The notes beneath the pieces are model-generated. The model did not search any database and was not told the DNA's origin. It saw nothing but the letters and a program-made list of their open reading frames with translations. Positions 1 through 64,000 of a stretch of 64,000 nucleotides of DNA are shown here, in pieces (positions within the stretch are counted from its first letter, which is position 1; every line of letters begins with the position of its first letter). Position numbers and translations under genes: made by a program. Source of the DNA: Aradus depressus (Eukaryota; Arthropoda; Insecta; Hemiptera; Aradidae). The stretch spans positions 15,059,601 to 15,123,600 of the forward strand of contig OY759225.1 in assembly GCA_963662175.1 (NCBI GenBank), read 5' to 3'.

Positions 1-159
1 CTGAAACCTCGCCAAGTACCTGCCAGTCCAGTCCAAACTCAATATAGATTTTAATCAACCTATCCAAGCGCAAACATTGCTATCCGCACTTAACATAGCA
101 ATTTTCAGCCCAATTCGAAAGAGTTAAAAATATAATTTATATTCTTTATAAGGTATATA

Positions 160-760
160 TTTGAACTGGTGTGCCACAAGGTTCAGTATTACATCTCCTA
201 CTATTTTTCATTTAAATGTACTGATAGGAGAGCTACGGTGCAGGATTATTCGGAAGATCTTCGTCCTTTCTTTGATATACAAAAAAGTCTACGATTTTGT
301 TCAACCTATCCAAACAGTGATACACACTCTTAAGCTACCAATTTTGTTCGATTAATACATTTGAAATGGTGTGTCACAAGGTTCAATACTATATTCCCTA
401 CTATTTTTATTTATATAACTGACAGGAGAGGTACAATGCAGGATTATTTGGAAGATGTTCGTCCTTCCGACGATATACAAGACAAAGAGAGCCAATTTCA
501 ATAGTCACTTACGCATTGTAGAAGTCAAGGACAGTCCCACCAGTGATAGATGTGGAGAAGAAAACGAAACGGCAGCACACTTCCTGGGTATAATGCTCGG
601 GATACGCGCGAATTGAGGAAACTGGGAGACTGGGTACTTCATGAAGGACTTGGTTGAGGTAGTATAAACATACAGGTGACAAAGTAAGGTGGAAGCCCAG
701 CGCTTCCAAGGAAGAGATAAGAGCATTAGATGCTTAGGTCCCTAGGTGTAAAACACCAGG
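160..760 (+). pseudogene. decayed LINE: duplicated RT motif and C-terminal zinc knuckle
   Basis: Two adjacent, roughly 200-bp direct repeats each carry a reverse-transcriptase motif 4 (about 172-216, GVPQGSVL; about 370-415, GVSQGSIL). Farther on, about 510-600 reads SPTSDRCGEENETAAHFLG, the C-terminal Cys/His region that follows RNase H in I/Jockey-type LINEs. Frames are broken by several stops and no ORF is intact. The same C-terminal family recurs on the minus strand at 57205-57755. Clade assignment is only to non-LTR retrotransposons. Bases 1-159 and 761-1044 hold nothing else I can name. Confidence 0.6.
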
Positions 761-1044
761 TCACCATATATTTATTATACTCCTTACCATATTATTATCT
801 TCGAAAACTTCTGGGCGAATGATATCTGCACCTACAAAATCATGTATTGATTGGACATTGAAAACGGATCTTCTACCCTTCCCTCTTCATCCTGTGTCTT
901 CAATGGAGACATATGCACACAAAGAAACCCAATCCAGCATAAATACATTATCCTCCCAATGAAAAGTCCGGAAAAATTATTATCTGTTGAACTGATTTTC
1001 AACTTAGAAAGTACAAAAACATCTGAAAGGCCACTTTATTAGCT

Positions 1045-1235
1045 TTATGAAGTATTAGGGAAATTATGGAATCTGTCAAAAATCAACGGAGTTTCATGTC
1101 ATTCCTATCTGTGATGACGATAACTCCCGATAGAATAAATTTATCGACACGAAATGTTTCACCTATTGATTTTCAGCCAAATAAGAGGGAGATCAGAGGA
1201 GGCTAAGCACAAAAAGCTCTACAAAATGATCTAGA
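1045..1235 (+). repeat. REP-1 copy, plus orientation
   Basis: Contains the family hallmark ACGATAACTCCCGATAGAAT near 1117 followed by the 'cacctattgattttcagcc' block. No coding capacity seen. Confidence 0.7.
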
Positions 1236-1937
1236 AATTGCAAAATTTACAAAAACTTTTCCATATAACACGTTTTCCAACGATAGGTCAGATGATGCGA
1301 TTTCTTAAATACATTTGGAGAAATTGCATTTTGAAGATAGAAAAATGTGGTACAATATAGTAATTGAAGAGAGGAGCCGATCAAAGCTTATTAATCACAC
1401 TGAACGGATCCCACAACAAGTTCCAAATATTATCAGGTCATGGTGATTTTAACTCCAAGCTCTTTTTCTTTCAGAGAAAGAACACCCCGGACTGTTCGTG
1501 CGACGGTACCGGGACTGCATGGTACAAGATCGTATTTGGATCTACGGCAGATGGTGGCGGAAAAAGACTACTCAATGTAAGATGGGCTGGGGACGATCGG
1601 TGCAATTGTTCCGCCGATGGTCAGTCCCAGTCCCTCAGTAACCCCTTGATCCAGGAGCTCTTCTACCCACGTCTGACAGGGTGATTTGCATCAATGCAAG
1701 GCGCAAAAAAAATACTCCACAACAAGAAAATCTTGCAGGTTTACACTTGTACAAACAATTTCTCGATGTATAAAATACCTGCGCTCACCTCAGAAGCTCA
1801 TTTGAAAAGAATGGCTCTGTACGGGCTCATTTTTCTATCTTCAAAATGCAATTTCTCCTTACACATTTGAGGAATCGCATCATTTGACCTACCGGATAGT
1901 TTTTGTGAAATTTGACAACTTCTAGATCATTGTGTAC
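1223..1937. mobile_element. inverted-repeat element interrupted by an R1-type fragment
   Basis: A left arm at about 1223-1350 recurs in inverted orientation at about 1824-1937; shared blocks include tgcaatttctcc and gatgcgatt with their complements. The interior carries the R1-clade fragment at 1384-1715. This looks like a non-autonomous inverted-repeat transposon that received a LINE insertion. No target duplication was resolved. Confidence 0.5.
1384..1715 (+). pseudogene. R1-clade LINE ORF2 C-terminal fragment
   Basis: Reads SGHGDFNSKLFFFQRKNTPD then CSCDGTGTA, matching the C-terminal Cys-rich region of the better preserved R1-type copies at 43387-43702 and 43778-45594 (SGHGDFSANLFFFK; CSCGGVETADHVVLECPLYD). 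After CSC the frame is scrambled, although the DNA still matches the 43.4 kb copy at 'ggatctacggcagatggtg'. A dead 5'-truncated fragment with no promoter or RT domain. Confidence 0.7.
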
Positions 1938-1939
1938 GA

Positions 1940-2285
1940 CAACGGCAGATTTTGGAAATTTTGCACAAATTTTATTTTTTCTGCAATTTTTATTTTTGAA
2001 CAGTTAAAAAATAAGCTTTCGAGATAAAAGACTGGTTGTGGTTTTGTAGGACGGGAAATGTTTCGCTCTTTCCGCAACCATAGTCAAAAAAGAAAATTCG
2101 TGTTCCAAAAGCTGAGAAAAATGCTTATTTCGGTATCAAGTCGTGTTATTTCTGAACAAACTTTAATAAAGGTCTAGACGGTTTGAGATAGAGAGCTGTG
2201 GTTTGTGGCGTTTTACTCCTTTTTTGATGTAGTTTTACCCAAATTGTTTTTTCGGGTTTATGATGGTATAAAGTTAGTTATTGCA
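1940..2285. other. unassigned AT-rich stretch
   Basis: No coding region, RNA gene or recognisable repeat edge seen. Confidence 0.4.
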
Positions 2286-2288
2286 ACT

Positions 2289-2536
2289 CATGTCCGGGCT
2301 TCAACTATGAAATCATATCGCCTACCAGAACGCTCTTTGGTCGCGCTGCAGGACATGAGCCCGACACTACAGTATAATAATATTCACCTGGGGAAGGGGT
2401 CTTTAACGAATACCTGACAACGTACAGGCTCGGGACCATCGCTTAACGACTCATCCAAAGGATGGCGTACTCAAGGTTTTTAGCTGTTTTTATCTTGAGT
2501 TCAGTAGACAAGCACGCCTGAGCTACCGGCGCCCGG
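2289..2536 (-). mobile_element. SINE-A copy, diverged
   Basis: Reverse complement carries the family body (boxes corresponding to cgtccttcggatggg and gtaggcgatatgacctcgta) and ends at the tRNA-like head 'gagctaccggcgccc' complement near 2520-2536. Many substitutions indicate an old copy. Confidence 0.8.
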
Positions 2537-2739
2537 CTATGTAATATTCCAATGTAACATAAAGCAAGAGAAAAATATTTTTTATCCAATGGTCAAAACA
2601 AAATATTTTTTTCTTGACCAACGTATAAATCTATGTGGATGAAAAATAAGAAAGGAGGATACGGCCCTAACTTGGATAGATCACCATTTGTAACATAGGC
2701 CAATGAGATTCAGGGTGATTTCCTGTGTTTTTTTTTGTA

Positions 2740-3230
2740 GGGGCAGTCCAATGCAAAACAGGGGGTTGAGTGAGGGATCTCAATCATAGAAGGCGCTGGG
2801 TGAGTGTGCTCAGTGAAGCATCCCAATCAGAAGAGGTTCGGGTGAGTAGCTCCCCAACGAGGTGTTACATATGAATGGCTCCTAGAGAGGGCTCTGCCCC
2901 CTTGGAGTCTCCAGCTCTGTGAATAGCTCCTAGAGAGGGCTCTGTGTGAGTGTGCTCAGTGAAGCATCCCAATCAGAAGAGGTTCGGGTGAGTAGCTCCC
3001 CAACGAGGTGTTATATATGAATAGCTCCTAGAGAGGGCTCTGCCCCCTTGGAGTCTCCAGCTCTCTGAATAGCTCCTAGAGAGGGCTCTGCCCCCTTGGA
3101 GTTTCCAGCTTTCTAAATAGCTCATAGAGAGGGCTCTGCCCCCTTGGAGTCTCCACCTCTCTGAATAGCTCCTAGAGAGGGCTCAGCCCCCTTGGAGTCT
3201 TCAGATCTCTGAATAACTAAGAACCCTTCA
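2740..3230. repeat. 48-bp minisatellite with a larger duplication
   Basis: Units start with 'cctagagagggctctgcccc' at 2881, 2929, 3027, 3075, 3123 and 3171, giving a 48-bp period. A longer block with 'agtgtgctcagtgaagcatc' at about 2796-2886 is repeated at about 2943-3033. On the minus strand the 48-bp unit reads as a 16-residue repeat (GAIQRGGDSKGAEPSL) until a stop created by one base change near 3123. Confidence 0.9.
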
Positions 3231-3239
3231 ATCTGAACC

Positions 3240-3570
3240 CCCTCCAATCTTTGTATACATCTTTCAATGAATACATCCAGAGGTCTTACCCGTTTAGTTC
3301 TCGGCAGAGAAGTCAATACAGAGTCTTCCCGATAGTCAAAAAACTTGTCAAGAAGACATTTGACTCAAATCTGTGAACCTGTAAAACCTTAAAATGCTCA
3401 TATGTGATAGTTAGGCAGTTGTTGATTGTATATTACAAAAATATTTTAATTTTATTATTATTACAGATTATTGAAATATCTTAAAATATTTTAAAATTTC
3501 ATATTTAAAGTCAAAATCTCTATGAAGAGATTATCTGTTATCTGCGACACCGACCGAAGGGAAAATTTTT
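3240..3570. other. unassigned AT-rich stretch
   Basis: Nothing supported beyond a short minus-strand open frame that runs into the minisatellite. No start-context or homology support. Confidence 0.4.
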
Positions 3571-3785
3571 TGAATGAAAATGGGTGTTGTCGTTGGAGCG
3601 TTTTAGATTTACATATAACATTTCGTGTTTATGGATTTATTCTATCGGGAGTCATCGTGTTCACAGACACATAGAGAGCATTTTTTTATGTTCTTGAGCT
3701 CGGAAAACATAATATTCCTTTGAAAACTCCAAACATTTGACCGATTACACATAGCTTCCCCAATACTTCATATATCTGTGGAAGT
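3571..3785 (-). repeat. REP-1 copy, minus orientation
   Basis: Complement of the hallmark is at about 3637-3660 ('tctatcgggagtcatcgtgt'), and the copy ends with the complement of the 'cggtcaaa' and 'agtattggggaag' end block near 3735-3775. Confidence 0.75.
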
Positions 3786-4139
3786 GAAAAGGCCGGATCT
3801 CACATATCAGAGACATAACGCACACGAGTGACTCTCCAGCCACCCTCTACGATAATGTCACAATTCCCCTGCCGTTACCCGAGTCCTGGTTAATGGTGTT
3901 TAATTGTCGGGTTTTGGAAAGGCAGACTCAATTATTTGGAAAATAAGATATCGAAAGATTTATTGCGAGACCCTTCCTCCAGTGGTTTGTTTTGCCAACA
4001 GTGTGGGCTTGTTTTTCACAGTGAAAATTAACTCTTCGCAAATTCTATTTCTACTGTAGATCCAGGACAATTAAATACATATTATAGTGAAGATGGCTGA
4101 TTTAGTGATAATTTAAAAAAAATATATCATCAGTAATGA

Positions 4140-4255
4140 TTACAAGGCCGATAAATTCGGGTAAATACTTCCCCAGTAAGAATTAATCAATTACGTTTTC
4201 TCCAATCGACTGTTTAGGCTAAAACATAATATTCCTCATACTAAATTGTATGTCG
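4140..4255. repeat. REP-1 end fragment
   Basis: Includes 'tacttccccagtaagaatta', the end block seen next to REP-1 copies at about 21.75, 41.62 and 56.2 kb. Confidence 0.5.
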
Positions 4256-5510
4256 TGTGATGTGAAAAATGTACACACATTAAGATTATTAATAAATTAT
4301 AAAATACAACAACAACAACAACAAAATTTATTTGGACCAGCAAAAAAGGGTGCTATACACAAATATATAAGAAAATTAAGGGTTTAAAATAGGAAGTCCT
4401 GGTACAGTCTTTGTTTGAGTCGCCTCCCAGGAGTAGGCGCTCCTAGACTGTAGCGTACAGCCTCGGAACAATGCACAAGAGCGTGGTTCTTCACTAGTTT
4501 CTCGATGTGAGCTGCAAAAAGAGGAACACCCAATTCTTCGTGGAATTTGTGATTCCTGACAAACCAGGGTGCGTTTGTTGCTATTCGGAGTACTTTATTC
4601 TGAAATGTTTGTAGTCGTTTCATGTTAGTGTTGCTGGTACCGATCCAGACTGGACAGACGTATGTTAGAAGTGGAAGTAGAGAGTGTCTTGTATAGCAGA
4701 ATAGTACTGTGTGTTTAAATGGCGTGTTTCTGTTTATGAGAGGGTAAAGGGTATTAATTCGTGAATATGCTAGCTGTAGTTTTCTGTTAATGTGTAATTT
4801 CCATGTGAGTCGTGTATCTAAAAGTACTCCAAGATAGCGCACACCCTGGTTCTTAGGATTCCAGAGAATCGGGAGGTCATCAATTTGCAGCTTGATTTGT
4901 TCTTCTATGGAGAATCTGCGGAGAGTGAAAATTTTGGCTTCGGTCTTCCCTGCGTTCAGTTTGAGCCTCCATTTTGAAAACCAGTGAGAAAATTATAAAA
5001 TAAATTATTATTATTTGTATAAAAACAGCTGTTAGGAGTGAAGTAACTTAATTAGAGAATATACAAAGCTGGACTAGTCGCATTTGGTTTTAAAACGAAA
5101 TGTGAACAACCAATGAATGGAGGCCAAAGACAATGATCAGCTGTTTTAAATAGTGTGAAACAGTTTAAGTTGTGTTGTGGAAGTGGACAGTCAAGGGAGA
5201 GAAGTGTTTATAGGGTTAAGGTGTAGTGAACCAGTCTGAGTGAGAGAAGATGTAGGGGATATGTAGGAGTGAAAATTATAACATTGGAAGTACGTAGAAG
5301 AGAAAAGGTACTTTTTATTTGTATGTATATATGGCCAAAATATAAAAGAATTATAAGTAGTGGCCAAAAAACAGAAAAAAGACTGATATAGTTTTAAGTA
5401 ATTATTTTGTAAGATTTTTCTTGAAATTAATTTGATTTTTTTATTTGATATTTTGATTTTATTTATAATGTAGGTAGGTTAAAGTCAAAGTATTTACAAG
5501 AATAATCTTA
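4256..5510 (+). repeat. REP-2 copy interrupted by a Jockey LINE
   Basis: Flanks of the LINE at 4306-4989 match 42655-43165 nearly continuously (shared landmarks: acagctgttaggagtgaagt, gtacgtagaagagaaaaggt, agactgatatagttttaagt). The 42.7 kb copy lacks the LINE and so serves as the empty-site comparison. No coding content recognised. Confidence 0.8.
4306..4989 (-). mobile_element. 5'-truncated Jockey-clade LINE, C-terminal part of ORF2
   Basis: A minus-strand frame is open from about 4988 to 4384 and encodes the region after the RT core: KWRLKLNAGKTEAKIF, then VRYLGVLLDTRLTW, YVCPVWIGTS, FQNKVLRIATNAPWFVRNHK and a basic end (GRRLKQRLYQDFLF). This order is the classic Jockey ORF2 thumb and C-terminal region. 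The element is flanked by a perfect 12-bp target duplication AAATTATAAAAT (4294-4305 and 4990-5001). Its 3' tail is (GTT)n, seen as (ACA)n on the plus strand at 4304-4324. The RT catalytic core and everything 5' are absent, so it is dead on arrival, yet the retained frame is uninterrupted, suggesting a fairly recent insertion. Confidence 0.9.
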
Positions 5511-5667
5511 CGAACTAATTTATATATATATATATCTGAATAAAAAGTACCTTGGCGCATCTACGTACTTGCTCTGTGTTCACCTTAAACCACTCTCCTT
5601 AGACTGTTAAGACTTGCACAACTCTCCTTAGACTGTCCTTTGACTATATAAACAGCCGGACTGTATA

Positions 5668-5890
5668 GGGCGCCGGTAGCACAGTGGTATGGGTGCTTGC
5701 CTTCTGAGCTCAAGGTTGTGGGTTCGAAACCCGGCCGAGGCCCTTAGTTTATTTTATCTGGGAAGGTAAAATAAACTTAAGCACGCCGTCCTTCGTATGA
5801 TGTCTGTACGATGTCAGGTACTCTTTAAAGACCCCTACCCTAGGTGAATAAAAATTTAGGCTAGGCAAAATTTGGGACTCCCACAGTAGA
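5668..5890 (+). mobile_element. SINE-A copy, variant with alternative 3' segment
   Basis: tRNA-like head with box A-like sequence (ggtagcacagtggtatgg) and box B (gggttcgaaaccc), then the family body. After 'cccacagtagataggct' it switches to an AT-rich segment (to about 5960) that is also found inside the copy at 17572-17963, so the two form a subfamily. Confidence 0.9.
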
Positions 5891-6052
5891 TAGGCTGTAT
5901 AAACAGCTGATCTTTTTAAAACAAAATGCGACTGTTTTTTTAATTAAAAACTCAACAATTTGGCGATCCTGTTCATCAAAATAATAATAATTGACATTGT
6001 AATATTTTAACAATCCTAATGTGTGTAATTGTATACATCTCACACCAGAAAA

Positions 6053-6115
6053 AAAATCTAAGGGCTTCGGCCTTGGTTTCGAACCATGGGTTCTTGAGCT
6101 CAACAGACTAGCTTT
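6053..6115 (-). mobile_element. SINE-A head fragment
   Basis: Complement of the tRNA-like head, including a box B complement (ggtttcgaacca) and 'ttgagctcaacagac'. Bases 6116-6437 hold nothing I can name. Confidence 0.55.
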
Positions 6116-6437
6116 GTTACCTTGAGCTATTGAAGAAACCTTGTGCTATTGAAAATACTCAAGTGTATTTAAGTGATGCAATATTTCCGTTGTGAGTGTA
6201 TAACATGGCTTTTGAGAGACTCCTATACAATCCTATGGTATAATATAATCAGGGAACTACCCTATCTGTTTGTATATCTTCAGGGGGTGAGAATGGCTTG
6301 GGCCTACAGAAGCATGGAGATTCTGGAGGGTCATTAGATACCCTTAGAGTATTAATGTTGGTTATCTTCCTTCCTCCATCTGTCCGGACTGGACTGGACT
6401 CCAGGATAATATACCCAACCTCCTTTCAACCCCGTTC

Positions 6438-6727
6438 GCTTTAACTAAGAGGTCATATCGCCTACTACCAGAGTGCTCTTTCATCGCTCTGGTGGACATG
6501 AGCCCGACTCTACTATGGGAGTCCTAAATGTTGCCTACCCTAAATTTTTATTCACTTAAGGCAGGGGTCTTTATCGAGTATCTGACATTGTACAGGCTCG
6601 GGATCATTGCTTAACGTCCCATCCAAAGGACTGCTTGCTTACGTTTATTTTATCTCCCAGCTAAAATAAACTAAGGGCCTCGGTCGGGTTTCGAACCCAC
6701 GTTTTTGAGCTCAGAAGACAAGCACGT
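6438..6727 (-). mobile_element. SINE-A copy
   Basis: Nearly complete body and head on the minus strand: 'gcctactaccagag', 'acatgagcccgactctact', 'gggtttcgaaccc' (box B). It abuts the 3' side of the Jockey remnant at 6728-7205. Confidence 0.9.
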
Positions 6728-7205
6728 TTGTAGATGATTAATCTTCAATCCACTAGTAGGTCTCGAGGCCATTGCCGCCTCAGTCCCCGAACATGAAAAT
6801 TAGGAAGGGCTCTTGTGGCAAGTCTGCGGACTAAAGAATTAGGGTGAAAGGAAAGGATAGAATGGAATTTTCTGTAGCGGGATTTAATTACATCCCTTAC
6901 AAAGGGAATCTGCAGGTCATTGTGAAGGACAGCATTTGAGACGTAGAATGGAGCGTTTGTGATTTTACGAGGGATACGGGATTGTAGGGTTTGGATTCTA
7001 TAAGAATTCGAAGGTTTAGTTGAGCCTCAGAGTTCAGCTCCATACGTCCATATTGCCTTCAGTAATTGGTTGTAAATGAGTCTTTTATTACTTAATGTAA
7101 GTTTCGATCTGTTGTCTAAAAGTCGTAATAAGAGTTTGTATCGTCAAATAAGTTCTTGTTTTTAAGTCTAGTATGAAGCGTTTGTCAATAAATAACCCAA
7201 GGATT
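6728..7205 (-). pseudogene. Jockey-clade LINE C-terminal remnant
   Basis: Minus-strand translation gives KAIWTYGAEL, then IQTLQSRIPRKITNAPFYVS and, to the stop, VRDVIKSRYRKFHSIL and RGLRRQWPRDLLVD. This is the same C-terminal pattern as the copies at 4306-4989 and 32508-33874. A stop follows GAEL and the 5' part near 7100-7200 is scrambled. No RT core remains. The sequence is closer to the 33 kb copy (both end in RLRR.WPRDLL) than to the 4.3 kb copy. Confidence 0.85.
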
Positions 7206-7309
7206 AACATAATAATTTTTTTTTATTTATTAGACTGGTAAATCCGGGGTCCTGTCAATTGGGCGGTGGATAATGGAGGCTCTGCTCTACTTCCTAACCC
7301 AGGGAGGTA

Positions 7310-7535
7310 CCGGTTGCTAGGAGCGTGCTAGTCTACTGAGCTCATGATCGCGGGTTCGGAACCCGACCATCGAATGGGACGTTAAGTGATGGTCCCAAGC
7401 TTATGCGATGTCAGGTACTCGTTAAAGAGCACTAACTTAGAGATCCACAGTAGAGTCAGGCTTCAAAAAGCGCTGTGGTAATAGGCAATATGACCTATCG
7501 TTAATGCTCGGACATGAGTCACAATAACTAACTAC
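7310..7535 (+). mobile_element. SINE-A copy, diverged
   Basis: Head with 'tctactgagctcatgatcgc' and box B 'gggttcggaaccc', then the family body and 'gacatgagtcacaataact' tail. An internal deletion removes the taaaataaacttaagcacg block. Confidence 0.8.
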
Positions 7536-7904
7536 GTATCACTTTTCTCATGCTGACGAAGTACGTTGGCAGTGATTCACTGACAAGACCGCGTCCGTAC
7601 AGTCTGAGGCGAGAGGATAGCGTGGTGTCGGTAGGATCGAACTGGGGGGTTAAACAAACATGACACTCACTTTCAGTTTTGTAGGGATTTTATACATCTC
7701 ACCCTCTAGACACTTATTGGGGAGGTTCTCTTCCGATCTCGATCGTCTAAAAAGGAAGGAAATCTCAACTCAAACTCGTCGATATCGAATCCCTTCCCCA
7801 CCGGGGTCGCCGATTTTATATAAGGTTTGAACGTTATCAAGTCGTTTAGGGGACATTGACATTTTTATATTTGACTAAATGTTTGGTTGTCACTTTTATT
7901 TCCA
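7536..7904. other. unassigned stretch with a REP-1 end motif
   Basis: Contains 'tgctgacgaagtacgttggc' and 'gtgattcactgac', resembling the REP-1 end. The remainder to 7904 has no recognised content. Confidence 0.35.
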
Positions 7905-8560
7905 AAGCTGTGCGAAGTAATGGGGAAGTTATGTAATTTGTCAAAAACTTCGGTTTTCAAAGTGATTCCAGAAATAAAAACATATTTTGTCTATATTTCT
8001 TGGTGGTAGCCGGATGCCCGATAGGGAGGTGAATTGATGAAATTGATTTTTGACCTTTCCGGTTGTCAAAAAACTGTCAATAATTCAAAATTAAAAGCAT
8101 TATTCTGAATCTATTAATTAGTCTTTCAATGGTATAATTTGATGTTTGAAATTTGAATTCAGCGACCCCTAAATCATATATAATCACATCATTGAAAAAT
8201 GTATTCAATAAATTGTATATAAATTTGAATTATTGACAGTTTTATGATATCAAATTTGAAATCAGCGACCTCTAAAACCTATAAAACCACATCACGGATG
8301 GATTTTTTGAGAAAATTGTTTATTAGTTAAAATTAATGACAGTCTTTTGACTGTCAGTAACTGTCAAAACTTGTTTTTTGACATCAAATTTGAATTCAGC
8401 GACGCCCAAAACATAAGAATACGATATTTCAGAACAATGCATTCGAGTCATCTAAAGTCTCTCGAATCGCTAAAACCCCATTTAAACTATATGTTAAACT
8501 TTAACACCTTACAGGCACTGGTTAATATGGTCAAAAAAATCTGAAAAAATTCAGGGGTCA
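7905..8560 (+). repeat. REP-1 fragment followed by diverged direct repeats
   Basis: 7905-7985 carries the REP-1 start block ('ggggaagttatgtaat', 'gtcaaaaacttcgg'). From about 8140 three diverged direct repeats each contain 'aaatttgaa(t/a)tcagcgac' (about 8150, 8256 and 8386), spaced roughly 106 and 130 bp. Confidence 0.6.
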
Positions 8561-8569
8561 TTTTTCCAA

Positions 8570-9125
8570 CATTCTAAACAAAATTCCTGGAGGAGGTCTA
8601 AGAAATTTAAACTTTTTCAAAATAAGGGCCACCACACTACTCTCCATCCCTCTTTACAAATTAATTTCATACTGACTTTACTGGGGATAAGGAAATCACT
8701 CTCAGAATTTTAACTGAACCTACGATGAAACAAAGAAACCCTCTAACTTTCATTAAAACTTCCTTACACCCAGTTGTGCTAGTTTGAAATGAGTTTGAGA
8801 CGTAAGAGGGTGATCTGTAAAAAAGTGGTCAGTATAAAAAAGTCAGAGGACATTGTCGTAAAATCAGGAAATTCGCTCTCCAAAGACATAAAATGCAGTC
8901 CAATAATTTCTTTGCAGGACTCTTTAATCTCGAGTTTTTCATAGTCAGTTTCGTGACATGAATAGCTCCTTGTGAATTCCTAACTTTTCGTCCAAAAGTT
9001 TGGCTTAGAAGGATTTAACGTCACTTAATTCTGGCGATTTAGTTGGCAACCTCAAGGTTGAATCCACTCTAGATATAACTGAGTCGATTTCTGTGATTCC
9101 GCGAACTCAATCGCCCGTGAATTTT
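8570..9125. other. unassigned stretch
   Basis: No coding region, SINE head or repeat hallmark recognised. Confidence 0.35.
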
Positions 9126-9450
9126 AAACATAGCGCTCAACGATTGTTGGAATGTTGAAGCGCCGGGAGAAAATTATTTCATAGTTTAATAAGTGAAAAG
9201 GCAAATTGGTTTCGTTCACATTGACATTAAAAATGCTTTGCTCGATTGGTTCAAATAACAACGCGCAAACAATGTTCCCGTGAGTGGGCCCATGCTTCAG
9301 GCAAAGCAAATGAAGAAGGAATCGTTCAAGTGCACCGCTTCCTGGATTCAACGTTTCCGATATCGCCACAATATTATTCATGGAAAAATTTCAAGTGAGT
9401 CAGCAGCTGTTGATCCAACAATTACGAGTGGCCTGGGTTGAAAACGTGTG
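9126..9450 (+). pseudogene. pogo/Tigger-type transposase fragment (CENP-B-like DNA-binding region)
   Basis: Plus-strand pieces, read in two frames, give RSTIVGMLKRREKIIS, then NALLDWFK*QRANNVPVSGP (stop inside), CTASWIQRFRYRHNIIHGK and ISSESAAVDPTIT. This order matches the paired helix-turn-helix DNA-binding region shared by pogo/Tigger transposases and CENP-B. Two stops and a frameshift break it, and the DDE catalytic domain is absent. The source element may be related to the Tigger-like MITEs at 19199, 27435 and 59128 (inference only). Confidence 0.75.
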
Positions 9451-9725
9451 GCGAATGAATATAGTTTATTGATTACCTACTTATTTCAATATTATGTACA
9501 TTGGTTTACGTATGTATGTACATACTACATAGGTGTGCACTAAGTTATCTTATAACAGTCATAAACTTAGAACGGACTGTTTGTTGTAATCAGTTTTATA
9601 GCAAACTGTTCCTGTCCAATAACCGATAATACCACTCAAAGAGAACACCGGCTACAACGTACAAAAACCGCCAGTCCCTTGAAGTTCGTTATAAACGATT
9701 TTGACTCTATACATATCTATATATA

Positions 9726-10714
9726 TTGGTCGTCACACAAGAACTATTGGTTGTTGGTTTGGAAAAATGAACGTCAGGAGCTGAAACGTCAAATGATTTT
9801 TTTCTCTGTTTGCACGTCAAAAAAATGAGCCATTTCTTGGGCGCATAATAACATGCGACAAAAAATGAATCATATGAAGAGCACGGGGAAAAAAACAGGT
9901 TTGTCACGTTTTTCTCGAATGTGAGATATCGCCACTACGGTACAGTATATTAAACATATTTCACAATTCACCATTGTTACGGGCTTCAAAAAGACGATTT
10001 GTCACTACGAAAACGGAAGCTAAAAATATGACGTGCGGGGAATTGATAGATACGGACTTTCAAACATTAAATTTCAGTTTTCTCAATTTCAACATCTGGT
10101 GACAACCCTGGTTCTTTGCTCGTGCTCTTCATATATGACAATCACGTCAGTGGTTAGATGTCGATCAGCCACCTGGTCACATGCCAAAACAGGATCTTCA
10201 TTCAAAAAAATTAATGGTGACTTATGGTGGTCTCAGGTTGGGGTCATCCATTTTCTTTTCTTCCAAGGGGGGAAACTATCACTTCAGCAAACTACTGTCA
10301 AGAAATTGACCACATGCATCAAAATTTGATCAAAAAACCGCCGGCACTGGTGAATAGGAAAGATCCTATCCTGTTGCATGACAACGCCAGACCCCCCCTA
10401 CAATTCAGACAGTGAACAAAATTGCTATGAAAGCCTACCACATCCCCCTATTCCCCTACTGACTACCATGTTTTCGGAGCTTGGACAACTTTCTTCGGGA
10501 AAAAATTTTTGCAAATGTATTGGAGATCAACAAAGATTTTTCTGATTTGTCTTATCTCGTGATTCAAATTTTTTCAAACCTGATATAGAAAACCTAGTTA
10601 GTCGTCGGCAAAAATGTTTGGAAAATATTTTGAATAAAATATATTTTATTTGTTAGTCAATTTTTTCGTCTACTTCCTGTTCAAAAAAACGGACATTTCA
10701 TATGTGACGACCTA
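9726..10714 (+). mobile_element. mariner element with decayed transposase
   Basis: The ends carry imperfect inverted repeats, GGTCGTCACA near 9728 and TGTGACGACC near 10704-10712, next to TA dinucleotides. Inside, DNA at about 10150-10420 encodes DQPPGHMPK-like and MVVSGWGHPFSF segments. It then encodes TSANYCQEIDHMHQNL and ALVNRKDPILLHDNARP, where the D of HDNARP (codon near 10380) is the second catalytic Asp of the mariner DDD triad. Downstream pieces such as AYHIPLFPY and FRSLDNFLREKIFANVLEI continue the family pattern in shifted frames. Several frameshifts and stops make it inactive. Total length of about 990 bp is shorter than a typical 1.3 kb mariner, so internal deletions are likely. 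Confidence 0.8.
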
Positions 10715-10995
10715 TTATCTACATACATCCATCTATACATTTCATTATTATTATTATTTTTAAATTATTATTACTACTTTTTTTTTTATGTACATATATC
10801 TTTTCCCATAAAGTCTAGGGGAGGGGTTGCGAAGAGGAGGTTGGTCCTGCTCCAGGACAACTAAAAATGAATCTCATTCGGGTGGAGAATTCGAAGTGGA
10901 GTCTGTAGAGAGATTATTGGCTACGGAGGGGTTCCATGGGTGTTCTCTTGTTGGCTTGCGATGGTCTAACTGTTTTAAGCTGGAGATGGTCTTAA
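10715..10995. other. unassigned stretch
   Basis: A T-run at about 10778-10789 could be the poly(A) of a minus-strand retroposon covering about 10790-10995, but I recognise no protein in it. Confidence 0.3.
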
Positions 10996-11003
10996 GGTCT
11001 TCC

Positions 11004-12045
11004 CAGAGCCGGCTTTACCTATGGTGCAGGGTGTGCAGCGCACACGGGCGCTGGGTCTCAGGGGGCGCCGAGCGCCGCTCGCGACACCTCCAAAGATGCG
11101 TCGCTGTCGGCGCCGGCGCTCTCAAACACAGTGCGCCCGTGTAGTGGCCGACGCCGGGCGCGGTAGCTGTGGCGGTAGCAAAGCAAGGCGACCCACGAGC
11201 GCGCGAGCGGCTCCTTTACTCTACACAATAACTTTTGTTTCAACGTGAAATCAACCTTAAAACAGATCATTAAAGATTATATTGGCGTAGTGTCCTATCG
11301 CTACCAAAGGCGCGTGTCGGTACCTGTTTTGATTCGTTTAAAAACACGCCGATGATCATTGCTAATTCGGCTATATTCGATTATTTCGTTAAACACTAAT
11401 TAATGCCAATATATTCAGTTCAACCAGCCTTATTACCAATAATGTTGTTTAAAAGTATTTTCGCTAAGATTGTGGTGTTTCCGTTTTACGTCAATAAACT
11501 TTGTAGGCATACACTGAGAGAAAAAATTTCTGAAGCCAATTAAATATTAATTGAATCAAAGAAATATTTAATGAAATAGTCGCAAAAAAATATTTGTTTG
11601 ATACGCGAAAATATTTATTTGATTTATTCGTTTGAATCAAATAATAAGAATAGTTGTATCAAAGTAATTTTTGACAACTACAAAAAAATATTCATTAGAT
11701 ATGAAATAATATATAATTAAAAACAGTATTAAATTATTGAATTAAAATAATATTTATTTGTATTACGTTGTATTACGAGCGTTCTGTAATGTAACTAGTT
11801 TTTAAATTAAATATTTTTGAAATAACTACAAAGGTGTGTTTTTTTATTCCTGTAACCCCTTCCTCCTAAATATACTTTTTACTCCTGTACCTATTGCTTC
11901 CCGACATCATTTAAAATTGCACCATTTGCACCCGAATTTCCGTTTGAAAATATAACTGTAAGTAATCCATTTTGACCGCGCGCCTACTAGAGGGCGCCAG
12001 GGTGTTGATTGCACACGGGCGCTACATGGGCTAGAGCCGCCTCTG
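11004..12045. mobile_element. non-autonomous hAT-like element with 8-bp target duplication
   Basis: Starts CAGAGCCGGCTTTAC and ends with the complement of CAGAGGCGGCTCTAG, imperfect terminal inverted repeats. Both sides are flanked by the perfect 8-bp duplication GGTCTTCC (10996-11003 and 12046-12053), which is diagnostic of hAT-type insertion. Subterminal 'gcacacgggcgct' is also inverted (11039-11051 and 12011-12023). The first 250 bases are strongly GC-rich and rich in CpG, the middle is very AT-rich. No transposase was found; short open frames over the GC-rich end are accidental. Confidence 0.9.
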
Positions 12046-12053
12046 GGTCTTCC

Positions 12054-12400
12054 TTTGGTATATTTACCATGTAATTGTAATGTAAAATGTAATTGTTAAT
12101 TTCAAGATGAGAGGGAATTTTTTCTTCACGATTATGTTTGCAGACTTTTCCTGGTCGATGGCATGAATTTTTTTGCCAGGATGTTTTCTTTCGTTAACCT
12201 AACATTATTCCGTGACCATGGTTTTGTATTTCTTCCTTAAAAGCATTTTGTTTATAATTTTCCTTTCCCGATTTCCTTTTAACTAATATTCCAAAAGCAT
12301 CTTCCTCATCTGTATCACTTACATGGTTAGGCGGATCAGGAGAGTAAACATTCACCTTGTGATGTACAAAAAGTAATACACATTATAAATATTAAATTAC
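12054..12400. other. unassigned stretch
   Basis: No coding region, RNA gene or repeat hallmark recognised between the hAT element and the LINE remnant. Confidence 0.35.
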
Positions 12401-12404
12401 TATA

Positions 12405-12785
12405 CATTTTTTTTGTATTTATTTATCTTAAGCCACAACTATGTATACAATGCACAACCAGCGGCTGGGCTGACATATACTATACAAAAGATAAAAAAAA
12501 ATAAAATAAAATAAAATAATGAAAATAAATATGACATGAAAGGCTTGAGAGAGGAAAAAACAGCCAGCGGTGACATCAACTCATACCAGGAGATCACTAT
12601 GCCAAACTCTCTTTAATCTTCTTGGGGGGTAAATTTATATCAAGGATTTTGCGAACTTCCGGATTGGTGTGTATGTAAATTTTGGTGTAGAAACGTTGGT
12701 ATAAATGTATAATGGTTGTGTGTCTATGGGTGTGACGTTCAAGTCGCGGTGTAAAGTCTTCTTGCTAACATATGGTGGGCATTGT
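12405..12785 (-). pseudogene. Jockey-clade LINE 3' remnant
   Basis: Minus-strand translation gives CPPYVSKKTLHRDLNV, then IRKFAKSLI, and in a shifted frame INLPPKKIKES. This corresponds to the PFYVSN.TLHNDL...RRL.R.WPRDLL region of the better Jockey copies. A 3' untranslated stretch follows and ends near a T-run at about 12408 on the plus strand. 5'-truncated, frameshifted and dead. Confidence 0.6.
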
Positions 12786-12949
12786 GTGATCATTACCATG
12801 AATTGTGTATATGAAATAAATAAAATAAGAATTTGTTTTTCTCTTTCTTTTTTACTTATAATTGTTTATATTATATTGTAAATATAAACAAATGTAACTA
12901 TATTGATATGAAGAAGGGTAATTCGAAAAATGTTAACGCATTAACTAAC

Positions 12950-13111
12950 CTTTTTTCGTTGCTCTAAAGCTGTCATCTCGAGGTACGTATTGTATATCGT
13001 ACATCAGAGTTGTGTTCGGTAGAAGTACCCGATCTTTGTTTATTCTGTAGACTGCATATTTGAAGGCAAGTTCTGTGCTCGTCTCTTTCTGGTCCTGTGT
13101 AAAGATGGCAC
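12950..13111 (-). CDS. exon of a kainate-type ionotropic glutamate receptor (amino-terminal domain)
   Basis: A single 162-base exon, phase 1 at both ends. On the minus strand a pyrimidine-rich acceptor (ttttttccag) precedes base 13111 and a good donor (gttagt) follows base 12950. The translation is continuous and includes GAIFTQDQKETSTELAFKYA, then VYRINKDRVLLPNTTL, MYDIQYVPRDDSFRATKK. This matches the first conserved block of the ligand-gated glutamate receptor amino-terminal domain (pattern ELAF.AV..IN.....LPNTTL.Y...DSF.A.KK) that lies just after the signal peptide in kainate receptors. The domain is extracellular and directs subunit assembly in neuronal cation channels (family knowledge). 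No stops or frameshifts, and both codon content and splice sites differ sharply from the surrounding repeats. Flanking exons were not found in the window, so they must lie across very long introns or outside it. AMPA-type or an uncharacterised insect kainate paralogue is the main alternative. Confidence 0.87.
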
Positions 13112-13224
13112 CTGGAAAAAACATTTAAAAGTATATTGTTAGAAATTGAGCTATTTATACGTCAGTAGGTTTCATGTATTCATTGTTGTTCTAGAACGCC
13201 CCGGGACATGTTTTATTTTGTAAA

Positions 13225-13440
13225 CCTTGATATTCGCCTACTACTAGAGTGCTCACTCTGGTGTACATGAGCCTGACTCTACAGGGCCCTACATAGTTCC
13301 TACCATAAATTGGTATTCACCTAGTATAGGTTAACGAGTATCTGATATCGTACATGTTCGGGACCATTGCTTAACGTCCCATCCGAAGGACGGCATGCTC
13401 ACGTTATTTTCACGTCCCATATAAAAAAAACCTAAGAGTA
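13225..13440 (-). mobile_element. SINE-A copy, partial
   Basis: Body only: 'gcctactactagagtgctc', 'ttaacgtcccatccgaagga'. The tRNA-like head is missing. It lies about 115 bases upstream of the receptor exon, in its preceding intron. Confidence 0.8.
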
Positions 13441-13461
13441 GCTGCCTTTCTTGCATCTTTT

Positions 13462-13835
13462 ACTTCCCCAGCTATACGAGGTATAGAGGAAGTTATGAAA
13501 TTGATCAGAATTTCAGTTTTCATTGGTATTTCTTGTTTTTCGACACCCTGTTTCCAAAAAAAATGTCAGTCCATCTGTGTGTGACAGTACGATAACTCCT
13601 GATGGAATGAATATATCGACATGACATTTTGAATATGTATCCAAAAACGCATAAGAATGACACCTATTGATTTTCAGTCAAATTGGTCAAAGAGAAGAGG
13701 GGATTAGGGGGGAGGCTTAACACAACAAATCTAGTAACTGCCGTTGTAATGAATATATCGATACATGATTTTATAAGTGAATAGAGAAACCCATAAAGGA
13801 AACACAATAGTTTTCAGCGGAAGACGAGAGCTTAG
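13462..13835 (+). repeat. REP-1 copy, one of the more complete
   Basis: Starts 'acttccccagctatacgag', then 'ggaagttatg', a CATTTTC-like block, 'acgataactcctgatggaat' near 13590, 'gacacctattgattttcagt', 'ggattaggggggaggct' and the second-half 'aactgccgttgtaatgaata'. It shows the full order of REP-1 modules. Confidence 0.8.
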
Positions 13836-13898
13836 ATGGAAAGAAACTAAGTTTATTACAAACAATACAGTAATAATAATAAAACTTAGTTTATTACA

Positions 13899-14740
13899 CA
13901 AGTAATTAGATTTATCAGTCCAACATATTTTTTTATTTTTAACACAACTAGTTTCGGCAATTTGCCATCTTCAGGTGGTGAATCTGAACATACACAAACC
14001 AAAAATTAGATTAGAATTTACAGTAGGTAGATGTTTGCTAGCGACTGTAGAATTCAAAATTCTGGGGGTATTGAGGGTCAGTCAATGATGAAAACACTAT
14101 TCAATTGCCAACGTTTCGATATATTTCATATCATCATCAGGGCTATGAATAGAAGGCGTTGAACGTAAGACTTCACAGTCTTCATGCCTTCTCCTCAACC
14201 ATCTATATTCATAGCCCTGATGATGATATGAAATATATCGAAACGTTGGCATTTGAATAGTGTTTTCATCATTGACTGATCCTCAATACCCCAGAATTTT
14301 AGAATTTACGTGCTTTTACAGTTCTTGTCAATCATTAACTAATAAATAAATAAGTTACAAATAAAATATAACAATTTAAAAATACGTAACAATTACCAAA
14401 ATATTCTGAATTGAAATACCTTCCTGAAGAAGAGGTCAAGGGACACGTTCGAGTATCATCAGTTTTTAATTCAAATATTGTAACTTATTGTACTTTTGGT
14501 AATTGTTACGTATTTTTAAATTGTTATATTTTATTTGTAACTCATTTATTTATTAGTTAATGATTGACATGAACTGTTAAAGCTCGTAAATTCTAATCTA
14601 ATTTTTGGTTTGTGTATGTTCAGATTCACCACCTGAAGATGGCAAATTGCCGAAACTAGTTGTGATAAAAATAAAAAAATATATTGGACTGATATATCTA
14701 ATTACTTGTTTAACAAGTTGCTCCGCTACATCTGCCTACC
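13899..14740. mobile_element. PAL-1: long palindromic element with hammerhead-like hairpins
   Basis: Inverted arms run from 13899 ('caagtaattag') to 14709 ('ctaattacttg'), with a one-sided tail to about 14740 containing 'acatctgcctacc'. Each arm carries the same hairpin: CTGAAGA, one base, GGCAA-A-TTGCC, GAAA. It lies on the plus strand at 14633-14655 and on the minus strand at 13974-13952. The left arm is interrupted by a second palindromic element at 14022-14299. No protein is encoded. Confidence 0.85.
14022..14299. mobile_element. PAL-2: palindromic element nested in PAL-1
   Basis: Inserted in the left arm of PAL-1 with a 10-bp target duplication TAGAATTTAC (14012-14021 and 14300-14309). 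Arms of about 100 bp from about 14057 to 14299 carry an identical hairpin: CTGATGA, one base, GATAT-GAAAT-ATATC, GAAA. It lies on the plus strand at 14217-14243 and on the minus strand at 14140-14114. A one-sided tail (14022-14056, 'gtaggtagatgtttgct') resembles the PAL-1 tail in inverse orientation. Confidence 0.85.
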
Positions 14741-15019
14741 TCCTAGAAATATAGTTTATTACAAATAATACAGTAATAATAAAAAAACTTAGTTTATTAC
14801 AAATAATACAGTAATAATAATAAATCTTAGTTTATTACAAATAATAATAAAACTTTGTTTATTACAAATAATACAGTAATAATAATAAAACTTAGTTTAT
14901 TACAAATAATACAGTAATAATAATAAATCTTAGTTTATTATAAATAATAATAAAACTTTGTTTATTACAAATAATACAGTAATAATATTAAAACATACTT
15001 TATTACAAATAATACAGAT

Positions 15020-15490
15020 AATGTAAGTTATAAATGAAGAATAATTAATGGGTTTACATGTTTCGTAGAATTACTAGTTGTGCAGACGTTTTTCCCTACG
15101 TTCTAAGGCACAATTCAGAATTCACAGAGGATCAACACGGACTCAAATGCTAATGAATTCTTCATTATAAGGGCTTCACGTTTCTCCGCCCCGAGCTATT
15201 TTCATCTTTTCGTTTTAATGGAATTTTTAACTAAGTCTTCTCTACTTGATTTTTGTAGAATATTTTTTTTTTCCTGTCTCATATTTTATCCGTTAGATTT
15301 CGTCATATTTATACATACTGAAATATTGACAAAACCTGCTGGAAAGTTAGATCTTGGAGAAATTATGAAAGTTTCAAGAATTTTGGGTGAAGTTTTGTTA
15401 ACAAGAAGTGACAAGGTTGTCACTGAAGGAGAAGAAATATCAAGAACAGAAAACTTACTTTCTCAGTGATATATTATACATATATATATA
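15020..15490. other. unassigned stretch
   Basis: An 83-codon plus-strand open frame at 15218-15469 has no recognisable domain and no splice or homology support; I do not call it a gene. Confidence 0.35.
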
Positions 15491-15640
15491 AGGTTCGAAA
15501 CTCGGCCGAGGCCCTCAGCTTGTCTGGGAGGGGAAAACACCTTGAACACGCCGTCCTTCGGATGGGACGTTAAGCGATGGTCCCGAGCCTGTACGATGTC
15601 AGGAACTCATTAAAGACCCTTACCCGTCGGCGAATGAACA
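15491..15640 (+). mobile_element. SINE-A copy, internal part
   Basis: Begins inside box B (ggttcgaaactcgg) and runs through 'cacgccgtccttcggatggg' to 'ttaaagacccttaccc', where it is joined directly to the minisatellite. Confidence 0.85.
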
Positions 15641-15975
15641 TGTGTCCACCATTGCATGGCAAATACTAGCTAAAGTGCCCAGAGTTGTTCGGTGAATACT
15701 TGCTAAGGCGTTCACCGTTGCATGGAAAATACTAACAAGAGTGTTCACCGTTTTTTGGTATTTACTAGCTGGATGACCACCGCTGCTCGGTAAATACAAG
15801 CTGTAATGTCCAGCGCTGTTCACAAATATGTACTTGCTAAAGCGTCCACCGTTGCATGGTAAATATTAACAAGAGTGTTTACCGTTTTACGGTATTTACT
15901 AGCTGGGATCTCCACAGTTGCTAGACTAACGCTAGCTGGGTTGCCAACCGTTGTTCAACATACACTAGATGGGAT
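15641..15975. repeat. degenerate 33-bp minisatellite, about 10 units
   Basis: Units contain 'ccaccgttgcatggtaaata' variants at about 15646, 15710, 15745, 15776, 15809, 15846, 15878, 15911 and 15942. A roughly 200-bp higher-order period is visible (15646 to 15846). The 33-base unit keeps frame, giving 11-residue repeats on the minus strand (TVNALASIHRT, TLGTLASICHA). Confidence 0.85.
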
Positions 15976-16107
15976 CATGAATGTTTTGTCAAAGTGCCTA
16001 GGAAGCTTAGGACATATATTTCTTCATTACTTATACATATATATAGTTTTTCATTATATATATTGATCTTGATACATGTTTAAATATTCGTGTCGATATA
16101 TATACTA

Positions 16108-16591
16108 CGGGTAAAGTTAGATTAACGGTTAAACCTAGGATTACCCGGGTAAACCTAGTAGTACCCGCTGCCGCTTGGTTAAAGTCCGAAATATAATTGA
16201 AATAGTTCACGTTTCGGGCTTTACCCGGGTAAAGTATATGTTAAAGCTAGAACCTGTACTACTTCAAATATAGGAACGACGGGAGGGGCAGATATATCGT
16301 CCCGCCGGCGGAACGCCGGCAAATACGGCCCCAAATTTTGTAATATTTCGATTTCTGTTTGTTCTAGGAATTTATGTACCCAGATGAATGATTATCGCTG
16401 TTAGACAGCTTACAACAATGGAAATTGAGGTGTGGTCGAGCTAATTAATAAGTACCTAATCTTTATAGTGGAACATACGTCCACTAATGGCCTTGTCATT
16501 ATTAGTATACCCAACTTTAACCAAGCGGCAGCGGGTACTACTAGGTTTACCCGGGTAATCCTAGGTTTAACCGTTAATCTAACTTTACCCG
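16108..16591. mobile_element. MITE with perfect-looking 78-bp terminal inverted repeats
   Basis: Left arm 16108-16185 (CGGGTAAAGTTAGATTAACG...) is the reverse complement of right arm 16514-16591 with no mismatch noticed by eye. Flanked by TA on both sides (16106-16107, 16592-16593), as for Tc1/mariner-type insertion. Arms are dense in the palindrome ACCCGGGT and in TTAACGGTTAA-like words. The 330-bp interior has no coding capacity, and the two open frames over the right arm are accidental. Confidence 0.9.
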
Positions 16592-16607
16592 TAACATATA
16601 CATTAGT

Positions 16608-16730
16608 TATATCGGGAGTTATCGTGTTCACATACGGACAGATACACAGATAGCTTTTCTTTCATTTTCGACATAGGGGGTCGGAAAACATGAAAATTCC
16701 AACTTTCCCTATACTTTATATAACAGGGGA
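16608..16730 (-). repeat. REP-1 copy, minus orientation
   Basis: Complement of the hallmark ('atcgggagttatcgtgttca') directly beside the MITE, then the 'ggtcggaaaacatgaaaatt' block. The MITE probably inserted in this copy. Confidence 0.75.
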
Positions 16731-16799
16731 AGTCTAAGTGGCTTAATTGACTTAATTTTTAAGTCATTTCAGATTCTACATTTTTTTTATTATAATGCT

Positions 16800-17570
16800 C
16801 TTAATTAAAGCGAAGATTTTATAACGTTTATCCGGAACTCCATAAGAAATTTTATATGTGAATTTCAAACCCCCACAAGGACGAGACCAAACAATTTCCT
16901 AACACCAAAACACCCAAAAAACTGATCTACACAAAATTTATTATGATGATTCAGAGGTTTCTGAGTAAGACATATATTGATTTTCAATCATATTCTGTTC
17001 TATCTGTCTGTTATTTAAATATTTAAATTTTCTAAAAACATTTTCCTTTAATTCACAAAGGATAGAATGAATTAACATTCAGAAAACATTTGAGAATATA
17101 TATTCAGTTGAATAAATAAAGCTTTCATGTCTGTGTCTGTCTAAATGATTCCAACTGCACAAAATTATCAGGAAGTACCAAAATGCTTCTCTAAATGGTC
17201 CATTTTCAGAATTGTGAAGCTTCTAGTCTCTTCTTAAACAATATGAAATTCTAAAAGGGGCACAATGAAATAAGGGTTGCGAGGATACCAAAATGTTTGT
17301 TGTTCCAAAAGTAAGAACTGGGTCAGACACAAATTTCATTGGCATTTCATCCCTGGAACTGTTCCAGTTGAGAAAAAAAAAAAAAATCTTAACAAGTAGG
17401 TTTTTGTTGCTTTTTTTATGATGGCTTACTTGATTCATATCTTAATTCAACCTAAAAGCTATAATGATGCCATAAATTTGTTTAAAAGAAAGACATTTTT
17501 TTTTTTCTTATTGTCTTTTCTCTCTTTTGAATATTTTTTGTACAACAGTATAAGAAATATATACTATTGT
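16800..17570. other. REP-1-like fragments and unassigned AT-rich sequence
   Basis: 16840-17000 shows REP-1 second-half phrases ('aattttatatgtgaatttca', 'gttttcagt'-like). 17030-17570 has no recognised feature; a minus-strand open frame at 17223-17438 is unsupported. Confidence 0.4.
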
Positions 17571-17571
17571 A

Positions 17572-17963
17572 GAGGGCACCGGTAGCTCAGTGGTATGAGT
17601 GCTCCTTGTCTTCTGAGCTCAAGAACGTGGGTTCGAAACCCGACCGAGGCCCGGTAAAATAAACTTAAGCACGCTGTTCTTCGGATAGGACGTTAAGCGA
17701 TGGTCCCGACCCTGTACAATGTCAGGTACTCGTTAAAGACCCCTACCCTAGGTGAATAAAAATTTAGGGTAGGCAAAATTTAGGACTCCCACAGTAGATA
17801 GGCTATATAAACAGCTAATCTTTTTAAAACAAAATGCGACTGTTTTTTTATTGAAAACTCAACAACTCCCACAGTAGAGTCGGGCTCGTGACGAAAGAGT
17901 GCTCTGGTAGTAGGCGATATGACCTCGTAGTTAAAGCCCGGGCATGAGTCATGAAACCTAACC
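17572..17963 (+). mobile_element. SINE-A copy with CCTAA tail and internal extra segment
   Basis: Complete head with box A-like 'ggtagctcagtggtatgag' and box B 'gggttcgaaaccc'. The word 'aactcccacagtag' occurs twice (about 17785 and 17875), bracketing a roughly 90-bp segment shared with the copy at 5668-5960. Ends 'aaacctaacctaaccta', a telomere-like tail. Confidence 0.93.
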
Positions 17964-17974
17964 TAACCTATAAT

Positions 17975-18320
17975 ATTGTACAGGTTAGGTTAGGTTAGGT
18001 TTTATGACTCATGCCCGGGCTTTAACTACGAGGTCATATCGCCTACTACCAGAGCGCTCTATCGTCACTCTGGTGGACATGAGCCCGACTCTACTGTGGG
18101 AGTCCTAAATTTTGCCTACCCTAAATTTTTATTCATCTAGGGCAGGGGTCTTTAACGAGTACCTGACATCGTACAGGCTCGGGACCATCGCTTAACGTCC
18201 CATCCGAAGGACGGCGTGCTTAAGTTTATTTTACCTCCCAGATAAAATAAACTAAGGGCCTCGGTCGGGCTACGAACCCACAACCTTGAGCTCAGAAGTC
18301 AAGCACGCATACCACTGAGC
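17975..18320 (-). mobile_element. SINE-A copy, tail-to-tail with its neighbour
   Basis: Begins on the plus strand with 'caggttaggttaggttagg' and continues through the whole body to box B complement 'ctacgaacccacaac' and 'accactgagct'. Its tail faces the tail of the preceding copy, separated by about 12 bases. The 5' end runs into a PAL-type arm at 18321. Confidence 0.93.
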
Positions 18321-18395
18321 TGTGATAGTAAGATGTTAATAGAAATAAAAGACGTTGTCATCCCACTGTTTTATTTTACACCAGAACCGGTTTTT
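18321..18395 (+). mobile_element. solo arm of a PAL-type element
   Basis: 'tgtgatagtaagatg', 'aataaaagacgttgtc' and 'ttttacaccagaaccggttt' match the left end of the palindrome at 29740-30274. The hairpin region is missing, and it is followed by a minus-strand REP-1 piece (to about 18480). Confidence 0.8.
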
Positions 18396-18521
18396 GTGTC
18401 AAGCCTCCTAAAATCAATAGGTGTCGTTCTTAGAGAGTTTTAGATACACATATAAATTTTAGCGTCGATATATCTTGGTTGTTTGGGCAAAAGGGCATAA
18501 GTCAGCAAATCTGAATTTTAG

Positions 18522-18565
18522 GAGGAGACCATGCAACCAAAGCCCTACGCTCTAGCCCGCACGGC
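18522..18565 (-). mobile_element. SINE-B head fragment
   Basis: 'gaccatgcaaccaaagccct' plus 'acgctctagccc' matches the head of the SINE-B copies at 55531 and 59892-60073. Confidence 0.65.
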
Positions 18566-18599
18566 CACCATGGCTCCCAACACAAGAACTTCAATGAAT

Positions 18600-18850
18600 A
18601 TAAAGTGAATTTCCGTTGTAATGAATGTAATTCCACAAAATTTCATATGTAAAATCAAAGCCCTCTAAGGACGACAAATAATAATTTTCAGCGGAATCAC
18701 CCGAAGGAGAAATGGGAATCATAAAGGATCTAAACTCAAAAACCGTAATAACTCACGATGTAATGGATGTATCGACACAAAATTTTATATAAGAGTTCAG
18801 AAACTCTTGAGTAAAATACTTATTGTTTTTCAGTCAAATCGGTTGGTTGA
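18600..18850 (+). repeat. REP-1 second-half modules
   Basis: Repeated 'gtaatgaatgta' and 'acacaaaattttatata' blocks at about 18615 and 18760. 18851-19198 is unassigned. Confidence 0.55.
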
Positions 18851-19198
18851 TTTTAGAGGGAGAGCGAAAACTTGGAAATCAGACAAGAAAAAGTGTGAAA
18901 CCTGCTGGGATCATGGTGCCTGGGGGCAAATGCCCCCCAGAACAGCTACTGTCAGTTCAAACTCAAATAGAGCTACAAGTCCAACTTCACCAGAAGCCAT
19001 ATCAAAAGGCTAAATGAACCACATCAACCTTTCACAAGTAAAAAGTTTAACAACTTCAAATGTTCAAACAACATCCCTTTTAACTTTTATTTCTTTAAGA
19101 AACTTGAGCCGGTGTAGAACGATAAGCCTTAGGATTCTAATAAAATGATCATATTGACAGAAAGCCCCTTAAACTCATACACAAAATTTTAGGATATA

Positions 19199-19966
19199 CA
19201 GTAGAACTTCTATAAGTCGAACATCAAGGGAGACGCCAAAAAATTCGAGTTATAGAGTTTTCGAGTTATGGAGGATTCGACTTGTAAAGGTTAAGATTCA
19301 TTCTAACTAATTTTGAGTTACAGAGGTGAAATAAATAAATTACACGAGGTAACAAACATTTTTTATTATTGTTGACAGAGTACTAATTGGTAGGCCAAAT
19401 TGTTCACCAACATCTTTCTTCTTTTGACAGCTCTTCACACAGTTTTCGGTTTACGTTTCACAACACTCATGTTTTAACAATTTTATTCGTAAACTGTTTT
19501 AAAAATTGATGTGTATTGCGATAGAACCAAACTACTTCTGACAATTTTTCAATCGACAACAAATGACTTTCTTCGCTAATTTCTTAGAATTGGTAATCCT
19601 ATTTATTGTATACTCCTAAATTGTTTTCTAAGAAACAATGGTGTACAATGTCGGCAAATTCTTAAAGTCGGTAACTTATTTTTCTTCGAGCTATAGAGGT
19701 AATAAGTTTCAAATAATCGAGTTGTAAAGGTTGTAAAATAAAACATTGCCATGTTCGAGATACAGAGGTCCAATTTATTTTTTCGAGTTTTAGAGGGAAA
19801 ATATGTACCAAAATGGCTTGTAGGGACTCACTGATTATTTCGACTAATGAGGGTTGAGATTTCGAGTAATGGAGGTTTTGGGGCTTCAAGGGAAAGGAAC
19901 AAAACTTTTTTTTCTAGTTTTGGAGGTTTTCGACTTATCGAGGTTCGACTTAAAGAGGTTCTACTG
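19199..19966. mobile_element. Tigger/pogo-like MITE, 768 bp
   Basis: Ends CAGTAGAACTTCTATAAGTC and the complement of CAGTAGAACCTCTTTAAGTC, flanked by TA. The terminal sequence is of the well-known Tigger type (family knowledge). The interior contains many copies of a 'tcgagtt.tagagg' motif in both directions, as subterminal repeats. No transposase. Confidence 0.88.
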
Positions 19967-19989
19967 TATTTGAAATACTATTCCTAACC

Positions 19990-20245
19990 AGGGGCGCTGA
20001 TAGCTCAGTGATATGCGTGCTTGCTTGTTGAGTAAGCTCAATCTTAAGAAATTGCAGGTTCGAAACCTGGACGTACTCCTTAGGTTTTTAATCTGGTGGT
20101 CTCAAGCCTGTAAGATGTTAGGTACGTTAAAGACCCCTACCCTAAGTGAATATATTTAGGAAGGAATAATTTAGGATTTCCACAGTAGTCAGGCTCATGT
20201 CCACCAGAGCGACAAAAGAGCACTCTGGTAGGAGGCCAATAAATT
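19990..20245 (+). mobile_element. SINE-A copy, diverged head
   Basis: Head with box A-like 'tgatagctcagtgatatgcg' and box B 'ggttcgaaacctgg', then the body to 'gagcactctggtaggagg'. The head carries an extra 'gagtaagctcaatcttaaga' stretch. Confidence 0.85.
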
Positions 20246-20289
20246 TAAGATTACATAACATTTTTGTATATAAAAATTTGTTAGAATGA

Positions 20290-21720
20290 TTATGATGTTA
20301 TTTATTAGTTAGTTATTGTGAATCATGCCCGGACTCAAACTACAACATATCGCCTCCTACCAGAGCGCTCTTTCGTTGCTCTAATTGTCTTAATTTTTGC
20401 CTATCTCAATTTAACGAGTACTAGGCTCGGGACCAACGCTTAACGTCCTACCCGATGGCGTGCTAAAGGTTGTTTGGGGTTGGGTGGAAAGGTAAGGACG
20501 ACACTTCAAAATTCTCAGCAAAAATTATAACTGCCGATGTAATCTATCGACATGAAATTTTATATTTAAATTCAAAACCTCATAAGAATGGCACTTATTA
20601 ATTTTCCGTAAACAGAAACAGGAATATCAGAGAATAGGGGATCGACTTAAATTCCTTAATAACTGCCGATGTAATGAATCTATCGTCACAAAATTTAATA
20701 TCAGGATTCAGAAGCCACTATGTTAGTCAAATTTTGAGTTGAGACCGAAAACGTAATTGATTATTTCGTGCTGAGGAAGTACATAGCCGGTGATTCACCG
20801 ACAACTTCTTTTATAAATTAGAATAGATTAATGAACTTTGTTTTATAATGTTTTAAAAATAATAATAAGGCAAATATAAAGTTGAAAACAAAATTGAATA
20901 CAGATAAGTTTCTCTTTCTTTGAACGAAGTTCAAGAACTTTTTCTACTTCAATAATCTTATTTTATTTTATTTTTTAAAGAAGATTAAATTTATATTCAA
21001 AGTATCAGCAGAAAGAAAAAGGCTGATGATCAGACAATTCACGAATTGAGTTTTCAAAGTGACGCGAACAATAAGTTGACTGCTGCTCTCCTAATTTCGT
21101 AACTGTGAACAACCTAAATTCTATCATATTAACGTTGGGACGGCTTTCAAATTATCTGAAAATCTAGTTCCCAAAATAAATAGAAGACAAGTATTTTTTC
21201 AACATTTATATTTGTTAATTATTAATATATAATACATTTATAGTAATTAATTGAAGGTTGTTAATTATGGGAAATTTAAAAACAATTGGAGCAGATGCAA
21301 GCAGAGTGACGTACTGGGGTCCCAATTTGAGTCGAGCCCCAATTCTCTGATCCTCCTCTTTCATTCGACCTTAGCGGAAAATTAATAGGTGCCATTCTTA
21401 TGAGGTTTTGAATTTAAATATAAAATTTCATGTCGATACATTACATCGGCAGTTATTAATTCTGCTGGGAATTATTAGGTGTCGTCTTTACCTCTCCACC
21501 CAACCCCAAACAACCTTTAGCACGCCAACCTTTGGATAGGACGTTACGCGATGGTCCCGAGCCTAGTACTGGTTAAACCTAGGTAGGCAAAAATTAAGAC
21601 AATTAGAGCAACGAAAGAGCGCTCTGGTAGGAGGCGATATGACCTTGTAGTTTGAGTCCGGGCATGATTCACAATAACTAATAAATGACATCATATAACG
21701 TATGTCATTAATTCAATTTA
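20290..21720. repeat. large inverted repeat of SINE-A plus REP-1, arms about 390 bp
   Basis: Left arm about 20290-20680 and right arm about 21335-21720 are inverted copies: both read from 'aatcatgcccggactcaaac' through 'ggttgtttggggttggg' to 'cataagaatggcac' and their complements. Each arm fuses a headless SINE-A (minus at 20310-20485, plus at 21500-21690) to a REP-1 piece, so the fusion predates the inversion. The 650-bp spacer has REP-1 and unassigned AT-rich sequence. Confidence 0.85.
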
Positions 21721-22085
21721 ATTAATGAATCACCAGCTAAGTACTTCCCCAAGAGGGAATAATCAATTACGGTTTCTCACTGACTTACACTTGTTACTTG
21801 TTCTCCATGAAATTTAAAAAAAAAAACAGTATTACTTGAAACTTTTATGTTGTAATTTATTTTCCTGGGGAAGTGTTGAAGGATCATCCATCACTGTCGA
21901 CTGATGTTTAAGTCAGTTTTCGATTAATAAGGAATTGTTCATGTTCAAGACCATCCGATAGCTGGTCTTATTGACGTTATTCACAATAGACATTTGTTCA
22001 GCGTTCAGCTGGTATCTTAGACTGTACATAGGTATATATAATGTGGCTATAAAAATACTTTCTTCTAATAACAGATTTAATCCTA
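21720..22085. other. REP-1 end motif and unassigned sequence
   Basis: 21720-21790 contains 'gaatcaccagctaagtactt' and 'gggaataatcaattacg'. Nothing recognised from 21790 to 22085. Confidence 0.4.
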
Positions 22086-22087
22086 GG

Positions 22088-22258
22088 TTAGTTTGTGCAG
22101 TAGCTCAGAGGTAGAGTGATAGTCTACTTAGCTCAAGATCGTGGGTTCGAAACCCAGCCGAGGTCTTAGGTTTCCTTCGGATGGGACTCCAATAATAGAG
22201 TTGGGCTCATGTCCACCAGAGCGACGAAAAGGCCGTTTGGTAGTAGGTGATATGACTA
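22088..22258 (+). mobile_element. SINE-A-related copy with a different tRNA-like head
   Basis: Head 'gcagtagctcagaggtagag' (box A) and 'gtgggttcgaaacccagc' (box B) differs from the common head, while the body end ('ctcatgtccaccagagcgac', 'gtagtaggtgatatgac') is of the SINE-A type. A large internal deletion is present. Confidence 0.75.
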
Positions 22259-22412
22259 AACAATTTTTACTGAGGCCATAAATATAAGCGATATCTTGTA
22301 AAATATACAAAGTATAGTGGTCTCAATTTTGATCTGATTTTGGCCAAAATCTACTCAAATCAAAGTTGGCACATGTTGTTGAATTAGAGCGCTCACAACT
22401 TCCCAATCATAT

Positions 22413-22605
22413 CATTAACGAGTACCTGAAATCGCAAAGGCTCGGGACAATCGCTTAACGTTCCATCCGAAGGACGGCGTCCTTAAGTTTATTTTACCTT
22501 CCGGATAAAATTAACTAACAGCCTTAGCTGGGTTTCGAACCCACGATCTTGAGCTAAATAGTCTAGCAGGATACCTCTGGTCTGCCGATGCCCTCTAGGA
22601 TGAAG
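22413..22605 (-). mobile_element. SINE-A-related copy, inverted relative to 22088-22258
   Basis: Body 'ttaacgttccatccgaagga' and box B complement 'gggtttcgaacccacgatct'. Its head ('gagctaaatagtctagcagg') matches the alternative head at 22088, so the two form an inverted pair. Confidence 0.8.
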
Positions 22606-22639
22606 TAGAAAATACGCCATATTCGACTCAAATTGTGAT

Positions 22640-23010
22640 AATAAAAAATTATTAAATATTTTATTTAAAAAATAATTAAAATAAACAAATAATAAATTTA
22701 TTACATTTCCTGTAAAAATTGTTTCCGAAAAGGATCCATAATAAAGAATATAGAAAGTTTATGACGTACAATTTTTAAGAAAGTGCACATATAAAAAAAA
22801 ATTCAATTAATTATTTGGTTGGCTGGGAAAATGAATAACATAGAATCGAGAACAAAATATTGGGTTTATTTAAACTTAACCTACATTATAAAGAAAATTA
22901 AAAAAATCAATAACCTAAAATTATATCAGTCTTTCTTCTGTGGCCACTGTTTAATTTGCATATAAATAATTTATTTAAAAAAAAAATAAAGCTTTTTACA
23001 GTTGTGGCCT
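22640..23010 (+). repeat. REP-3 copy
   Basis: Shares 'aaatttattacatttcctgt', 'tttaagaaagtgcaca' and 'gggaaaatgaata' with copies at 28206-28620 and 63119-63550. No coding content. Confidence 0.75.
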
Positions 23011-23985
23011 AGTGAAAGAAAGAATAAAAATAAAATAAATATATAAATATCCTGAAGTAGCAAACCTCCACAACTGAACCAACGGTTTGCCGACCTTGTT
23101 CCTTTCAGGAGTTTTAGCTTCTTGTATTGCAATTATCAATTAAAAATCTCGAAGTAATCTTTATCCTATTTATTTCAAATGCAGAAAATGTTTACATTAC
23201 TCATTACACTATAATGAATTATTCTCCTACTTCACTATATAAATGCCTCTTTCATCACTGGTTCCGATCTGTAACTCGACTGTGTTCTGTATATAAAACA
23301 GCTGATACGCCAGCATTTGTTTCGACCGTCTATTCTCCTACTTTCATTTTTTATAAAAGCGAATTTAATTAAAAGTATTTTTATATTTATCTCTAATTAA
23401 TTTAAAAAAGTTTTAACAGCTGTTTTTATTATTTTTTTTAAATCAAAATTTCAACCGTTTTCACATAAAACTCCACACTTCAGCGATTCCCCTCCTTAAA
23501 AAATAATAATTAATTTTGAAGTATTTAGTGCTCAAGAACGCATGACTCACAATAAATAATAGTAACAGTAAACAAAAATAGTAGCATTTTTGGAAATTTT
23601 CAATTTTTAGAGCCGCAGTTTAACGTGTTAAAGAAGATGGAAATTGTGGGGGATGGACGAATGAGGCAAAAAATGTGAAGCTGGTTGGAAGAAAAAGAAG
23701 GGTGTTCCTGAGGGATTCAATATGAAATGTTTTTTTCAAAGTGAATTAATATCTGAAGCCTGAAGTAGGATGGCTGATGGTGTGGAATGCGAGAGCCCTT
23801 TCTATTAAATATCTGAAGTTGAGGGGGTGGGGAGGGGGGGGGGGGGGGGGGAGGCGCGTCGCGGGTGAAAAGGCAGGCCTTAAGGGCGATACCTTAGGGA
23901 CCCCCGCCATTAATAACCCTGGCTCATACCTCCTTTCATCTTCTGTCTTAAGTAATTCACAGCCTTTCTGAGGAAGCATCGCAGA
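23010..23985. other. unassigned stretch with a G-run
   Basis: A near-pure G tract lies at about 23824-23852. Open frames reading through it (both strands) are low-complexity and unsupported. An 81-codon frame at 23127-23372 has no recognisable domain. Confidence 0.4.
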
Positions 23986-23989
23986 CTGC

Positions 23990-25112
23990 GGTTTGTCAAC
24001 TGAGTCTCACAAGTTTGAGCAATTGCCCAAACGCAGTGAAATTAAATAAAGTTAGGAACTGGAATCCGTTGAGGGAAAGATCTCAAGCTGTGAGTTTCTT
24101 AACAGTGTCGGGGAAGTGGTGACTAATTGTCCGGAATGTCCAATTCAGTGTAGACACAGTACGCAGACGACTCGCAGAAATTGACCTGCACTCGAGAGCT
24201 ACCGCTACTGGACCTCTACTCACCCCAGCTCGTCTTTAGTTTGCTTGAGTTTATGAGGCATGGACAGAGAATGACTGGGGGCATGTTCTGTTTTCAAACG
24301 AGTTCAGATTTTCTCAGTAAGAGTGTGGAGAAGATGAAAAGAGCGATACGCTCAATGCACTAGAGCGGGAAGAGTACAGTTTGGAGGTGGATCGGTGATG
24401 GTTTGGGGAGGCATCACTTTAGAAGCCAAGACCGATCTCCACGTATTCCGGAGGCCGACCCTGAATGCACATGCGTATGTTGCTGAAGTCCTACAAAATT
24501 ATGTGATGTCTTTTGCTCCATTAATCGGGGAAGATTTTATCTTCATGCAGGACAATGCTCGGCCGCATGTTGCAAATGTTGTATCTGTACCTTAATGAGG
24601 TCGGTATTCGTACCCTGGAATGGCCAGCCCGCAGTCCTGACCTTAATCCTATTGAACACCTTTGGGACGAGCTGAAAAGGTGCATCCGCCGCAGACCAAA
24701 CCCTCCCCTTGACTTACAAGAAGTGAGAACTGCTTGGTGGAAGAATGGGACGGGATGCCTCAAGGAAGCGTGGCTAGTCTCATCAGAAGCATGCCAACAA
24801 GACTTCAAGCACTTATTCAAGCTAGGGGAGGTAACACTCGTTACTAAGGGAAAAAAAGCGTGTGGAAATTTCAGTTATTGGAAGAAATCTGATGTAACAT
24901 CTTTTTTTAAAAATAAAGTAGGTATTCTGTTTTTTTAAAAATTAAATAATGTTTTTTCTCTTATAAAATAATGTTCTCATCCATTTTGTTGTTTTTCTAT
25001 ACATTATATCAAGTATTCTAAGGATAAAAAAAAATTTGACAACTTCTAGCATTCAAATAAAAAATATGAATGAAATTGAAGGTGCGCCGCTTTTTTTTCT
25101 GTTGAGTGTAGA
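23990..25112 (+). pseudogene. Tc1-type transposon with broken DDE transposase
   Basis: Degenerate plus-strand translation follows the Tc1 order. First comes VDTVRRRLAEIDLHSRA (end of the DNA-binding part, about 24150). Next comes TENDWGHVLFSNEFRFS (about 24265-24315), where family members have SDESRFS, so the first catalytic Asp is replaced by Asn. Then come FGGGSVMVWGGI (about 24385), FMQDNARPH (second Asp at 24551-24553) and EWPARSPDLNPIEHLWDELK (Glu at 24654-24656). A frameshift separates the last two blocks (near 24595) and several stops lie before 24390. The right end has TACACTCAACAGAAAA as complement near 25097-25112, a plausible terminal repeat; the left terminal repeat was not found. 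Inactive. Confidence 0.9.
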
Positions 25113-25137
25113 AGGAAGAACAAAAAAGAAACAACAA

Positions 25138-26170
25138 AAAAAGTTAGAATTTTTGGTTTTATACACAAATGGCCTGGAAAGAAAAATAGAGCGAAATCAA
25201 GTAAGAACTGAATGATTTAGCGAATTTCAGTGTTCATGGTGACCTTCGTATCGAGCGAATATTGAGTTCAGATTAATTCGAGCTGGGGAAGTACATAGAC
25301 GGTGTTTCACAGAAGACTTTTTTTTTTGTATTACTTTCAAGAAGTGAAGGCCATTAAAAAATATATATAATGAGTGCCACAGGGTAGCTTCATTATTTGG
25401 TATGAAAAAACAAATAAAAAAAATTCGAATTAAACAAAAAAACGGACATTTCTTTACGTCTTTAATTCATTGGCTTGTTTGCAACGGTCAATAAGAGTGG
25501 AAAAAAAAAGTCTGACTGGCGGAAGGTGAACACAAGGGGGGAGTGGATGTATGTGAATACCCGGGGGTAGTTTTTTTCCGCTTTTTCGTTTCCCTCTGAT
25601 GGATAAATGTGGGACCTAGTCCCACCACGCATTTGTAATGTGACTGAAGGACAACAGAGCAGATTGGGGATTGGCGAGGGGTCCATTTGGGATTTCCGCC
25701 TAACTTTGATTGGGGTCGCCGAAAAAAAAAAAGTAATCATTGTGAAAAGCGGAACCCATATAACGACTTACGAGAAAATAGTTGGTGGAAGAAGTTAGTA
25801 GATGATGTAGTGACAACTGATTATTTCACAGGTTACAAAATGAAAATCATTGACTATGTACTTCCCCAATATGTTCACATTATTTATCTGACTTTATGAA
25901 AAGTATTAGAAGTTATAACACCTTCTTTTGGTGCTAAAGAAGTAAAAGAAGGACACTTTATGCCAACGAATAACGATGGGTACATATACGTCGGCTTAGA
26001 GTTACCAACCTGTGTAAAATTACTAACCTGCTTGAAGTTACTAACCTGTGTAAAGTCCGATACGAACGTCCCCATGAACACTGAAATTCGCTAAATCATT
26101 CAGTTCTTACTTGATTTCACTCTATTTTTCTTTTCGGGCCATCTGTATAAAGCCAAAATTTTTAACTTTT
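25138..26170. repeat. inverted repeat, arms about 110 bp, spacer about 810 bp
   Basis: Left arm about 25138-25253 and right arm about 26064-26170 share 'gaatttcagtgttcatgg', 'tcaagtaagaactgaatgat' and 'gttagaatttttggtttta' in inverted form. The spacer includes REP-1 end motifs ('ggggaagtacatagacggtg' at about 25285, 'actatgtacttcccc' at about 25853) and a short 18-bp tandem ('ttactaacctg') at about 26005-26060. Confidence 0.75.
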
Positions 26171-26189
26171 TTGAAGTGAAAACTTCTTT

Positions 26190-26550
26190 AGCACCGTTGT
26201 GATTTGAAACTCGATGAAACGAAAAAGCGACACTATTGCCTTATCTTCGTTTTATTTAGTCATCTGTTTGAATTACTAACATAAAGACTTCTTGTAACTG
26301 AAAGTGAAGAGAAAAAAAGTTGCCGATAATGCTTCTTCTCTAGTCTTGCGACACAAAAAAGAGAATCATGAAAAATTCCATCGCCTCCTCCTCTCCCTCC
26401 AAAATGTTTTGAATTATGAATTTTTTTAGACTTTTAAGACTTTGTACCAATATTATAATAAATAAACCCTATAATTATCCCACTCCTGATACTGCATTCG
26501 TCTCATTCTCTCGCAGTTTCGTTTTCTGAAGGTTTCACTTCTACCGCGTG
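26190..26550. other. unassigned stretch
   Basis: No coding region or repeat hallmark recognised. Confidence 0.35.
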
Positions 26551-27420
26551 TGAACTGCACACATGTTATTTTTTTTTGTTTTTCTCTTCCTTTTTCTAGT
26601 TTTCTCTTGTCTTTATAAATTATATTATAATTTTTCCATGTCCTTTGTTTTTTTGTAAAACACTTCTTTCGTTAATTTTTTCTTTTTTTCGAATTTTTAT
26701 CATTTCCCCCTCACCAATTTTTTTTTTCCTGCTATATTTTCATTTTTTTTCGAAAACCTTTTTTTATTTTTCCTTTCCAAATTTCTTTGAATGGTTCCTT
26801 CTTGTTTCTTACAAAATTTTATCAAATTCTACCGGGTCGTTTTCTTATTCCTGTTTATTTTTTTTTTTTGTATTTTCTTAATTATTTATTTTTCTTCAAT
26901 ATTTATCTTGTTTTAATAATTCCATATTATTCTTCGATGTTATTTTTACCTTTTTACTTTATTTGGTTCCAATTTGATGCTTAACTTCCAAGAATCATTC
27001 GTGTTATAATTACAACCTGGCGACGCCACTTGTTTATTAGTAAATTTAGTTATTAAACTGATATTTTTCTTTTGTTTCTTCTATATTTATTTTGATTTCC
27101 TTTCTTCCTTGTACATTCTCTTTACTATGTTTTATTGATTTGGGTTTTAATCACTGTTGAAACTTACTCTCTGATAAGCCCTTCATAGGTTATGTTGACT
27201 TGCTTTTATGTTACTTTAAACTTTCAAAATTGTTTTGTACTATTCCTACTTTTTAAATTGAATTTACTATTGATAAATATTTATCTGATTTGTTTCTCTA
27301 TGTGAGTTTTTTCTAGTTGAACTTAGTTTTTTGCTGGTTGCCATATTGATCATCTGTTTACTGTGGTAAAAAGTAAGAATTGTAAAATTAAAATAAATAA
27401 AAAAATATTTATATACTCAT
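26550..27420 (+). repeat. T-rich low-complexity tract
   Basis: Long runs of T and TTTC on the plus strand (about 26560-26960). The 78- and 65-codon open frames here are Phe/Leu/Ser-rich products of this composition and not genes. Confidence 0.6.
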
Positions 27421-27434
27421 AAGTAAAATTAATA

Positions 27435-28205
27435 CAGTGGAATCCGCTTATTAGCAATTCGCTTAATAGGAATATCCGCACATTAGCATCAAAACACGCT
27501 GGAACGGATCGGATCGGCAAAATACAGTGAGTTTTGTCCGCTTATTAGCAATGAATGTCCGGTTTAAAGGTTCAATTATGAACGCAGAATGAGGTTTCGA
27601 GATAGGAAAATAGGATGTTTCTCGGAAGGTCAGTATTGGGGGAAAAATAACACTTGCGTAAACAGTTTTAGTTTCTGACTATTCTCTGAAAAACGGAAAG
27701 AATAAAGCCATAATTACATAATTCTCAGAAGACTTTGATTTTTGAACATAACCCCCTCGAGTTTTAAACAGTAAGCTATTCAGTTGTACTCGGGTCATTG
27801 TGGAGTGCGTGTTGTTTGTTAAATACATTATGGTCAGACCTTTGCCGATCATTATAGATACGAGGGGTACATTCGAAACATGCTTTCGAACGATCTAAGA
27901 CAAAGTAAAATCGACAAATATTTTTCAAAACCTTAGCTTTTTACTGTAAATATGTATATAATACATATTATGTTTCTTTATTGACGATTTTTTGACCTAC
28001 TTTGTTCGTATTATGTACCTCGATTTGTTAAATACATTTCACAGGAAAATTTTCATGCCTACCTAATTTTTATATTTTTCTTTCTCTCTCTCTCTCTCTC
28101 TCTCTCCCCCCCCCCCCCCACCCCCAATCCGTTTATTAGAATCGTCCGTTTATTAGGTTCAAAGTACGGTGGTCCCGATGTGATTCTAATAAGCGGATTC
28201 CACTG
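27435..28205. mobile_element. Tigger/pogo-like MITE, 771 bp
   Basis: Ends CAGTGGAATCCGCTTATTAG and its inverted copy at 28183-28205, flanked by TA (27433-27434, 28206-28207). Subterminal copies of 'cttattag' occur inside both ends. The right half contains (TC)n then a C-run at about 28080-28120. No transposase recognised. Confidence 0.9.
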
Positions 28206-28620
28206 TACTAACGAAATAATAATTGAATTAAATAAACATTAAATAATAAAAATTACCACATTTCCTGTAGAAATTTTACAACTGGTCTTCTATTTAATTT
28301 TGATTTCTATAGTAGTTTTTCGAAAGTTTTTCTAAAAATATATCAAAAGTTCATGACGTGCAATTTTAAAGAAAGAAAGTGCACGTAATTTTTAAAAAAA
28401 TTTAAATTAACAAACTTTCCAGTTGGATATCTAAAGAGATGCCATTTTAAATTTTATTTCCATAATATTAAATCTAATCCAAAGGTTTTCAAATTATCTT
28501 ACTGGGCCAACGGGGAAAATGAATAGAATATAATTTACGAGAACAAATAGTTTGGGTTTATTTTTTTCTAATCATCTACATTATTAAATAAAAAAACTAA
28601 ACATTGAAACAAACAAAAAT
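28206..28620 (+). repeat. REP-3 copy
   Basis: Shares 'ttaccacatttcctgtagaa', 'gtgcacgtaatttt', 'tctaatccaaaggttttcaa' and 'cttactgggccaac' with 63119-63550 and, inverted, with 43165-43330. Confidence 0.85.
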
Positions 28621-29725
28621 CAAAAGAAAAATCTTAAAAACTAAATTCTTAACACTAATTCAATCTTTTTTTTTTCTATTTAGTTCATCATATCTTAAGC
28701 CTAAACGCCACTTTTCATCTTCACTCAGACCGTCCCCATTCGGACCTCGACTCGTCTCTGCACACACTCATAAACAGCTGATGGCCGTGTTTTTTTTTTT
28801 TTTTTTACTCATTTGTTTTAAAAGAAATGGTTTCTTTTTATTTATGTATTAATTCAGTTTCTTTTTATAGAAAAATAAATATAACTATTTTTTTTTATAT
28901 AATAATTTTTTAATGTGTGTATTTTTTTTATACATCACATTACAATGGCTTAGATCCCATCGAGGAAGAATAACCATTAACCTGAGAATTTCCAATGTCA
29001 TTTCAGAATTGTATGATCCGGTGAAGAATAGAATCCTTGAAAAGTAGATGACAGAAAGAATGAAAAAAAAAAAAAAAAAAAAGTATCCAGGATTCCAAAC
29101 GAAAAGGTTGACACCTGTATTATATGGGGCCGTAGATCTTAAAGGATGGTTTGGAAAAGAGGGAAAAATAAGAGATGGGGTGAGCTATGAGACCTGAGGC
29201 GGAATTATTATAATACAAACTTCAGAGATACATTAAGCCACCCTTACCTCATATATCAATGTAAGTAAAATTACACCCTCTGACACACCAGTCTTAACAT
29301 GATTTAATGTTTGTTTGTCGTAAATACTTCAAAGGTAAAAAAATATATAAATATATATCTTACTAATATATAAAGAGATAGTGTTTGTTTGATGTTCGGG
29401 CTAATCTTAAAAACTACTGGACGAATTTTCAATGTTATTTTTTTTGTATGAATTCCTAAGGTATCCGCGGTGGTTATAGGCCAAAAAAAATTTTTCCTTT
29501 ACATTTTTTTGAAGGAAATAGTTGATTTTTGTGTATATAGTATCGATAGGCGTAATCGAATCTCTCAATAGTTCTCTTTTTATGGTTTCAAAGTCGGTAT
29601 ATGGAAAGTCAATTAACGAGTGTTTGTCCCTGTTTATTGTGTTGTGTTTTCATTTCTTTGGGCATGAATGTCAATTCAACTTTCTATAAATATATTCTAA
29701 TGTTACTTTTCGTTAATTAAGTGTC
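28620..29725. other. unassigned stretch with common insect-type repeat
   Basis: 29340-29480 contains 'aactactggacgaattttca', a phrase typical of dispersed insect transposon sequence. The remainder has only poly(T)/poly(A) tracts and unsupported short frames. Confidence 0.35.
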
Positions 29726-29739
29726 TTTGATATAATTCA

Positions 29740-30274
29740 TATGTGATAGTAAGATGGTGTGGGACGAGATTTCAAATAGAAATAAAAGACGTTGTCTTCC
29801 CACTGTTTTATTTTACACCAGAACCGGTTTTCGACACAACAGCGTCATCAGTGTATATCATAACATTGTATTTATTTATGTATTTATTTTAATTTTTTAT
29901 GTATATTTTATGACAACAATAATTTCTTTGGCTGTATGGTGAAAACTTTTTATATTATGTACAGACTTATTGTATTTATCAGAATGAATGGTTTTGCATG
30001 TATAGAGAGTGAGTGAACCTAGCTATCCCCACCCCTTAGAGCTATGCCAGTTGTCTTCTAACCGCTGTACTGTGTGGGTGGGGTAAGTTAATTTTATAAT
30101 TTTATTTTCTTACTCTGTACCCTGATGCTTTAGGAATTATTTATACTTTTTATTATTTATATATTTTTTGTTATTCTATGATAGATTAACCACTGATGAT
30201 GACGCTGTTGCGTCGAAAACCGGTTCTGGTGTAAAATAAAACAGTGGGAAGACAACGTCTTTTTTTTCTATTAT
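29740..30274. mobile_element. PAL-5: palindromic element with 14-bp target duplication and hammerhead-like hairpin
   Basis: Flanked by a perfect 14-bp duplication TTTGATATAATTCA (29726-29739 and 30275-30288). Arms are 'gacgttgtcttcccactg' through 'cagaaccggttttcgac' (left, about 29785-29850) and the inverse (right, about 30195-30260). The right arm has CTGATGA (30193-30199), one base, GACGC-TGTT-GCGTC (30201-30214), GAAA (30215-30218). The left-arm copy has a 3-base deletion in the core. A one-sided tail (29740-29785) is shared with the solo arm at 18321. No protein encoded. Confidence 0.9.
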
Positions 30275-30593
30275 TTTGATATAATTCACCATTAACTATA
30301 AACAGAATTGAAAGCAATTTAAGGACTTACCTATGTTGTGCTGGGGGAAAAGTTGTTCTACTACATTGTAATAGTTTGATTTTAGGCAACGGCTATGCCA
30401 ATATGAAATGATTCAGACAATGGGAGATAGAGAGTGATCTATAAGCGTGATTGGTATAAGAAAGTCCTGTAATGGCCACATCACCTATATATATATATAT
30501 ACTTTTTTTTTTTATTATTATAATTTTTTTTTATGTTTATGTCATCCCTTCATATATATTTTATTTTTATAATTTTTCATAAAAACTACCAAT

Positions 30594-30899
30594 AGGTTAG
30601 GCTAGGTTTTATGACTCATGCCCGGTCATACTACGAGGTCATATCGCCCACTATCAGAGCGCTCTTTCGTCACTCTGGTGGACATGAGCCCGACTCTACT
30701 GTGGGAGTCCTAAATTTTGCCTACCCTAAATTTTTATTCACCTAGGGCAGGGGCCTTTAACGAGTATCTGACATTGTACAGGCTCGGGATCATCGCTTAA
30801 CGCCCCATCCGAAGGACGGCGTTCTTAAGTTTATTTTACCCCCCAGATGAAATAAATGAAGGGCCTCGCCGTGTTTCGAACCCACGACGTTGAGCTCAT
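30594..30899 (-). mobile_element. SINE-A copy
   Basis: Starts with a telomere-like 'ggttaggctaggtttt' and runs to 'cgaacccacgacgttgagct', lacking the outermost head bases. Confidence 0.92.
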
Positions 30900-31640
30900 T
30901 ATTAAAAAAAATATATAAACATTACTAAAATATTTCCTGCTGTACTTTATTTTAGATTCTTTGAGACGCTACGACTTTGGTTTTAATGGTCCTATCTCAA
31001 ATGGTAATTTAATTGGAAACATTTATGGTAAGAAACAATTTTTCGATAGGTCTAACAGTTTTTGGGTAAATCAGGGAAAAGTCTAAAAATATGTGTTTCA
31101 AAACTTCATTTTAGAACGTTTTTCGCATGTATCTCAAAAACTGGCATCCTCAAAAAAATTCGAATTTTTTTTTACTTGAATATTTTTTTTATTTTTTTTT
31201 ATGAGCTTTCCATTATATTGACACATATTGCAAATATATAATCGGACATTATTCTTATTCGGGAAAACATTAGATCGGTTGAGGACCTCAATTTCTCTTC
31301 TCAGACTGCGGTTAACTAAATACAGTCCTTTTGAAGTACACTTGGATACTCATTTAAGATAGATTTAATACTCGTAATTAGGCTGTTTTAACTTACTCAC
31401 CAAGGGTTCTTCTGGAGTTATGAATGCGAAAGCTCTTTACTCTCCTTCGTTTGAGTGGCCTAAGCTATTATTGTAAGAGATCACACAGACAAAACCTGGT
31501 TGGGATAACAATTATGTAAAACTCTTCATTAGAGATATTTTCAGAAACTAACAATTATACAAAATAATCTCCTTATCGAATTAAACAATTAATGTGAAAA
31601 ATAATTGAGATATAAAAGCGTATAAATAAAAAAAAATATG
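30900..31640. other. unassigned stretch
   Basis: 31090-31150 ('cgcatgtatctcaaaaactg') resembles 55295-55330, so a dispersed repeat is present. Nothing else recognised. Confidence 0.4.
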
Positions 31641-31770
31641 ATTTTTCAAAATTTTTCTTTAAAATTTTGTGTCGATAAATTTGTCACATCGGCAATTAGA
31701 TTTTTTGAATTGAGCCCCTCCTTTTGAAACCCCCTTTTCTTTGGCCGATATGGCTGAAAATTGACTCAAT
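31640..31770 (-). repeat. REP-1 copy, minus orientation
   Basis: Complement of the 'taactgccgatgtgac' and 'ggccaaagaaaa' modules; ends with 'tggctgaaaattga'. Confidence 0.65.
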
Positions 31771-31771
31771 A

Positions 31772-31930
31772 TGACTCATATTATGAGTAAATAAGTAGAT
31801 GAACTATAAATGGTCAGTGGATATTTCAATGAAAATAAACAACATATTATGTTGTTTATTTTCATTGAAATATCCTATTCTTCATTGTTTTGTGTTTAAA
31901 AGTAGTTTTCTGTATGTGACAGGATTACTT
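31772..31930. repeat. hairpin-containing arm of a long inverted repeat (left)
   Basis: Contains a 57-base hairpin (about 31818-31875) with 'atttcaatgaaaataaac' and its complement around a short centre. The whole block recurs inverted at 34400-34552. Confidence 0.85.
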
Positions 31931-32019
31931 ACGTTTTTGATTAAGTTACCACTTGTAAAACTTTAGTTGAATCTGACCAATAATTATTTATAGAACGTTG
32001 AAGATTGTAGTAAATCTAT

Positions 32020-32500
32020 ACAGGGTGTCCTTTTTATGGCCCGGCTGAATTTCTCTTGAACCGATATCGTTATAAAAAAAATAAAAAATACGTATTTAAT
32101 ATTTTTCAGTCTAGTTTAAAATTTCGAATGCAAACAATAAAAGCAATTTAACATTATTACTATAATTAGGAAGCAAATTAGGTTTATTGGAATTAATACC
32201 GAAACAAACAAAATGTTTTTTTTTTTAAATGTTGAACCATAACTTCGTAATTGTTTGACCAATTTAAAATCGAATTGCACCGTTGATTTCAGCGTAAAAA
32301 ATCCTTTAAAATGGTATGTCGGAAGGTATAGGGTCTTATTTGAAATTTTTGAGTTGTACTGGTCCTGGGGTACCCCGTATAATTTTTTTTTCAAAAACAG
32401 GTCGAAATTTTAAACTAGACTGAAAAATATTAATACTTATTTTTTATTTTTTTATAACGTTATCGGTTTAAGAGAAATTCAGCCGGGCCATCTAAAAAAG
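32020..32500. mobile_element. Tc1/mariner-type MITE with about 110-bp terminal inverted repeats, right end lost
   Basis: Left end TA then CAGGGTGTCCTTTTTATGGC (from 32020). Inverted arms about 32020-32130 and 32400-32500 share 'ttctcttgaaccgat', 'aatatttttcagtctagttt'. The expected right terminus (GGACACCCTG, TA) is missing here because the junction runs into the Jockey element, but it is present in the partial duplicate at 33985-34078. The 92-codon open frame inside is unsupported. Confidence 0.85.
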
Positions 32501-32502
32501 AC

Positions 32503-32507
<5 letters not shown>

Positions 32508-32537
<30 letters not shown>

Positions 32538-33874
32538 TCGCCGAAAAAATCTTAATTCTTTATTTTGAATATTTACAATCGGTATACACCATGAGTAAAT
32601 TTGATGAAAGACAAAACATTAAAGAAAGAGAGAAAAAATAAAATAAAAGAAAATATATATATACATCGAAAGAATATGATTGTGTACAAAATAATAATAG
32701 AGAAAAAATAAAAATAAATAATAATAATAATAAGAACTCTGCAATTAATATAATATGTACAAAACAAAGAGAAAATATTAAATTTAAATAATAATAAACA
32801 TAAACATAAGAATAAAATAATAATATTGATATAATAAAATGAACATGAAAACCCTTCAACTCGAAACACCCCCGGTTGCCTGCCATCCCCATCCCTCCAA
32901 CTTAATGGGGGGAGGGGAGGCCACGGGGGCACGAGTGATCCCCCCTGTCTTCTCGCCCCTCCAATCACTGTCCAGCAGTGGAGGCAGGCCAAGAAGGAGG
33001 AGAGTTGAAGGTAAGAGTATTACATGAGGGGAGAAGCTGGTCATCACCGGCACTCCCTAAATATTTTTGCTACAGTAGCAGGTCTCTCGGCCAGCGCCGC
33101 CTCAGTCTTCGGGGGGGATTATCTGGATGGGAATGGGATGACAAGAGTCGAGCAGCTGGATTTACATGGGAAGAAAGGTTAGAGTGGAATTTGGAGAAGC
33201 GGGACTTGATGAGGTCAATAACATAGGGAACTTTAAGGTCATTATGGAGGGTAAGGTTGGACACATAGAAGGGTGCATCGACAATTGTTCTTAGGACTTT
33301 GGATTGGAAGGACTGGATACGCTTGATGTTAGATGGCTTAGCACAACCCCATAATTCAAGTCCGTAGGTCCATATAGGTTTTATTATTGTCTTGTAAATG
33401 GTCAGTTTGTTTTCAGTGGATAGTTTGGATTGTCTGTTGAGCAGCCGGTATAGCAGACCAAACCGTCTGTTCAGCTCCTGTCTTTTTAGTCGTGTATGGG
33501 GGTTCCATGTTAGTCGTCGGTCTAGATAGAACCCAAGGTAGCGAACTTGATTGGAGGCAGGGATTGGAATATTATTGAAGGAAATCGGAGGACAGGATTG
33601 GCGTCTCAGAGTGGCTACACTTCTCTTCGTTGATTCTCACTCGCCACTGCCGACACCAATCCTCTATGTGGAGAAGGTGCTGTTGGAGATTTTGGGAGGC
33701 TATGGTAGGATCTTGGTTGGAAGCAAGGATAGCTGTATCGTCGGCAAATGTTGCCAGGAGAGTGTTAGGATTGGAAGGAATATCAGCAGTGTAAACTGTA
33801 TAGAGGATGGGACCGAGGACACTTCCTTGGGGGACCCCCGCTTCAACAGGCTCATAGTCAGAGTACTCATTACC
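32508..33874 (-). mobile_element. 5'-truncated Jockey-clade LINE with RT motifs and poly(A)
   Basis: Minus strand, reading from 33855: GVPQGSVLGPILYTVYTADI (RT motif 4), LATFADDTAILASN (catalytic FADD at 33748-33737) and DWCRQWRVRINEEKC. After a frameshift near 33610 the LGFYLDRRLTW, YGLELWGC and FQSKVLRTIVDAPFYVSN blocks follow, and the C-terminus ends RRLRRRWPRDLLL near 33070. The 3' untranslated region runs to a poly(A) tail, seen as T-run 32508-32535. The flanks hold a 13-bp target duplication with one mismatch, AAAAAGACTGATT (32495-32507) and AAAAGGACTGATT (33875-33887). The N-terminal endonuclease and RT motifs before motif 4 are missing. At least one frameshift disables ORF2. Confidence 0.92.
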
Positions 33875-33883
33875 AAAAGGACT

Positions 33884-34215
33884 GATTAAGATGTAAATAG
33901 TAACATTAAGTGTTTAGTTGATCCACATTCCTATTATTTGGTTCTAAATTGATTTTCTGAAATTTAAGTAATGTGGTTAAAAATATTAAATACGTATTTT
34001 TTATTTTTTTTATCACGTTATCGGTTCAAGAGAAATTCAGCCGGGCCATCTAAAAAGGACACCCTGTATAAACCGGAAATTGGAGAGTCAGATAATTTCA
34101 TGGTCTGGTGATACAGTGATTAAGATGTAAATAGTTGCATTTAAGTGTTTAGTTGATCCACATTCCTATTATTTGGTTCTAAATTGATTTTCTGAAATGT
34201 AAGTAATGTGGTTAC
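33884..34215. repeat. duplicated host segment and second MITE arm
   Basis: 33884-33978 ('gattaagatgtaaatag' to 'gtaatgtggtta') is repeated at 34118-34215 with few changes. Between them, 33985-34078 is a copy of the right arm of the MITE at 32020-32500, ending properly GGACACCCTG then TA. Confidence 0.85.
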
Positions 34216-34323
34216 TTTTGGACGAAGGTGATTGATTCCGAGGTCAAGTTTTCAATGGAATTTCTCGGTTGAAGGTCCCCTGAATACGAATTGATACGTC
34301 GCGATGATGTATGTGTGTGTTTT

Positions 34324-34398
34324 TTGTTAGTTAATGTGACTCATGCCCGGGCTTTAACTACGAGCCCGACTAAGGGTCATTAACGAGTATCTATAGTA
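34324..34398 (-). mobile_element. SINE-A 3' fragment
   Basis: 'tgactcatgcccgggctttaac'-type end (read 34339-34360) fused to 'cattaacgagtatct'; most of the body is deleted. Confidence 0.8.
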
Positions 34399-34399
34399 C

Positions 34400-34590
34400 G
34401 AGTAATCCTATCACATACAGAAAACTACTTTTAACACAAAACAATGAAGAATAGGATATTTCAATGAAAATAAACAACATAATATGTTGTTTATTTTCAT
34501 TGAAATATCCACTTACCATTTATAGTTCTTCTACTTATTCACTCATATTATGAGTAAATAAGTAGATGAACTATAAATGGTAAGTTCGAA
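34400..34590. repeat. hairpin-containing arm of a long inverted repeat (right), plus second palindrome
   Basis: Inverted copy of 31772-31930. It is followed by a second palindrome centred near 34546 ('catttatagttcttctactt' and its complement), so this side carries one more inversion than the left side. 34591-34960 is unassigned. Confidence 0.85.
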
Positions 34591-34965
34591 TATTAACAAA
34601 ATGAAACTTCACCAGGGCTATCAAGATCAACAATGAGTACATGACTGACAAACATAAAGGATTTAGTTTTTAACAATACAAAACGTAAAAGAGAACTAAA
34701 TAAAGAGGTCATTGCAATTTTATCTTGACAAACTTTTGTTTGCTTGCCAGTTTGAAAATTAATGCAATCTAGAGATGCTCTAGTCAGTAAATTTCTGCAT
34801 CACTTATCTCTATTTCATTAGATTAATACCCATAAATCTTAATTATTTGTGCAAGAACCAATTTTTCAAGGTTATTGGACAGATTCCAAATCACATCCCA
34901 AGAATCGTTTTTCTCCCTTATTTTTTATTCAGAATAAGAAGGTATTTAGTAAGTTAGTGGTGTAT

Positions 34966-35335
34966 TAATTCCACAGCTAAACGAAGTATAGGCAAAGTTA
35001 TGTAACCGGTCAAAAATTCGATTCCGAGTTTTCAACGGAATTTTATCTTTTCCAACCTATAAATTCCAAATATCTATGTAAAAAAAAATTTCTGTCTGTC
35101 TGTGCATCACGATAACTCCCGATAGATTGAATGAATGTATCAACACAAAATTTTATATCTGAATCCAGAACACTCTCACGACGACATCTATTATTTTTCC
35201 GCCAAATCAAAGAGAAAGGGAGAATTAGAGCTTTACATAAGAACTCTAATAACTGTCGATAGAATGAATGTAATCGACACAAAATTTTATATGTGTGACC
35301 AAAACCGTATATGGACAACATAAATCGACCCGCAA
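34966..35335 (+). repeat. REP-1 copy, near complete
   Basis: 'gaagtataggcaaagttatg', 'ggtcaaaaattcgattccga', 'cacgataactcccgatagat' near 35108, 'acgacatctattatttttc' and the second module 'aactgtcgatagaatgaatg'. Confidence 0.85.
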
Positions 35336-35389
35336 CATTTTTATTTACCAATCCATTTACAGATTTATAATGCAAATTCAAAATCAGCC

Positions 35390-36132
35390 CCAGATTCCTT
35401 AGCTATAAATTGAACCAATGTAAGCTCTGACTGGGGGGCGGGTTCCGGTGGGGGGCCTGGGCTTGGGGTTGCTGGCTTGGCTGGGGGTCTGTGGGGGGCA
35501 CTGTCGGGGCACTGGTCTATAGACCCAGGAGCTCCGAAGGTCTGGACGGCCGGCACTATATGCAGGCCTTCCTTCAGGAGCCTCCACTCCAGTCACTGGT
35601 CGGCGCTATGAATATTGTTTTGGGTGATGTGGTAGGGCGGTGCCTCCGGCTGTCCCCCGGCTTGACTGGGGGTCTGTGGGGGGCACTGGTCTATAGACCC
35701 AGGAGCTCCGAAGGTCTGGACGGCCGGCACCACATGCAGACCTTCCTTCAGGAGCCTCCACTCCAGTCACTGGTCGGCGCTAAGAGTATTGTTTTGGGTG
35801 ATGTGGTACGGCGGTGCCTCCGGCTGTCCCCCGGCTTGGCTGGGGTCTGTGGGGGGCACTGGTCTATAGACCCAGGGCTCCAAAGGTCTGGACGGCCGGC
35901 ACTACATGCAGACCTTCCTTCAGGAGCCTCCACTCCAGTCACTGGTCGGCGCTATGAATATTGTTTTGGGTTATGTGGTACGGCGGTGCCTCCGGCTGTC
36001 CCCCGGCTTGGCTGGGGCCGCTTGCTTGGGCCCTCTGCCTGGGCTCCTCCCTCCAGTATCCCGTCTTTAGCAGAATTATCTTTTATAGTGTAGTTTAAGA
36101 ATAGCAATGGCTAGTGTGGTGTCTGCCGAGGG

Positions 36133-36159
<27 letters not shown>
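35390..36159 (+). repeat. GC-rich insertion: 174-bp tandem repeat ending in poly(A)
   Basis: About three 174-bp units ('actggtctatagaccc' at 35511, 35685 and 35858), with a partial unit to about 36020, then a unique GC-rich end and a 27-A run at 36133-36159. Base composition is unlike anything nearby. A 200-codon plus-strand frame (35491-36093) spans the repeats because 174 is a multiple of three, but it is repetitive, has no known domain and runs on both strands. The pure A-run suggests retroposition. A partner target duplication was not found. Confidence 0.8.
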
Positions 36160-36163
<4 letters not shown>

Positions 36164-36267
36164 TTCAGCCAAATTGAATGAAGGGGAGAGGCTTAACTCA
36201 AAACTGCAATTACTTTCAAATGATATGTACATATACACATTGTATGTAGGTACCTATATATTTAATG

Positions 36268-36352
36268 AGGGTTCCAGTAGCTCAGTGGTATGTGTGCTTG
36301 CTTATTGAGCTAAAGATAGTGGGTTCGCAACCCGGCAGAGGCCCTTAGTTAA
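36268..36352 (+). mobile_element. SINE-A head only
   Basis: Box A 'cagtagctcagtggtatgtg' and box B-like 'gtgggttcgcaacccggc', stopping after 'gaggcccttagtt'. 36353-36835 holds only AT-rich sequence and a (TA)n run at about 36748-36772. Confidence 0.85.
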
Positions 36353-36742
36353 ATAACTAAACATTGCTCTTCTCTTTTTGAAAAAAGTATAACTCATAAA
36401 AGAATTAATTTTTTAATGCCCTTCCCCATTTCATGAAGTCAATAGATACAACAAAAAAAAAACTTCAACTAAAAATGTTAATGTTAGAGAAAATCCTTTA
36501 CATGGAAACGGAATTTTATCCTCACTTTCAAAAAGAATAATATAATCACAATAAAGAATCGTGTTTCATATCCAAAAACATTATTTGTTACAAAACTTTA
36601 ATTTTTTCGAGTTCCTCCACACCTTAAAGGTCAGTCGAATGTACGTTATTGTTTTATTTATTCATTTATAATTTTTTATTTATTCATTTATATATTTTTC
36701 ATTTATTTATTTAGACTTTTTTGTTTATTCATTTATAATTGG

Positions 36743-36777
<35 letters not shown>

Positions 36778-36835
36778 TTTGTTTTTTTAATATATTGTTA
36801 TAGTTACATTGTTTTCTTTTTCTTTTCTATATCTG

Positions 36836-37135
36836 AGGGCGCCGGAAGCTCAGTGGTAAGCGTGCTTGCCTTCTCAGCTCAAGGTCTTGGGTTCACAACC
36901 CAGCAGAGGCCCTTAGTTTATTTTATCTGGGAAGTAAAATAAACTTAAGCACGCCGTCCTTCGGATGGGACGTTAAGCGATGGTCCCGAACCTTTTCGAT
37001 GTCAGATAATCGTTAAAGGCCCTAGGTGAATAAAAATTTAGGGTAGGCAAAAGTCATGTCCACCAGAGTGACGAAAGAGCGCTCTGGTAGTAGGCGATAT
37101 GGCCTTATGTCAAAGGGTCATGAGTCATATTAACT
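36836..37135 (+). mobile_element. SINE-A copy, nearly complete
   Basis: Head 'gggcgccggaagctcagtgg', box B-like 'gggttcacaaccc', body with 'gcgctctggtagtaggcgat', tail 'attaactaactataa'. Confidence 0.92.
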
Positions 37136-37139
37136 AACT

Positions 37140-37912
37140 ATAATGTCTATTTACTTCTTGCCCTACTCTACTTAACCTCATCCAAAATATTTTCCTCAAT
37201 AAATGTCTGGAGGGAGGCTCCTTCAGAGAAAATACCTCAAAGCCCCAAAAAACTGTAGATCTACTGCTACATTAAAGAAATATAGAGGGAGTCATACTTA
37301 TAGACAAAGTTAAGAAAATTGACAAAGTTGAGAAACTTGACAAAGTCATACAAAATAAATTTTTACTGTCTTGTTAAGGCTTTTAAGGGGGAAAATATTG
37401 AAGGCATTATATCCTTGCAAGTTTTTTTCTTTTTAATGGCAAGTATCAATTTCACTTAGAAATTCTGTAAGATGAATGATTTTCTGCTTGAATTTATTTT
37501 ATGAAAGAAATTTATGATAAACCTCACCATAAAAATAAATCAAGTTAGTTACGTTATTCCTTTTATTAACCCCCGACGCAAAAGGAGGGGTGTTATAAGT
37601 TTGAAGCCTTTGTCTGTGTGTCTGTGGCATCGTAGCTCTAAGACGGCTGAACCGATTTCAAAGCGTTTTTTTTCGTTTCTAAAGCTGGTATTTGCGAGAT
37701 GATTCTTATCCATGTTTGGTGTAAATCGGGTATGCTGTCTCCAAGATATTCAGGTTTCATCAATGCCTGTGTAGAGATCTCGGCCTCTATTACAGCTAGA
37801 GACTTGATGTTTGAGCTTAAATGTTTATAAGGCCAAGTCCCTCTCTCCCCCCCACCAACAAGGTTTCAGTAAAAAAAAATTGTGTTTCTTAAACTTCTCT
37901 GGGATGTTCCAC
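37140..37912. other. unassigned; common insect-type repeat near 37560-37760
   Basis: 37565-37770 includes 'taacccccgacgcaaaagga', 'tctgtggcatcgtagctcta' and 'ggctgaaccgatttc', a phrase set found widely in insect dispersed repeats (recalled, not searched). No coding content. Confidence 0.5.
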
Positions 37913-38116
37913 TTTTTGTTGTTTCCGGCATTTTTTCCTCCAGAGGTGTCTTCTTTTTTCCTTCGTTGGACAATATTTCGGGACAATTGCAGGTCCGGTC
38001 ACTATGAACTGTTCATAGTGACCAGAAGAAGGGACCTGCAATTGTCCCGAAATATTGTCCAACGAAGGAAAAAAGAAGACACCTCTGGAGGAAAAAATGC
38101 CGGAAACAACAAAAAG
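37913..38116. mobile_element. PAL-4: palindromic element with degenerate hammerhead-like hairpin
   Basis: Arms 'actttttgttgtttccggca' ... 'ggacaatatttcgggacaat' and their complements meet at about 38013. Right arm: CAGAAGA (38023-38029; T to A versus the family core), one base, GGGAC-loop-GTCCC (38031-38048), GAAA (38049-38052). The left arm lost the core. Open frames across it are accidental. Confidence 0.8.
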
Positions 38117-38578
38117 TAAAAAAAAATTTTTTATTGAGAAACATATTTTTTGAGTCGAGTTTCATGGTGTTTATAGAAGTCTATATTTGACTGAGTGCTC
38201 AGGTCCCCAGACGCAAGTAACGAATTGGAAAGTCATACACATGAGATATTCTTTTCCCTGCGCCTTTTCTTTATTACCAATAGATTTATGTACACGCCCC
38301 TTCAACCAAAAAGAAAATTAGGTTTTTATACGAAAATCCTAATATTGAAGGCTGGCTTGACTTCTAACTTCATTCAATATTCCTACCTTACCAGCCGTCT
38401 CTCAATATAATATTAATGGCAAAATTCGATCTCGGCAGATGGCTGATAGGAATTTTTTGAAATTCAATTTTTCAACAGTACTACCGATAATAATAATAAT
38501 AATTTGTATTTTCGTTAAACCAATACATAGTAATAGGATACGTCAAAATAATTTATACATTAAGGGGGGTAGCAAAAC

Positions 38579-38700
38579 TGTGAGCACGCCGTCTTTCGTA
38601 TGGACGTTAAGCAATGGTCCAGAGCCTGTACGGTCAGGTACTTGTTAATGACCCAGCGCTCTGGTAGTAGGCGATATGACCTCGTAGTTTGTCTTGACAA
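38579..38700 (+). mobile_element. SINE-A body fragment
   Basis: 'gagcacgccgtctttcgtat' to 'ggcgatatgacctcgtagtt', with an internal deletion between 'ttaatgaccc' and 'agcgctctgg'. Followed by a REP-1 end motif ('cggtgaatcaccggcaat', 38730-38760). Confidence 0.85.
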
Positions 38701-38848
38701 CCTAGTCAGTAGGCGTTTTGGGATAGTTTTCGGTGAATCACCGGCAATATACTTCCCCAGCATAAAAGTTTTAGGGTCTTCTGAATCCTCATATGAACTG
38801 TGTCGATATATTCATAACATCGATAGTTATTATAATACAGACAGGACA

Positions 38849-39113
38849 GGGCGCCGGTAGCTCAAGCTTGCGTTCTAAGCTCAAGATCATGGTTTCGAAA
38901 CCTGGCCGAGGCCCTTAGTTTATTTTATCTGGGAAGGTAAAATAAACTTAAGCATGCCGTCCTTCGGATGGTCCCTAGCCTGTACGATGTCAGGTACTTG
39001 TTAAAGACCCCTGCCCTAGATGAATACAAATTTAGGGTAGGCAAAATTTAGGACTCCCACAATAGTTTCGGGCTCGTAGTTAAAGCCCAGGCATGAGTCA
39101 TAATAACTATTAT
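38849..39113 (+). mobile_element. SINE-A copy
   Basis: Head 'gggcgccggtagctcaagct' (box A shortened), box B 'ggtttcgaaacctgg', body, end 'ggcatgagtcataataacta'. Confidence 0.9.
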
Positions 39114-39253
39114 AGACAGGAATTTTTTTTTTATTCTTGGAATCAGGTAAACATGAAAATTCGTTGAAAATTCAACATCGATTTTCTGACCTACTGCAAC
39201 TTACTACTTACTATACGATTTTTAAATGATAGCTTTATAATTTCATCATATTA

Positions 39254-39604
39254 TGGGTTAGGTTAGGTTTTATGACTCACGCCCGGGCTTTAACTACGAG
39301 GTCATCTCGCCTACTACCAGAGTGCTCTTTCGTCGCTCTGGTGGACATGAGCCTGACTCTATATACAGGAGTCCTAAATTTTGCTTAAACTAAATTTTTG
39401 TTTTATTCACCTAGGGTAGGGGTGTTTAACGAGTACCTGATATCGTACAGCCTCGGGACCATCGCTTAACGTTCCATCCAAAGGACGGTGGGCTTAAGTT
39501 TATTTTACCTCCCAGATGAGGAACCAGAACTAAGGGCGTCGGTCGGGTTCGAACCCGCTATCTTTAGCTCAGAAGACAAACACGCATACTGAGCTGAATC
39601 CGCT
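39254..39604 (-). mobile_element. SINE-A copy with TTAGG-like tail
   Basis: Starts 'gggttaggttaggttttatg' on the plus strand and ends in the head complement 'gcatactgagctgaatccg'. Box B complement 'gggttcgaacccgc' is intact. Confidence 0.93.
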
Positions 39605-39629
39605 ATAATAAATACCTTTTTAAAAAATC

Positions 39630-39960
39630 GCAAGGAATCACCGGTTACTTCCCCCCATTTTTTCCGTTTGACTTCGCGGAAAAGTATTAGATGCCATCCT
39701 ATTGGAGTTTTGAGTTCATTTTTATAATCTCATGTTGATACATTCATTACATTGGCAGTTATGGGATTTTTGATTTGAGTACTCTCTGATCCACCCCTCC
39801 ACTATGGCTGATTCCTCTGAAAATTTATAGCTGTCTACCATAAAGGGCTTTGAATATACATATAAAAGTGAAATTTTGTGTTAAGCCTTCCCCCCTAATT
39901 TCCTTTAGCCGATTTGACTGAAAGATGTCCACAGACCAATTTTTTTTTTTTTTTCATGTT
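39630..39960 (-). repeat. REP-1 copy, minus orientation
   Basis: Complements of the second and first modules ('attacattggcagttatggg', 'tagccgatttgactgaaaga'). Confidence 0.75.
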
Positions 39961-40282
39961 TTAATTACGAGGTTGGAAAACTTGAAATTTCATTGAAACC
40001 TCCTCATCGAATTTTTGACAGATTACATCGCAAAGCTGAGGAAGTAAAAAAAAATCTGAAGAAATAAGTGAAACGAGTCAGTTTGAGATATGAATTGTGG
40101 GATTCGAGCCAGCAATCCGGAGAGCTCTCATTTGGATAACACTATTGCCTGGAGGACGACTTTGGAATACAAATGGCCTCCACAAAATCACAGGTAATCT
40201 GATAAATTCCAACCTTTATTGCACCCTGAATATCAATTTGTCATCAAAGGTAGTTTTAGTGTAAAAAGCCAAATCTTTGCTT

Positions 40283-40410
40283 TACTTCCCCCAGGTATAC
40301 GAAGTATAGGGAAAGTTATGTAATCGGTTAGAAATTCGAACTTGAGTTTTCAACGGAATTTCATGTTTCCTGCCCTTGATACACTAAAAAAAAAGTGTGC
40401 GTCGTGGGTG
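40283..40410 (+). repeat. REP-1 start fragment
   Basis: 'acttcccccaggtatacgaa', 'agggaaagttatgtaatcgg', 'gttttcaacggaatttcatg'. Confidence 0.8.
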
Positions 40411-40449
40411 TATATTTTTGGTTGAAAATAATTTTTAACTGAAAGTAAC

Positions 40450-40740
40450 TTAAATAATTAATAAGATGTATCAGTCCAAGAGAACTTATTTTAACCACTA
40501 GTTTCGTCAGTCAAGCAGACATCATCAGGTGGTGAATCTTATTGGAGAAGATGTCAAAGGACTCTATCATCTGGTCCCTGATAGGTGTTCAGTCCTTTGA
40601 CATCTTCTCCAATAAGATTCACCACCTGATGATGTCAGCTTGACTGATGAAACTAGTTGTAGTTAAAATAAATTCTGTTGAACTGATACATGTTATTAAT
40701 TATTTAACAAGTAAGTCCAGTACATCTGCCTACCACCAAG
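40450..40740. mobile_element. PAL-3: palindromic element with hammerhead-like hairpins
   Basis: Arms about 40450-40577 and 40590-40706. Right arm, plus strand: CTGATGA (40626-40632), one base, GTCAG-CTTGA-CTGAT (40634-40648), GAAA (40649-40652). Left arm, minus strand: CTGATGA (40528-40522), one base, GTCTG-CTTGA-CTGAC, GAAA (40505-40502). One-sided tail 'tacatctgcctaccacc' matches the PAL-1 tail. Confidence 0.88.
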
Positions 40741-41575
40741 AAATATTAAAAATAACATTAAATTTACATAATTTCAAATTGAAATTATAAAATTGTTCAA
40801 GTAATTAGGGAAAAGTAATATATAAATTAAATGATTGGTTTGTGGTCACTGAAGTAAGAAACATAAATTTTGAATTGTTTTTGCTTCCTAGTCGCTTGCA
40901 TTATTTCTATTTGCATGTGCATGTTTATTATTTTAAAATTATTTGTATCTTTTTATTTAGTTACTATATATAGTTATTACCTGCTGCTAATAAATAATAT
41001 AAATGATAGAAGGTAAATTAAAATAAAATAAATGGACGGTATATAGGTTATTTGAAAAATTATGGAAAAAAATACTAAACTAATGGAAACAAAACAAACA
41101 AATTAAATCTAAGAAATGGTAAAATAAATGATACTAAAATGTCTGGGGAATGTGAACGGTCGTGAAGTGGAGAAGGTGTTGTCTCGTGACAGTGCGGCTG
41201 GGCTGAGGGTCCGGTCTTGAGGACAGATACTGGTCGAGGTGGTGATGAGATGTGCAGCGAAGGGCTGAGGGCACTTCTATTCAGACAGCCAGACCGGTCA
41301 GGTCAACTAAACAACTATATCGCCGCAGTGACATCTATTGGCCACTATAGAAAGTACATACATTTCACCCCCTCCACCTATACCCCATTGTCTTTGTAAA
41401 GTTTATTTCACTTTCGGCCTTAACATATATATATATATATTCTTTCCTATAACTATAAGAGTATATATTATGTAAGAAAAAATCTATTCATTGCTATAAA
41501 GGATGTAATATATAGTGCAATAAAATATTTATCTATCTATCCTATACATAACTTTCCCTGTACTGCTTATAGTTA
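40740..41575. other. AT-rich stretch with a GC-richer island of unknown origin
   Basis: 41150-41385 stands out in base composition ('gacagtgcggctgggctgag'). Its minus strand reads HHHLDQYLSSRPDPQPSRTV without a recognised domain; it may be the 3' part of a minus-strand retroelement or an old gene fragment. (TA)n at about 41428 and (ATCT)n at about 41530 also lie here. Confidence 0.4.
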
Positions 41576-41589
41576 GCTAGTGAAAGGCA

Positions 41590-41995
41590 AAAAAAGTAGG
41601 CGGTGAATCACCGACTATGTACTTCCCCAGTACGTATTAATCAATTATTTTTTCCCTCTCCCACCAAAGCCAATCAACTGTTTGGCCTAAAACTCAATTT
41701 AATTACTCAGTTATATTGAGTTATATAGGAGCTTCTGAACCCTCATACTAAATTTCGTCGAAGCATTCATTACATCGGCAGTTTTGCGATTTTTGACATA
41801 AGCCCCTTCTGATCCCCCCTTATCATTGGCCAATATGGCTGAAAATCAATATGTGTCGTCCTTGAATTGATTCTATCGGGAGTTATTCTGTTCACAAAAA
41901 CACAGACAGACAGAATTTTTTTTTTTTTTTGGAATAAGGAGTTCGGGAAACATGTTGAGAACTGCAAATCGATATTCTGACCGTTAACATAACTT
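41590..41995 (-). repeat. REP-1 copy, minus orientation, near complete
   Basis: 'ggtgaatcaccgactatgta', 'tacatcggcagttttgcgat', 'ttggccaatatggctgaaaa', hallmark complement 'tctatcgggagttattctgt', ending 'acataacttcccctacactt'. This shows both ends of the family. Confidence 0.85.
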
Positions 41996-42012
41996 CCCCT
42001 ACACTTCTTAAG

Positions 42013-42351
42013 TAAGGTTTTATGACTCATGCCCGGGCTTTAACTACGAGGTCATATCGCCTACTACCAGAGCGCTCTTTCCTCACTCTGGTGGACATGA
42101 GCCCGACTCTACTGTGGGAGTCCTAAATTTTGCCTACCCTAAATTTTTATTCACCTAGGGCAGGGGTCTTTAATGAGTACCTGACATTGTACAGGCTCGG
42201 GACCATCGCTTAACGTCCCATCCGAAGGACGGCTTGCTTAAATTTATTTTACCTCCCAGATAAAATAAACTAAGGGTCTCCGTCGGGTTTCGAACCCACG
42301 ATCTTGAGCTGAGAAGACAAGCACGCATACCACTGAGCTACCGGCACCCTC
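42013..42351 (-). mobile_element. SINE-A copy, full length
   Basis: From 'ggttttatgactcatgcccg' to 'accactgagctaccggcacc' with intact box A and B complements; a good reference copy of about 335 bp. A second short 3' fragment lies at 42637-42665. Confidence 0.95.
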
Positions 42352-42654
42352 AGTAGAAAGAAGTATTTTTCTTGACAATCTGTCCTTATCGTCTGGTTGA
42401 CAAGACTCAGGATGCTCCTCGCCCTGTTTAGGCAGAAACAACATCTTGCCAGAAGACGTACCTATTGCCTCAATGAAAACATCCCTTCTCTCAGATAACA
42501 TTCTAGCTCAACCAAGAGTACATCCCTATCTCAAAACCAAGTACTCTTTCTTCTTATTCAAATCTCTGAGAAAAGTTTAATTTTTATAGACACAACTTTA
42601 CTTTAGTTGGAATATAGAAGAAGATTTAGTTATTATGACTCGTGCCCGGGCTTT

Positions 42655-43165
42655 AACGACAAGTTTGATGTAGAAAATTTACACATATTAAGATTATTAA
42701 TAAATTATAAAATCAATCATCATTCTTTGTCTAAAAACAGCTGTTAGGAGTGAAGTAACTTAATTAGTGAATAAATATACAAAGATGGACTATTCGCAAT
42801 TTGTTTTAAAACGAAATGTGAACAACCAATGAATGAAGAACAAAAGACGACGATCAGCTGTTTTAAATAAAGAGAAACAGTCTAAGGAAAGATGTGGTGT
42901 AAGGTGTAGTGAACCAGTCTGTGTGAGAGAAGGTGTAGAGGAGATGTAGGAGTGACAATTATAACATTGGAAGTACGTAGAAGAGAAAAGGTACTTTTTA
43001 TTTATATGTATATATGCCCAAAATATAAGAGAATTATAAATAGTGGCGGGTGTTTTAAAGAAAAAAAGACTGATATAGTTTTAAGTAATTAGTTTGTAAG
43101 ATTTTTCTTGTAATTTGATTTTATATTTGATATTGATATTTTCATTTTATTTATAATGTAGATTA
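42655..43165 (+). repeat. REP-2 copy, uninterrupted
   Basis: Matches the flanks of the Jockey insertion at 4256-5510 and shows the pre-insertion sequence across 'aataaattataaaat'. Confidence 0.85.
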
Positions 43166-43330
43166 GTGTTAAATAAACCCAATTTTTGTTTTCTTATTCT
43201 ATCTATGCTATTAATTTTCCCTATGAACCTAGTAAGATAATTTATACCTTCGGATTAGATTTAAACATTTTAAAAAAGAAGCAAGATGGCATCTCTTTAG
43301 TATCTTTAGAAGAAATTCAAATGAAATAAT
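43165..43330 (-). repeat. REP-3 fragment, inverted
   Basis: 'ttttccctatgaacctagta' and 'agatggcatctctttag' are the complements of REP-3 landmarks at 28430-28560 and 63370-63500. Confidence 0.75.
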
Positions 43331-43386
43331 TATTAATTTATATTTTCTGGCCAGAGCAAAAAACCAAGATAAAAATTAAATAAACT

Positions 43387-43702
43387 TTTTTTTCTTTCTT
43401 TTTATTATTTTTTTTTTTTTAGTTGGTTTTAAAAGAGGGTGCGCCTTGCGTTGCAGCAACATCACCCAGTTTACGTTTAGCAAAGCTCGGGATCATTACA
43501 TTGCCTGTTTCTGCTCCCGCCAGGAGCCGACGAATCGGCAGAACATCGGGTAGTCAGTTTCCATCACCATCTGCCGTAGATCTAGTCCCAAATATGATCT
43601 TGTCCCATGAATCAACTCCACCCTAGCTTGGTCGTACAGCGGACATTCGAGGACCACATGTTCTGCAGTCTCGATACCGCCGCACGAACAGTTCGGGGTG
43701 TT
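43387..43702 (-). mobile_element. R1-clade LINE, C-terminal stub, 15-bp target duplication
   Basis: Flanked by a perfect 15-bp duplication AAAATTAAATAAACT (43372-43386 and 43703-43717). Minus strand, open to 43496: PNCSCGGIETAEHVVLECPL then YDQARVELIHGTRSYLGLDL and FCRFVGSWREQKQAM with a stop. This is the C-terminal zinc-knuckle (C-x-C...H...C) region of R1-type ORF2. A poly(A)-type tail (T-rich, 43387-43420) marks its 3' end. Severe 5' truncation leaves only about 90 codons. Confidence 0.92.
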
Positions 43703-43777
43703 AAAATTAAATAAACTAAAAAAATAGTTTTTATTAAAAATGGATTGCTTGTGAGTCATTTAATTCTAAAAGCATTT

Positions 43778-45594
43778 TTTTTTTTTTCTTTTTTCGGGTG
43801 CTCCTGACCCCTTAGGGGGTCGGTCACATCACCCTATGCTTCTTACGCCGAGTGATCTCGGGATCTTATCGGGGGTTCTGTTCTGCCTGTGTCCCGGAGC
43901 CGGGGGCAGCCTCCGCACGCCTGTCGGTGGTCGGTGGGGCCCCCGGCACCGGGTTAGTAGGCTTTCTTGATTCTCCGCCAGGAGGAGACGAACCGACCAA
44001 AAGCCAGGTAGCCAGCCTCTGTCATCAGTCCCGGCAGGTCCAGTCCCAGGTCCTGTCTGGCGAATCAGCGCCGCCCTGGGCACGTCGTATAGCGGGCATT
44101 CGAGAACTACGTGATCCGCAGTCTCGACGCCGCCACACGAGCAGGCTGGGCTGTTCTTCTTAAAGAAGAAGAGATTGGCGCTGAAGTCGCCGTGACCTGA
44201 TAGCATCTGTGACGTCCAATGGTCTGGTTGTACCCATGGCGAGTCAAGGCGCGTCTGGACGTCTGGGAAATAGGTGAAGGTTGTACGGCCATCTGTCGAT
44301 TGCGCCCAACGCTGTTGCCATCTTTCTACGATCCATTCCTGGACAATGCCTCTCAGGCGATCTGGTCTCGCCCGTCCTTGCATCTCCCTTTCCAGGGCTT
44401 GACTTAAGGCCATGTCCGTGTCTGCCTCTATTGGTAAGCCGCGTCTACAGAAGTACGAGGCGACGGCCCCATCCAAGACAAGGTCTATGGGTGGGGCCCC
44501 CGCCAGCACCTGCAGCGCAGCCGTGGAGACTGTACGGTAGGCTTTGGTAATCCTGAAGAGGGCTGCTCTTAGAGCTTGAAGTAGCAACGTACGCCGTCGC
44601 TTGGTGGGGTGAACCCACCATCCGGCAGCGGCGTACCTTGCTACTGCCTCGAAAACCCCGGTGTAAATAGTTTTACACGCGTAGCCGAGACCCCACGTCG
44701 CTCGGGCTAGGTAGCTCAGAGTTTTAAAGGTAGCTGTTGTCCTATCCTTGATGGCAACAGCGTGGGGCGTGACGTTGAATCCCGGCCCAATCCTCACACC
44801 CAGGTACGTGATCACGGCCGGAAATTCAACGCGTCGGTCGTGTACTGCAAGAACCAGGGGGTGGCGGGCGTCAGTTTTTCCTCTCATCAGCATAGCCGCT
44901 GTCTTGCTGGGAGAGAGGGTTAACTTGTTCAGTCGGCACCAAGTGTCAGTAGAGTCGATCGCGGCTTGGGCTCGGGCAGTCAGAGTGGCACGACTGTCAG
45001 CGTGCACCGTGACCACTAGGTCGTCAACATAGGCTATTGCCCTGTGTCCACGAGTCTCGAGGTCACGAAGCAGTCCATCAAAGAGTATGTTCCAGAGTGT
45101 TGGTCCGAGGACCGAGCCCTGGGGACACGTCTGGTGATGTTCACTGTTGTGCTGGTGAATTGCTGTCTCACCGTCGCAGAGCGCTCGCTGAGGAAGCTGG
45201 AGATGAGCCCGAATAGGTTCCTAGGTATTCCCACAGACCGTAGTCGCAAGAGAATGGCAGGCCACCAGGCGCAGTCGAAGGCCGCGGCTACATCAAAGAA
45301 GATGCAGAGAGAGTATTTCCCTCTGACCTCGACATCCGCCCTTAGCATTCTCAACGCATCTTCAGTGGATCTGCCCCTCATGCATCCGAATTGTCTGTGC
45401 GAAACAAAGGCCTGCACCCGGGCCCGAATTCCCGACAGGATCAGAGTCTCCAACACCTTGCCGGAGACTGGGAGTAGGCTGATCAGTCTGTAGCTACCCG
45501 CCAAGGAGATGTCCCCAGGCTTGACAAACGTGCACACAAGTGCCTGTTTCCAAGCACTCGGGAAGTGGTATGTCCTTAGGCAGGAGTTGACCAG
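43778..45594 (-). mobile_element. R1-clade LINE, 1.8 kb, RT to C-terminus, 15-bp target duplication
   Basis: Flanked by a perfect 15-bp duplication ATTCTAAAAGCATTT (43763-43777 and 45595-45609); T-run 43778-43787 is its poly(A). The minus strand begins inside the reverse transcriptase: SYRLISLLPVSGKVLETLIL, HRQFGCMRGRSTEDAL, FFDVAAAFDCAWWP (motif A). After a one-base frameshift near 45130 come PQGSVLGPTLWNILFDG and AYVDDLVVTVHAD (catalytic YVDD, 45031-45020). The long frame then covers the thumb and C-terminal region (VITYLGVRIG, YAAAGWWVHPTKRRR) to CSCGGVETADHVVLECPLYD near 44110. A further frameshift near 44070 replaces the natural end (GRFVSSWR appears in another frame). Catalytic residues are retained, but the 5' endonuclease half is missing. 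High GC content differs strongly from the surroundings and suggests a recent insertion. Confidence 0.95.
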
Positions 45595-45825
45595 ATTCTA
45601 AAAGCATTTGCATTTTTGCTGCTCATGTAAAGTCAACTTAAGTATTACAGTCAGTGGTTCCCTCAGGGGGAGCTTCTAGGGGTCCGAGTCTCCCAAATTA
45701 ATAACAAAAAGTCTGCAGCGCTAACCACGGAAATTGCGGGCTGTGCCCCCGGGAGTCCATACCCCCACCCACGTAGCCTAACTTTGCCTCCCCCCCCCCT
45801 GCTCAAAATCCTGGCTACGCCCCTG

Positions 45826-46090
45826 TACTTGTGTACCAAAATATTTTGGTATATAAAGGAGTCACTTTAACTATTTTCTTAAAGATGCACGTACTTCGAT
45901 CCTGGTTAATTGTTCTGGGTTCTGGAAATCGAATGTATTTATTAACCTTAATGAATTCTTTAATTAAAAAATTCCAAAGGGCCGAAGGCTCAATGGATTC
46001 CTTCAAGGTTGGTCCTATTCCCTCGGTTCATTAAAGCCCCAAGTACTCACTATACTACAATTTACAAATTTACAATAACACGATCCTGAT
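45826..46090. other. unassigned stretch
   Basis: Short open frames on both strands only; no domain or splice support. Confidence 0.35.
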
Positions 46091-47060
46091 GTATTAACTA
46101 ATAAACAAGAGAAACTATACTAGAGGAGACATATATAATAGTCAAACTGGTGAGACAGAACTATATGAAAAAGAAAAGACCAAAGGAACAGAACAATTTC
46201 AACTAAAACAAAACTACACTAACTAAGCAGACAGAACAGAACTATACAAACTAAAGAGAGAGAACAAAACTATACTAATTAGAGGGAAATAGAATTACAC
46301 TAACTATACAAATACTGTTCTTTCTGTTTAATTTAGAGGGTAGAATACTATACAAACTAAAGAGATGTAACAAAACTATAATAAGTAGAAGGTATAAAAC
46401 TATTATAACTAACCAGGGGGAATAGGAACTAAATAGAGGAAACAGAACAATACTAAGTAAAGAGGTCAGAACTATAACTAAAGTAGAGGGGTTAAGGTTA
46501 TACTAACTAAAGAGAAGTATCAAAACAATACTAACTAAACAGAGGAAACAGAACCATACTAAGTAGAAAGGTCAGAACTATAACTAAAGTAGAGGGGTTA
46601 AGGCTATACTAACTAAATAGAAGTATCAAAACAATACTAACTAAACAGAGGAAGTAGAACAATACTAAGTAAAGAGGTCAGAACTATAACTAAAGTAGAG
46701 GGGTTAAGGCTATACTAACTAAATAGAAGTATCAAAACAATACTAACTAAACAGAGGAAACAGAACAATACTAAGTAAAGAGGTCGGAACTATAGCTAAA
46801 GTAGAGGGGTTAAGGCTATACTAACTAAAAACAAGTACCAAAACAATACTAACTAAACAGAGGAAACAGAACAATACTAAGTAAAGAGGTCAGAAATATA
46901 ACTAAAGTAGAGGAGTTAAGGCTATACTAACTAAAGAAAAGTATCGAAACAATACTAACTGAACAGAGAAAATATTTCTATAAGAACTAAACAAAGGGAA
47001 CAGAACAATACTAAGTAGGTATACATTAACTAGAGAGGGGGAACAGAACTGTACTAAGTA
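46090..47060. repeat. satellite-like array, 106-bp higher-order period
   Basis: A diffuse array of short 'aactataactaa/agtagagg' words. From about 46440 a 106-bp unit is clear: 'ggttaagg' recurs at 46491, 46597, 46703, 46809 and 46915. One strand is almost free of long C or T runs (purine/AC-rich). Confidence 0.92.
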
Positions 47061-48312
47061 GAGGAGACAAAACTATTATAACTAAACAAAGAGACCAGAC
47101 CCTACTAATTAGAGGGTATATTTACTAAACAAGATCAAACTAAACAATACAATGCTAACTAAGATGAAAGAATAGAACAATACCAAAGAGGGAACAAAAA
47201 TATATTAAGTAGAGGAGACAACACTACTATAACTAAACAAAGAGACCAGACCCTACTAATTAGAGGGTATATTTACTAAACAAGATCAAACTAAACAATA
47301 CAATGCTAACTAAGATGAAAGAATAGAACAATACCAAAGAGGGAACAAAAATATATTAAGTAGAGGAGACAAAACTATTATAACTAAACAAAGAGACCAG
47401 ACCCTACTAATTAGAGGGTATATTTACTAAACAAGATCAAACTAAACAATACAATGCTAACTAAGATGAAAGAATAGAACAATACCAAAGAGGGAACAAA
47501 AATATATTAAGTAGAGGAGACAACACTACTATAACTAAACAGAGAGACCAGACCCTACTAATTAGAGGGTATATTTACTAAACAAGATCAAACTAAACAA
47601 TACAATGCTAACTAAGATGAAAGAATAGAACAATACCAAAGAGGGAACAAAAATATATTAAGTAGAGGAGACAACACTACTATAACTAAACAGAGAGACC
47701 AGACCCTACTAATTAGAGGGTATATTTACTAAACAAGATCAAACTAAACAATACAATGCTAACTAAGATGAAAGAATAGAACAATACCAAAGAGGGAACA
47801 AAAATATATTAAGTAGAGGAGACAACACTACTATAACTAAACAGAGAGACCAGACCCTACTAATTAGAGGGTATATTTACTAAACAAGATCAAACTAAAC
47901 AATACAATGCTAACTAAGATGAAAGAATAGAACAATACCAAAGAGGGAACAAAAATATATTAAGTAGAGGAGACAACACTACTATAACTAAACAAAGAGA
48001 CCAGACCCTACTAATTAGAGGGTATATTTACTAAACAAGATCAAACTATACAATACAATGCTAACTAAGATGAAAGAATAGAACAATACCAAAGAGGGAA
48101 CAAAAATATATTAAGTAGAGAAGACAACACTACTATAACTAAACAAAGAGACCAGACCCTACTAATTAGAGGGTATATTTACTAAACAAGATCAAACTAT
48201 ACAATACAATTCTAACTAAGATGAAAGAATAGAACAATACCAAAGAGGGAACAAAAATATATTAAGTAGAGGAGACAACACTACTATAACTAAACAGAGA
48301 GACCAGAACTAT
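47060..48312. repeat. satellite-like array, 151-bp period, eight units
   Basis: 'gaccagaccctactaattag' recurs at 47093, 47244, 47395, 47546 and onward to about 48150, an exact 151-bp spacing; units differ at only a few positions. The same short words as in the 106-bp array are used, so both arose from one monomer family. Confidence 0.95.
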
Positions 48313-48319
48313 ACTATTT

Positions 48320-48785
48320 TATATATGCTGTACCACACATATATTCTCGATTAAGGATTTTCAACTATACTAACGCATTCTGGTTAGAATCACTGTTCTG
48401 TTGAATAATAAATACTTATATACAAACATCTTCATACTTATTGGAAAAGATATTATTAAAAAAATTATAAACTTTTTGGAATACTTCCAAATGGCTGATT
48501 TTTAATATCGCAAGATCAAACAACTTTTCAATTTGTTTTTCTACAGCCTCATCTGAAGTATGTAAGATGTTCTCATGCCAATTTCAGTACATGTTGTTCT
48601 CTTTCTGGACTGATGTAGATCTGAATGTACATAAAAGTATGAAAGTGAAAGTTCTCCTTTCACTTTCAGTATAGTTCAATACAGTAAATTAATAATTAGT
48701 GTAAATTTTAACAGTATCCTTCAAGTCTCTCAACTTCTCATTTAGATAAAAATTAAGAATATTTGATATCGTCATCAAAGTGATG
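48320..48785. other. unassigned stretch
   Basis: No coding region or repeat hallmark recognised downstream of the satellite. Confidence 0.35.
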
Positions 48786-48790
48786 TGGTT

Positions 48791-49800
48791 TTACTTCCCC
48801 AGATATAAGAATTACAGGGGAAGTTATGTAATCGGTTAAAACTGCGGAGTTATGTTTTCACCGGAATTTCATATTTTACGAAATTCTGATTTCAAAAATT
48901 GAAACAAAATGCTACATCCATTTACCAGTCAGATAAGAACTATTACATTCAATGGATTCCTGGACACATCAATTTGACTGACAACGACAGAGCTCACCAC
49001 CTAGCCATACGAGGAACGGCAAAGGACACAATGACACTCAGAATCGACTTGACCTTAGAAGACACCCTTTCCATCCTACAACACCAGACACTCACGGAAT
49101 GGCAAACCAACTATACTGACATATCCCAAACCAAAGGACAATACCACTACAGAGTACAGGAGACAGTAACGACAAAGCCATGGTTCCACCCACACAGTAA
49201 GACACTGACGACTAAACAAATCATATACATGACATGACTGAGGACCGGACATGCCAGAACAAACAAATACTTACATCTAATCAAAATAAAACCATCCCCC
49301 AACTGTGAACACTGCAATGAGACTGAGGACGTAATCCACATTAATACGACAACCAGAGACAACATGAGACACTACTATCCAACGAAAACACATTTCTTCA
49401 AACCATAGCTAACATTAATAACATAGAAAACATTAACAAACTCATTAAATTTATTACCAAATCAAAAATAGAATTGTAATAAAATCAATAGACTACTACA
49501 TACTCGCTCCGGCTTTATAGGACTACGGCATAGTAAAAAAAAAAAATAAAAAAATAAAAAATAAAAAAATTCTGTGTGTCTGTGAACACGATAACTCCCG
49601 TTAAAATGGAAGTATCGTCACAAAATTTAATATGTGTATGCAGAACCATCAAAGATCAACACCTGCCGATTTTTAGTCAAATCGGCCAAAGGAAAAGGGT
49701 GGTTTAGGGGAGGGCTCAACTCAAAAACCTTAATAACTGCCGATGTAATTAATTAATCGACACATCATAAGGAGACCCATAACTTTTCTGTGACTTCTGA
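48791..49800 (+). repeat. REP-1 copy split by a LINE
   Basis: 48791-48898 is the start module ('ggggaagttatgtaatcggt') and 49566-49800 resumes at 'ttctgtgtgtctgtgaacac' with the hallmark near 49590. The LINE at 48899-49560 sits between modules that are contiguous in other copies. Confidence 0.85.
48899..49560 (+). mobile_element. LINE fragment: RNase H end and C-terminal region, with A-rich tail
   Basis: Plus strand, open for 112 codons: YYIQWIPGHINLTDNDRAHH, the last conserved motif of a LINE ribonuclease H domain (W.PGH...GN..AD.LA in active copies). A linker follows with LTEWQTNY and, after one in-frame stop near 49236, LRTGHARTNKYLHLIKIKPS and PNCEHCNETEDVIHI, a C-x2-C...H motif. The element ends in an A-rich tail at about 49535-49565. 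RNase H plus this ending points to the I-type group of LINEs. 5'-truncated, dead. Confidence 0.85.
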
Positions 49801-49825
49801 ATCATCATCTATATTTCTCGTTATA

Positions 49826-50163
49826 GGTTACGTTATATGACTCATGCCCGGGCTTTAACTACGAGGTCATATCGTCTACTACCAGAGCGCTCTTTCCTCA
49901 CTCTGGTGGACATGAGCCCGACTCTACTGTGGGAGTCCTAAAGTTTGCCTACCATAAATTTTTATTCAACTAGGGTAGAGGTCTTTAACGAGTACCTGAC
50001 ATCGTACAGGCTCGGGACCATCGCTTAACGTCCCATCCGAAGGACGGCATGCTCAAGTTTATTTTACTTCCCACATAAAATAAACTAAGGGCCTCGGTCG
50101 GGTTTCGAACCGACGATCTTGAGTTCACCAAGCACGCATACCCCTGAGCTACCGGCGCCCTCG
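49826..50163 (-). mobile_element. SINE-A copy with 12-bp target duplication
   Basis: Flanked by TTTCTCGTTATA (49814-49825 and 50164-50175), perfect. Full body, box B complement 'gggtttcgaaccgac' and head complement 'gagctaccggcgccctcg'. Confidence 0.95.
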
Positions 50164-50204
50164 TTTCTCGTTATATCAACAGTTGTTAGGATTTTTATGT
50201 TAGT

Positions 50205-50590
50205 AGCTTTTACTTCCATAGCTATACGAAGTATATAATCGGTTCTGAATTCTTGAGTCCAAAAATTTAAAAAAAAGTCTGTGTGTGAGTCTATGAACAC
50301 GATAACTCCCGATAGAATGAACGTATCGACATGAAATTTTATAGTTGTATCTAGAATCCTCCCATTGATTTTCAGTCAAATTGGCGAATAGATAAGGGTG
50401 GATAAAAAACTCTAATAACTGCAATTTTAATGAATGTATCGACACAAAATTTCATATTTAGTTTAGAAAACCGCATGAGGACGGCACTTATAAATATTCC
50501 GCAAAATTTGGCAAAAGGAAAGGGACAGATCAAAGGAAGCGTGCTCAACTCAATACCCTAACCCTAATAACTAACGATGTCATGAATTTG
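50205..50590 (+). repeat. REP-1 copy, near complete
   Basis: 'agctatacgaagtatataat', 'acgataactcccgatagaat' near 50299, and the second module 'taatgaatgtatcgacacaa' near 50428. It is the target of the SINE-A insertion just upstream. Confidence 0.85.
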
Positions 50591-50599
50591 GACTTTTTT

Positions 50600-52035
50600 A
50601 CTTTTCGATTCAGATGTAATGTAATTAATGTGCGAAGTGTTTCATTGTTTTTTTTATAATAAGTAATAATATATAAAATGGAAGCAAAATATATATTTAA
50701 GTTTGGAAAAGGAAAATTTATGAGATGTTGGGGGGGGCGCTATGAACAGAAAGGTCCTGATGTTTTAGCGTGGCTTGTAGTTGTTTGGTGTGCCCTTGTC
50801 CCCTCCCTAGCCATCCCTTCGGATGAAGTTATGAGTGTTGATGAAGTGTGTCCCCTTATTTGATTCCCAAATTACGACCTGCAGACTGATGAACAAGATC
50901 GACAAAGAACCAGAGAGGAATTAAGAAGAAAAAATTGGAAGAGTCGTGAAACCGATCCGTACAGCGTTATACACGTGGTTCATTTTATTTTATGTGAATA
51001 TATACTTTTTATTATGAGTTTCTAGATTTTAGTAGTTTGTTTCCCATGCTCAAACCTAGTCAATAGTGATTTAACAATTTAGTTTTTCAAAACTTTCTTA
51101 GCTGGTCGAACTTTCGCCTTTGGTTTATAGAAATCCAATTATATATATTAAAATCAGTAATTTAAGTATCGTTCTAATAGATAGGCGATCTGGCATACCA
51201 TTATTATTTTATTTTAGTAACAATCAGTAATACAGTTTGAGAAAATTCCCGCGTGTTTAAAGTAAAAGAATAAATATTTGTAATAAAAACGCGAACAATA
51301 GAATTATTATACAGAAGTTAGGAAAATATGAATTTTCGTTAAGAACTGAGCATCGAATTTTCGACCGAGGGTTCCACAATTTCCTATGAGAACGTAGCAA
51401 GTTGTTCACGGAATGGTTCATATGAACATTATCATAGGAAGTGAACATACTGTTTGATATGTACCCATTCCCTGTGTGATTATTCAGTCCAAGCTCGACA
51501 CAGAAAGTAGTCTATTAGAGAGAAAGACACTGAATATGTATGTGACTACTGTAGCTTTCCAAGTTAGTGCAAACAACGTCCCTTCGAATTGCTAATACTA
51601 AATAAGCCGATACTGTAACCCCTCGATAAGGTTCTCCAAACGCACTTTCGTACATTAGATTAGTCTCTCTGAGTGGCACATGCCAGGACGAATGATACAA
51701 GGACTGACAGGAGAGAGGATCTTTATAAAATTACTTAAACATAAAGAAAAAAAAAGAAAAAAAAAATATATATATATATATATTAGGGTGGCCGCTATTT
51801 TAAAAAAGTTAAAATTTTCTTGCTCCGGTACCAAAAACATGTGTAGAATGTCGAAAAATGTGGCCTGCATTTTTTCAGATTTTTTAAATCATATTACGCG
51901 GTGCCTGTAAGAGGTCGAATTTTAACATGGGTTTTAAATGGGGGTTTTCAACTTTTACCGACTTTTGAGCGTAGTTTCAAATGTTTCAGACATAAAAATC
52001 TGAAAATTTACATATTATTGTAACTATTGTAACTA
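50600..52035. other. unassigned stretch
   Basis: No gene supported. 51785-52030 ('agggtggccgctattttaaa') may be a dispersed repeat edge. Open frames at 50678-50863 and 51515-51700 have no recognisable domain. Confidence 0.35.
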
Positions 52036-52041
52036 TATTCT

Positions 52042-52277
52042 ATCTGGAAGGTAAAAAAACTTAAGCACGCCGTCCTTCGGATGGGAAGTTAAGCGATGGT
52101 CCCGAGCCTGTACAATGTCACTCTTTAATGACCCTAACCTTAGGTGAATAAAATATTAGAGTGAACAAAATTTAGAACTCCCATTATAGAGTCGGGCTGT
52201 CCATTAGGGTAACGAAAGAGCCCTCTGTTAGTAGGCGATATGACCTTGTAGTTGAAGTCCGGGCATGATTCATAATA
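52042..52277 (+). mobile_element. SINE-A copy, headless
   Basis: From 'taagcacgccgtccttcgga' to 'agtccgggcatgattcataa'. A second scrambled fragment lies at 52538-52688 with pieces in both orientations. Confidence 0.88.
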
Positions 52278-52736
52278 TTTTTTTTTATCTATCATTATTA
52301 GCCAAGCTACCCAAAATGAAGGGTCAAACCTCGCCTTTACCAGCACATTTTATAATGATCTTGAAATTTCTCTTTTTTGTATTAATTTGTAGAGTGCTTT
52401 GTGCGCTGGGCATAGAAATAATGTTTTTGTTTTTGTTTTTGTTTTTTTATAAGCAATTTTTTTGTTTTATATAAGGTATATTAATGTGTATACATTTTTA
52501 TAACGTATTCTATTACCATCGTTGAGTTAGTTACTTTGACCGGGCATTAACTATGAGGTCATATCGCCTACTACCTTACGTCCTGCTGACGTTGCCTTCA
52601 CACTACCTGAGATTGTACAATTGTACAGGCTAGAGAACATCGCTTAAGCAAACACATTGAGCACGCTGTCCTTCGGATGGGACGTTACGTTTCACAGAAA
52701 TAAATAATATTTTACACTAACGCTGATTCAAGAGAC

Positions 52737-53178
52737 CAGTGGCGGATACAAGGGGGGGGGGGGGGGCGGGGGCTCATAAGTCAGTTTTGTTAAGGATATA
52801 GAAATATTCACGTTAAATTGTGAAATACGTCCTAGTGGACCTCTTGGAGGTCTTGCGCACAGACTGTAATGACGACATTCGTTTACAGACTCAGATTGTA
52901 CTCAACCTGTTACTATATAAACCTATACTTTTTTTGTTTGTTATTTGTTTTGCGTCGGCCCCTGTTTTGGTATTTGTGACTTGTGTCGGTGTCTTATTTT
53001 TATATTTTTTCAAAAATATTGTGATATAATTATTAAGTTATCTTTATTTGATAATATTAGAGCGTCACAATGTGATTTTTTTTAAGTCATTCCCTTGTTG
53101 GCTGTTTTAATATATATTATTTATATATATTCATATAATTACATATTATAATTATATATTATAATTCCTCCGCCGTTG
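52737..53178. mobile_element. hAT-type MITE, 442 bp, 8-bp target duplication
   Basis: Begins CAGTGGCGGATACAAGG followed by a G-run, and ends with the complement of CAACGGCGGAGGAATT. Flanked by the perfect 8-bp duplication CAAGAGAC (52729-52736 and 53179-53186). The terminal motif CAGTGGCGGAT is a familiar hAT-family end (family knowledge). The 69-codon open frame inside is not a transposase. Confidence 0.88.
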
Positions 53179-53186
53179 CAAGAGAC

Positions 53187-53615
53187 TCTTCGATCAGTAT
53201 TGACAGTAGAAACAGCAGGGTTGAGTTGCCAATGTTGGATTGAAGCCAATATTTGTAACCAATCAAACTTCAGGGTCCATATTAACAGAGCCAGAGACCG
53301 ATTTTCAAAGAGGGCCTCTCTTGTATTCTTTTCAATGAGTCTTCTTTTGCAAGCTCATCAAAATTAAGTCCGCTTTTGAAGGTAGAAACGGCCTTTGCTG
53401 CCTCTATCCAGTGGTTAAGTCAATCTAAACTTTTCTACTTAGCTTTTAAGCATAAACAGTTGACTTTTCAGTTCTAAAAAAAAAAAAAGTAAACATTTCC
53501 AATAAAAAAAAAAGAAAGTCTCTGAATTTAAATATCCAAATTTTCTTTTAAAAAGAATTGTTCTTCTTAATCAAGTAAGTTTTTGCCTCTAACGTCAATC
53601 GACCGTTTCGACTAA
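53187..53615. other. unassigned stretch
   Basis: A 63-codon frame at 53176-53367 has no recognisable domain; two A-runs follow. Confidence 0.35.
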
Positions 53616-53619
53616 AAAT

Positions 53620-53880
53620 CAATACTTATGTAGTCAACTAGATAAAATGAAAGTATCGACACAAAATTTAATATGTGTATCCAGAACCCTCCAAGAACAA
53701 CACCTATTGATTTTGTCAAATTGGTCAAAGGGAAAGATTGTTTCAGAGGGGTACAACTAAAAAATCCTAATAACTATCGATGTAATGAATTTATCGACAC
53801 AAAATTTCATATTTGAATTCAAAAGCCCAATGAGGAGACTATTTTCTATTTTCTGGGACTTCTGAATCATCATCTATATT
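53620..53880 (+). repeat. REP-1 copy
   Basis: Modules 'agtatcgacacaaaatttaa', 'aacacctattgattttgtca' and 'tatcgatgtaatgaatttat'; the hallmark itself is mutated. Confidence 0.75.
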
Positions 53881-53918
53881 TCTAGTTATATCAACAGTTA
53901 TTATATTATATTTAACCC

Positions 53919-54180
53919 GACCGAGGCCCTTAGTTTATTTTATCTGGGAGGTAAAATAAACTTAAGCACGCCGTCCTTCGGATGGGACGTTAAGCAATGC
54001 CTGTACGATGTCATGTACTCGTTAAAGACTCCTGCCCTAGGTGAATAAAAATTTAGGGTAGACAAAATTTAGAACTCCCACAGTAGAGTCGGCCTCATGT
54101 CCACCAGAGTGACGAAACAGCGCTCTGGCAGTAGGCGATATGACCTCGTAGTTAAAGGCCGTGCATGAGTCATAAAACCC
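53919..54180 (+). mobile_element. SINE-A copy, headless
   Basis: 'cgaccgaggcccttagttta' to 'gtgcatgagtcataaaaccc'. Confidence 0.9.
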
Positions 54181-54324
54181 ATATTATGATGAAAGTTATA
54201 AAGCTATCATTTAAAAGTCGTATAGTAAGTTATGCAGTCGGTCAGAAAATAGAATTTGAATTTTTAACGAATTTTCATGTTCACCTGATTCCAAGAATAA
54301 AAAAAAATTCCTGTCTGTAATAGT

Positions 54325-54497
54325 TATTATGACTCATGGCCCGAGCTTTAACTACGAGCCCGAAACTACTATGGGAGTCCTCAATTTGGAGTAGGGCTCA
54401 TGTCCACCAGAGTGACGAAAGTGCGCTCTGGTACTAGGCTATATGACCTCGTAGTTAAAGCCCGGGTATGAGTCATAAAACCTAACCTAACCTAACA
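54325..54497. mobile_element. two SINE-A 3' ends in opposite orientation
   Basis: A minus-strand end ('tatgactcatggcccgagct', 54330-54385) is joined to a plus-strand end (about 54390-54497) finishing 'aaacctaacctaacctaac'. Confidence 0.85.
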
Positions 54498-54898
54498 GTT
54501 ATTAGGATTATGAGTTTGTAATTTATATTTTCCCAGCTATACAAAGTATGTAATCGGTCACATATTTGATGTGATTTTCTGAATTCCTGATTCCAAAACG
54601 CTAGAAGGATTAAGTATTGTAAAAAAAATATATGTGATGTGGCCAAGACTTTCTTAGTACAGTGTAATTCTGAGAGTCTGTCTTATACCCAATAATACAA
54701 GTACAAAATGATTTTGAGAATGGGGATGGGAAGAGAATGATCAGTAAGCGTGGATGGTATAAGAAAGTCAGTAATCATAACATCACATATATATTTGTTT
54801 CTTCATTTTAACTGATTATTCATAATAACCCCTTAATAATAAAAAAATATTTTTTTTTAAATTGTAGATATGCGATACAGTAATTTAGAAATATTTCC

Positions 54899-55171
54899 TA
54901 AGGGTGGGTTCGATACCCGCCCGAGGCCCTTAGTTAATTTTTTCCTGGCAGACAAAATAAACTTAAGCATGTCGTCCTTCGGATGGGACGTTAAGCGATA
55001 GTCCCGAGCCTGTACGATGTCAGGGACTCGTTAAAGACCCCTGCCCTAGGTGAATAAAAATTTAGGACTCACAGAGTAGAGTCGGGCTTATGTTCACCAG
55101 AGTGACGAAAGAGCGCTTTGGTAGTAGGCGATATGACTTCGTAGTTAAAGCCCGGGCATGAGTCATAATAA
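54899..55171 (+). mobile_element. SINE-A copy, starting at box B
   Basis: 'gtgggttcgatacccgcccg' then the full body and 'ggcatgagtcataataact'. Confidence 0.9.
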
Positions 55172-55525
55172 CTGACTTCTGAAATTTATTTTTCATTATT
55201 TGAATCGCATTGATCCTGTCTCAAATCTTGAGGACTTATACCGGGTGTAAGTACCAAGGAAACGTCAAAAAATATGTTTTTCAAAACTACATTTCAGGAC
55301 GTTTTTCGGCATGCATCTCAAAAACTGGACGACCTGTAGAAAATCGAATTTCATGTAAAATGTACATTTCAGGTTTTTCTATAACTTATTTGAAAAGATT
55401 TTTGATTAGATCATAAACATAAGCAGTACTTAATTTCTAAAATGTAACATAGGCCCGAAGTAAAATGGTGTTCATTTTTGTCAGATTGCATCCAAAATCG
55501 ATCACGGGAGACCATGGCAGCCTTT
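55172..55525. other. unassigned; short dispersed repeat
   Basis: 55240-55400 shares 'catctcaaaaactgg' and neighbouring words with 31090-31150. No coding content. Confidence 0.4.
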
Positions 55526-55530
55526 CAGAC

Positions 55531-55740
55531 TAGAGCGTAGGGCTATGGTTGCATGGTCTCATCATGGTTTGCGGGTTTGAATCCCGTCTGGGAGTGAGTT
55601 TTATTTCGTAGATAGAACTCCCTCCCGGACCCATGGATGTCGTAACTAGATAACACAGCGTATATTAGCCATATAATATGCATCGTACACAGGCCGAAAA
55701 AATTAGGAGAGTTGAAGAGCGCTAAAAATTATCCAATCAC
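55531..55740 (+). mobile_element. SINE-B copy
   Basis: tRNA-like head 'gactagagcgtagggctatg' with box B-like 'gcgggtttgaatcccgtc', then 'atttcgtagatagaactccc'. It matches the minus-strand copy at 59892-60073. Confidence 0.85.
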
Positions 55741-55861
55741 ATAAACACAGACAAACATCATCGCAAAAAAGTTCAAAACGTATTCAGGAGACGTTGAAAA
55801 CTCGATCTCGGATTTTTGCACGATTACAATAACTTCCTTATACAATAGATATAAGAAAGTA

Positions 55862-56151
55862 GAGGGCGCCGGTAGCTCAGTGGTATGCGTGCGTGACTTC
55901 TGAGCTCAAGAACGTGGGTTCGAAACCCGACCGAGGTCCTTAATTTATTTTATCTGGGAGGTAAAATAAACTTAAGCATGTCGTCCTTCGGATGGGACGT
56001 TAAGCGATGTCCTGAGCCTGTACGATGTCGGTACTCCCATTGTAGAGTTGGGCTCATGTCAATCAGAGTGACAAAAGAGCGCTCTGGTAGTAGACGATAT
56101 GACCTCGTAGTTAAAGCCCGGGCATGAGTCATAAAACCTAAACCTAACCTT
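55862..56151 (+). mobile_element. SINE-A copy with 10-bp target duplication and CCTAA tail
   Basis: Flanked by TAAGAAAGTA (55852-55861 and 56152-56161). Head 'gggcgccggtagctcagtgg', box B 'gggttcgaaaccc', end 'aaacctaaacctaacc'. Confidence 0.95.
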
Positions 56152-56184
56152 TAAGAAAGTAAAAAAAAAAAAAGTCGTCGGTAA

Positions 56185-56440
56185 ATCCCAAGAAATGTAC
56201 TTCCCCAGCCCGAAATAATCAACTTAATCTTCGCTTTCCCTTTAAAATCCAATTTACTGATTATTGAAAATCAATAGGTTTCCCTGTTACTATACTAATA
56301 GGTTTTTCTGTTACTATACCCCCCTTGGATACTATACTAAATTTCGTGTGATACATTCGTTACATCGCAGTTATTAAGGTTATTGAATCGAATTCTCTAC
56401 CTCTAAACTCCCCATTCTCCTGACAATTGATAGAAGTTCT
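56185..56440 (-). repeat. REP-1 copy, minus orientation
   Basis: 'gtacttccccagcccgaaat' end block and 'acatcgcagttattaaggtt' module. 56441-56800 is unassigned. Confidence 0.65.
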
Positions 56441-56799
56441 TATGAGATTTGTTTAAAAAAAATCGCGTCAATATGTTTATTATTTCGGCAGTTATTGGTT
56501 CTTTTCCACTACTGGTAGGAGGCCTGTCATCCCTGAGTTCACACAACTTTCTTGGCTCCTTTCCGGATAAATGAGGCTTTCCCAACTCTTTTTTATTTAT
56601 TATTATTATTTTTATTTTATTTTTTTTATTGAATAAGGTTGACAATTTATTTTCTTTCAGTATGGTAATTTTCTCGTTCCCCTTGCTTATGAAAAATGTA
56701 TCCGACATTTCAAGAAAAATGTATTCCCCCTTCTTGGTCCTTATCTAACTCTAAGGTCAGATGAAAAAACAAAGTTGTCCGTGGATCTTCAGTATTGTA

Positions 56800-57175
56800 C
56801 TTCCCCATTATCAAGTTAGTATAGGGCCAAGTGATATAAATCGGTCATTATGTTGACTTAATATATTATATCTATCTTTTTATTCAAAAACGTTTTCACC
56901 CTCCTCTCAAAACCAAAAATAGTCTAAAGCCCTAAATTTGTAAATTATATAGAAGCTTCTGAACTAACTTTTGTGTCAATACATTGATGATATCGGCAGT
57001 TATCAGGGTTTTTGAGTCGAGCCCTCTCTTCTGAGCCACTCTTATCTTCTGCTGATATTGCGGATAAAAATAATTTATTTTGAATTTACATATGAAATTT
57101 TATTACAATGGCGGTTATCAGAGTTTTTGTGTTAAGACATCCCCCGTAATTCCCCCACTCTTTGGCTGAAGATAA
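56800..57175 (-). repeat. REP-1 copy, minus orientation
   Basis: 'gtacttccccattatcaagt', 'atgatatcggcagttatcag' and 'acaatggcggttatcagagt' modules. Confidence 0.65.
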
Positions 57176-57204
57176 AAAGGTTTAGTCCTTATAACTTCCT
57201 TTTT

Positions 57205-57755
57205 AAGGGCTGATTGTGTCACCGCGGCCAGAGTAGGCCTATTGTGTGCCCTGTGTGTGTTGGTCCCTACAGCAGCCTTGTATCTTTAATAAAGTGCAGG
57301 ATCCTGCTGCAGCTTCCTTCCATAATTTGCTTCGATTCCGTTATGTCAGACCCGAAGCAGTAAAATCTTCTGCTTTCTAGTGCCCCTCACTGGCTTAGAA
57401 TATGGCCCGGAGTCTCATTTTCCTCGCCATATTTCCTGCACAGAGGGCTTCTAGCGATGTCCATATTGTGTAGGTGTTAGTTCATATGACAGCTGCTCAT
57501 ATTCAGGAGCTCTCGGCGCCTTTTCTCGGAGGGTTCCGCTACAAAGAGTATTGAATGTCTTTGCTTTTAGAGATCCCGCAGAAGGGTTCCGGTCCTATAG
57601 GTTCTCTGTCAGCTCATGATTAGCCCTTCTTTATCCTCAAACCCCTGATGTCCTGGTACCCATCTCAACTCTACTCTATTTTGATCCATCAGGGACTCCA
57701 GTACTTGAAGGCATTCCAGGACGATTTTGGAATCTATGATGACAGCTTGCAACTT
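57205..57755 (-). pseudogene. LINE RNase H and C-terminal zinc-knuckle remnant
   Basis: Minus-strand translation from about 57740: AVIIDSKIVLECLQVLESLM, DQNRVELRWVPGHQGFEDKE (RNase H motif W.PGH with G.E.A-type continuation decayed), a stop, then LLNMSSCHMN, SPLCRKYGEENETPGHILS (C-x2-C...H). This is the same C-terminal family as 510-600. Several stops; no RT core. The identity as an I/Jockey-type LINE end is firm, the clade is not. Confidence 0.85.
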
Positions 57756-57779
57756 CCTATATACATCGCATAGCTGCGT

Positions 57780-57956
57780 ATCTGCTTGTGTCTATAAGCA
57801 AGAAAACTCCTGATAAAATGAATGCATCGACTCAAAATTTTATATGTATATATAGAAGGGGGATTAGGGAGGAGGCCTTAATTCCAAGGACAACACCTAT
57901 TAATTTTCAGCGAAACAAAAAAGGGAAGTGAGTCAAAGGGAGTGCTCAACTCAAAA
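57780..57956 (+). repeat. REP-1 fragment
   Basis: 'actcctgataaaatgaatgc', 'atcgactcaaaattttatat', 'attaattttcagcgaaac'. Confidence 0.7.
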
Positions 57957-58712
57957 ATTGAGCACGTCGTCCTTCGGATGGGACGTTAAGTCCCTTACCC
58001 TAAGTGAATAAAACTAGATAGACAACATTTAGGACTCCCACACAGGGGCGTAGCCAGGATTTTAAGCAGGGGGGGGGGGGGCACAGCCAGCAGTTTCCGT
58101 GGTTAGCGCTGCAGACTTTTTGTTATTAATTTGGGAGACTCGGATCTCTAGAAGCTCCCCCTGAGGTAACCAGACTCTAATACTTAAGTTGACTTTACAT
58201 GAGCAGCAAAAATGCAAAACGCAGCAGCAGCACGCTGTGGTTTCTGTGCTTTTAGAATTAAATTACTCACATCCAATAGGTGCATTTGCTGCTGCTGCGC
58301 TTTGCATTTTTACTGCGCATGTAAAATCAGCTTTAAGAGTATAAAGTATAACATAAATGAAGATATTATTCATATATATTTAAATGAATGTAATATGACT
58401 TGTTTTGTACATGTACATTTATGTAACAGCTGATTGCTGATCTAGGAATCAGACGCACGTGAAATTTGATGATCCTATTGGTAACTTGTAAGCAATCCAT
58501 TTTTAATAAAAACTATTTTTTTAGTTTATTTAATTTTTATCTTTGTTTTTTTCTCTGGCCAGGGGGGCACGCGCCCCCCCACTGGCTACGCCCCTGCTCC
58601 CACAGTTGAATCGGGCTCATGTCCACCAGAGCGAATTGAGAGCCCTCTGGTAGTAAGCCAATATGACTTCGTATTTAAAGTCCGGGCATTAGTCACAATA
58701 ACTAACCTCCGT
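57957..58712 (+). mobile_element. SINE-A copy interrupted by a hAT-type MITE
   Basis: 5' piece 57957-58042 ('gtcgtccttcggatgggacg' to 'aggactcccaca') and 3' piece 58597-58712 ('ctcccacagttgaatcgggc' to 'cacaataactaac') form one body around the MITE. Confidence 0.9.
58043..58596 (+). mobile_element. hAT-type MITE, 554 bp, 8-bp target duplication
   Basis: Ends CAGGGGCGTAGCCAGG and the complement of CAGGGGCGTAGCCAGT, flanked by the perfect 8-bp duplication CTCCCACA (58035-58042 and 58597-58604). An internal inverted repeat ('gcaaaaatgcaaaacgcagc' and its complement, about 58205-58320) surrounds a short centre. G-runs lie just inside each end. The 73-codon open frame is unsupported. It is the same family as the disrupted copy at 43344-45825. 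Confidence 0.95.
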
Positions 58713-59127
58713 TACCAATAGCTCTAGTGGAAGAGCGAAAATTTATTTGATTAATTCTTATAGTTCAAATTTGACTGTTTATTTGTTTATAGTGAATAAT
58801 ACTGTATTTGGTTCTTTGTGAAGCACCAAGTTAAGTCATATATACCACTGTATACCAAGTTTCTTTATGAGTGTTGGTTGAGTGTACTTGGTTCAAAGTT
58901 CTCCCTCATATTTCTGCAGGATATGTGTGTGGCTTTCAAAGTTAGCGGTGGAATTGTCTGCATGTGACTTACATAAAGAAACAGAACGTACCACAATCTT
59001 GACTATCTCGGAAAGTTTCAACTTTTGATGATATAAAGGTTATATTTTAAATTTTATTGTGGTATGTTGAGTGGATCTGAAACAAAAAAAAACTTAGGAA
59101 CCCGGAATATCTGTCAATTTCAAATGA

Positions 59128-59521
59128 AAGTAGACTCTCCCTTATCCGGCGTTGCCGGGACCGACGTGACGCCGGATAACGGAAATCATCAATTAATGAG
59201 AAAAAATAAAGCAATTAAAGCATAAAAAAAGTGCATTAAAAATATATTTTGAAATCTGCGTTTAATTAAGTGAAATAATAAAATATTGTATTAGCGTTCC
59301 CTTCATTATAAATACAATGTACATATGTATGTACAATAAAAATACATAAAAGATTCATGAGTTACAGAATTATTATGTGCTCGTAAATACACGTGGCTCA
59401 TATAATTGATAATCTAATAATTGGATGTTAATTTTAGTTTAACAAATTTGATATTATTTTGCGAGCGCCGGATAAGGGAGCGCGCCGGTTAAGAGAACGC
59501 CGGATAAGGGAGAGTCTACTG
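59128..59521. mobile_element. Tigger/pogo-like MITE, 394 bp
   Basis: Left end AAGTAGACTCTCCCTTATCC (outer base changed from C) and right end complement of CAGTAGACTCTCCCTTATCC followed by TA. Subterminal 'gccggataa' words recur inside both ends (about 59171, 59464 and 59499). No transposase. Confidence 0.88.
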
Positions 59522-59549
59522 TAATTAAATATTTAAAAAGTAAATAAAT

Positions 59550-59875
59550 CACCGCTAATGTACTTCCCCAGCACAAATTGATCAACTATATATTCACTCT
59601 CCAAAACAAATTCATCATTTGGTCTAAAACTTGCATAGTTCCTTCGGAATCGTCATTCTAAATTTTGTGTCCATAAATTCATTACAATGGCAGTTATTAG
59701 AGTTTTTGTGTAATGTTTACCCTGTAATCTACCATTTTCTATAGGCCGATTTGGCTGAAATTCAATAGATGTCCTCCTTAGAGGGTTCAGCATAAGCATT
59801 ATTTAAAATTTCGTGGTCGATATGTTTATTATTTCGGGAGTTATCATGTTCACAGGGACACAGGCAGACAGTACA
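59550..59875 (-). repeat. REP-1 copy, minus orientation
   Basis: 'aatgtacttccccagcacaa', 'attacaatggcagttattag', 'taggccgatttggctgaaat', hallmark-complement remnant 'cgggagttatcatgttcaca'. Interrupted at its end by SINE-B. Confidence 0.8.
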
Positions 59876-59891
59876 CTTCGTACAACGCACT

Positions 59892-60073
59892 TTTTTTTTT
59901 TTTGTCTTTATGTACGGTGTATATTAGCCATGTCAATGTGTTATATATAATTATTTAAGACATCCATGGCCCCGGGAGGGAGTTCTATCTACGAAATAAA
60001 ACTCACTCCCGGACGGGATTCGAACCCGCAAACCATGGTGAGACCATGCGACCAAAGCCCTACGCTCTAGCCC
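59892..60073 (-). mobile_element. SINE-B copy with poly(A) and 11-12-bp target duplication
   Basis: Flanked by TACAACGCACTT (59881-59892 and 60074-60085). The T-run at 59891-59902 is its poly(A). The minus-strand head 'gggctagagcgtagggcttt' and 'gcgggttcgaatcccgtcc' (box B) is tRNA-like and differs from SINE-A. A minus-strand open frame crossing it is accidental. Confidence 0.92.
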
Positions 60074-60085
60074 TACAACGCACTT

Positions 60086-60380
60086 CGTACAGCTGAGAAC
60101 TGAAATTCCATTTACAACAATTATTTTCCGACCTCCATATTCAAAAAATGATTTAAAAAAAAAATTCACTTTATATGTGTGTCCGTGCACAAGACAACTC
60201 CCGATAGAATGAATGTATCGATACATCTATCGATTTACATCCAAATCGGTCAAAGGTAAGAGGGATTAGGGGTGATACTTAACACAAAAACTCTAATAAC
60301 TGCCTAATTTCAGAACCCCATAAGTATGACACATTTAAATTTTTCATGAAATCGGCTCAAGGGTAAAACATAATTTGCTA
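60086..60380 (+). repeat. REP-1 copy
   Basis: 'acaactcccgatagaatgaa' near 60193 and 'aggggtgatacttaacacaa'. 60381-61035 is otherwise unassigned apart from a REP-1 start fragment near 60895-60960. Confidence 0.75.
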
Positions 60381-61039
60381 TAAAATTAACTTAACGGCCG
60401 CCATTTTAAAAATTTTCGTTATAGCCTTTAGCTTGAGCATAATTAAGACAAATAGAATGACTGAAATTTATTAAATTTGGTTACAATGGTTTAGAATTTA
60501 TACTGCCAAAACCATAACCGTTTCTTAGCTTGGCCGTAGTCGAATAAAAAAGGTTAAATATTGGAATCCACTTCCATGTTTTGTTGAAAATATTACCATC
60601 ACTATCGAATAAAAATGTAAAAAAATAACCTCAACAACGTGAAAAATACAAAAAAAAAACAATTTTCTTCAAGAAAATAAAGAAATTGAGACTTTTTTTT
60701 TCTTATATATATATATATTTTTTTTCTCACCCTCAACCTCAGAAATTCCTCTTCTTGTTACGAGGTCGGAGTCAAGAGTTTACGTGCTCTTTTCAAGCTT
60801 CTTAGCTGATTGAGGTTAGAATAGTAGATGAATTTTGAACTGTTTTCGATAGACTTCTCTGGGATGTTTGTAAGCTCATTTTTTCTTTCTTTAACCAATA
60901 GTATAAGGAAGTATTGAAATCGTCCCAAAATTCAAGATCGAGTTTCCAACAGAGTTTTACAATTGATTTTAAACCCAATCTGTCCATTTGTTTTGAAATG
61001 GACATTGACAATGAATTACCGACGATTTTATAATATTTA

Positions 61040-61355
61040 ATAGGGGGCGCCGGGTGTTCTAGCCAACTGAGCTCAAGATCGCGGGTTCGAAAAACGACCA
61101 AAGCCCTCAGGTTTTTTATCTGTGAGGTGAAAAAAACTTTGAGCACGCCTTCGGATGAGACGTTAAGGGCTGATTCCGATCCTGTACGATGTCAGGTACT
61201 CATTAAAGACTCTAGCTGAATAAACATAGATAGGCCAAATTTAGAACTCCTAGTGCAGAGACGGGCTCTTATCCACCAGAGTGACGAAAGAGCGCTCTGG
61301 TAGCAGGTGAAATGACCTCGTAGTTAAACCCCGGGCATGAGTCATAATAACTAAC
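61040..61355 (+). mobile_element. SINE-A copy, diverged head
   Basis: 'gggggcgccgggtgttctag', box B degraded ('gggttcgaaaaacg'), complete body, tail 'cataataactaactataa'. Confidence 0.9.
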
Positions 61356-61359
61356 TATA

Positions 61360-61875
61360 ACACTTAATAAATATTTTATTTATTTATTTATTACTACATT
61401 GAAGCCTATTAAGGCTTATTGTAGAGAGTTGGGTTACAATTTGAATATACATCCGATATAATAATAAAGTAAGAATATTACAGCTTAATAAATTTCTAAA
61501 TATTATAATAAATAATAATAATAAATGCGCACATTTACTTGTATACATACAGCCAAGAGAAATGCAAAACAGAAAAAATATATACTTTTACTTATATAGG
61601 TAACATACATACACATATACATATTATAATGACTTTATATAAAACCAAATTAATAAGCATTAAGTCAAACCACTTTGAACTTAAACTGTAAGTATTTAAC
61701 AAATACTTAATATGAAAATCTCAACTTTAATTCATTTTTCATTATCTTTATTATTTTTTTGTCCTCTATTCTTAATTTTAATTTAATTTTTTTTTTTTTT
61801 TACTTAATAAATACCTATATAATAATAAATATACATTTTTTTAAATTTGAATTGACGCATGGTTTATGGTAATTA
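61360..61875. other. AT-rich stretch, unassigned
   Basis: 61375-61430 ('gaagcctattaaggcttatt') might be a LINE 3' end remnant; nothing else recognised. Confidence 0.35.
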
Positions 61876-61879
61876 TGTA

Positions 61880-62160
61880 GTGCAGTAATCGGTCAAAAAT
61901 TCGATGCGGTGTTTGACGTTTTGAATTTGACGTTTTCCGACCTCCTGATTTCAAAAATAAAAAAAAAAATGTTTGCCTGTGTGAACATGATTTCGATATG
62001 TATATCTAGTATCCTCTAAGAACGATAAGATTATGTATATGATTTTCAACCAGATTGGCCAAAGGTGTGGGCGGATTAGGCGGGAGGCTTAACACAAAAA
62101 CTCTAATAACTGTCGTCGTATTGACACGAAATTTCGTAACTAAATTCAAAGTAGTATGAA
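61880..62160 (+). repeat. REP-1 copy
   Basis: 'cggtcaaaaattcgatgcgg', 'aggcgggaggcttaacacaa' and 'ctctaataactgtcgtcgta' modules in order. It ends at a long G-run (62177-62200). Confidence 0.75.
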
Positions 62161-62204
62161 CTGAAGGGTAGAGGAGGGGGGGGGGGGGGGGGGGGGGGGG
62201 TCAG

Positions 62205-62745
62205 AGTGGGGCTCGTGACGGAGACCGGCTACCCACTGTTCCGCCGGATCGAAGCAGAAGAAAGCAATGTGACGAGCTGGGGGCAACCACCGATTGGTTT
62301 TACATGATGATAAACCACTGAGGATGACACTTTACTGAAAACCCATTCTTAGACCATGATTCATTAAGTATGTTATGTAAATATACAATGACTTAAACAA
62401 CTCGTGTACAAACACACTTAATTATCGTGAATAATCTTACCTAAAATTGGACCAATCTTGGGATGAGTTATGATAGATTGGATGTTAATGGATCGATTAT
62501 TAATATCATTCGATTATCTGATCATTATTCGACCCCACCAAGTTAGCGGAGGCACTTCCCATTACAAGTTCCAAAGTGACTTTGGTCTGATGAGTTGGCC
62601 GCTATTGAGGCTTCCTCATAGATATTATAGCAAAACAGATATTCAAAACTACGCCCATGGGACCCAGGAGGGCGCACCCCATTTACTTATTTTTTTTCAA
62701 AATTCTAAATTTTGGAATTCTTACAGCTTCTATTATATAGTGGTG
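62205..62745. other. unassigned stretch after a G-run
   Basis: A 98-codon plus-strand frame (62470-62766) has no recognisable domain and ends in the SINE target duplication; not called. Confidence 0.35.
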
Positions 62746-62760
62746 ACAAGTATTGTTAAA

Positions 62761-63105
62761 GGTTAGGTTATGTTAGGATTTATGACTCATGCCCGGGCTT
62801 TAACTACGAGGTCATATCGCCTACTACCAGAGCGCTCTTTCGTCACTCTGGTGGACATGAGCCCGACTTTACTGTGGGAGTCCTAAATTTACCCTGAATT
62901 TTTATTCACCTAGGGTAGGGGTGTTTATCGAGTACCTGACATTGTACAGGCTCGGGACCATCGCTTAACGTCTCATCCGAAGGACGGCGTGCTTAAGTTT
63001 ATTTTACCTTCCAGATAAAATAAACTAAGGGCCTCGGTCGGGTTACGAACCCACGCTCTTGAGCTCAGAAGTCAAGCACGCATACCACTGAGCTACCGGC
63101 GCCCT
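62761..63105 (-). mobile_element. SINE-A copy, full length, 12-bp target duplication
   Basis: Flanked by the perfect duplication AGTATTGTTAAA (62749-62760 and 63106-63117). Runs from 'ggttaggttatgttagg' (telomere-like tail) to 'gagctaccggcgccct' (head). Best-bounded copy in the window, 345 bp. Confidence 0.97.
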
Positions 63106-63118
63106 AGTATTGTTAAAT

Positions 63119-63550
63119 AAAAATAAACAATAATAAATAATTGAATTAATAAAATTAAACAAATAATAAAATAATAATAATTAAATAAACAATAAATTAC
63201 CAAATTTCCTGTAGAATTTTAATCTCTGGTCTTATACTAAATTTTGCTTTTTCTACAGTAATTTCCGAAAAGGGCCCGAAAAAAATATCAAAAGTTTAAG
63301 ATGTGCAATTTTTAAGAAAGTGCACGTAATTTAAAAAAATTTCAATTAACAAACTTTTATTTGGATTTCTAAAGGGATGCCATATTGTTTTTTGTTTTTT
63401 AATTTTTTCAATATTAATAAATCTAATCCAAAGGTTTTCAAATTATCTTACTGGGCCAACAGGGAAAATGATTAGCATATAATTTACGAGAACAAATAAT
63501 TGAGTTTATTTACTTAAACTACATAATAAAATTAATAACAAAACATTGAT
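63119..63550 (+). repeat. REP-3 copy
   Basis: 'aaatttcctgtagaatttta', 'aaagtgcacgtaatttaaaa', 'atctaatccaaaggttttca', 'cttactgggccaacagggaa'. Confidence 0.85.
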
Positions 63551-63557
63551 TAATATA

Positions 63558-64000
63558 TAATTCGACCGAATTTCATGTTTTCCGACCTCCAAATTTGAAA
63601 TATAAAAAAAAAATTATTTCTGTCTGTGGACTCCCGATAGAATACATATATGTGAATAGGGATCTATCAATACAAGTAAATACAAGTAAAGTATCGATAC
63701 TTTCTCGATACGTATTTGTTTTAATCGTTTCGAGTATCTATAGATACTTTCTATCCGATACTTGTGTAGTATCGAAAGTTTTAATCGATACTACTCATGA
63801 GTAAAAGTATCGATACTTTGTGGTATCAATTGAACCCTATATGTGAATTCAAACCCCCATAACGACGACACTTATTAATTTTCAGCGGAATCGGCAGAAG
63901 AGAAGAAAACACCAATAACTGCCGATGTAATGAATATATCGACATGAAACTTCATATTTAAAATCAAAACCGAAAGAAGACATAAACTGTCAAATAACAG
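63558..64000 (+). repeat. REP-1 copy interrupted by a small hAT-type MITE
   Basis: 'gaccgaatttcatgttttcc' and hallmark 'actcccgatagaatacat' before the MITE; 'atatgtgaattcaaaccccc', 'cgacacttattaattttcag' and 'aactgccgatgtaatgaata' after it. Continues past the window edge. Confidence 0.85.
63657..63839. mobile_element. 183-bp hAT-type MITE rich in TATCGATA motifs
   Basis: Flanked by a perfect 8-bp duplication TATGTGAA (63649-63656 and 63840-63847). Ends TAGGGATCTATCAATAC and the complement of TAGGGTTCAATTGATAC. Two perfect TATCGATA octamers at 63692-63699 and 63808-63815 lie symmetrically, with further near matches between. No coding capacity. Confidence 0.9.

Follow-up and report, generated by a model that had tools for sequence, protein, structure and literature searches.

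Results

Five palindromic elements and a truncated sixth copy

The window, i.e. the whole 64-kb stretch of DNA that was analyzed, contains five palindromic elements, PAL-1 to PAL-5, each of which consists of two pseudo-LTR (pLTR) arms inverted head to head (Table 1). The PAL-1 arms are identical at 214 of 223 positions, with no gaps, if PAL-2, which is inserted into PAL-1, and one copy of its target-site duplication are skipped. The uninterrupted PAL-2 target site survives as a single inverted copy in the other PAL-1 arm (14586-14596). PAL-1 and PAL-3 are identical in 96 of 128 aligned columns and belong to a single family, of which they are divergent copies, and the five elements therefore represent four families. 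A sixth fragment is 98% identical to PAL-5 over 57 bp. The likeness starts at GAAA, and the fragment stops within about 2 nt of the end of the PAL-5 tail as read by eye. The element coordinates of the initial annotation each lie no more than a few bases from the start of an element or of one of its arms.

Table 1. Elements, duplications and hammerhead units in the window. R1 is the model described in the text; bits and E-values refer to it.
Feature	Positions	Strand	Description
PAL-1	13898..14751	.	Head-to-head 223-bp pLTR arms interrupted by PAL-2; 42-nt tail at right end
PAL-1 left target-site duplication, TAGTTTATTAC	13887..13897	+	By eye at arm end
PAL-1 right target-site duplication, TAGTTTATTAC	14752..14762	+	By eye at tail end
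PAL-1 right-arm hammerhead	14630..14664	+	Motif scan; 16.9 bits, E 0.02; stem I CAC/GTG, CTGAAGA + T, stem II GGCA/TGCC, GAAA, stem III word ACTAGT; predicted cleavage after T14661
PAL-1 left-arm hammerhead	13945..13980	-	Motif scan; 16.5 bits, E 0.024
PAL-2	14022..14298	.	Inserted into PAL-1; 37-nt tail at left end
PAL-2 left target-site duplication, TTAGAATTTAC	14011..14021	+	
PAL-2 right target-site duplication, TTAGAATTTAC	14299..14309	+	
PAL-2 right-arm hammerhead	14214..14250	+	Motif scan; 25.3 bits, E 2.1e-4; stem I GCC/GGC, CTGATGA + T, stem II GATATG/TATATC, GAAA, stem III word ACGT; predicted cleavage after T14247
PAL-2 left-arm hammerhead	14106..14146	-	Motif scan; 25.3 bits, E 2.1e-4
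Sixth fragment, PAL-5 family	18314..18396	-	5'-truncated single pLTR end
PAL-5	29740..30274	.	76-bp arms, 346 nt between them; 33-nt tail at left end
PAL-5 left target-site duplication, TTTGATATAATTCA	29726..29739	+	
PAL-5 right target-site duplication, TTTGATATAATTCA	30275..30288	+	
PAL-5 right-arm hammerhead	30189..30230	+	Motif scan; 12.1 bits, E 0.26; stem I ACCA/TGGT, CTGATGA + T, stem II GACGC/GCGTC, GAAA, stem III word AACCGGTT; predicted cleavage after C30226
PAL-4	37882..38114	.	Identical 86-bp arms; left arm from 37911; 29 nt beyond left arm; tail 32 nt, from the difference between its two ends
PAL-4 left duplication, AGTAAAAAAAAATT	37868..37881	+	Low complexity
PAL-4 right duplication, AGTAAAAAAAAATT	38115..38128	+	Low complexity
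PAL-4 right-arm hammerhead-like unit	38020..38059	+	Motif scan; missed by R1; stem I GAC/GTC, CAGAAGA (U4A) + A, stem II GGGAC/GTCCC, GAAA, stem III word ATAT
PAL-3	40450..40744	.	Related to PAL-1; 40-nt tail at right end, placed by likeness to PAL-1
PAL-3 right-arm hammerhead	40624..40660	+	Motif scan; 13.5 bits, E 0.13; stem I 2 bp, CTGATGA + T, stem II GTCAG/CTGAT, GAAA, stem III word ACTAGT
PAL-3 left-arm hammerhead remnant	40495..40534	-	One stem II mismatch; 14.6 bits, E 0.069

The palindromes carry a minimal hammerhead motif

Both strands were scanned for C[TA]GANGA followed by 0-2 nt, a stem II of at least 4 bp and GAAA. All seven matches in the window lie within the five palindromes, namely in both arms of PAL-1 and PAL-2 and in the right arms of PAL-5, PAL-4 and PAL-3, the last three of which retain the full motif in one arm only. 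The same scan of 60 dinucleotide shuffles gave a mean of 0.22 matches and a maximum of 2, and hence the recurrent pattern that the initial annotation had described in these five elements is real. The CUGANGA...stem II...GAAA core is exact in four elements and deviates in PAL-4 by the U4A change. The PAL-1 stem II, given in that annotation as GGCAA/TTGCC, would leave a 1-nt loop and is better read as GGCA/TGCC, 4 bp with a 3-nt loop. Exactly one base is inserted before stem II at all seven matches; it is T in four elements and A in PAL-4.

The remaining parts of a hammerhead, for which no convincing candidates had been seen before, can be located as well. On the 3' side of GAAA, each of the five elements contains a self-complementary stem III word and a UH site, with A15.1-U16.1 and H17 present. 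Stem I can pair over 3 bp or more in four of the five; in the PAL-3 right arm it has only 2 bp. The probability of finding the stem III word together with H17 by chance is 0.089 per element (observed in 5/5), and it is 0.006 if a stem I of at least 3 bp is added (observed in 4/5). The finding of a stem III word, a UH cleavage site and a short stem I upholds the proposal of a hammerhead core. Judged by their sequence, the units are type-I minimal hammerheads, as reported for Penelope-like elements (PLEs).

A lax score, in which core mismatches are tolerated and stems I and III are scored, was compared with 20 shuffles. PAL-1 and PAL-3 (19 each), PAL-2 (21) and PAL-5 (25) all scored above the best of the shuffles (18). 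The PAL-4 score of 16 was matched by the best shuffle match in 7 of the 20 and is not above shuffles. Another place found in the relaxed scan (26191, minus strand, score 14) was rejected because shuffles hold 0.65 places of at least 14 each.

The extra base before stem II and covariance models

The additional base had been noted as non-canonical. According to PMC10085705, at most one or two nucleotides inserted between A9 and stem II are tolerated in hammerheads. Furthermore, 86 of 126 viral-contig matches with a U before stem II form a full hammerhead, with the pattern CUGAUGA + U + stem II + GAAAC. As many viral-contig hammerheads carry it, the extra base is no objection. The window units resemble these hammerheads in that pattern but differ from them in that most of the viral ones have a stem III hairpin and mostly C at the cleavage site; the comparison set comes from viral contigs, whereas the window elements are retroelement-like.

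Searches with the Rfam hammerhead models and with a custom model had both been suggested. The Rfam runs, made with no positive control, gave no hammerhead match over the window (gathering threshold, E up to 10) or in two short stretches. The viral-contig hammerheads tested, which are complete and have the extra base too, were likewise not matched by Rfam. The custom model, R1, was built from 19 viral-contig extra-U hammerheads and contains no window sequence. Its seven best window matches are all in PAL-2, PAL-1, PAL-3 and PAL-5, and five of them align through the hammerhead hairpin (PAL-2 twice, PAL-1 twice and PAL-3 left). The other two do not follow the hammerhead: the match in PAL-5 spans only 30187-30210, stopping before GAAA, and the alignment to the PAL-3 right arm skips the stem II region. 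The R1 search of the window did not find PAL-4, and the E-values are weak for all elements except PAL-2. A model built from the window units themselves was abandoned because MAFFT misaligned them in the variable loops.

No match to PAL-1/PAL-3-type or PAL-5-type words was obtained when viral contigs were scanned for these patterns, and the single genome-contig match (L001, Maribacter) had no stem II by eye and was discarded. A scan with the vertebrate-like pattern CTGATGAAG...CGAAACGTCG gave 0 matches. Of 40 matches to the CTGATGAAGG pattern, stem II can form in 7 and a full hammerhead in 3. In the open literature searched, we found no report of CUGAUGAU together with a hammerhead, and none of a hammerhead-bearing palindromic inverted-repeat retrotransposon. 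Judging from the extra-U hammerhead, a set of genuine hammerheads seems to escape the curated models.

Anatomy of the insertions

All five elements have a tail on one end only (Table 1). The distance from the core to the tailed end is 113 nt in PAL-1, 113 in PAL-2, 109 in PAL-5, 118 in PAL-4, where 3 nt were added by hand, and 113 in PAL-3, a value that is not independent because this end was set by likeness to PAL-1. Target-site duplications of 11-14 bp flank four of the five elements, and the duplicated sites are AT-rich (82-93% A+T by hand count). The duplications of PAL-2 (exact, 11 bp) and PAL-5 (14 bp) are clear. Those of PAL-1 and PAL-4 are weak, both PAL-1 copies lying within a local tandem repeat that contains the same word, and no exact duplication was found at the ends of PAL-3. 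The word CATC occurs at +91 to +102 in all five tails; its chance is 0.046 in a random 18-nt zone, the zone having been chosen after the tails had been inspected.

These features are in agreement with published PLE insertions. For PLEs of bdelloid rotifers, PMC3846280 describes pLTRs inverted head to head, tails, and duplications of 8-10 bp. The Pen families of Adineta vaga, as presented there, have pLTRs of 193-218 bp (223 bp in PAL-1), a one-sided tail of about 31 bp, short target-site duplications and a captured spacer, all as here. Unlike them, the window has pLTR pairs only, with no recognized ORF and no reverse transcriptase found. A pLTR with a minimal hammerhead that lacks helix III, another PLE trait, is also present. 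In the lizard PLE PAc (Anolis, Poseidon; PMC11167929), the ORF starts at stem II, reverse transcription starts 111-118 nt into it, and an optional 30-40 bp tail lies between two reverse-transcription start sites. An ATG is present at the hammerhead in four window elements. However, it is followed by a stop after 2-11 codons in each, and therefore no ORF begins there, unlike in the lizard element.

The palindromes are, with high probability, hammerhead-bearing PLE insertions, that is, head-to-head inverted pairs of pLTRs. The suspected link to Penelope is supported by the anatomy. A search for a PLE reverse transcriptase had been proposed as a further check; neither such an enzyme nor a GIY-YIG motif turned up in the window, where Pfam was run on 20 of the 41 ORFs with 90 aa or more and a motif scan was made. 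A new structured-RNA mobile family, as had been suggested, finds no support; the elements look like new members of an already known kind, not a new kind of element.

Alternative explanations

The palindromes could be relatives of foldback or MITE DNA transposons that were moved by a transposase, the hammerhead-like word being incidental. Long inverted arms and target-site duplications would be expected of such elements, and other inverted repeats in the window that have no hammerhead match (for example 17653-18235 and 16096-16603) may be of this type. We nevertheless consider this origin unlikely for the five palindromes, as the duplications vary in length (11, 11, 14 and 14 bp), the ends are asymmetric with a tail on only one of them, the core recurs in four families, about equally far from the end, and a 5'-truncated single-arm copy is present (18314-18396). 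A still less probable explanation is that they are non-autonomous retrozymes, small hammerhead elements that spread as circular RNA. The type-I hammerhead, the lack of recognized coding sequence and the probably animal host would suit retrozymes, which are thought to borrow PLE enzymes (PMC7761336). However, retrozyme hammerheads are arranged in direct tandem, whereas all five pairs here are inverted, so that no monomer circle can be cut out, and the window elements have a PLE tail.

Least credible of all, in our judgment, is a chance likeness, i.e. palindromes with an accidental CTGATGA...GAAA hairpin. The silence of Rfam would be explained, as would PAL-4 with its deviating core and its unexceptional lax score. 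Against it stand the seven matches where 0.22 are expected, the fit of stems I and III, the lax scores of PAL-1, PAL-2, PAL-3 and PAL-5, which beat all 20 shuffles, and R1, which places these four elements first. The motif scan, the stem I/III fit and the lax score speak against chance for all elements except PAL-4.

Possible origin and RNA folding

As PLE insertions, the palindromes could be explained if both strands of an AT-rich site were cut by a PLE protein provided in trans. Reverse transcription would then start inside PLE RNA; at one cut end the start would lie about 113 nt past the hammerhead, and at the other about 75 nt past it. The two copies would be joined at their 5' ends. The end positions are close to the in-vitro start sites of the lizard PLE. 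With five elements in a single 64-kb window, it can be seen clearly how one-tailed palindromes are left behind by PLEs, and as each of the five has one tailed and one untailed end, the two-strand priming mechanism is directly testable. Tentatively, and with more doubt than confidence, we propose both that hammerheads in which a lone U separates A9 from stem II form a distinct natural subclass, unseen by Rfam and common to phages and PLE pLTRs, and that one-tailed palindromes record twin priming, in which each of the two cut target strands primes on a PLE RNA of its own, one at each internal start site.

Small PLE hammerhead variants are reported to cleave as dimers, an observation attributed to Lunse, Weinberg and Breaker (2017) and to Cervera and de la Pena (2014). 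The window units are similar to them in their type-I core and in a stem III that is missing or reduced to a short word. By analogy, the hammerhead may act on tandem PLE transcripts, two copies of which would pair via the self-complementary stem III and undergo cleavage in dimeric form, a step drawn from reviews and not from folds of the window elements. A dimer cannot form within one window transcript because the arms are inverted, not in tandem as in the small PLE hammerheads. Lowest-energy cofolds of two copies did not show a dimeric hammerhead via stem III in any of the five elements; their energies were 4.3-7.6 kcal/mol lower than those of two monomers, with other pairings responsible. A reading of the PAL-5 cofold in which stem III and stem I both pair was rejected, as the stem III word pairs with the stretch after it.

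The transcript of a head-to-head palindrome would comprise one sense and one antisense copy, which would form one long hairpin with the core buried inside it. In whole-element RNA folds of PAL-2, PAL-3, PAL-4 and PAL-5, 22-27 of the 26-30 core and stem II positions are buried (4/4). With the core buried in this way, the window copies are probably inert as ribozymes. The miRNA-like matches that Rfam returned in the window stem from long hairpins.

A hammerhead core with one extra base in the five palindromes

The initial annotation had described five palindromic elements (PAL-1 to PAL-5, see table) with a hammerhead-like core, and their positions were confirmed by scanning both strands of the 64-kb window for C[TA]GANGA followed by 0-2 nt, a stem II and GAAA. 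The scan gave seven matches, in both arms of PAL-1 and PAL-2 and in one arm each of PAL-3, PAL-4 and PAL-5, and the intact motif is thus confined to a single arm in three of the five elements. By comparison, 60 dinucleotide shuffles gave a mean of 0.22 matches and a maximum of 2. The gap between A9 and stem II is exactly one base in all seven matches. PAL-1 and PAL-3 belong to one family, with identical bases in 96 of the 128 columns of their alignment, so that the five elements represent four families. In a laxer scan with a score of our own, PAL-5 (25), PAL-2 (21) and PAL-1 and PAL-3 (19 each) all exceeded the best of 20 shuffles (18); the PAL-4 score of 16 was attained by the best match in 7 of the 20 shuffles.

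Coordinates of the features in the window, with stem III words and the distances of the element ends from A9 (nt; untailed ends measured by hand)
Feature	Coordinates	Strand	Stem III word	Tailed end	Untailed end	Description
PAL-1	13898-14751		ACTAGT	113	71	palindrome
PAL-2	14022-14298		ACGT	113	76	palindrome
PAL-5	29740-30274		AACCGGTT	109	76	palindrome
PAL-4	37882-38114		ATAT	118 (115 computed + 3 by hand, as the tailed arm has no A9)	86	palindrome
PAL-3	40450-40744		ACTAGT	113 (placed by likeness to the PAL-1 tail, so not independent)	73	palindrome
Sixth fragment	18314-18396	minus				solo 5'-truncated end of a PAL-5-family pLTR
Reverse transcriptase	43829-45597	minus				degraded; split over two frames overlapping at 45034-45220
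Reverse transcriptase	33070-33913	minus				degraded; motif-bearing part also delimited as 33572-33913
Open frame	24525-24938	plus				DDE_3 endonuclease match
Inverted repeat	16096-16603					long
Inverted repeat	17653-18235					long
Inverted repeat	17888-18068					long
Inverted repeat	32031-32496					long
tRNA-like words	17605-18303					
Repeat in open frame	35506-36017					174-bp unit x3
Tandem arrays	46427-48307					106-bp and 151-bp units

Stems I and III and the cleavage site

The initial annotation had found no convincing stems I and III or cleavage site. These parts are nevertheless present downstream of GAAA. Starting with the final A of GAAA, each element has an even-length self-complementary word (stem III), directly followed by a non-G base and then by the complement of the bases immediately 5' of the core (stem I). 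The stem I pairs are GTG/CAC, GGC/GCC, TGGT/ACCA and GTC/GAC, and in PAL-3 only the 2 bp GT/AC. Random flanks from the same window yielded a stem III word with H17 in 8.9% of trials, and these together with a 3-bp stem I in 0.6%.

Being self-complementary, stem III cannot form within one molecule, though it can pair two. Reviews describe the hammerheads of PLEs (Penelope-like elements) as devoid of helix III and as possibly cleaving in dimeric form (PMC6155905, PMC7761336, PMC6466107). The cofold energy of two copies was 4.3-7.6 kcal/mol below that of two monomers in all five elements; none of the five lowest-energy cofolds contained the dimeric hammerhead, and the copies paired by other routes in all five.

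The extra U in viral-contig hammerheads

The extra base had also been held against a hammerhead as non-canonical. That objection falls away, as a one-U insertion recurs in viral-contig hammerheads with all three stems. Hammerheads with an extra A occur among vertebrate PLEs. A PAL-2-derived pattern matched two hammerheads in viral contigs; the viral-contig locus L003 (3728-3695, minus strand) has stem I TCGCC/GGCGA, the extra U, stem II GGAGC/GCTCC and, ahead of C17, a stem III of 8 bp. A wider scan of viral contigs with CTGATGATGG N6-20 CCGAAACG matched at least 120 stretches, which are not a random sample. Among the matches listed, 126 comprise 94 distinct core strings; a stem II of at least 4 bp lies flush with the U in 114 of these 126, and stems I and III accompany stem II in 86. 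Of these 86 full U-type hammerheads among the matches listed, 82 have C at the cleavage site. Random flanks passed the test for stems I and III in 4.5% of trials, and the pattern CTGATGAAGG gave a full hammerhead in 3 of 40 matches. The one-U hammerheads may be an uncatalogued subclass.

Covariance models

Nineteen U-type sequences passing the stem test, hand-picked for varied length, gave a clean alignment, in whose stem II 24 cells changed on both sides, as against 6.5 in shuffles, although the pattern used for the search itself dictated two of the five pairs. The model built from these 19 sequences (R1) was run on both strands of the window with filters off. In this custom test, of a kind that the initial annotation had suggested, the top window matches fell in PAL-1, PAL-2, PAL-3 and PAL-5, and PAL-4 was absent. 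With E-values that are rough because the calibration was short, both arms of PAL-2 scored 25.3 bits (E 2.1e-4), PAL-1 16.9 and 16.5 bits (E about 0.02), PAL-3 14.6 and 13.5 bits (E 0.07 and 0.13) and PAL-5 12.1 bits (E 0.26); the next match below had E 2.5. The strong PAL-2 score is partly by construction, as the 19 sequences stem from PAL-2-derived patterns. The right PAL-3 match bypasses the stem II region, and the PAL-5 match spans 30187-30210 only and ends before GAAA. Hence, PAL-1 and the left PAL-3 match are the fair tests of R1, and these matches are weak.

The Rfam hammerhead models, run without a positive control, gave no family match in the window or in two short stretches with the PAL-5 and PAL-2 units. 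They likewise gave none in the viral loci L002 and L003 at E up to 1, in L024, L051 and L044 at E up to 10, or in 15 viral loci at the gathering threshold; 13 of these 15 hold a match passing the test for stems II, I and III, and L020 and L082 fail it.

Element ends, tails and target-site duplications

The two arms are arranged head to head, as shown by their outward-facing sense strands. Each element reaches 32-42 nt further at one end than at the opposite one. All five of these tails have CATC at +91 to +102, a word with a 4.6% chance in a random 18-nt zone, the zone having been selected after the tails were inspected, and their last 30 nt are 63-67% A+C. In PAL-4 (37882-38119), two of three frames are open in the tailed pLTR (pseudo-LTR, here the element arm), as they are in PAL-1; PAL-4 may represent part of a PLE coding region and not a pure pLTR.

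Target-site duplications of 11 bp and 14 bp flank PAL-2 and PAL-5, respectively. That of PAL-4 (14 bp) is of low complexity, and that of PAL-1 (11 bp) was chosen by eye at the ends, within a tandem repeat bearing an identical word; the longest word common to the PAL-1 flanks is a 35-bp repeat match. The PAL-3 flanks have no exact duplication. An exact common word of at least 11 bp occurred in 1.9% of random 60-nt flank pairs, the real chance being somewhat higher because the flanks searched were mostly longer. PAL-2 is nested in PAL-1, whose arms are identical at 214 of 223 positions without gaps once PAL-2 and one duplication copy are skipped, and the opposite PAL-1 arm preserves the intact PAL-2 target site. 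The likeness of the sixth fragment to PAL-5 begins at the hammerhead GAAA; its tail is shortened, and it stops no more than about 2 nt from where the PAL-5 tail ends.

Origin and fate of the palindromic copies

In the published descriptions, rotifer PLEs have inverted head-to-head pLTRs and captured spacers, with an optional tail of 31 bp and duplications of 8-10 bp (PMC3846280), and a curation guide gives inverted pLTRs and short 3' extensions for PLEs (PMC8969392). In a lizard PLE, the ORF begins at stem II, reverse transcription starts 111-118 nt into the ORF, two start sites bracket the tail, and the protein cleaves and extends both DNA strands (PMC11167929). To the extent of these descriptions, the window elements agree with the rotifer and lizard PLEs except in the ORF: in all four elements with an ATG at the hammerhead, a stop follows after 2-11 codons.

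The most likely explanation, we infer, is that a PLE protein acting in trans would cleave an AT-rich site on its two strands and prime on two RNAs, one per internal start site, and that the two resulting copies would be joined head to head. Priming of one RNA at each internal start site would explain why all five elements have exactly one tailed end. The authors of the rotifer study proposed self-priming on an antisense template instead (PMC3846280). Whatever priming produced them, all four elements that were folded whole form a long hairpin in which 22-27 of the 26-30 positions of the core and stem II are taken up by other pairing. Because of this pairing, the palindrome copies are probably silent as ribozymes, and they could instead feed small-RNA pathways.

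A Penelope-like reverse transcriptase, which the initial annotation had thought worth seeking, did not emerge from the window, of whose 41 ORFs of at least 90 aa 20 were searched against Pfam; both degraded reverse transcriptases there are of LINE type by motif (QGSVLGP...YVDD, FADD). The nearest named relatives of one of them, behind better unnamed matches, are from a wasp and an ant (37-42% identity), which hints at an insect host. One GIY-YIG pattern had no match in the six frames of the window.

Other features of the window

The DDE_3 match (28.3 bits) is just below the Pfam cut-off of 28.6, and its frame is probably a DNA transposon remnant, to judge from this likeness. The long inverted repeats in the table have no hammerhead-scan match and are perhaps other transposon families; tRNA-like words lie near some of them. 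The threefold 174-bp repeat, its unit a multiple of three, lies within a 220-aa open frame with no Pfam match above cut-off. The tandem arrays listed in the table are long.
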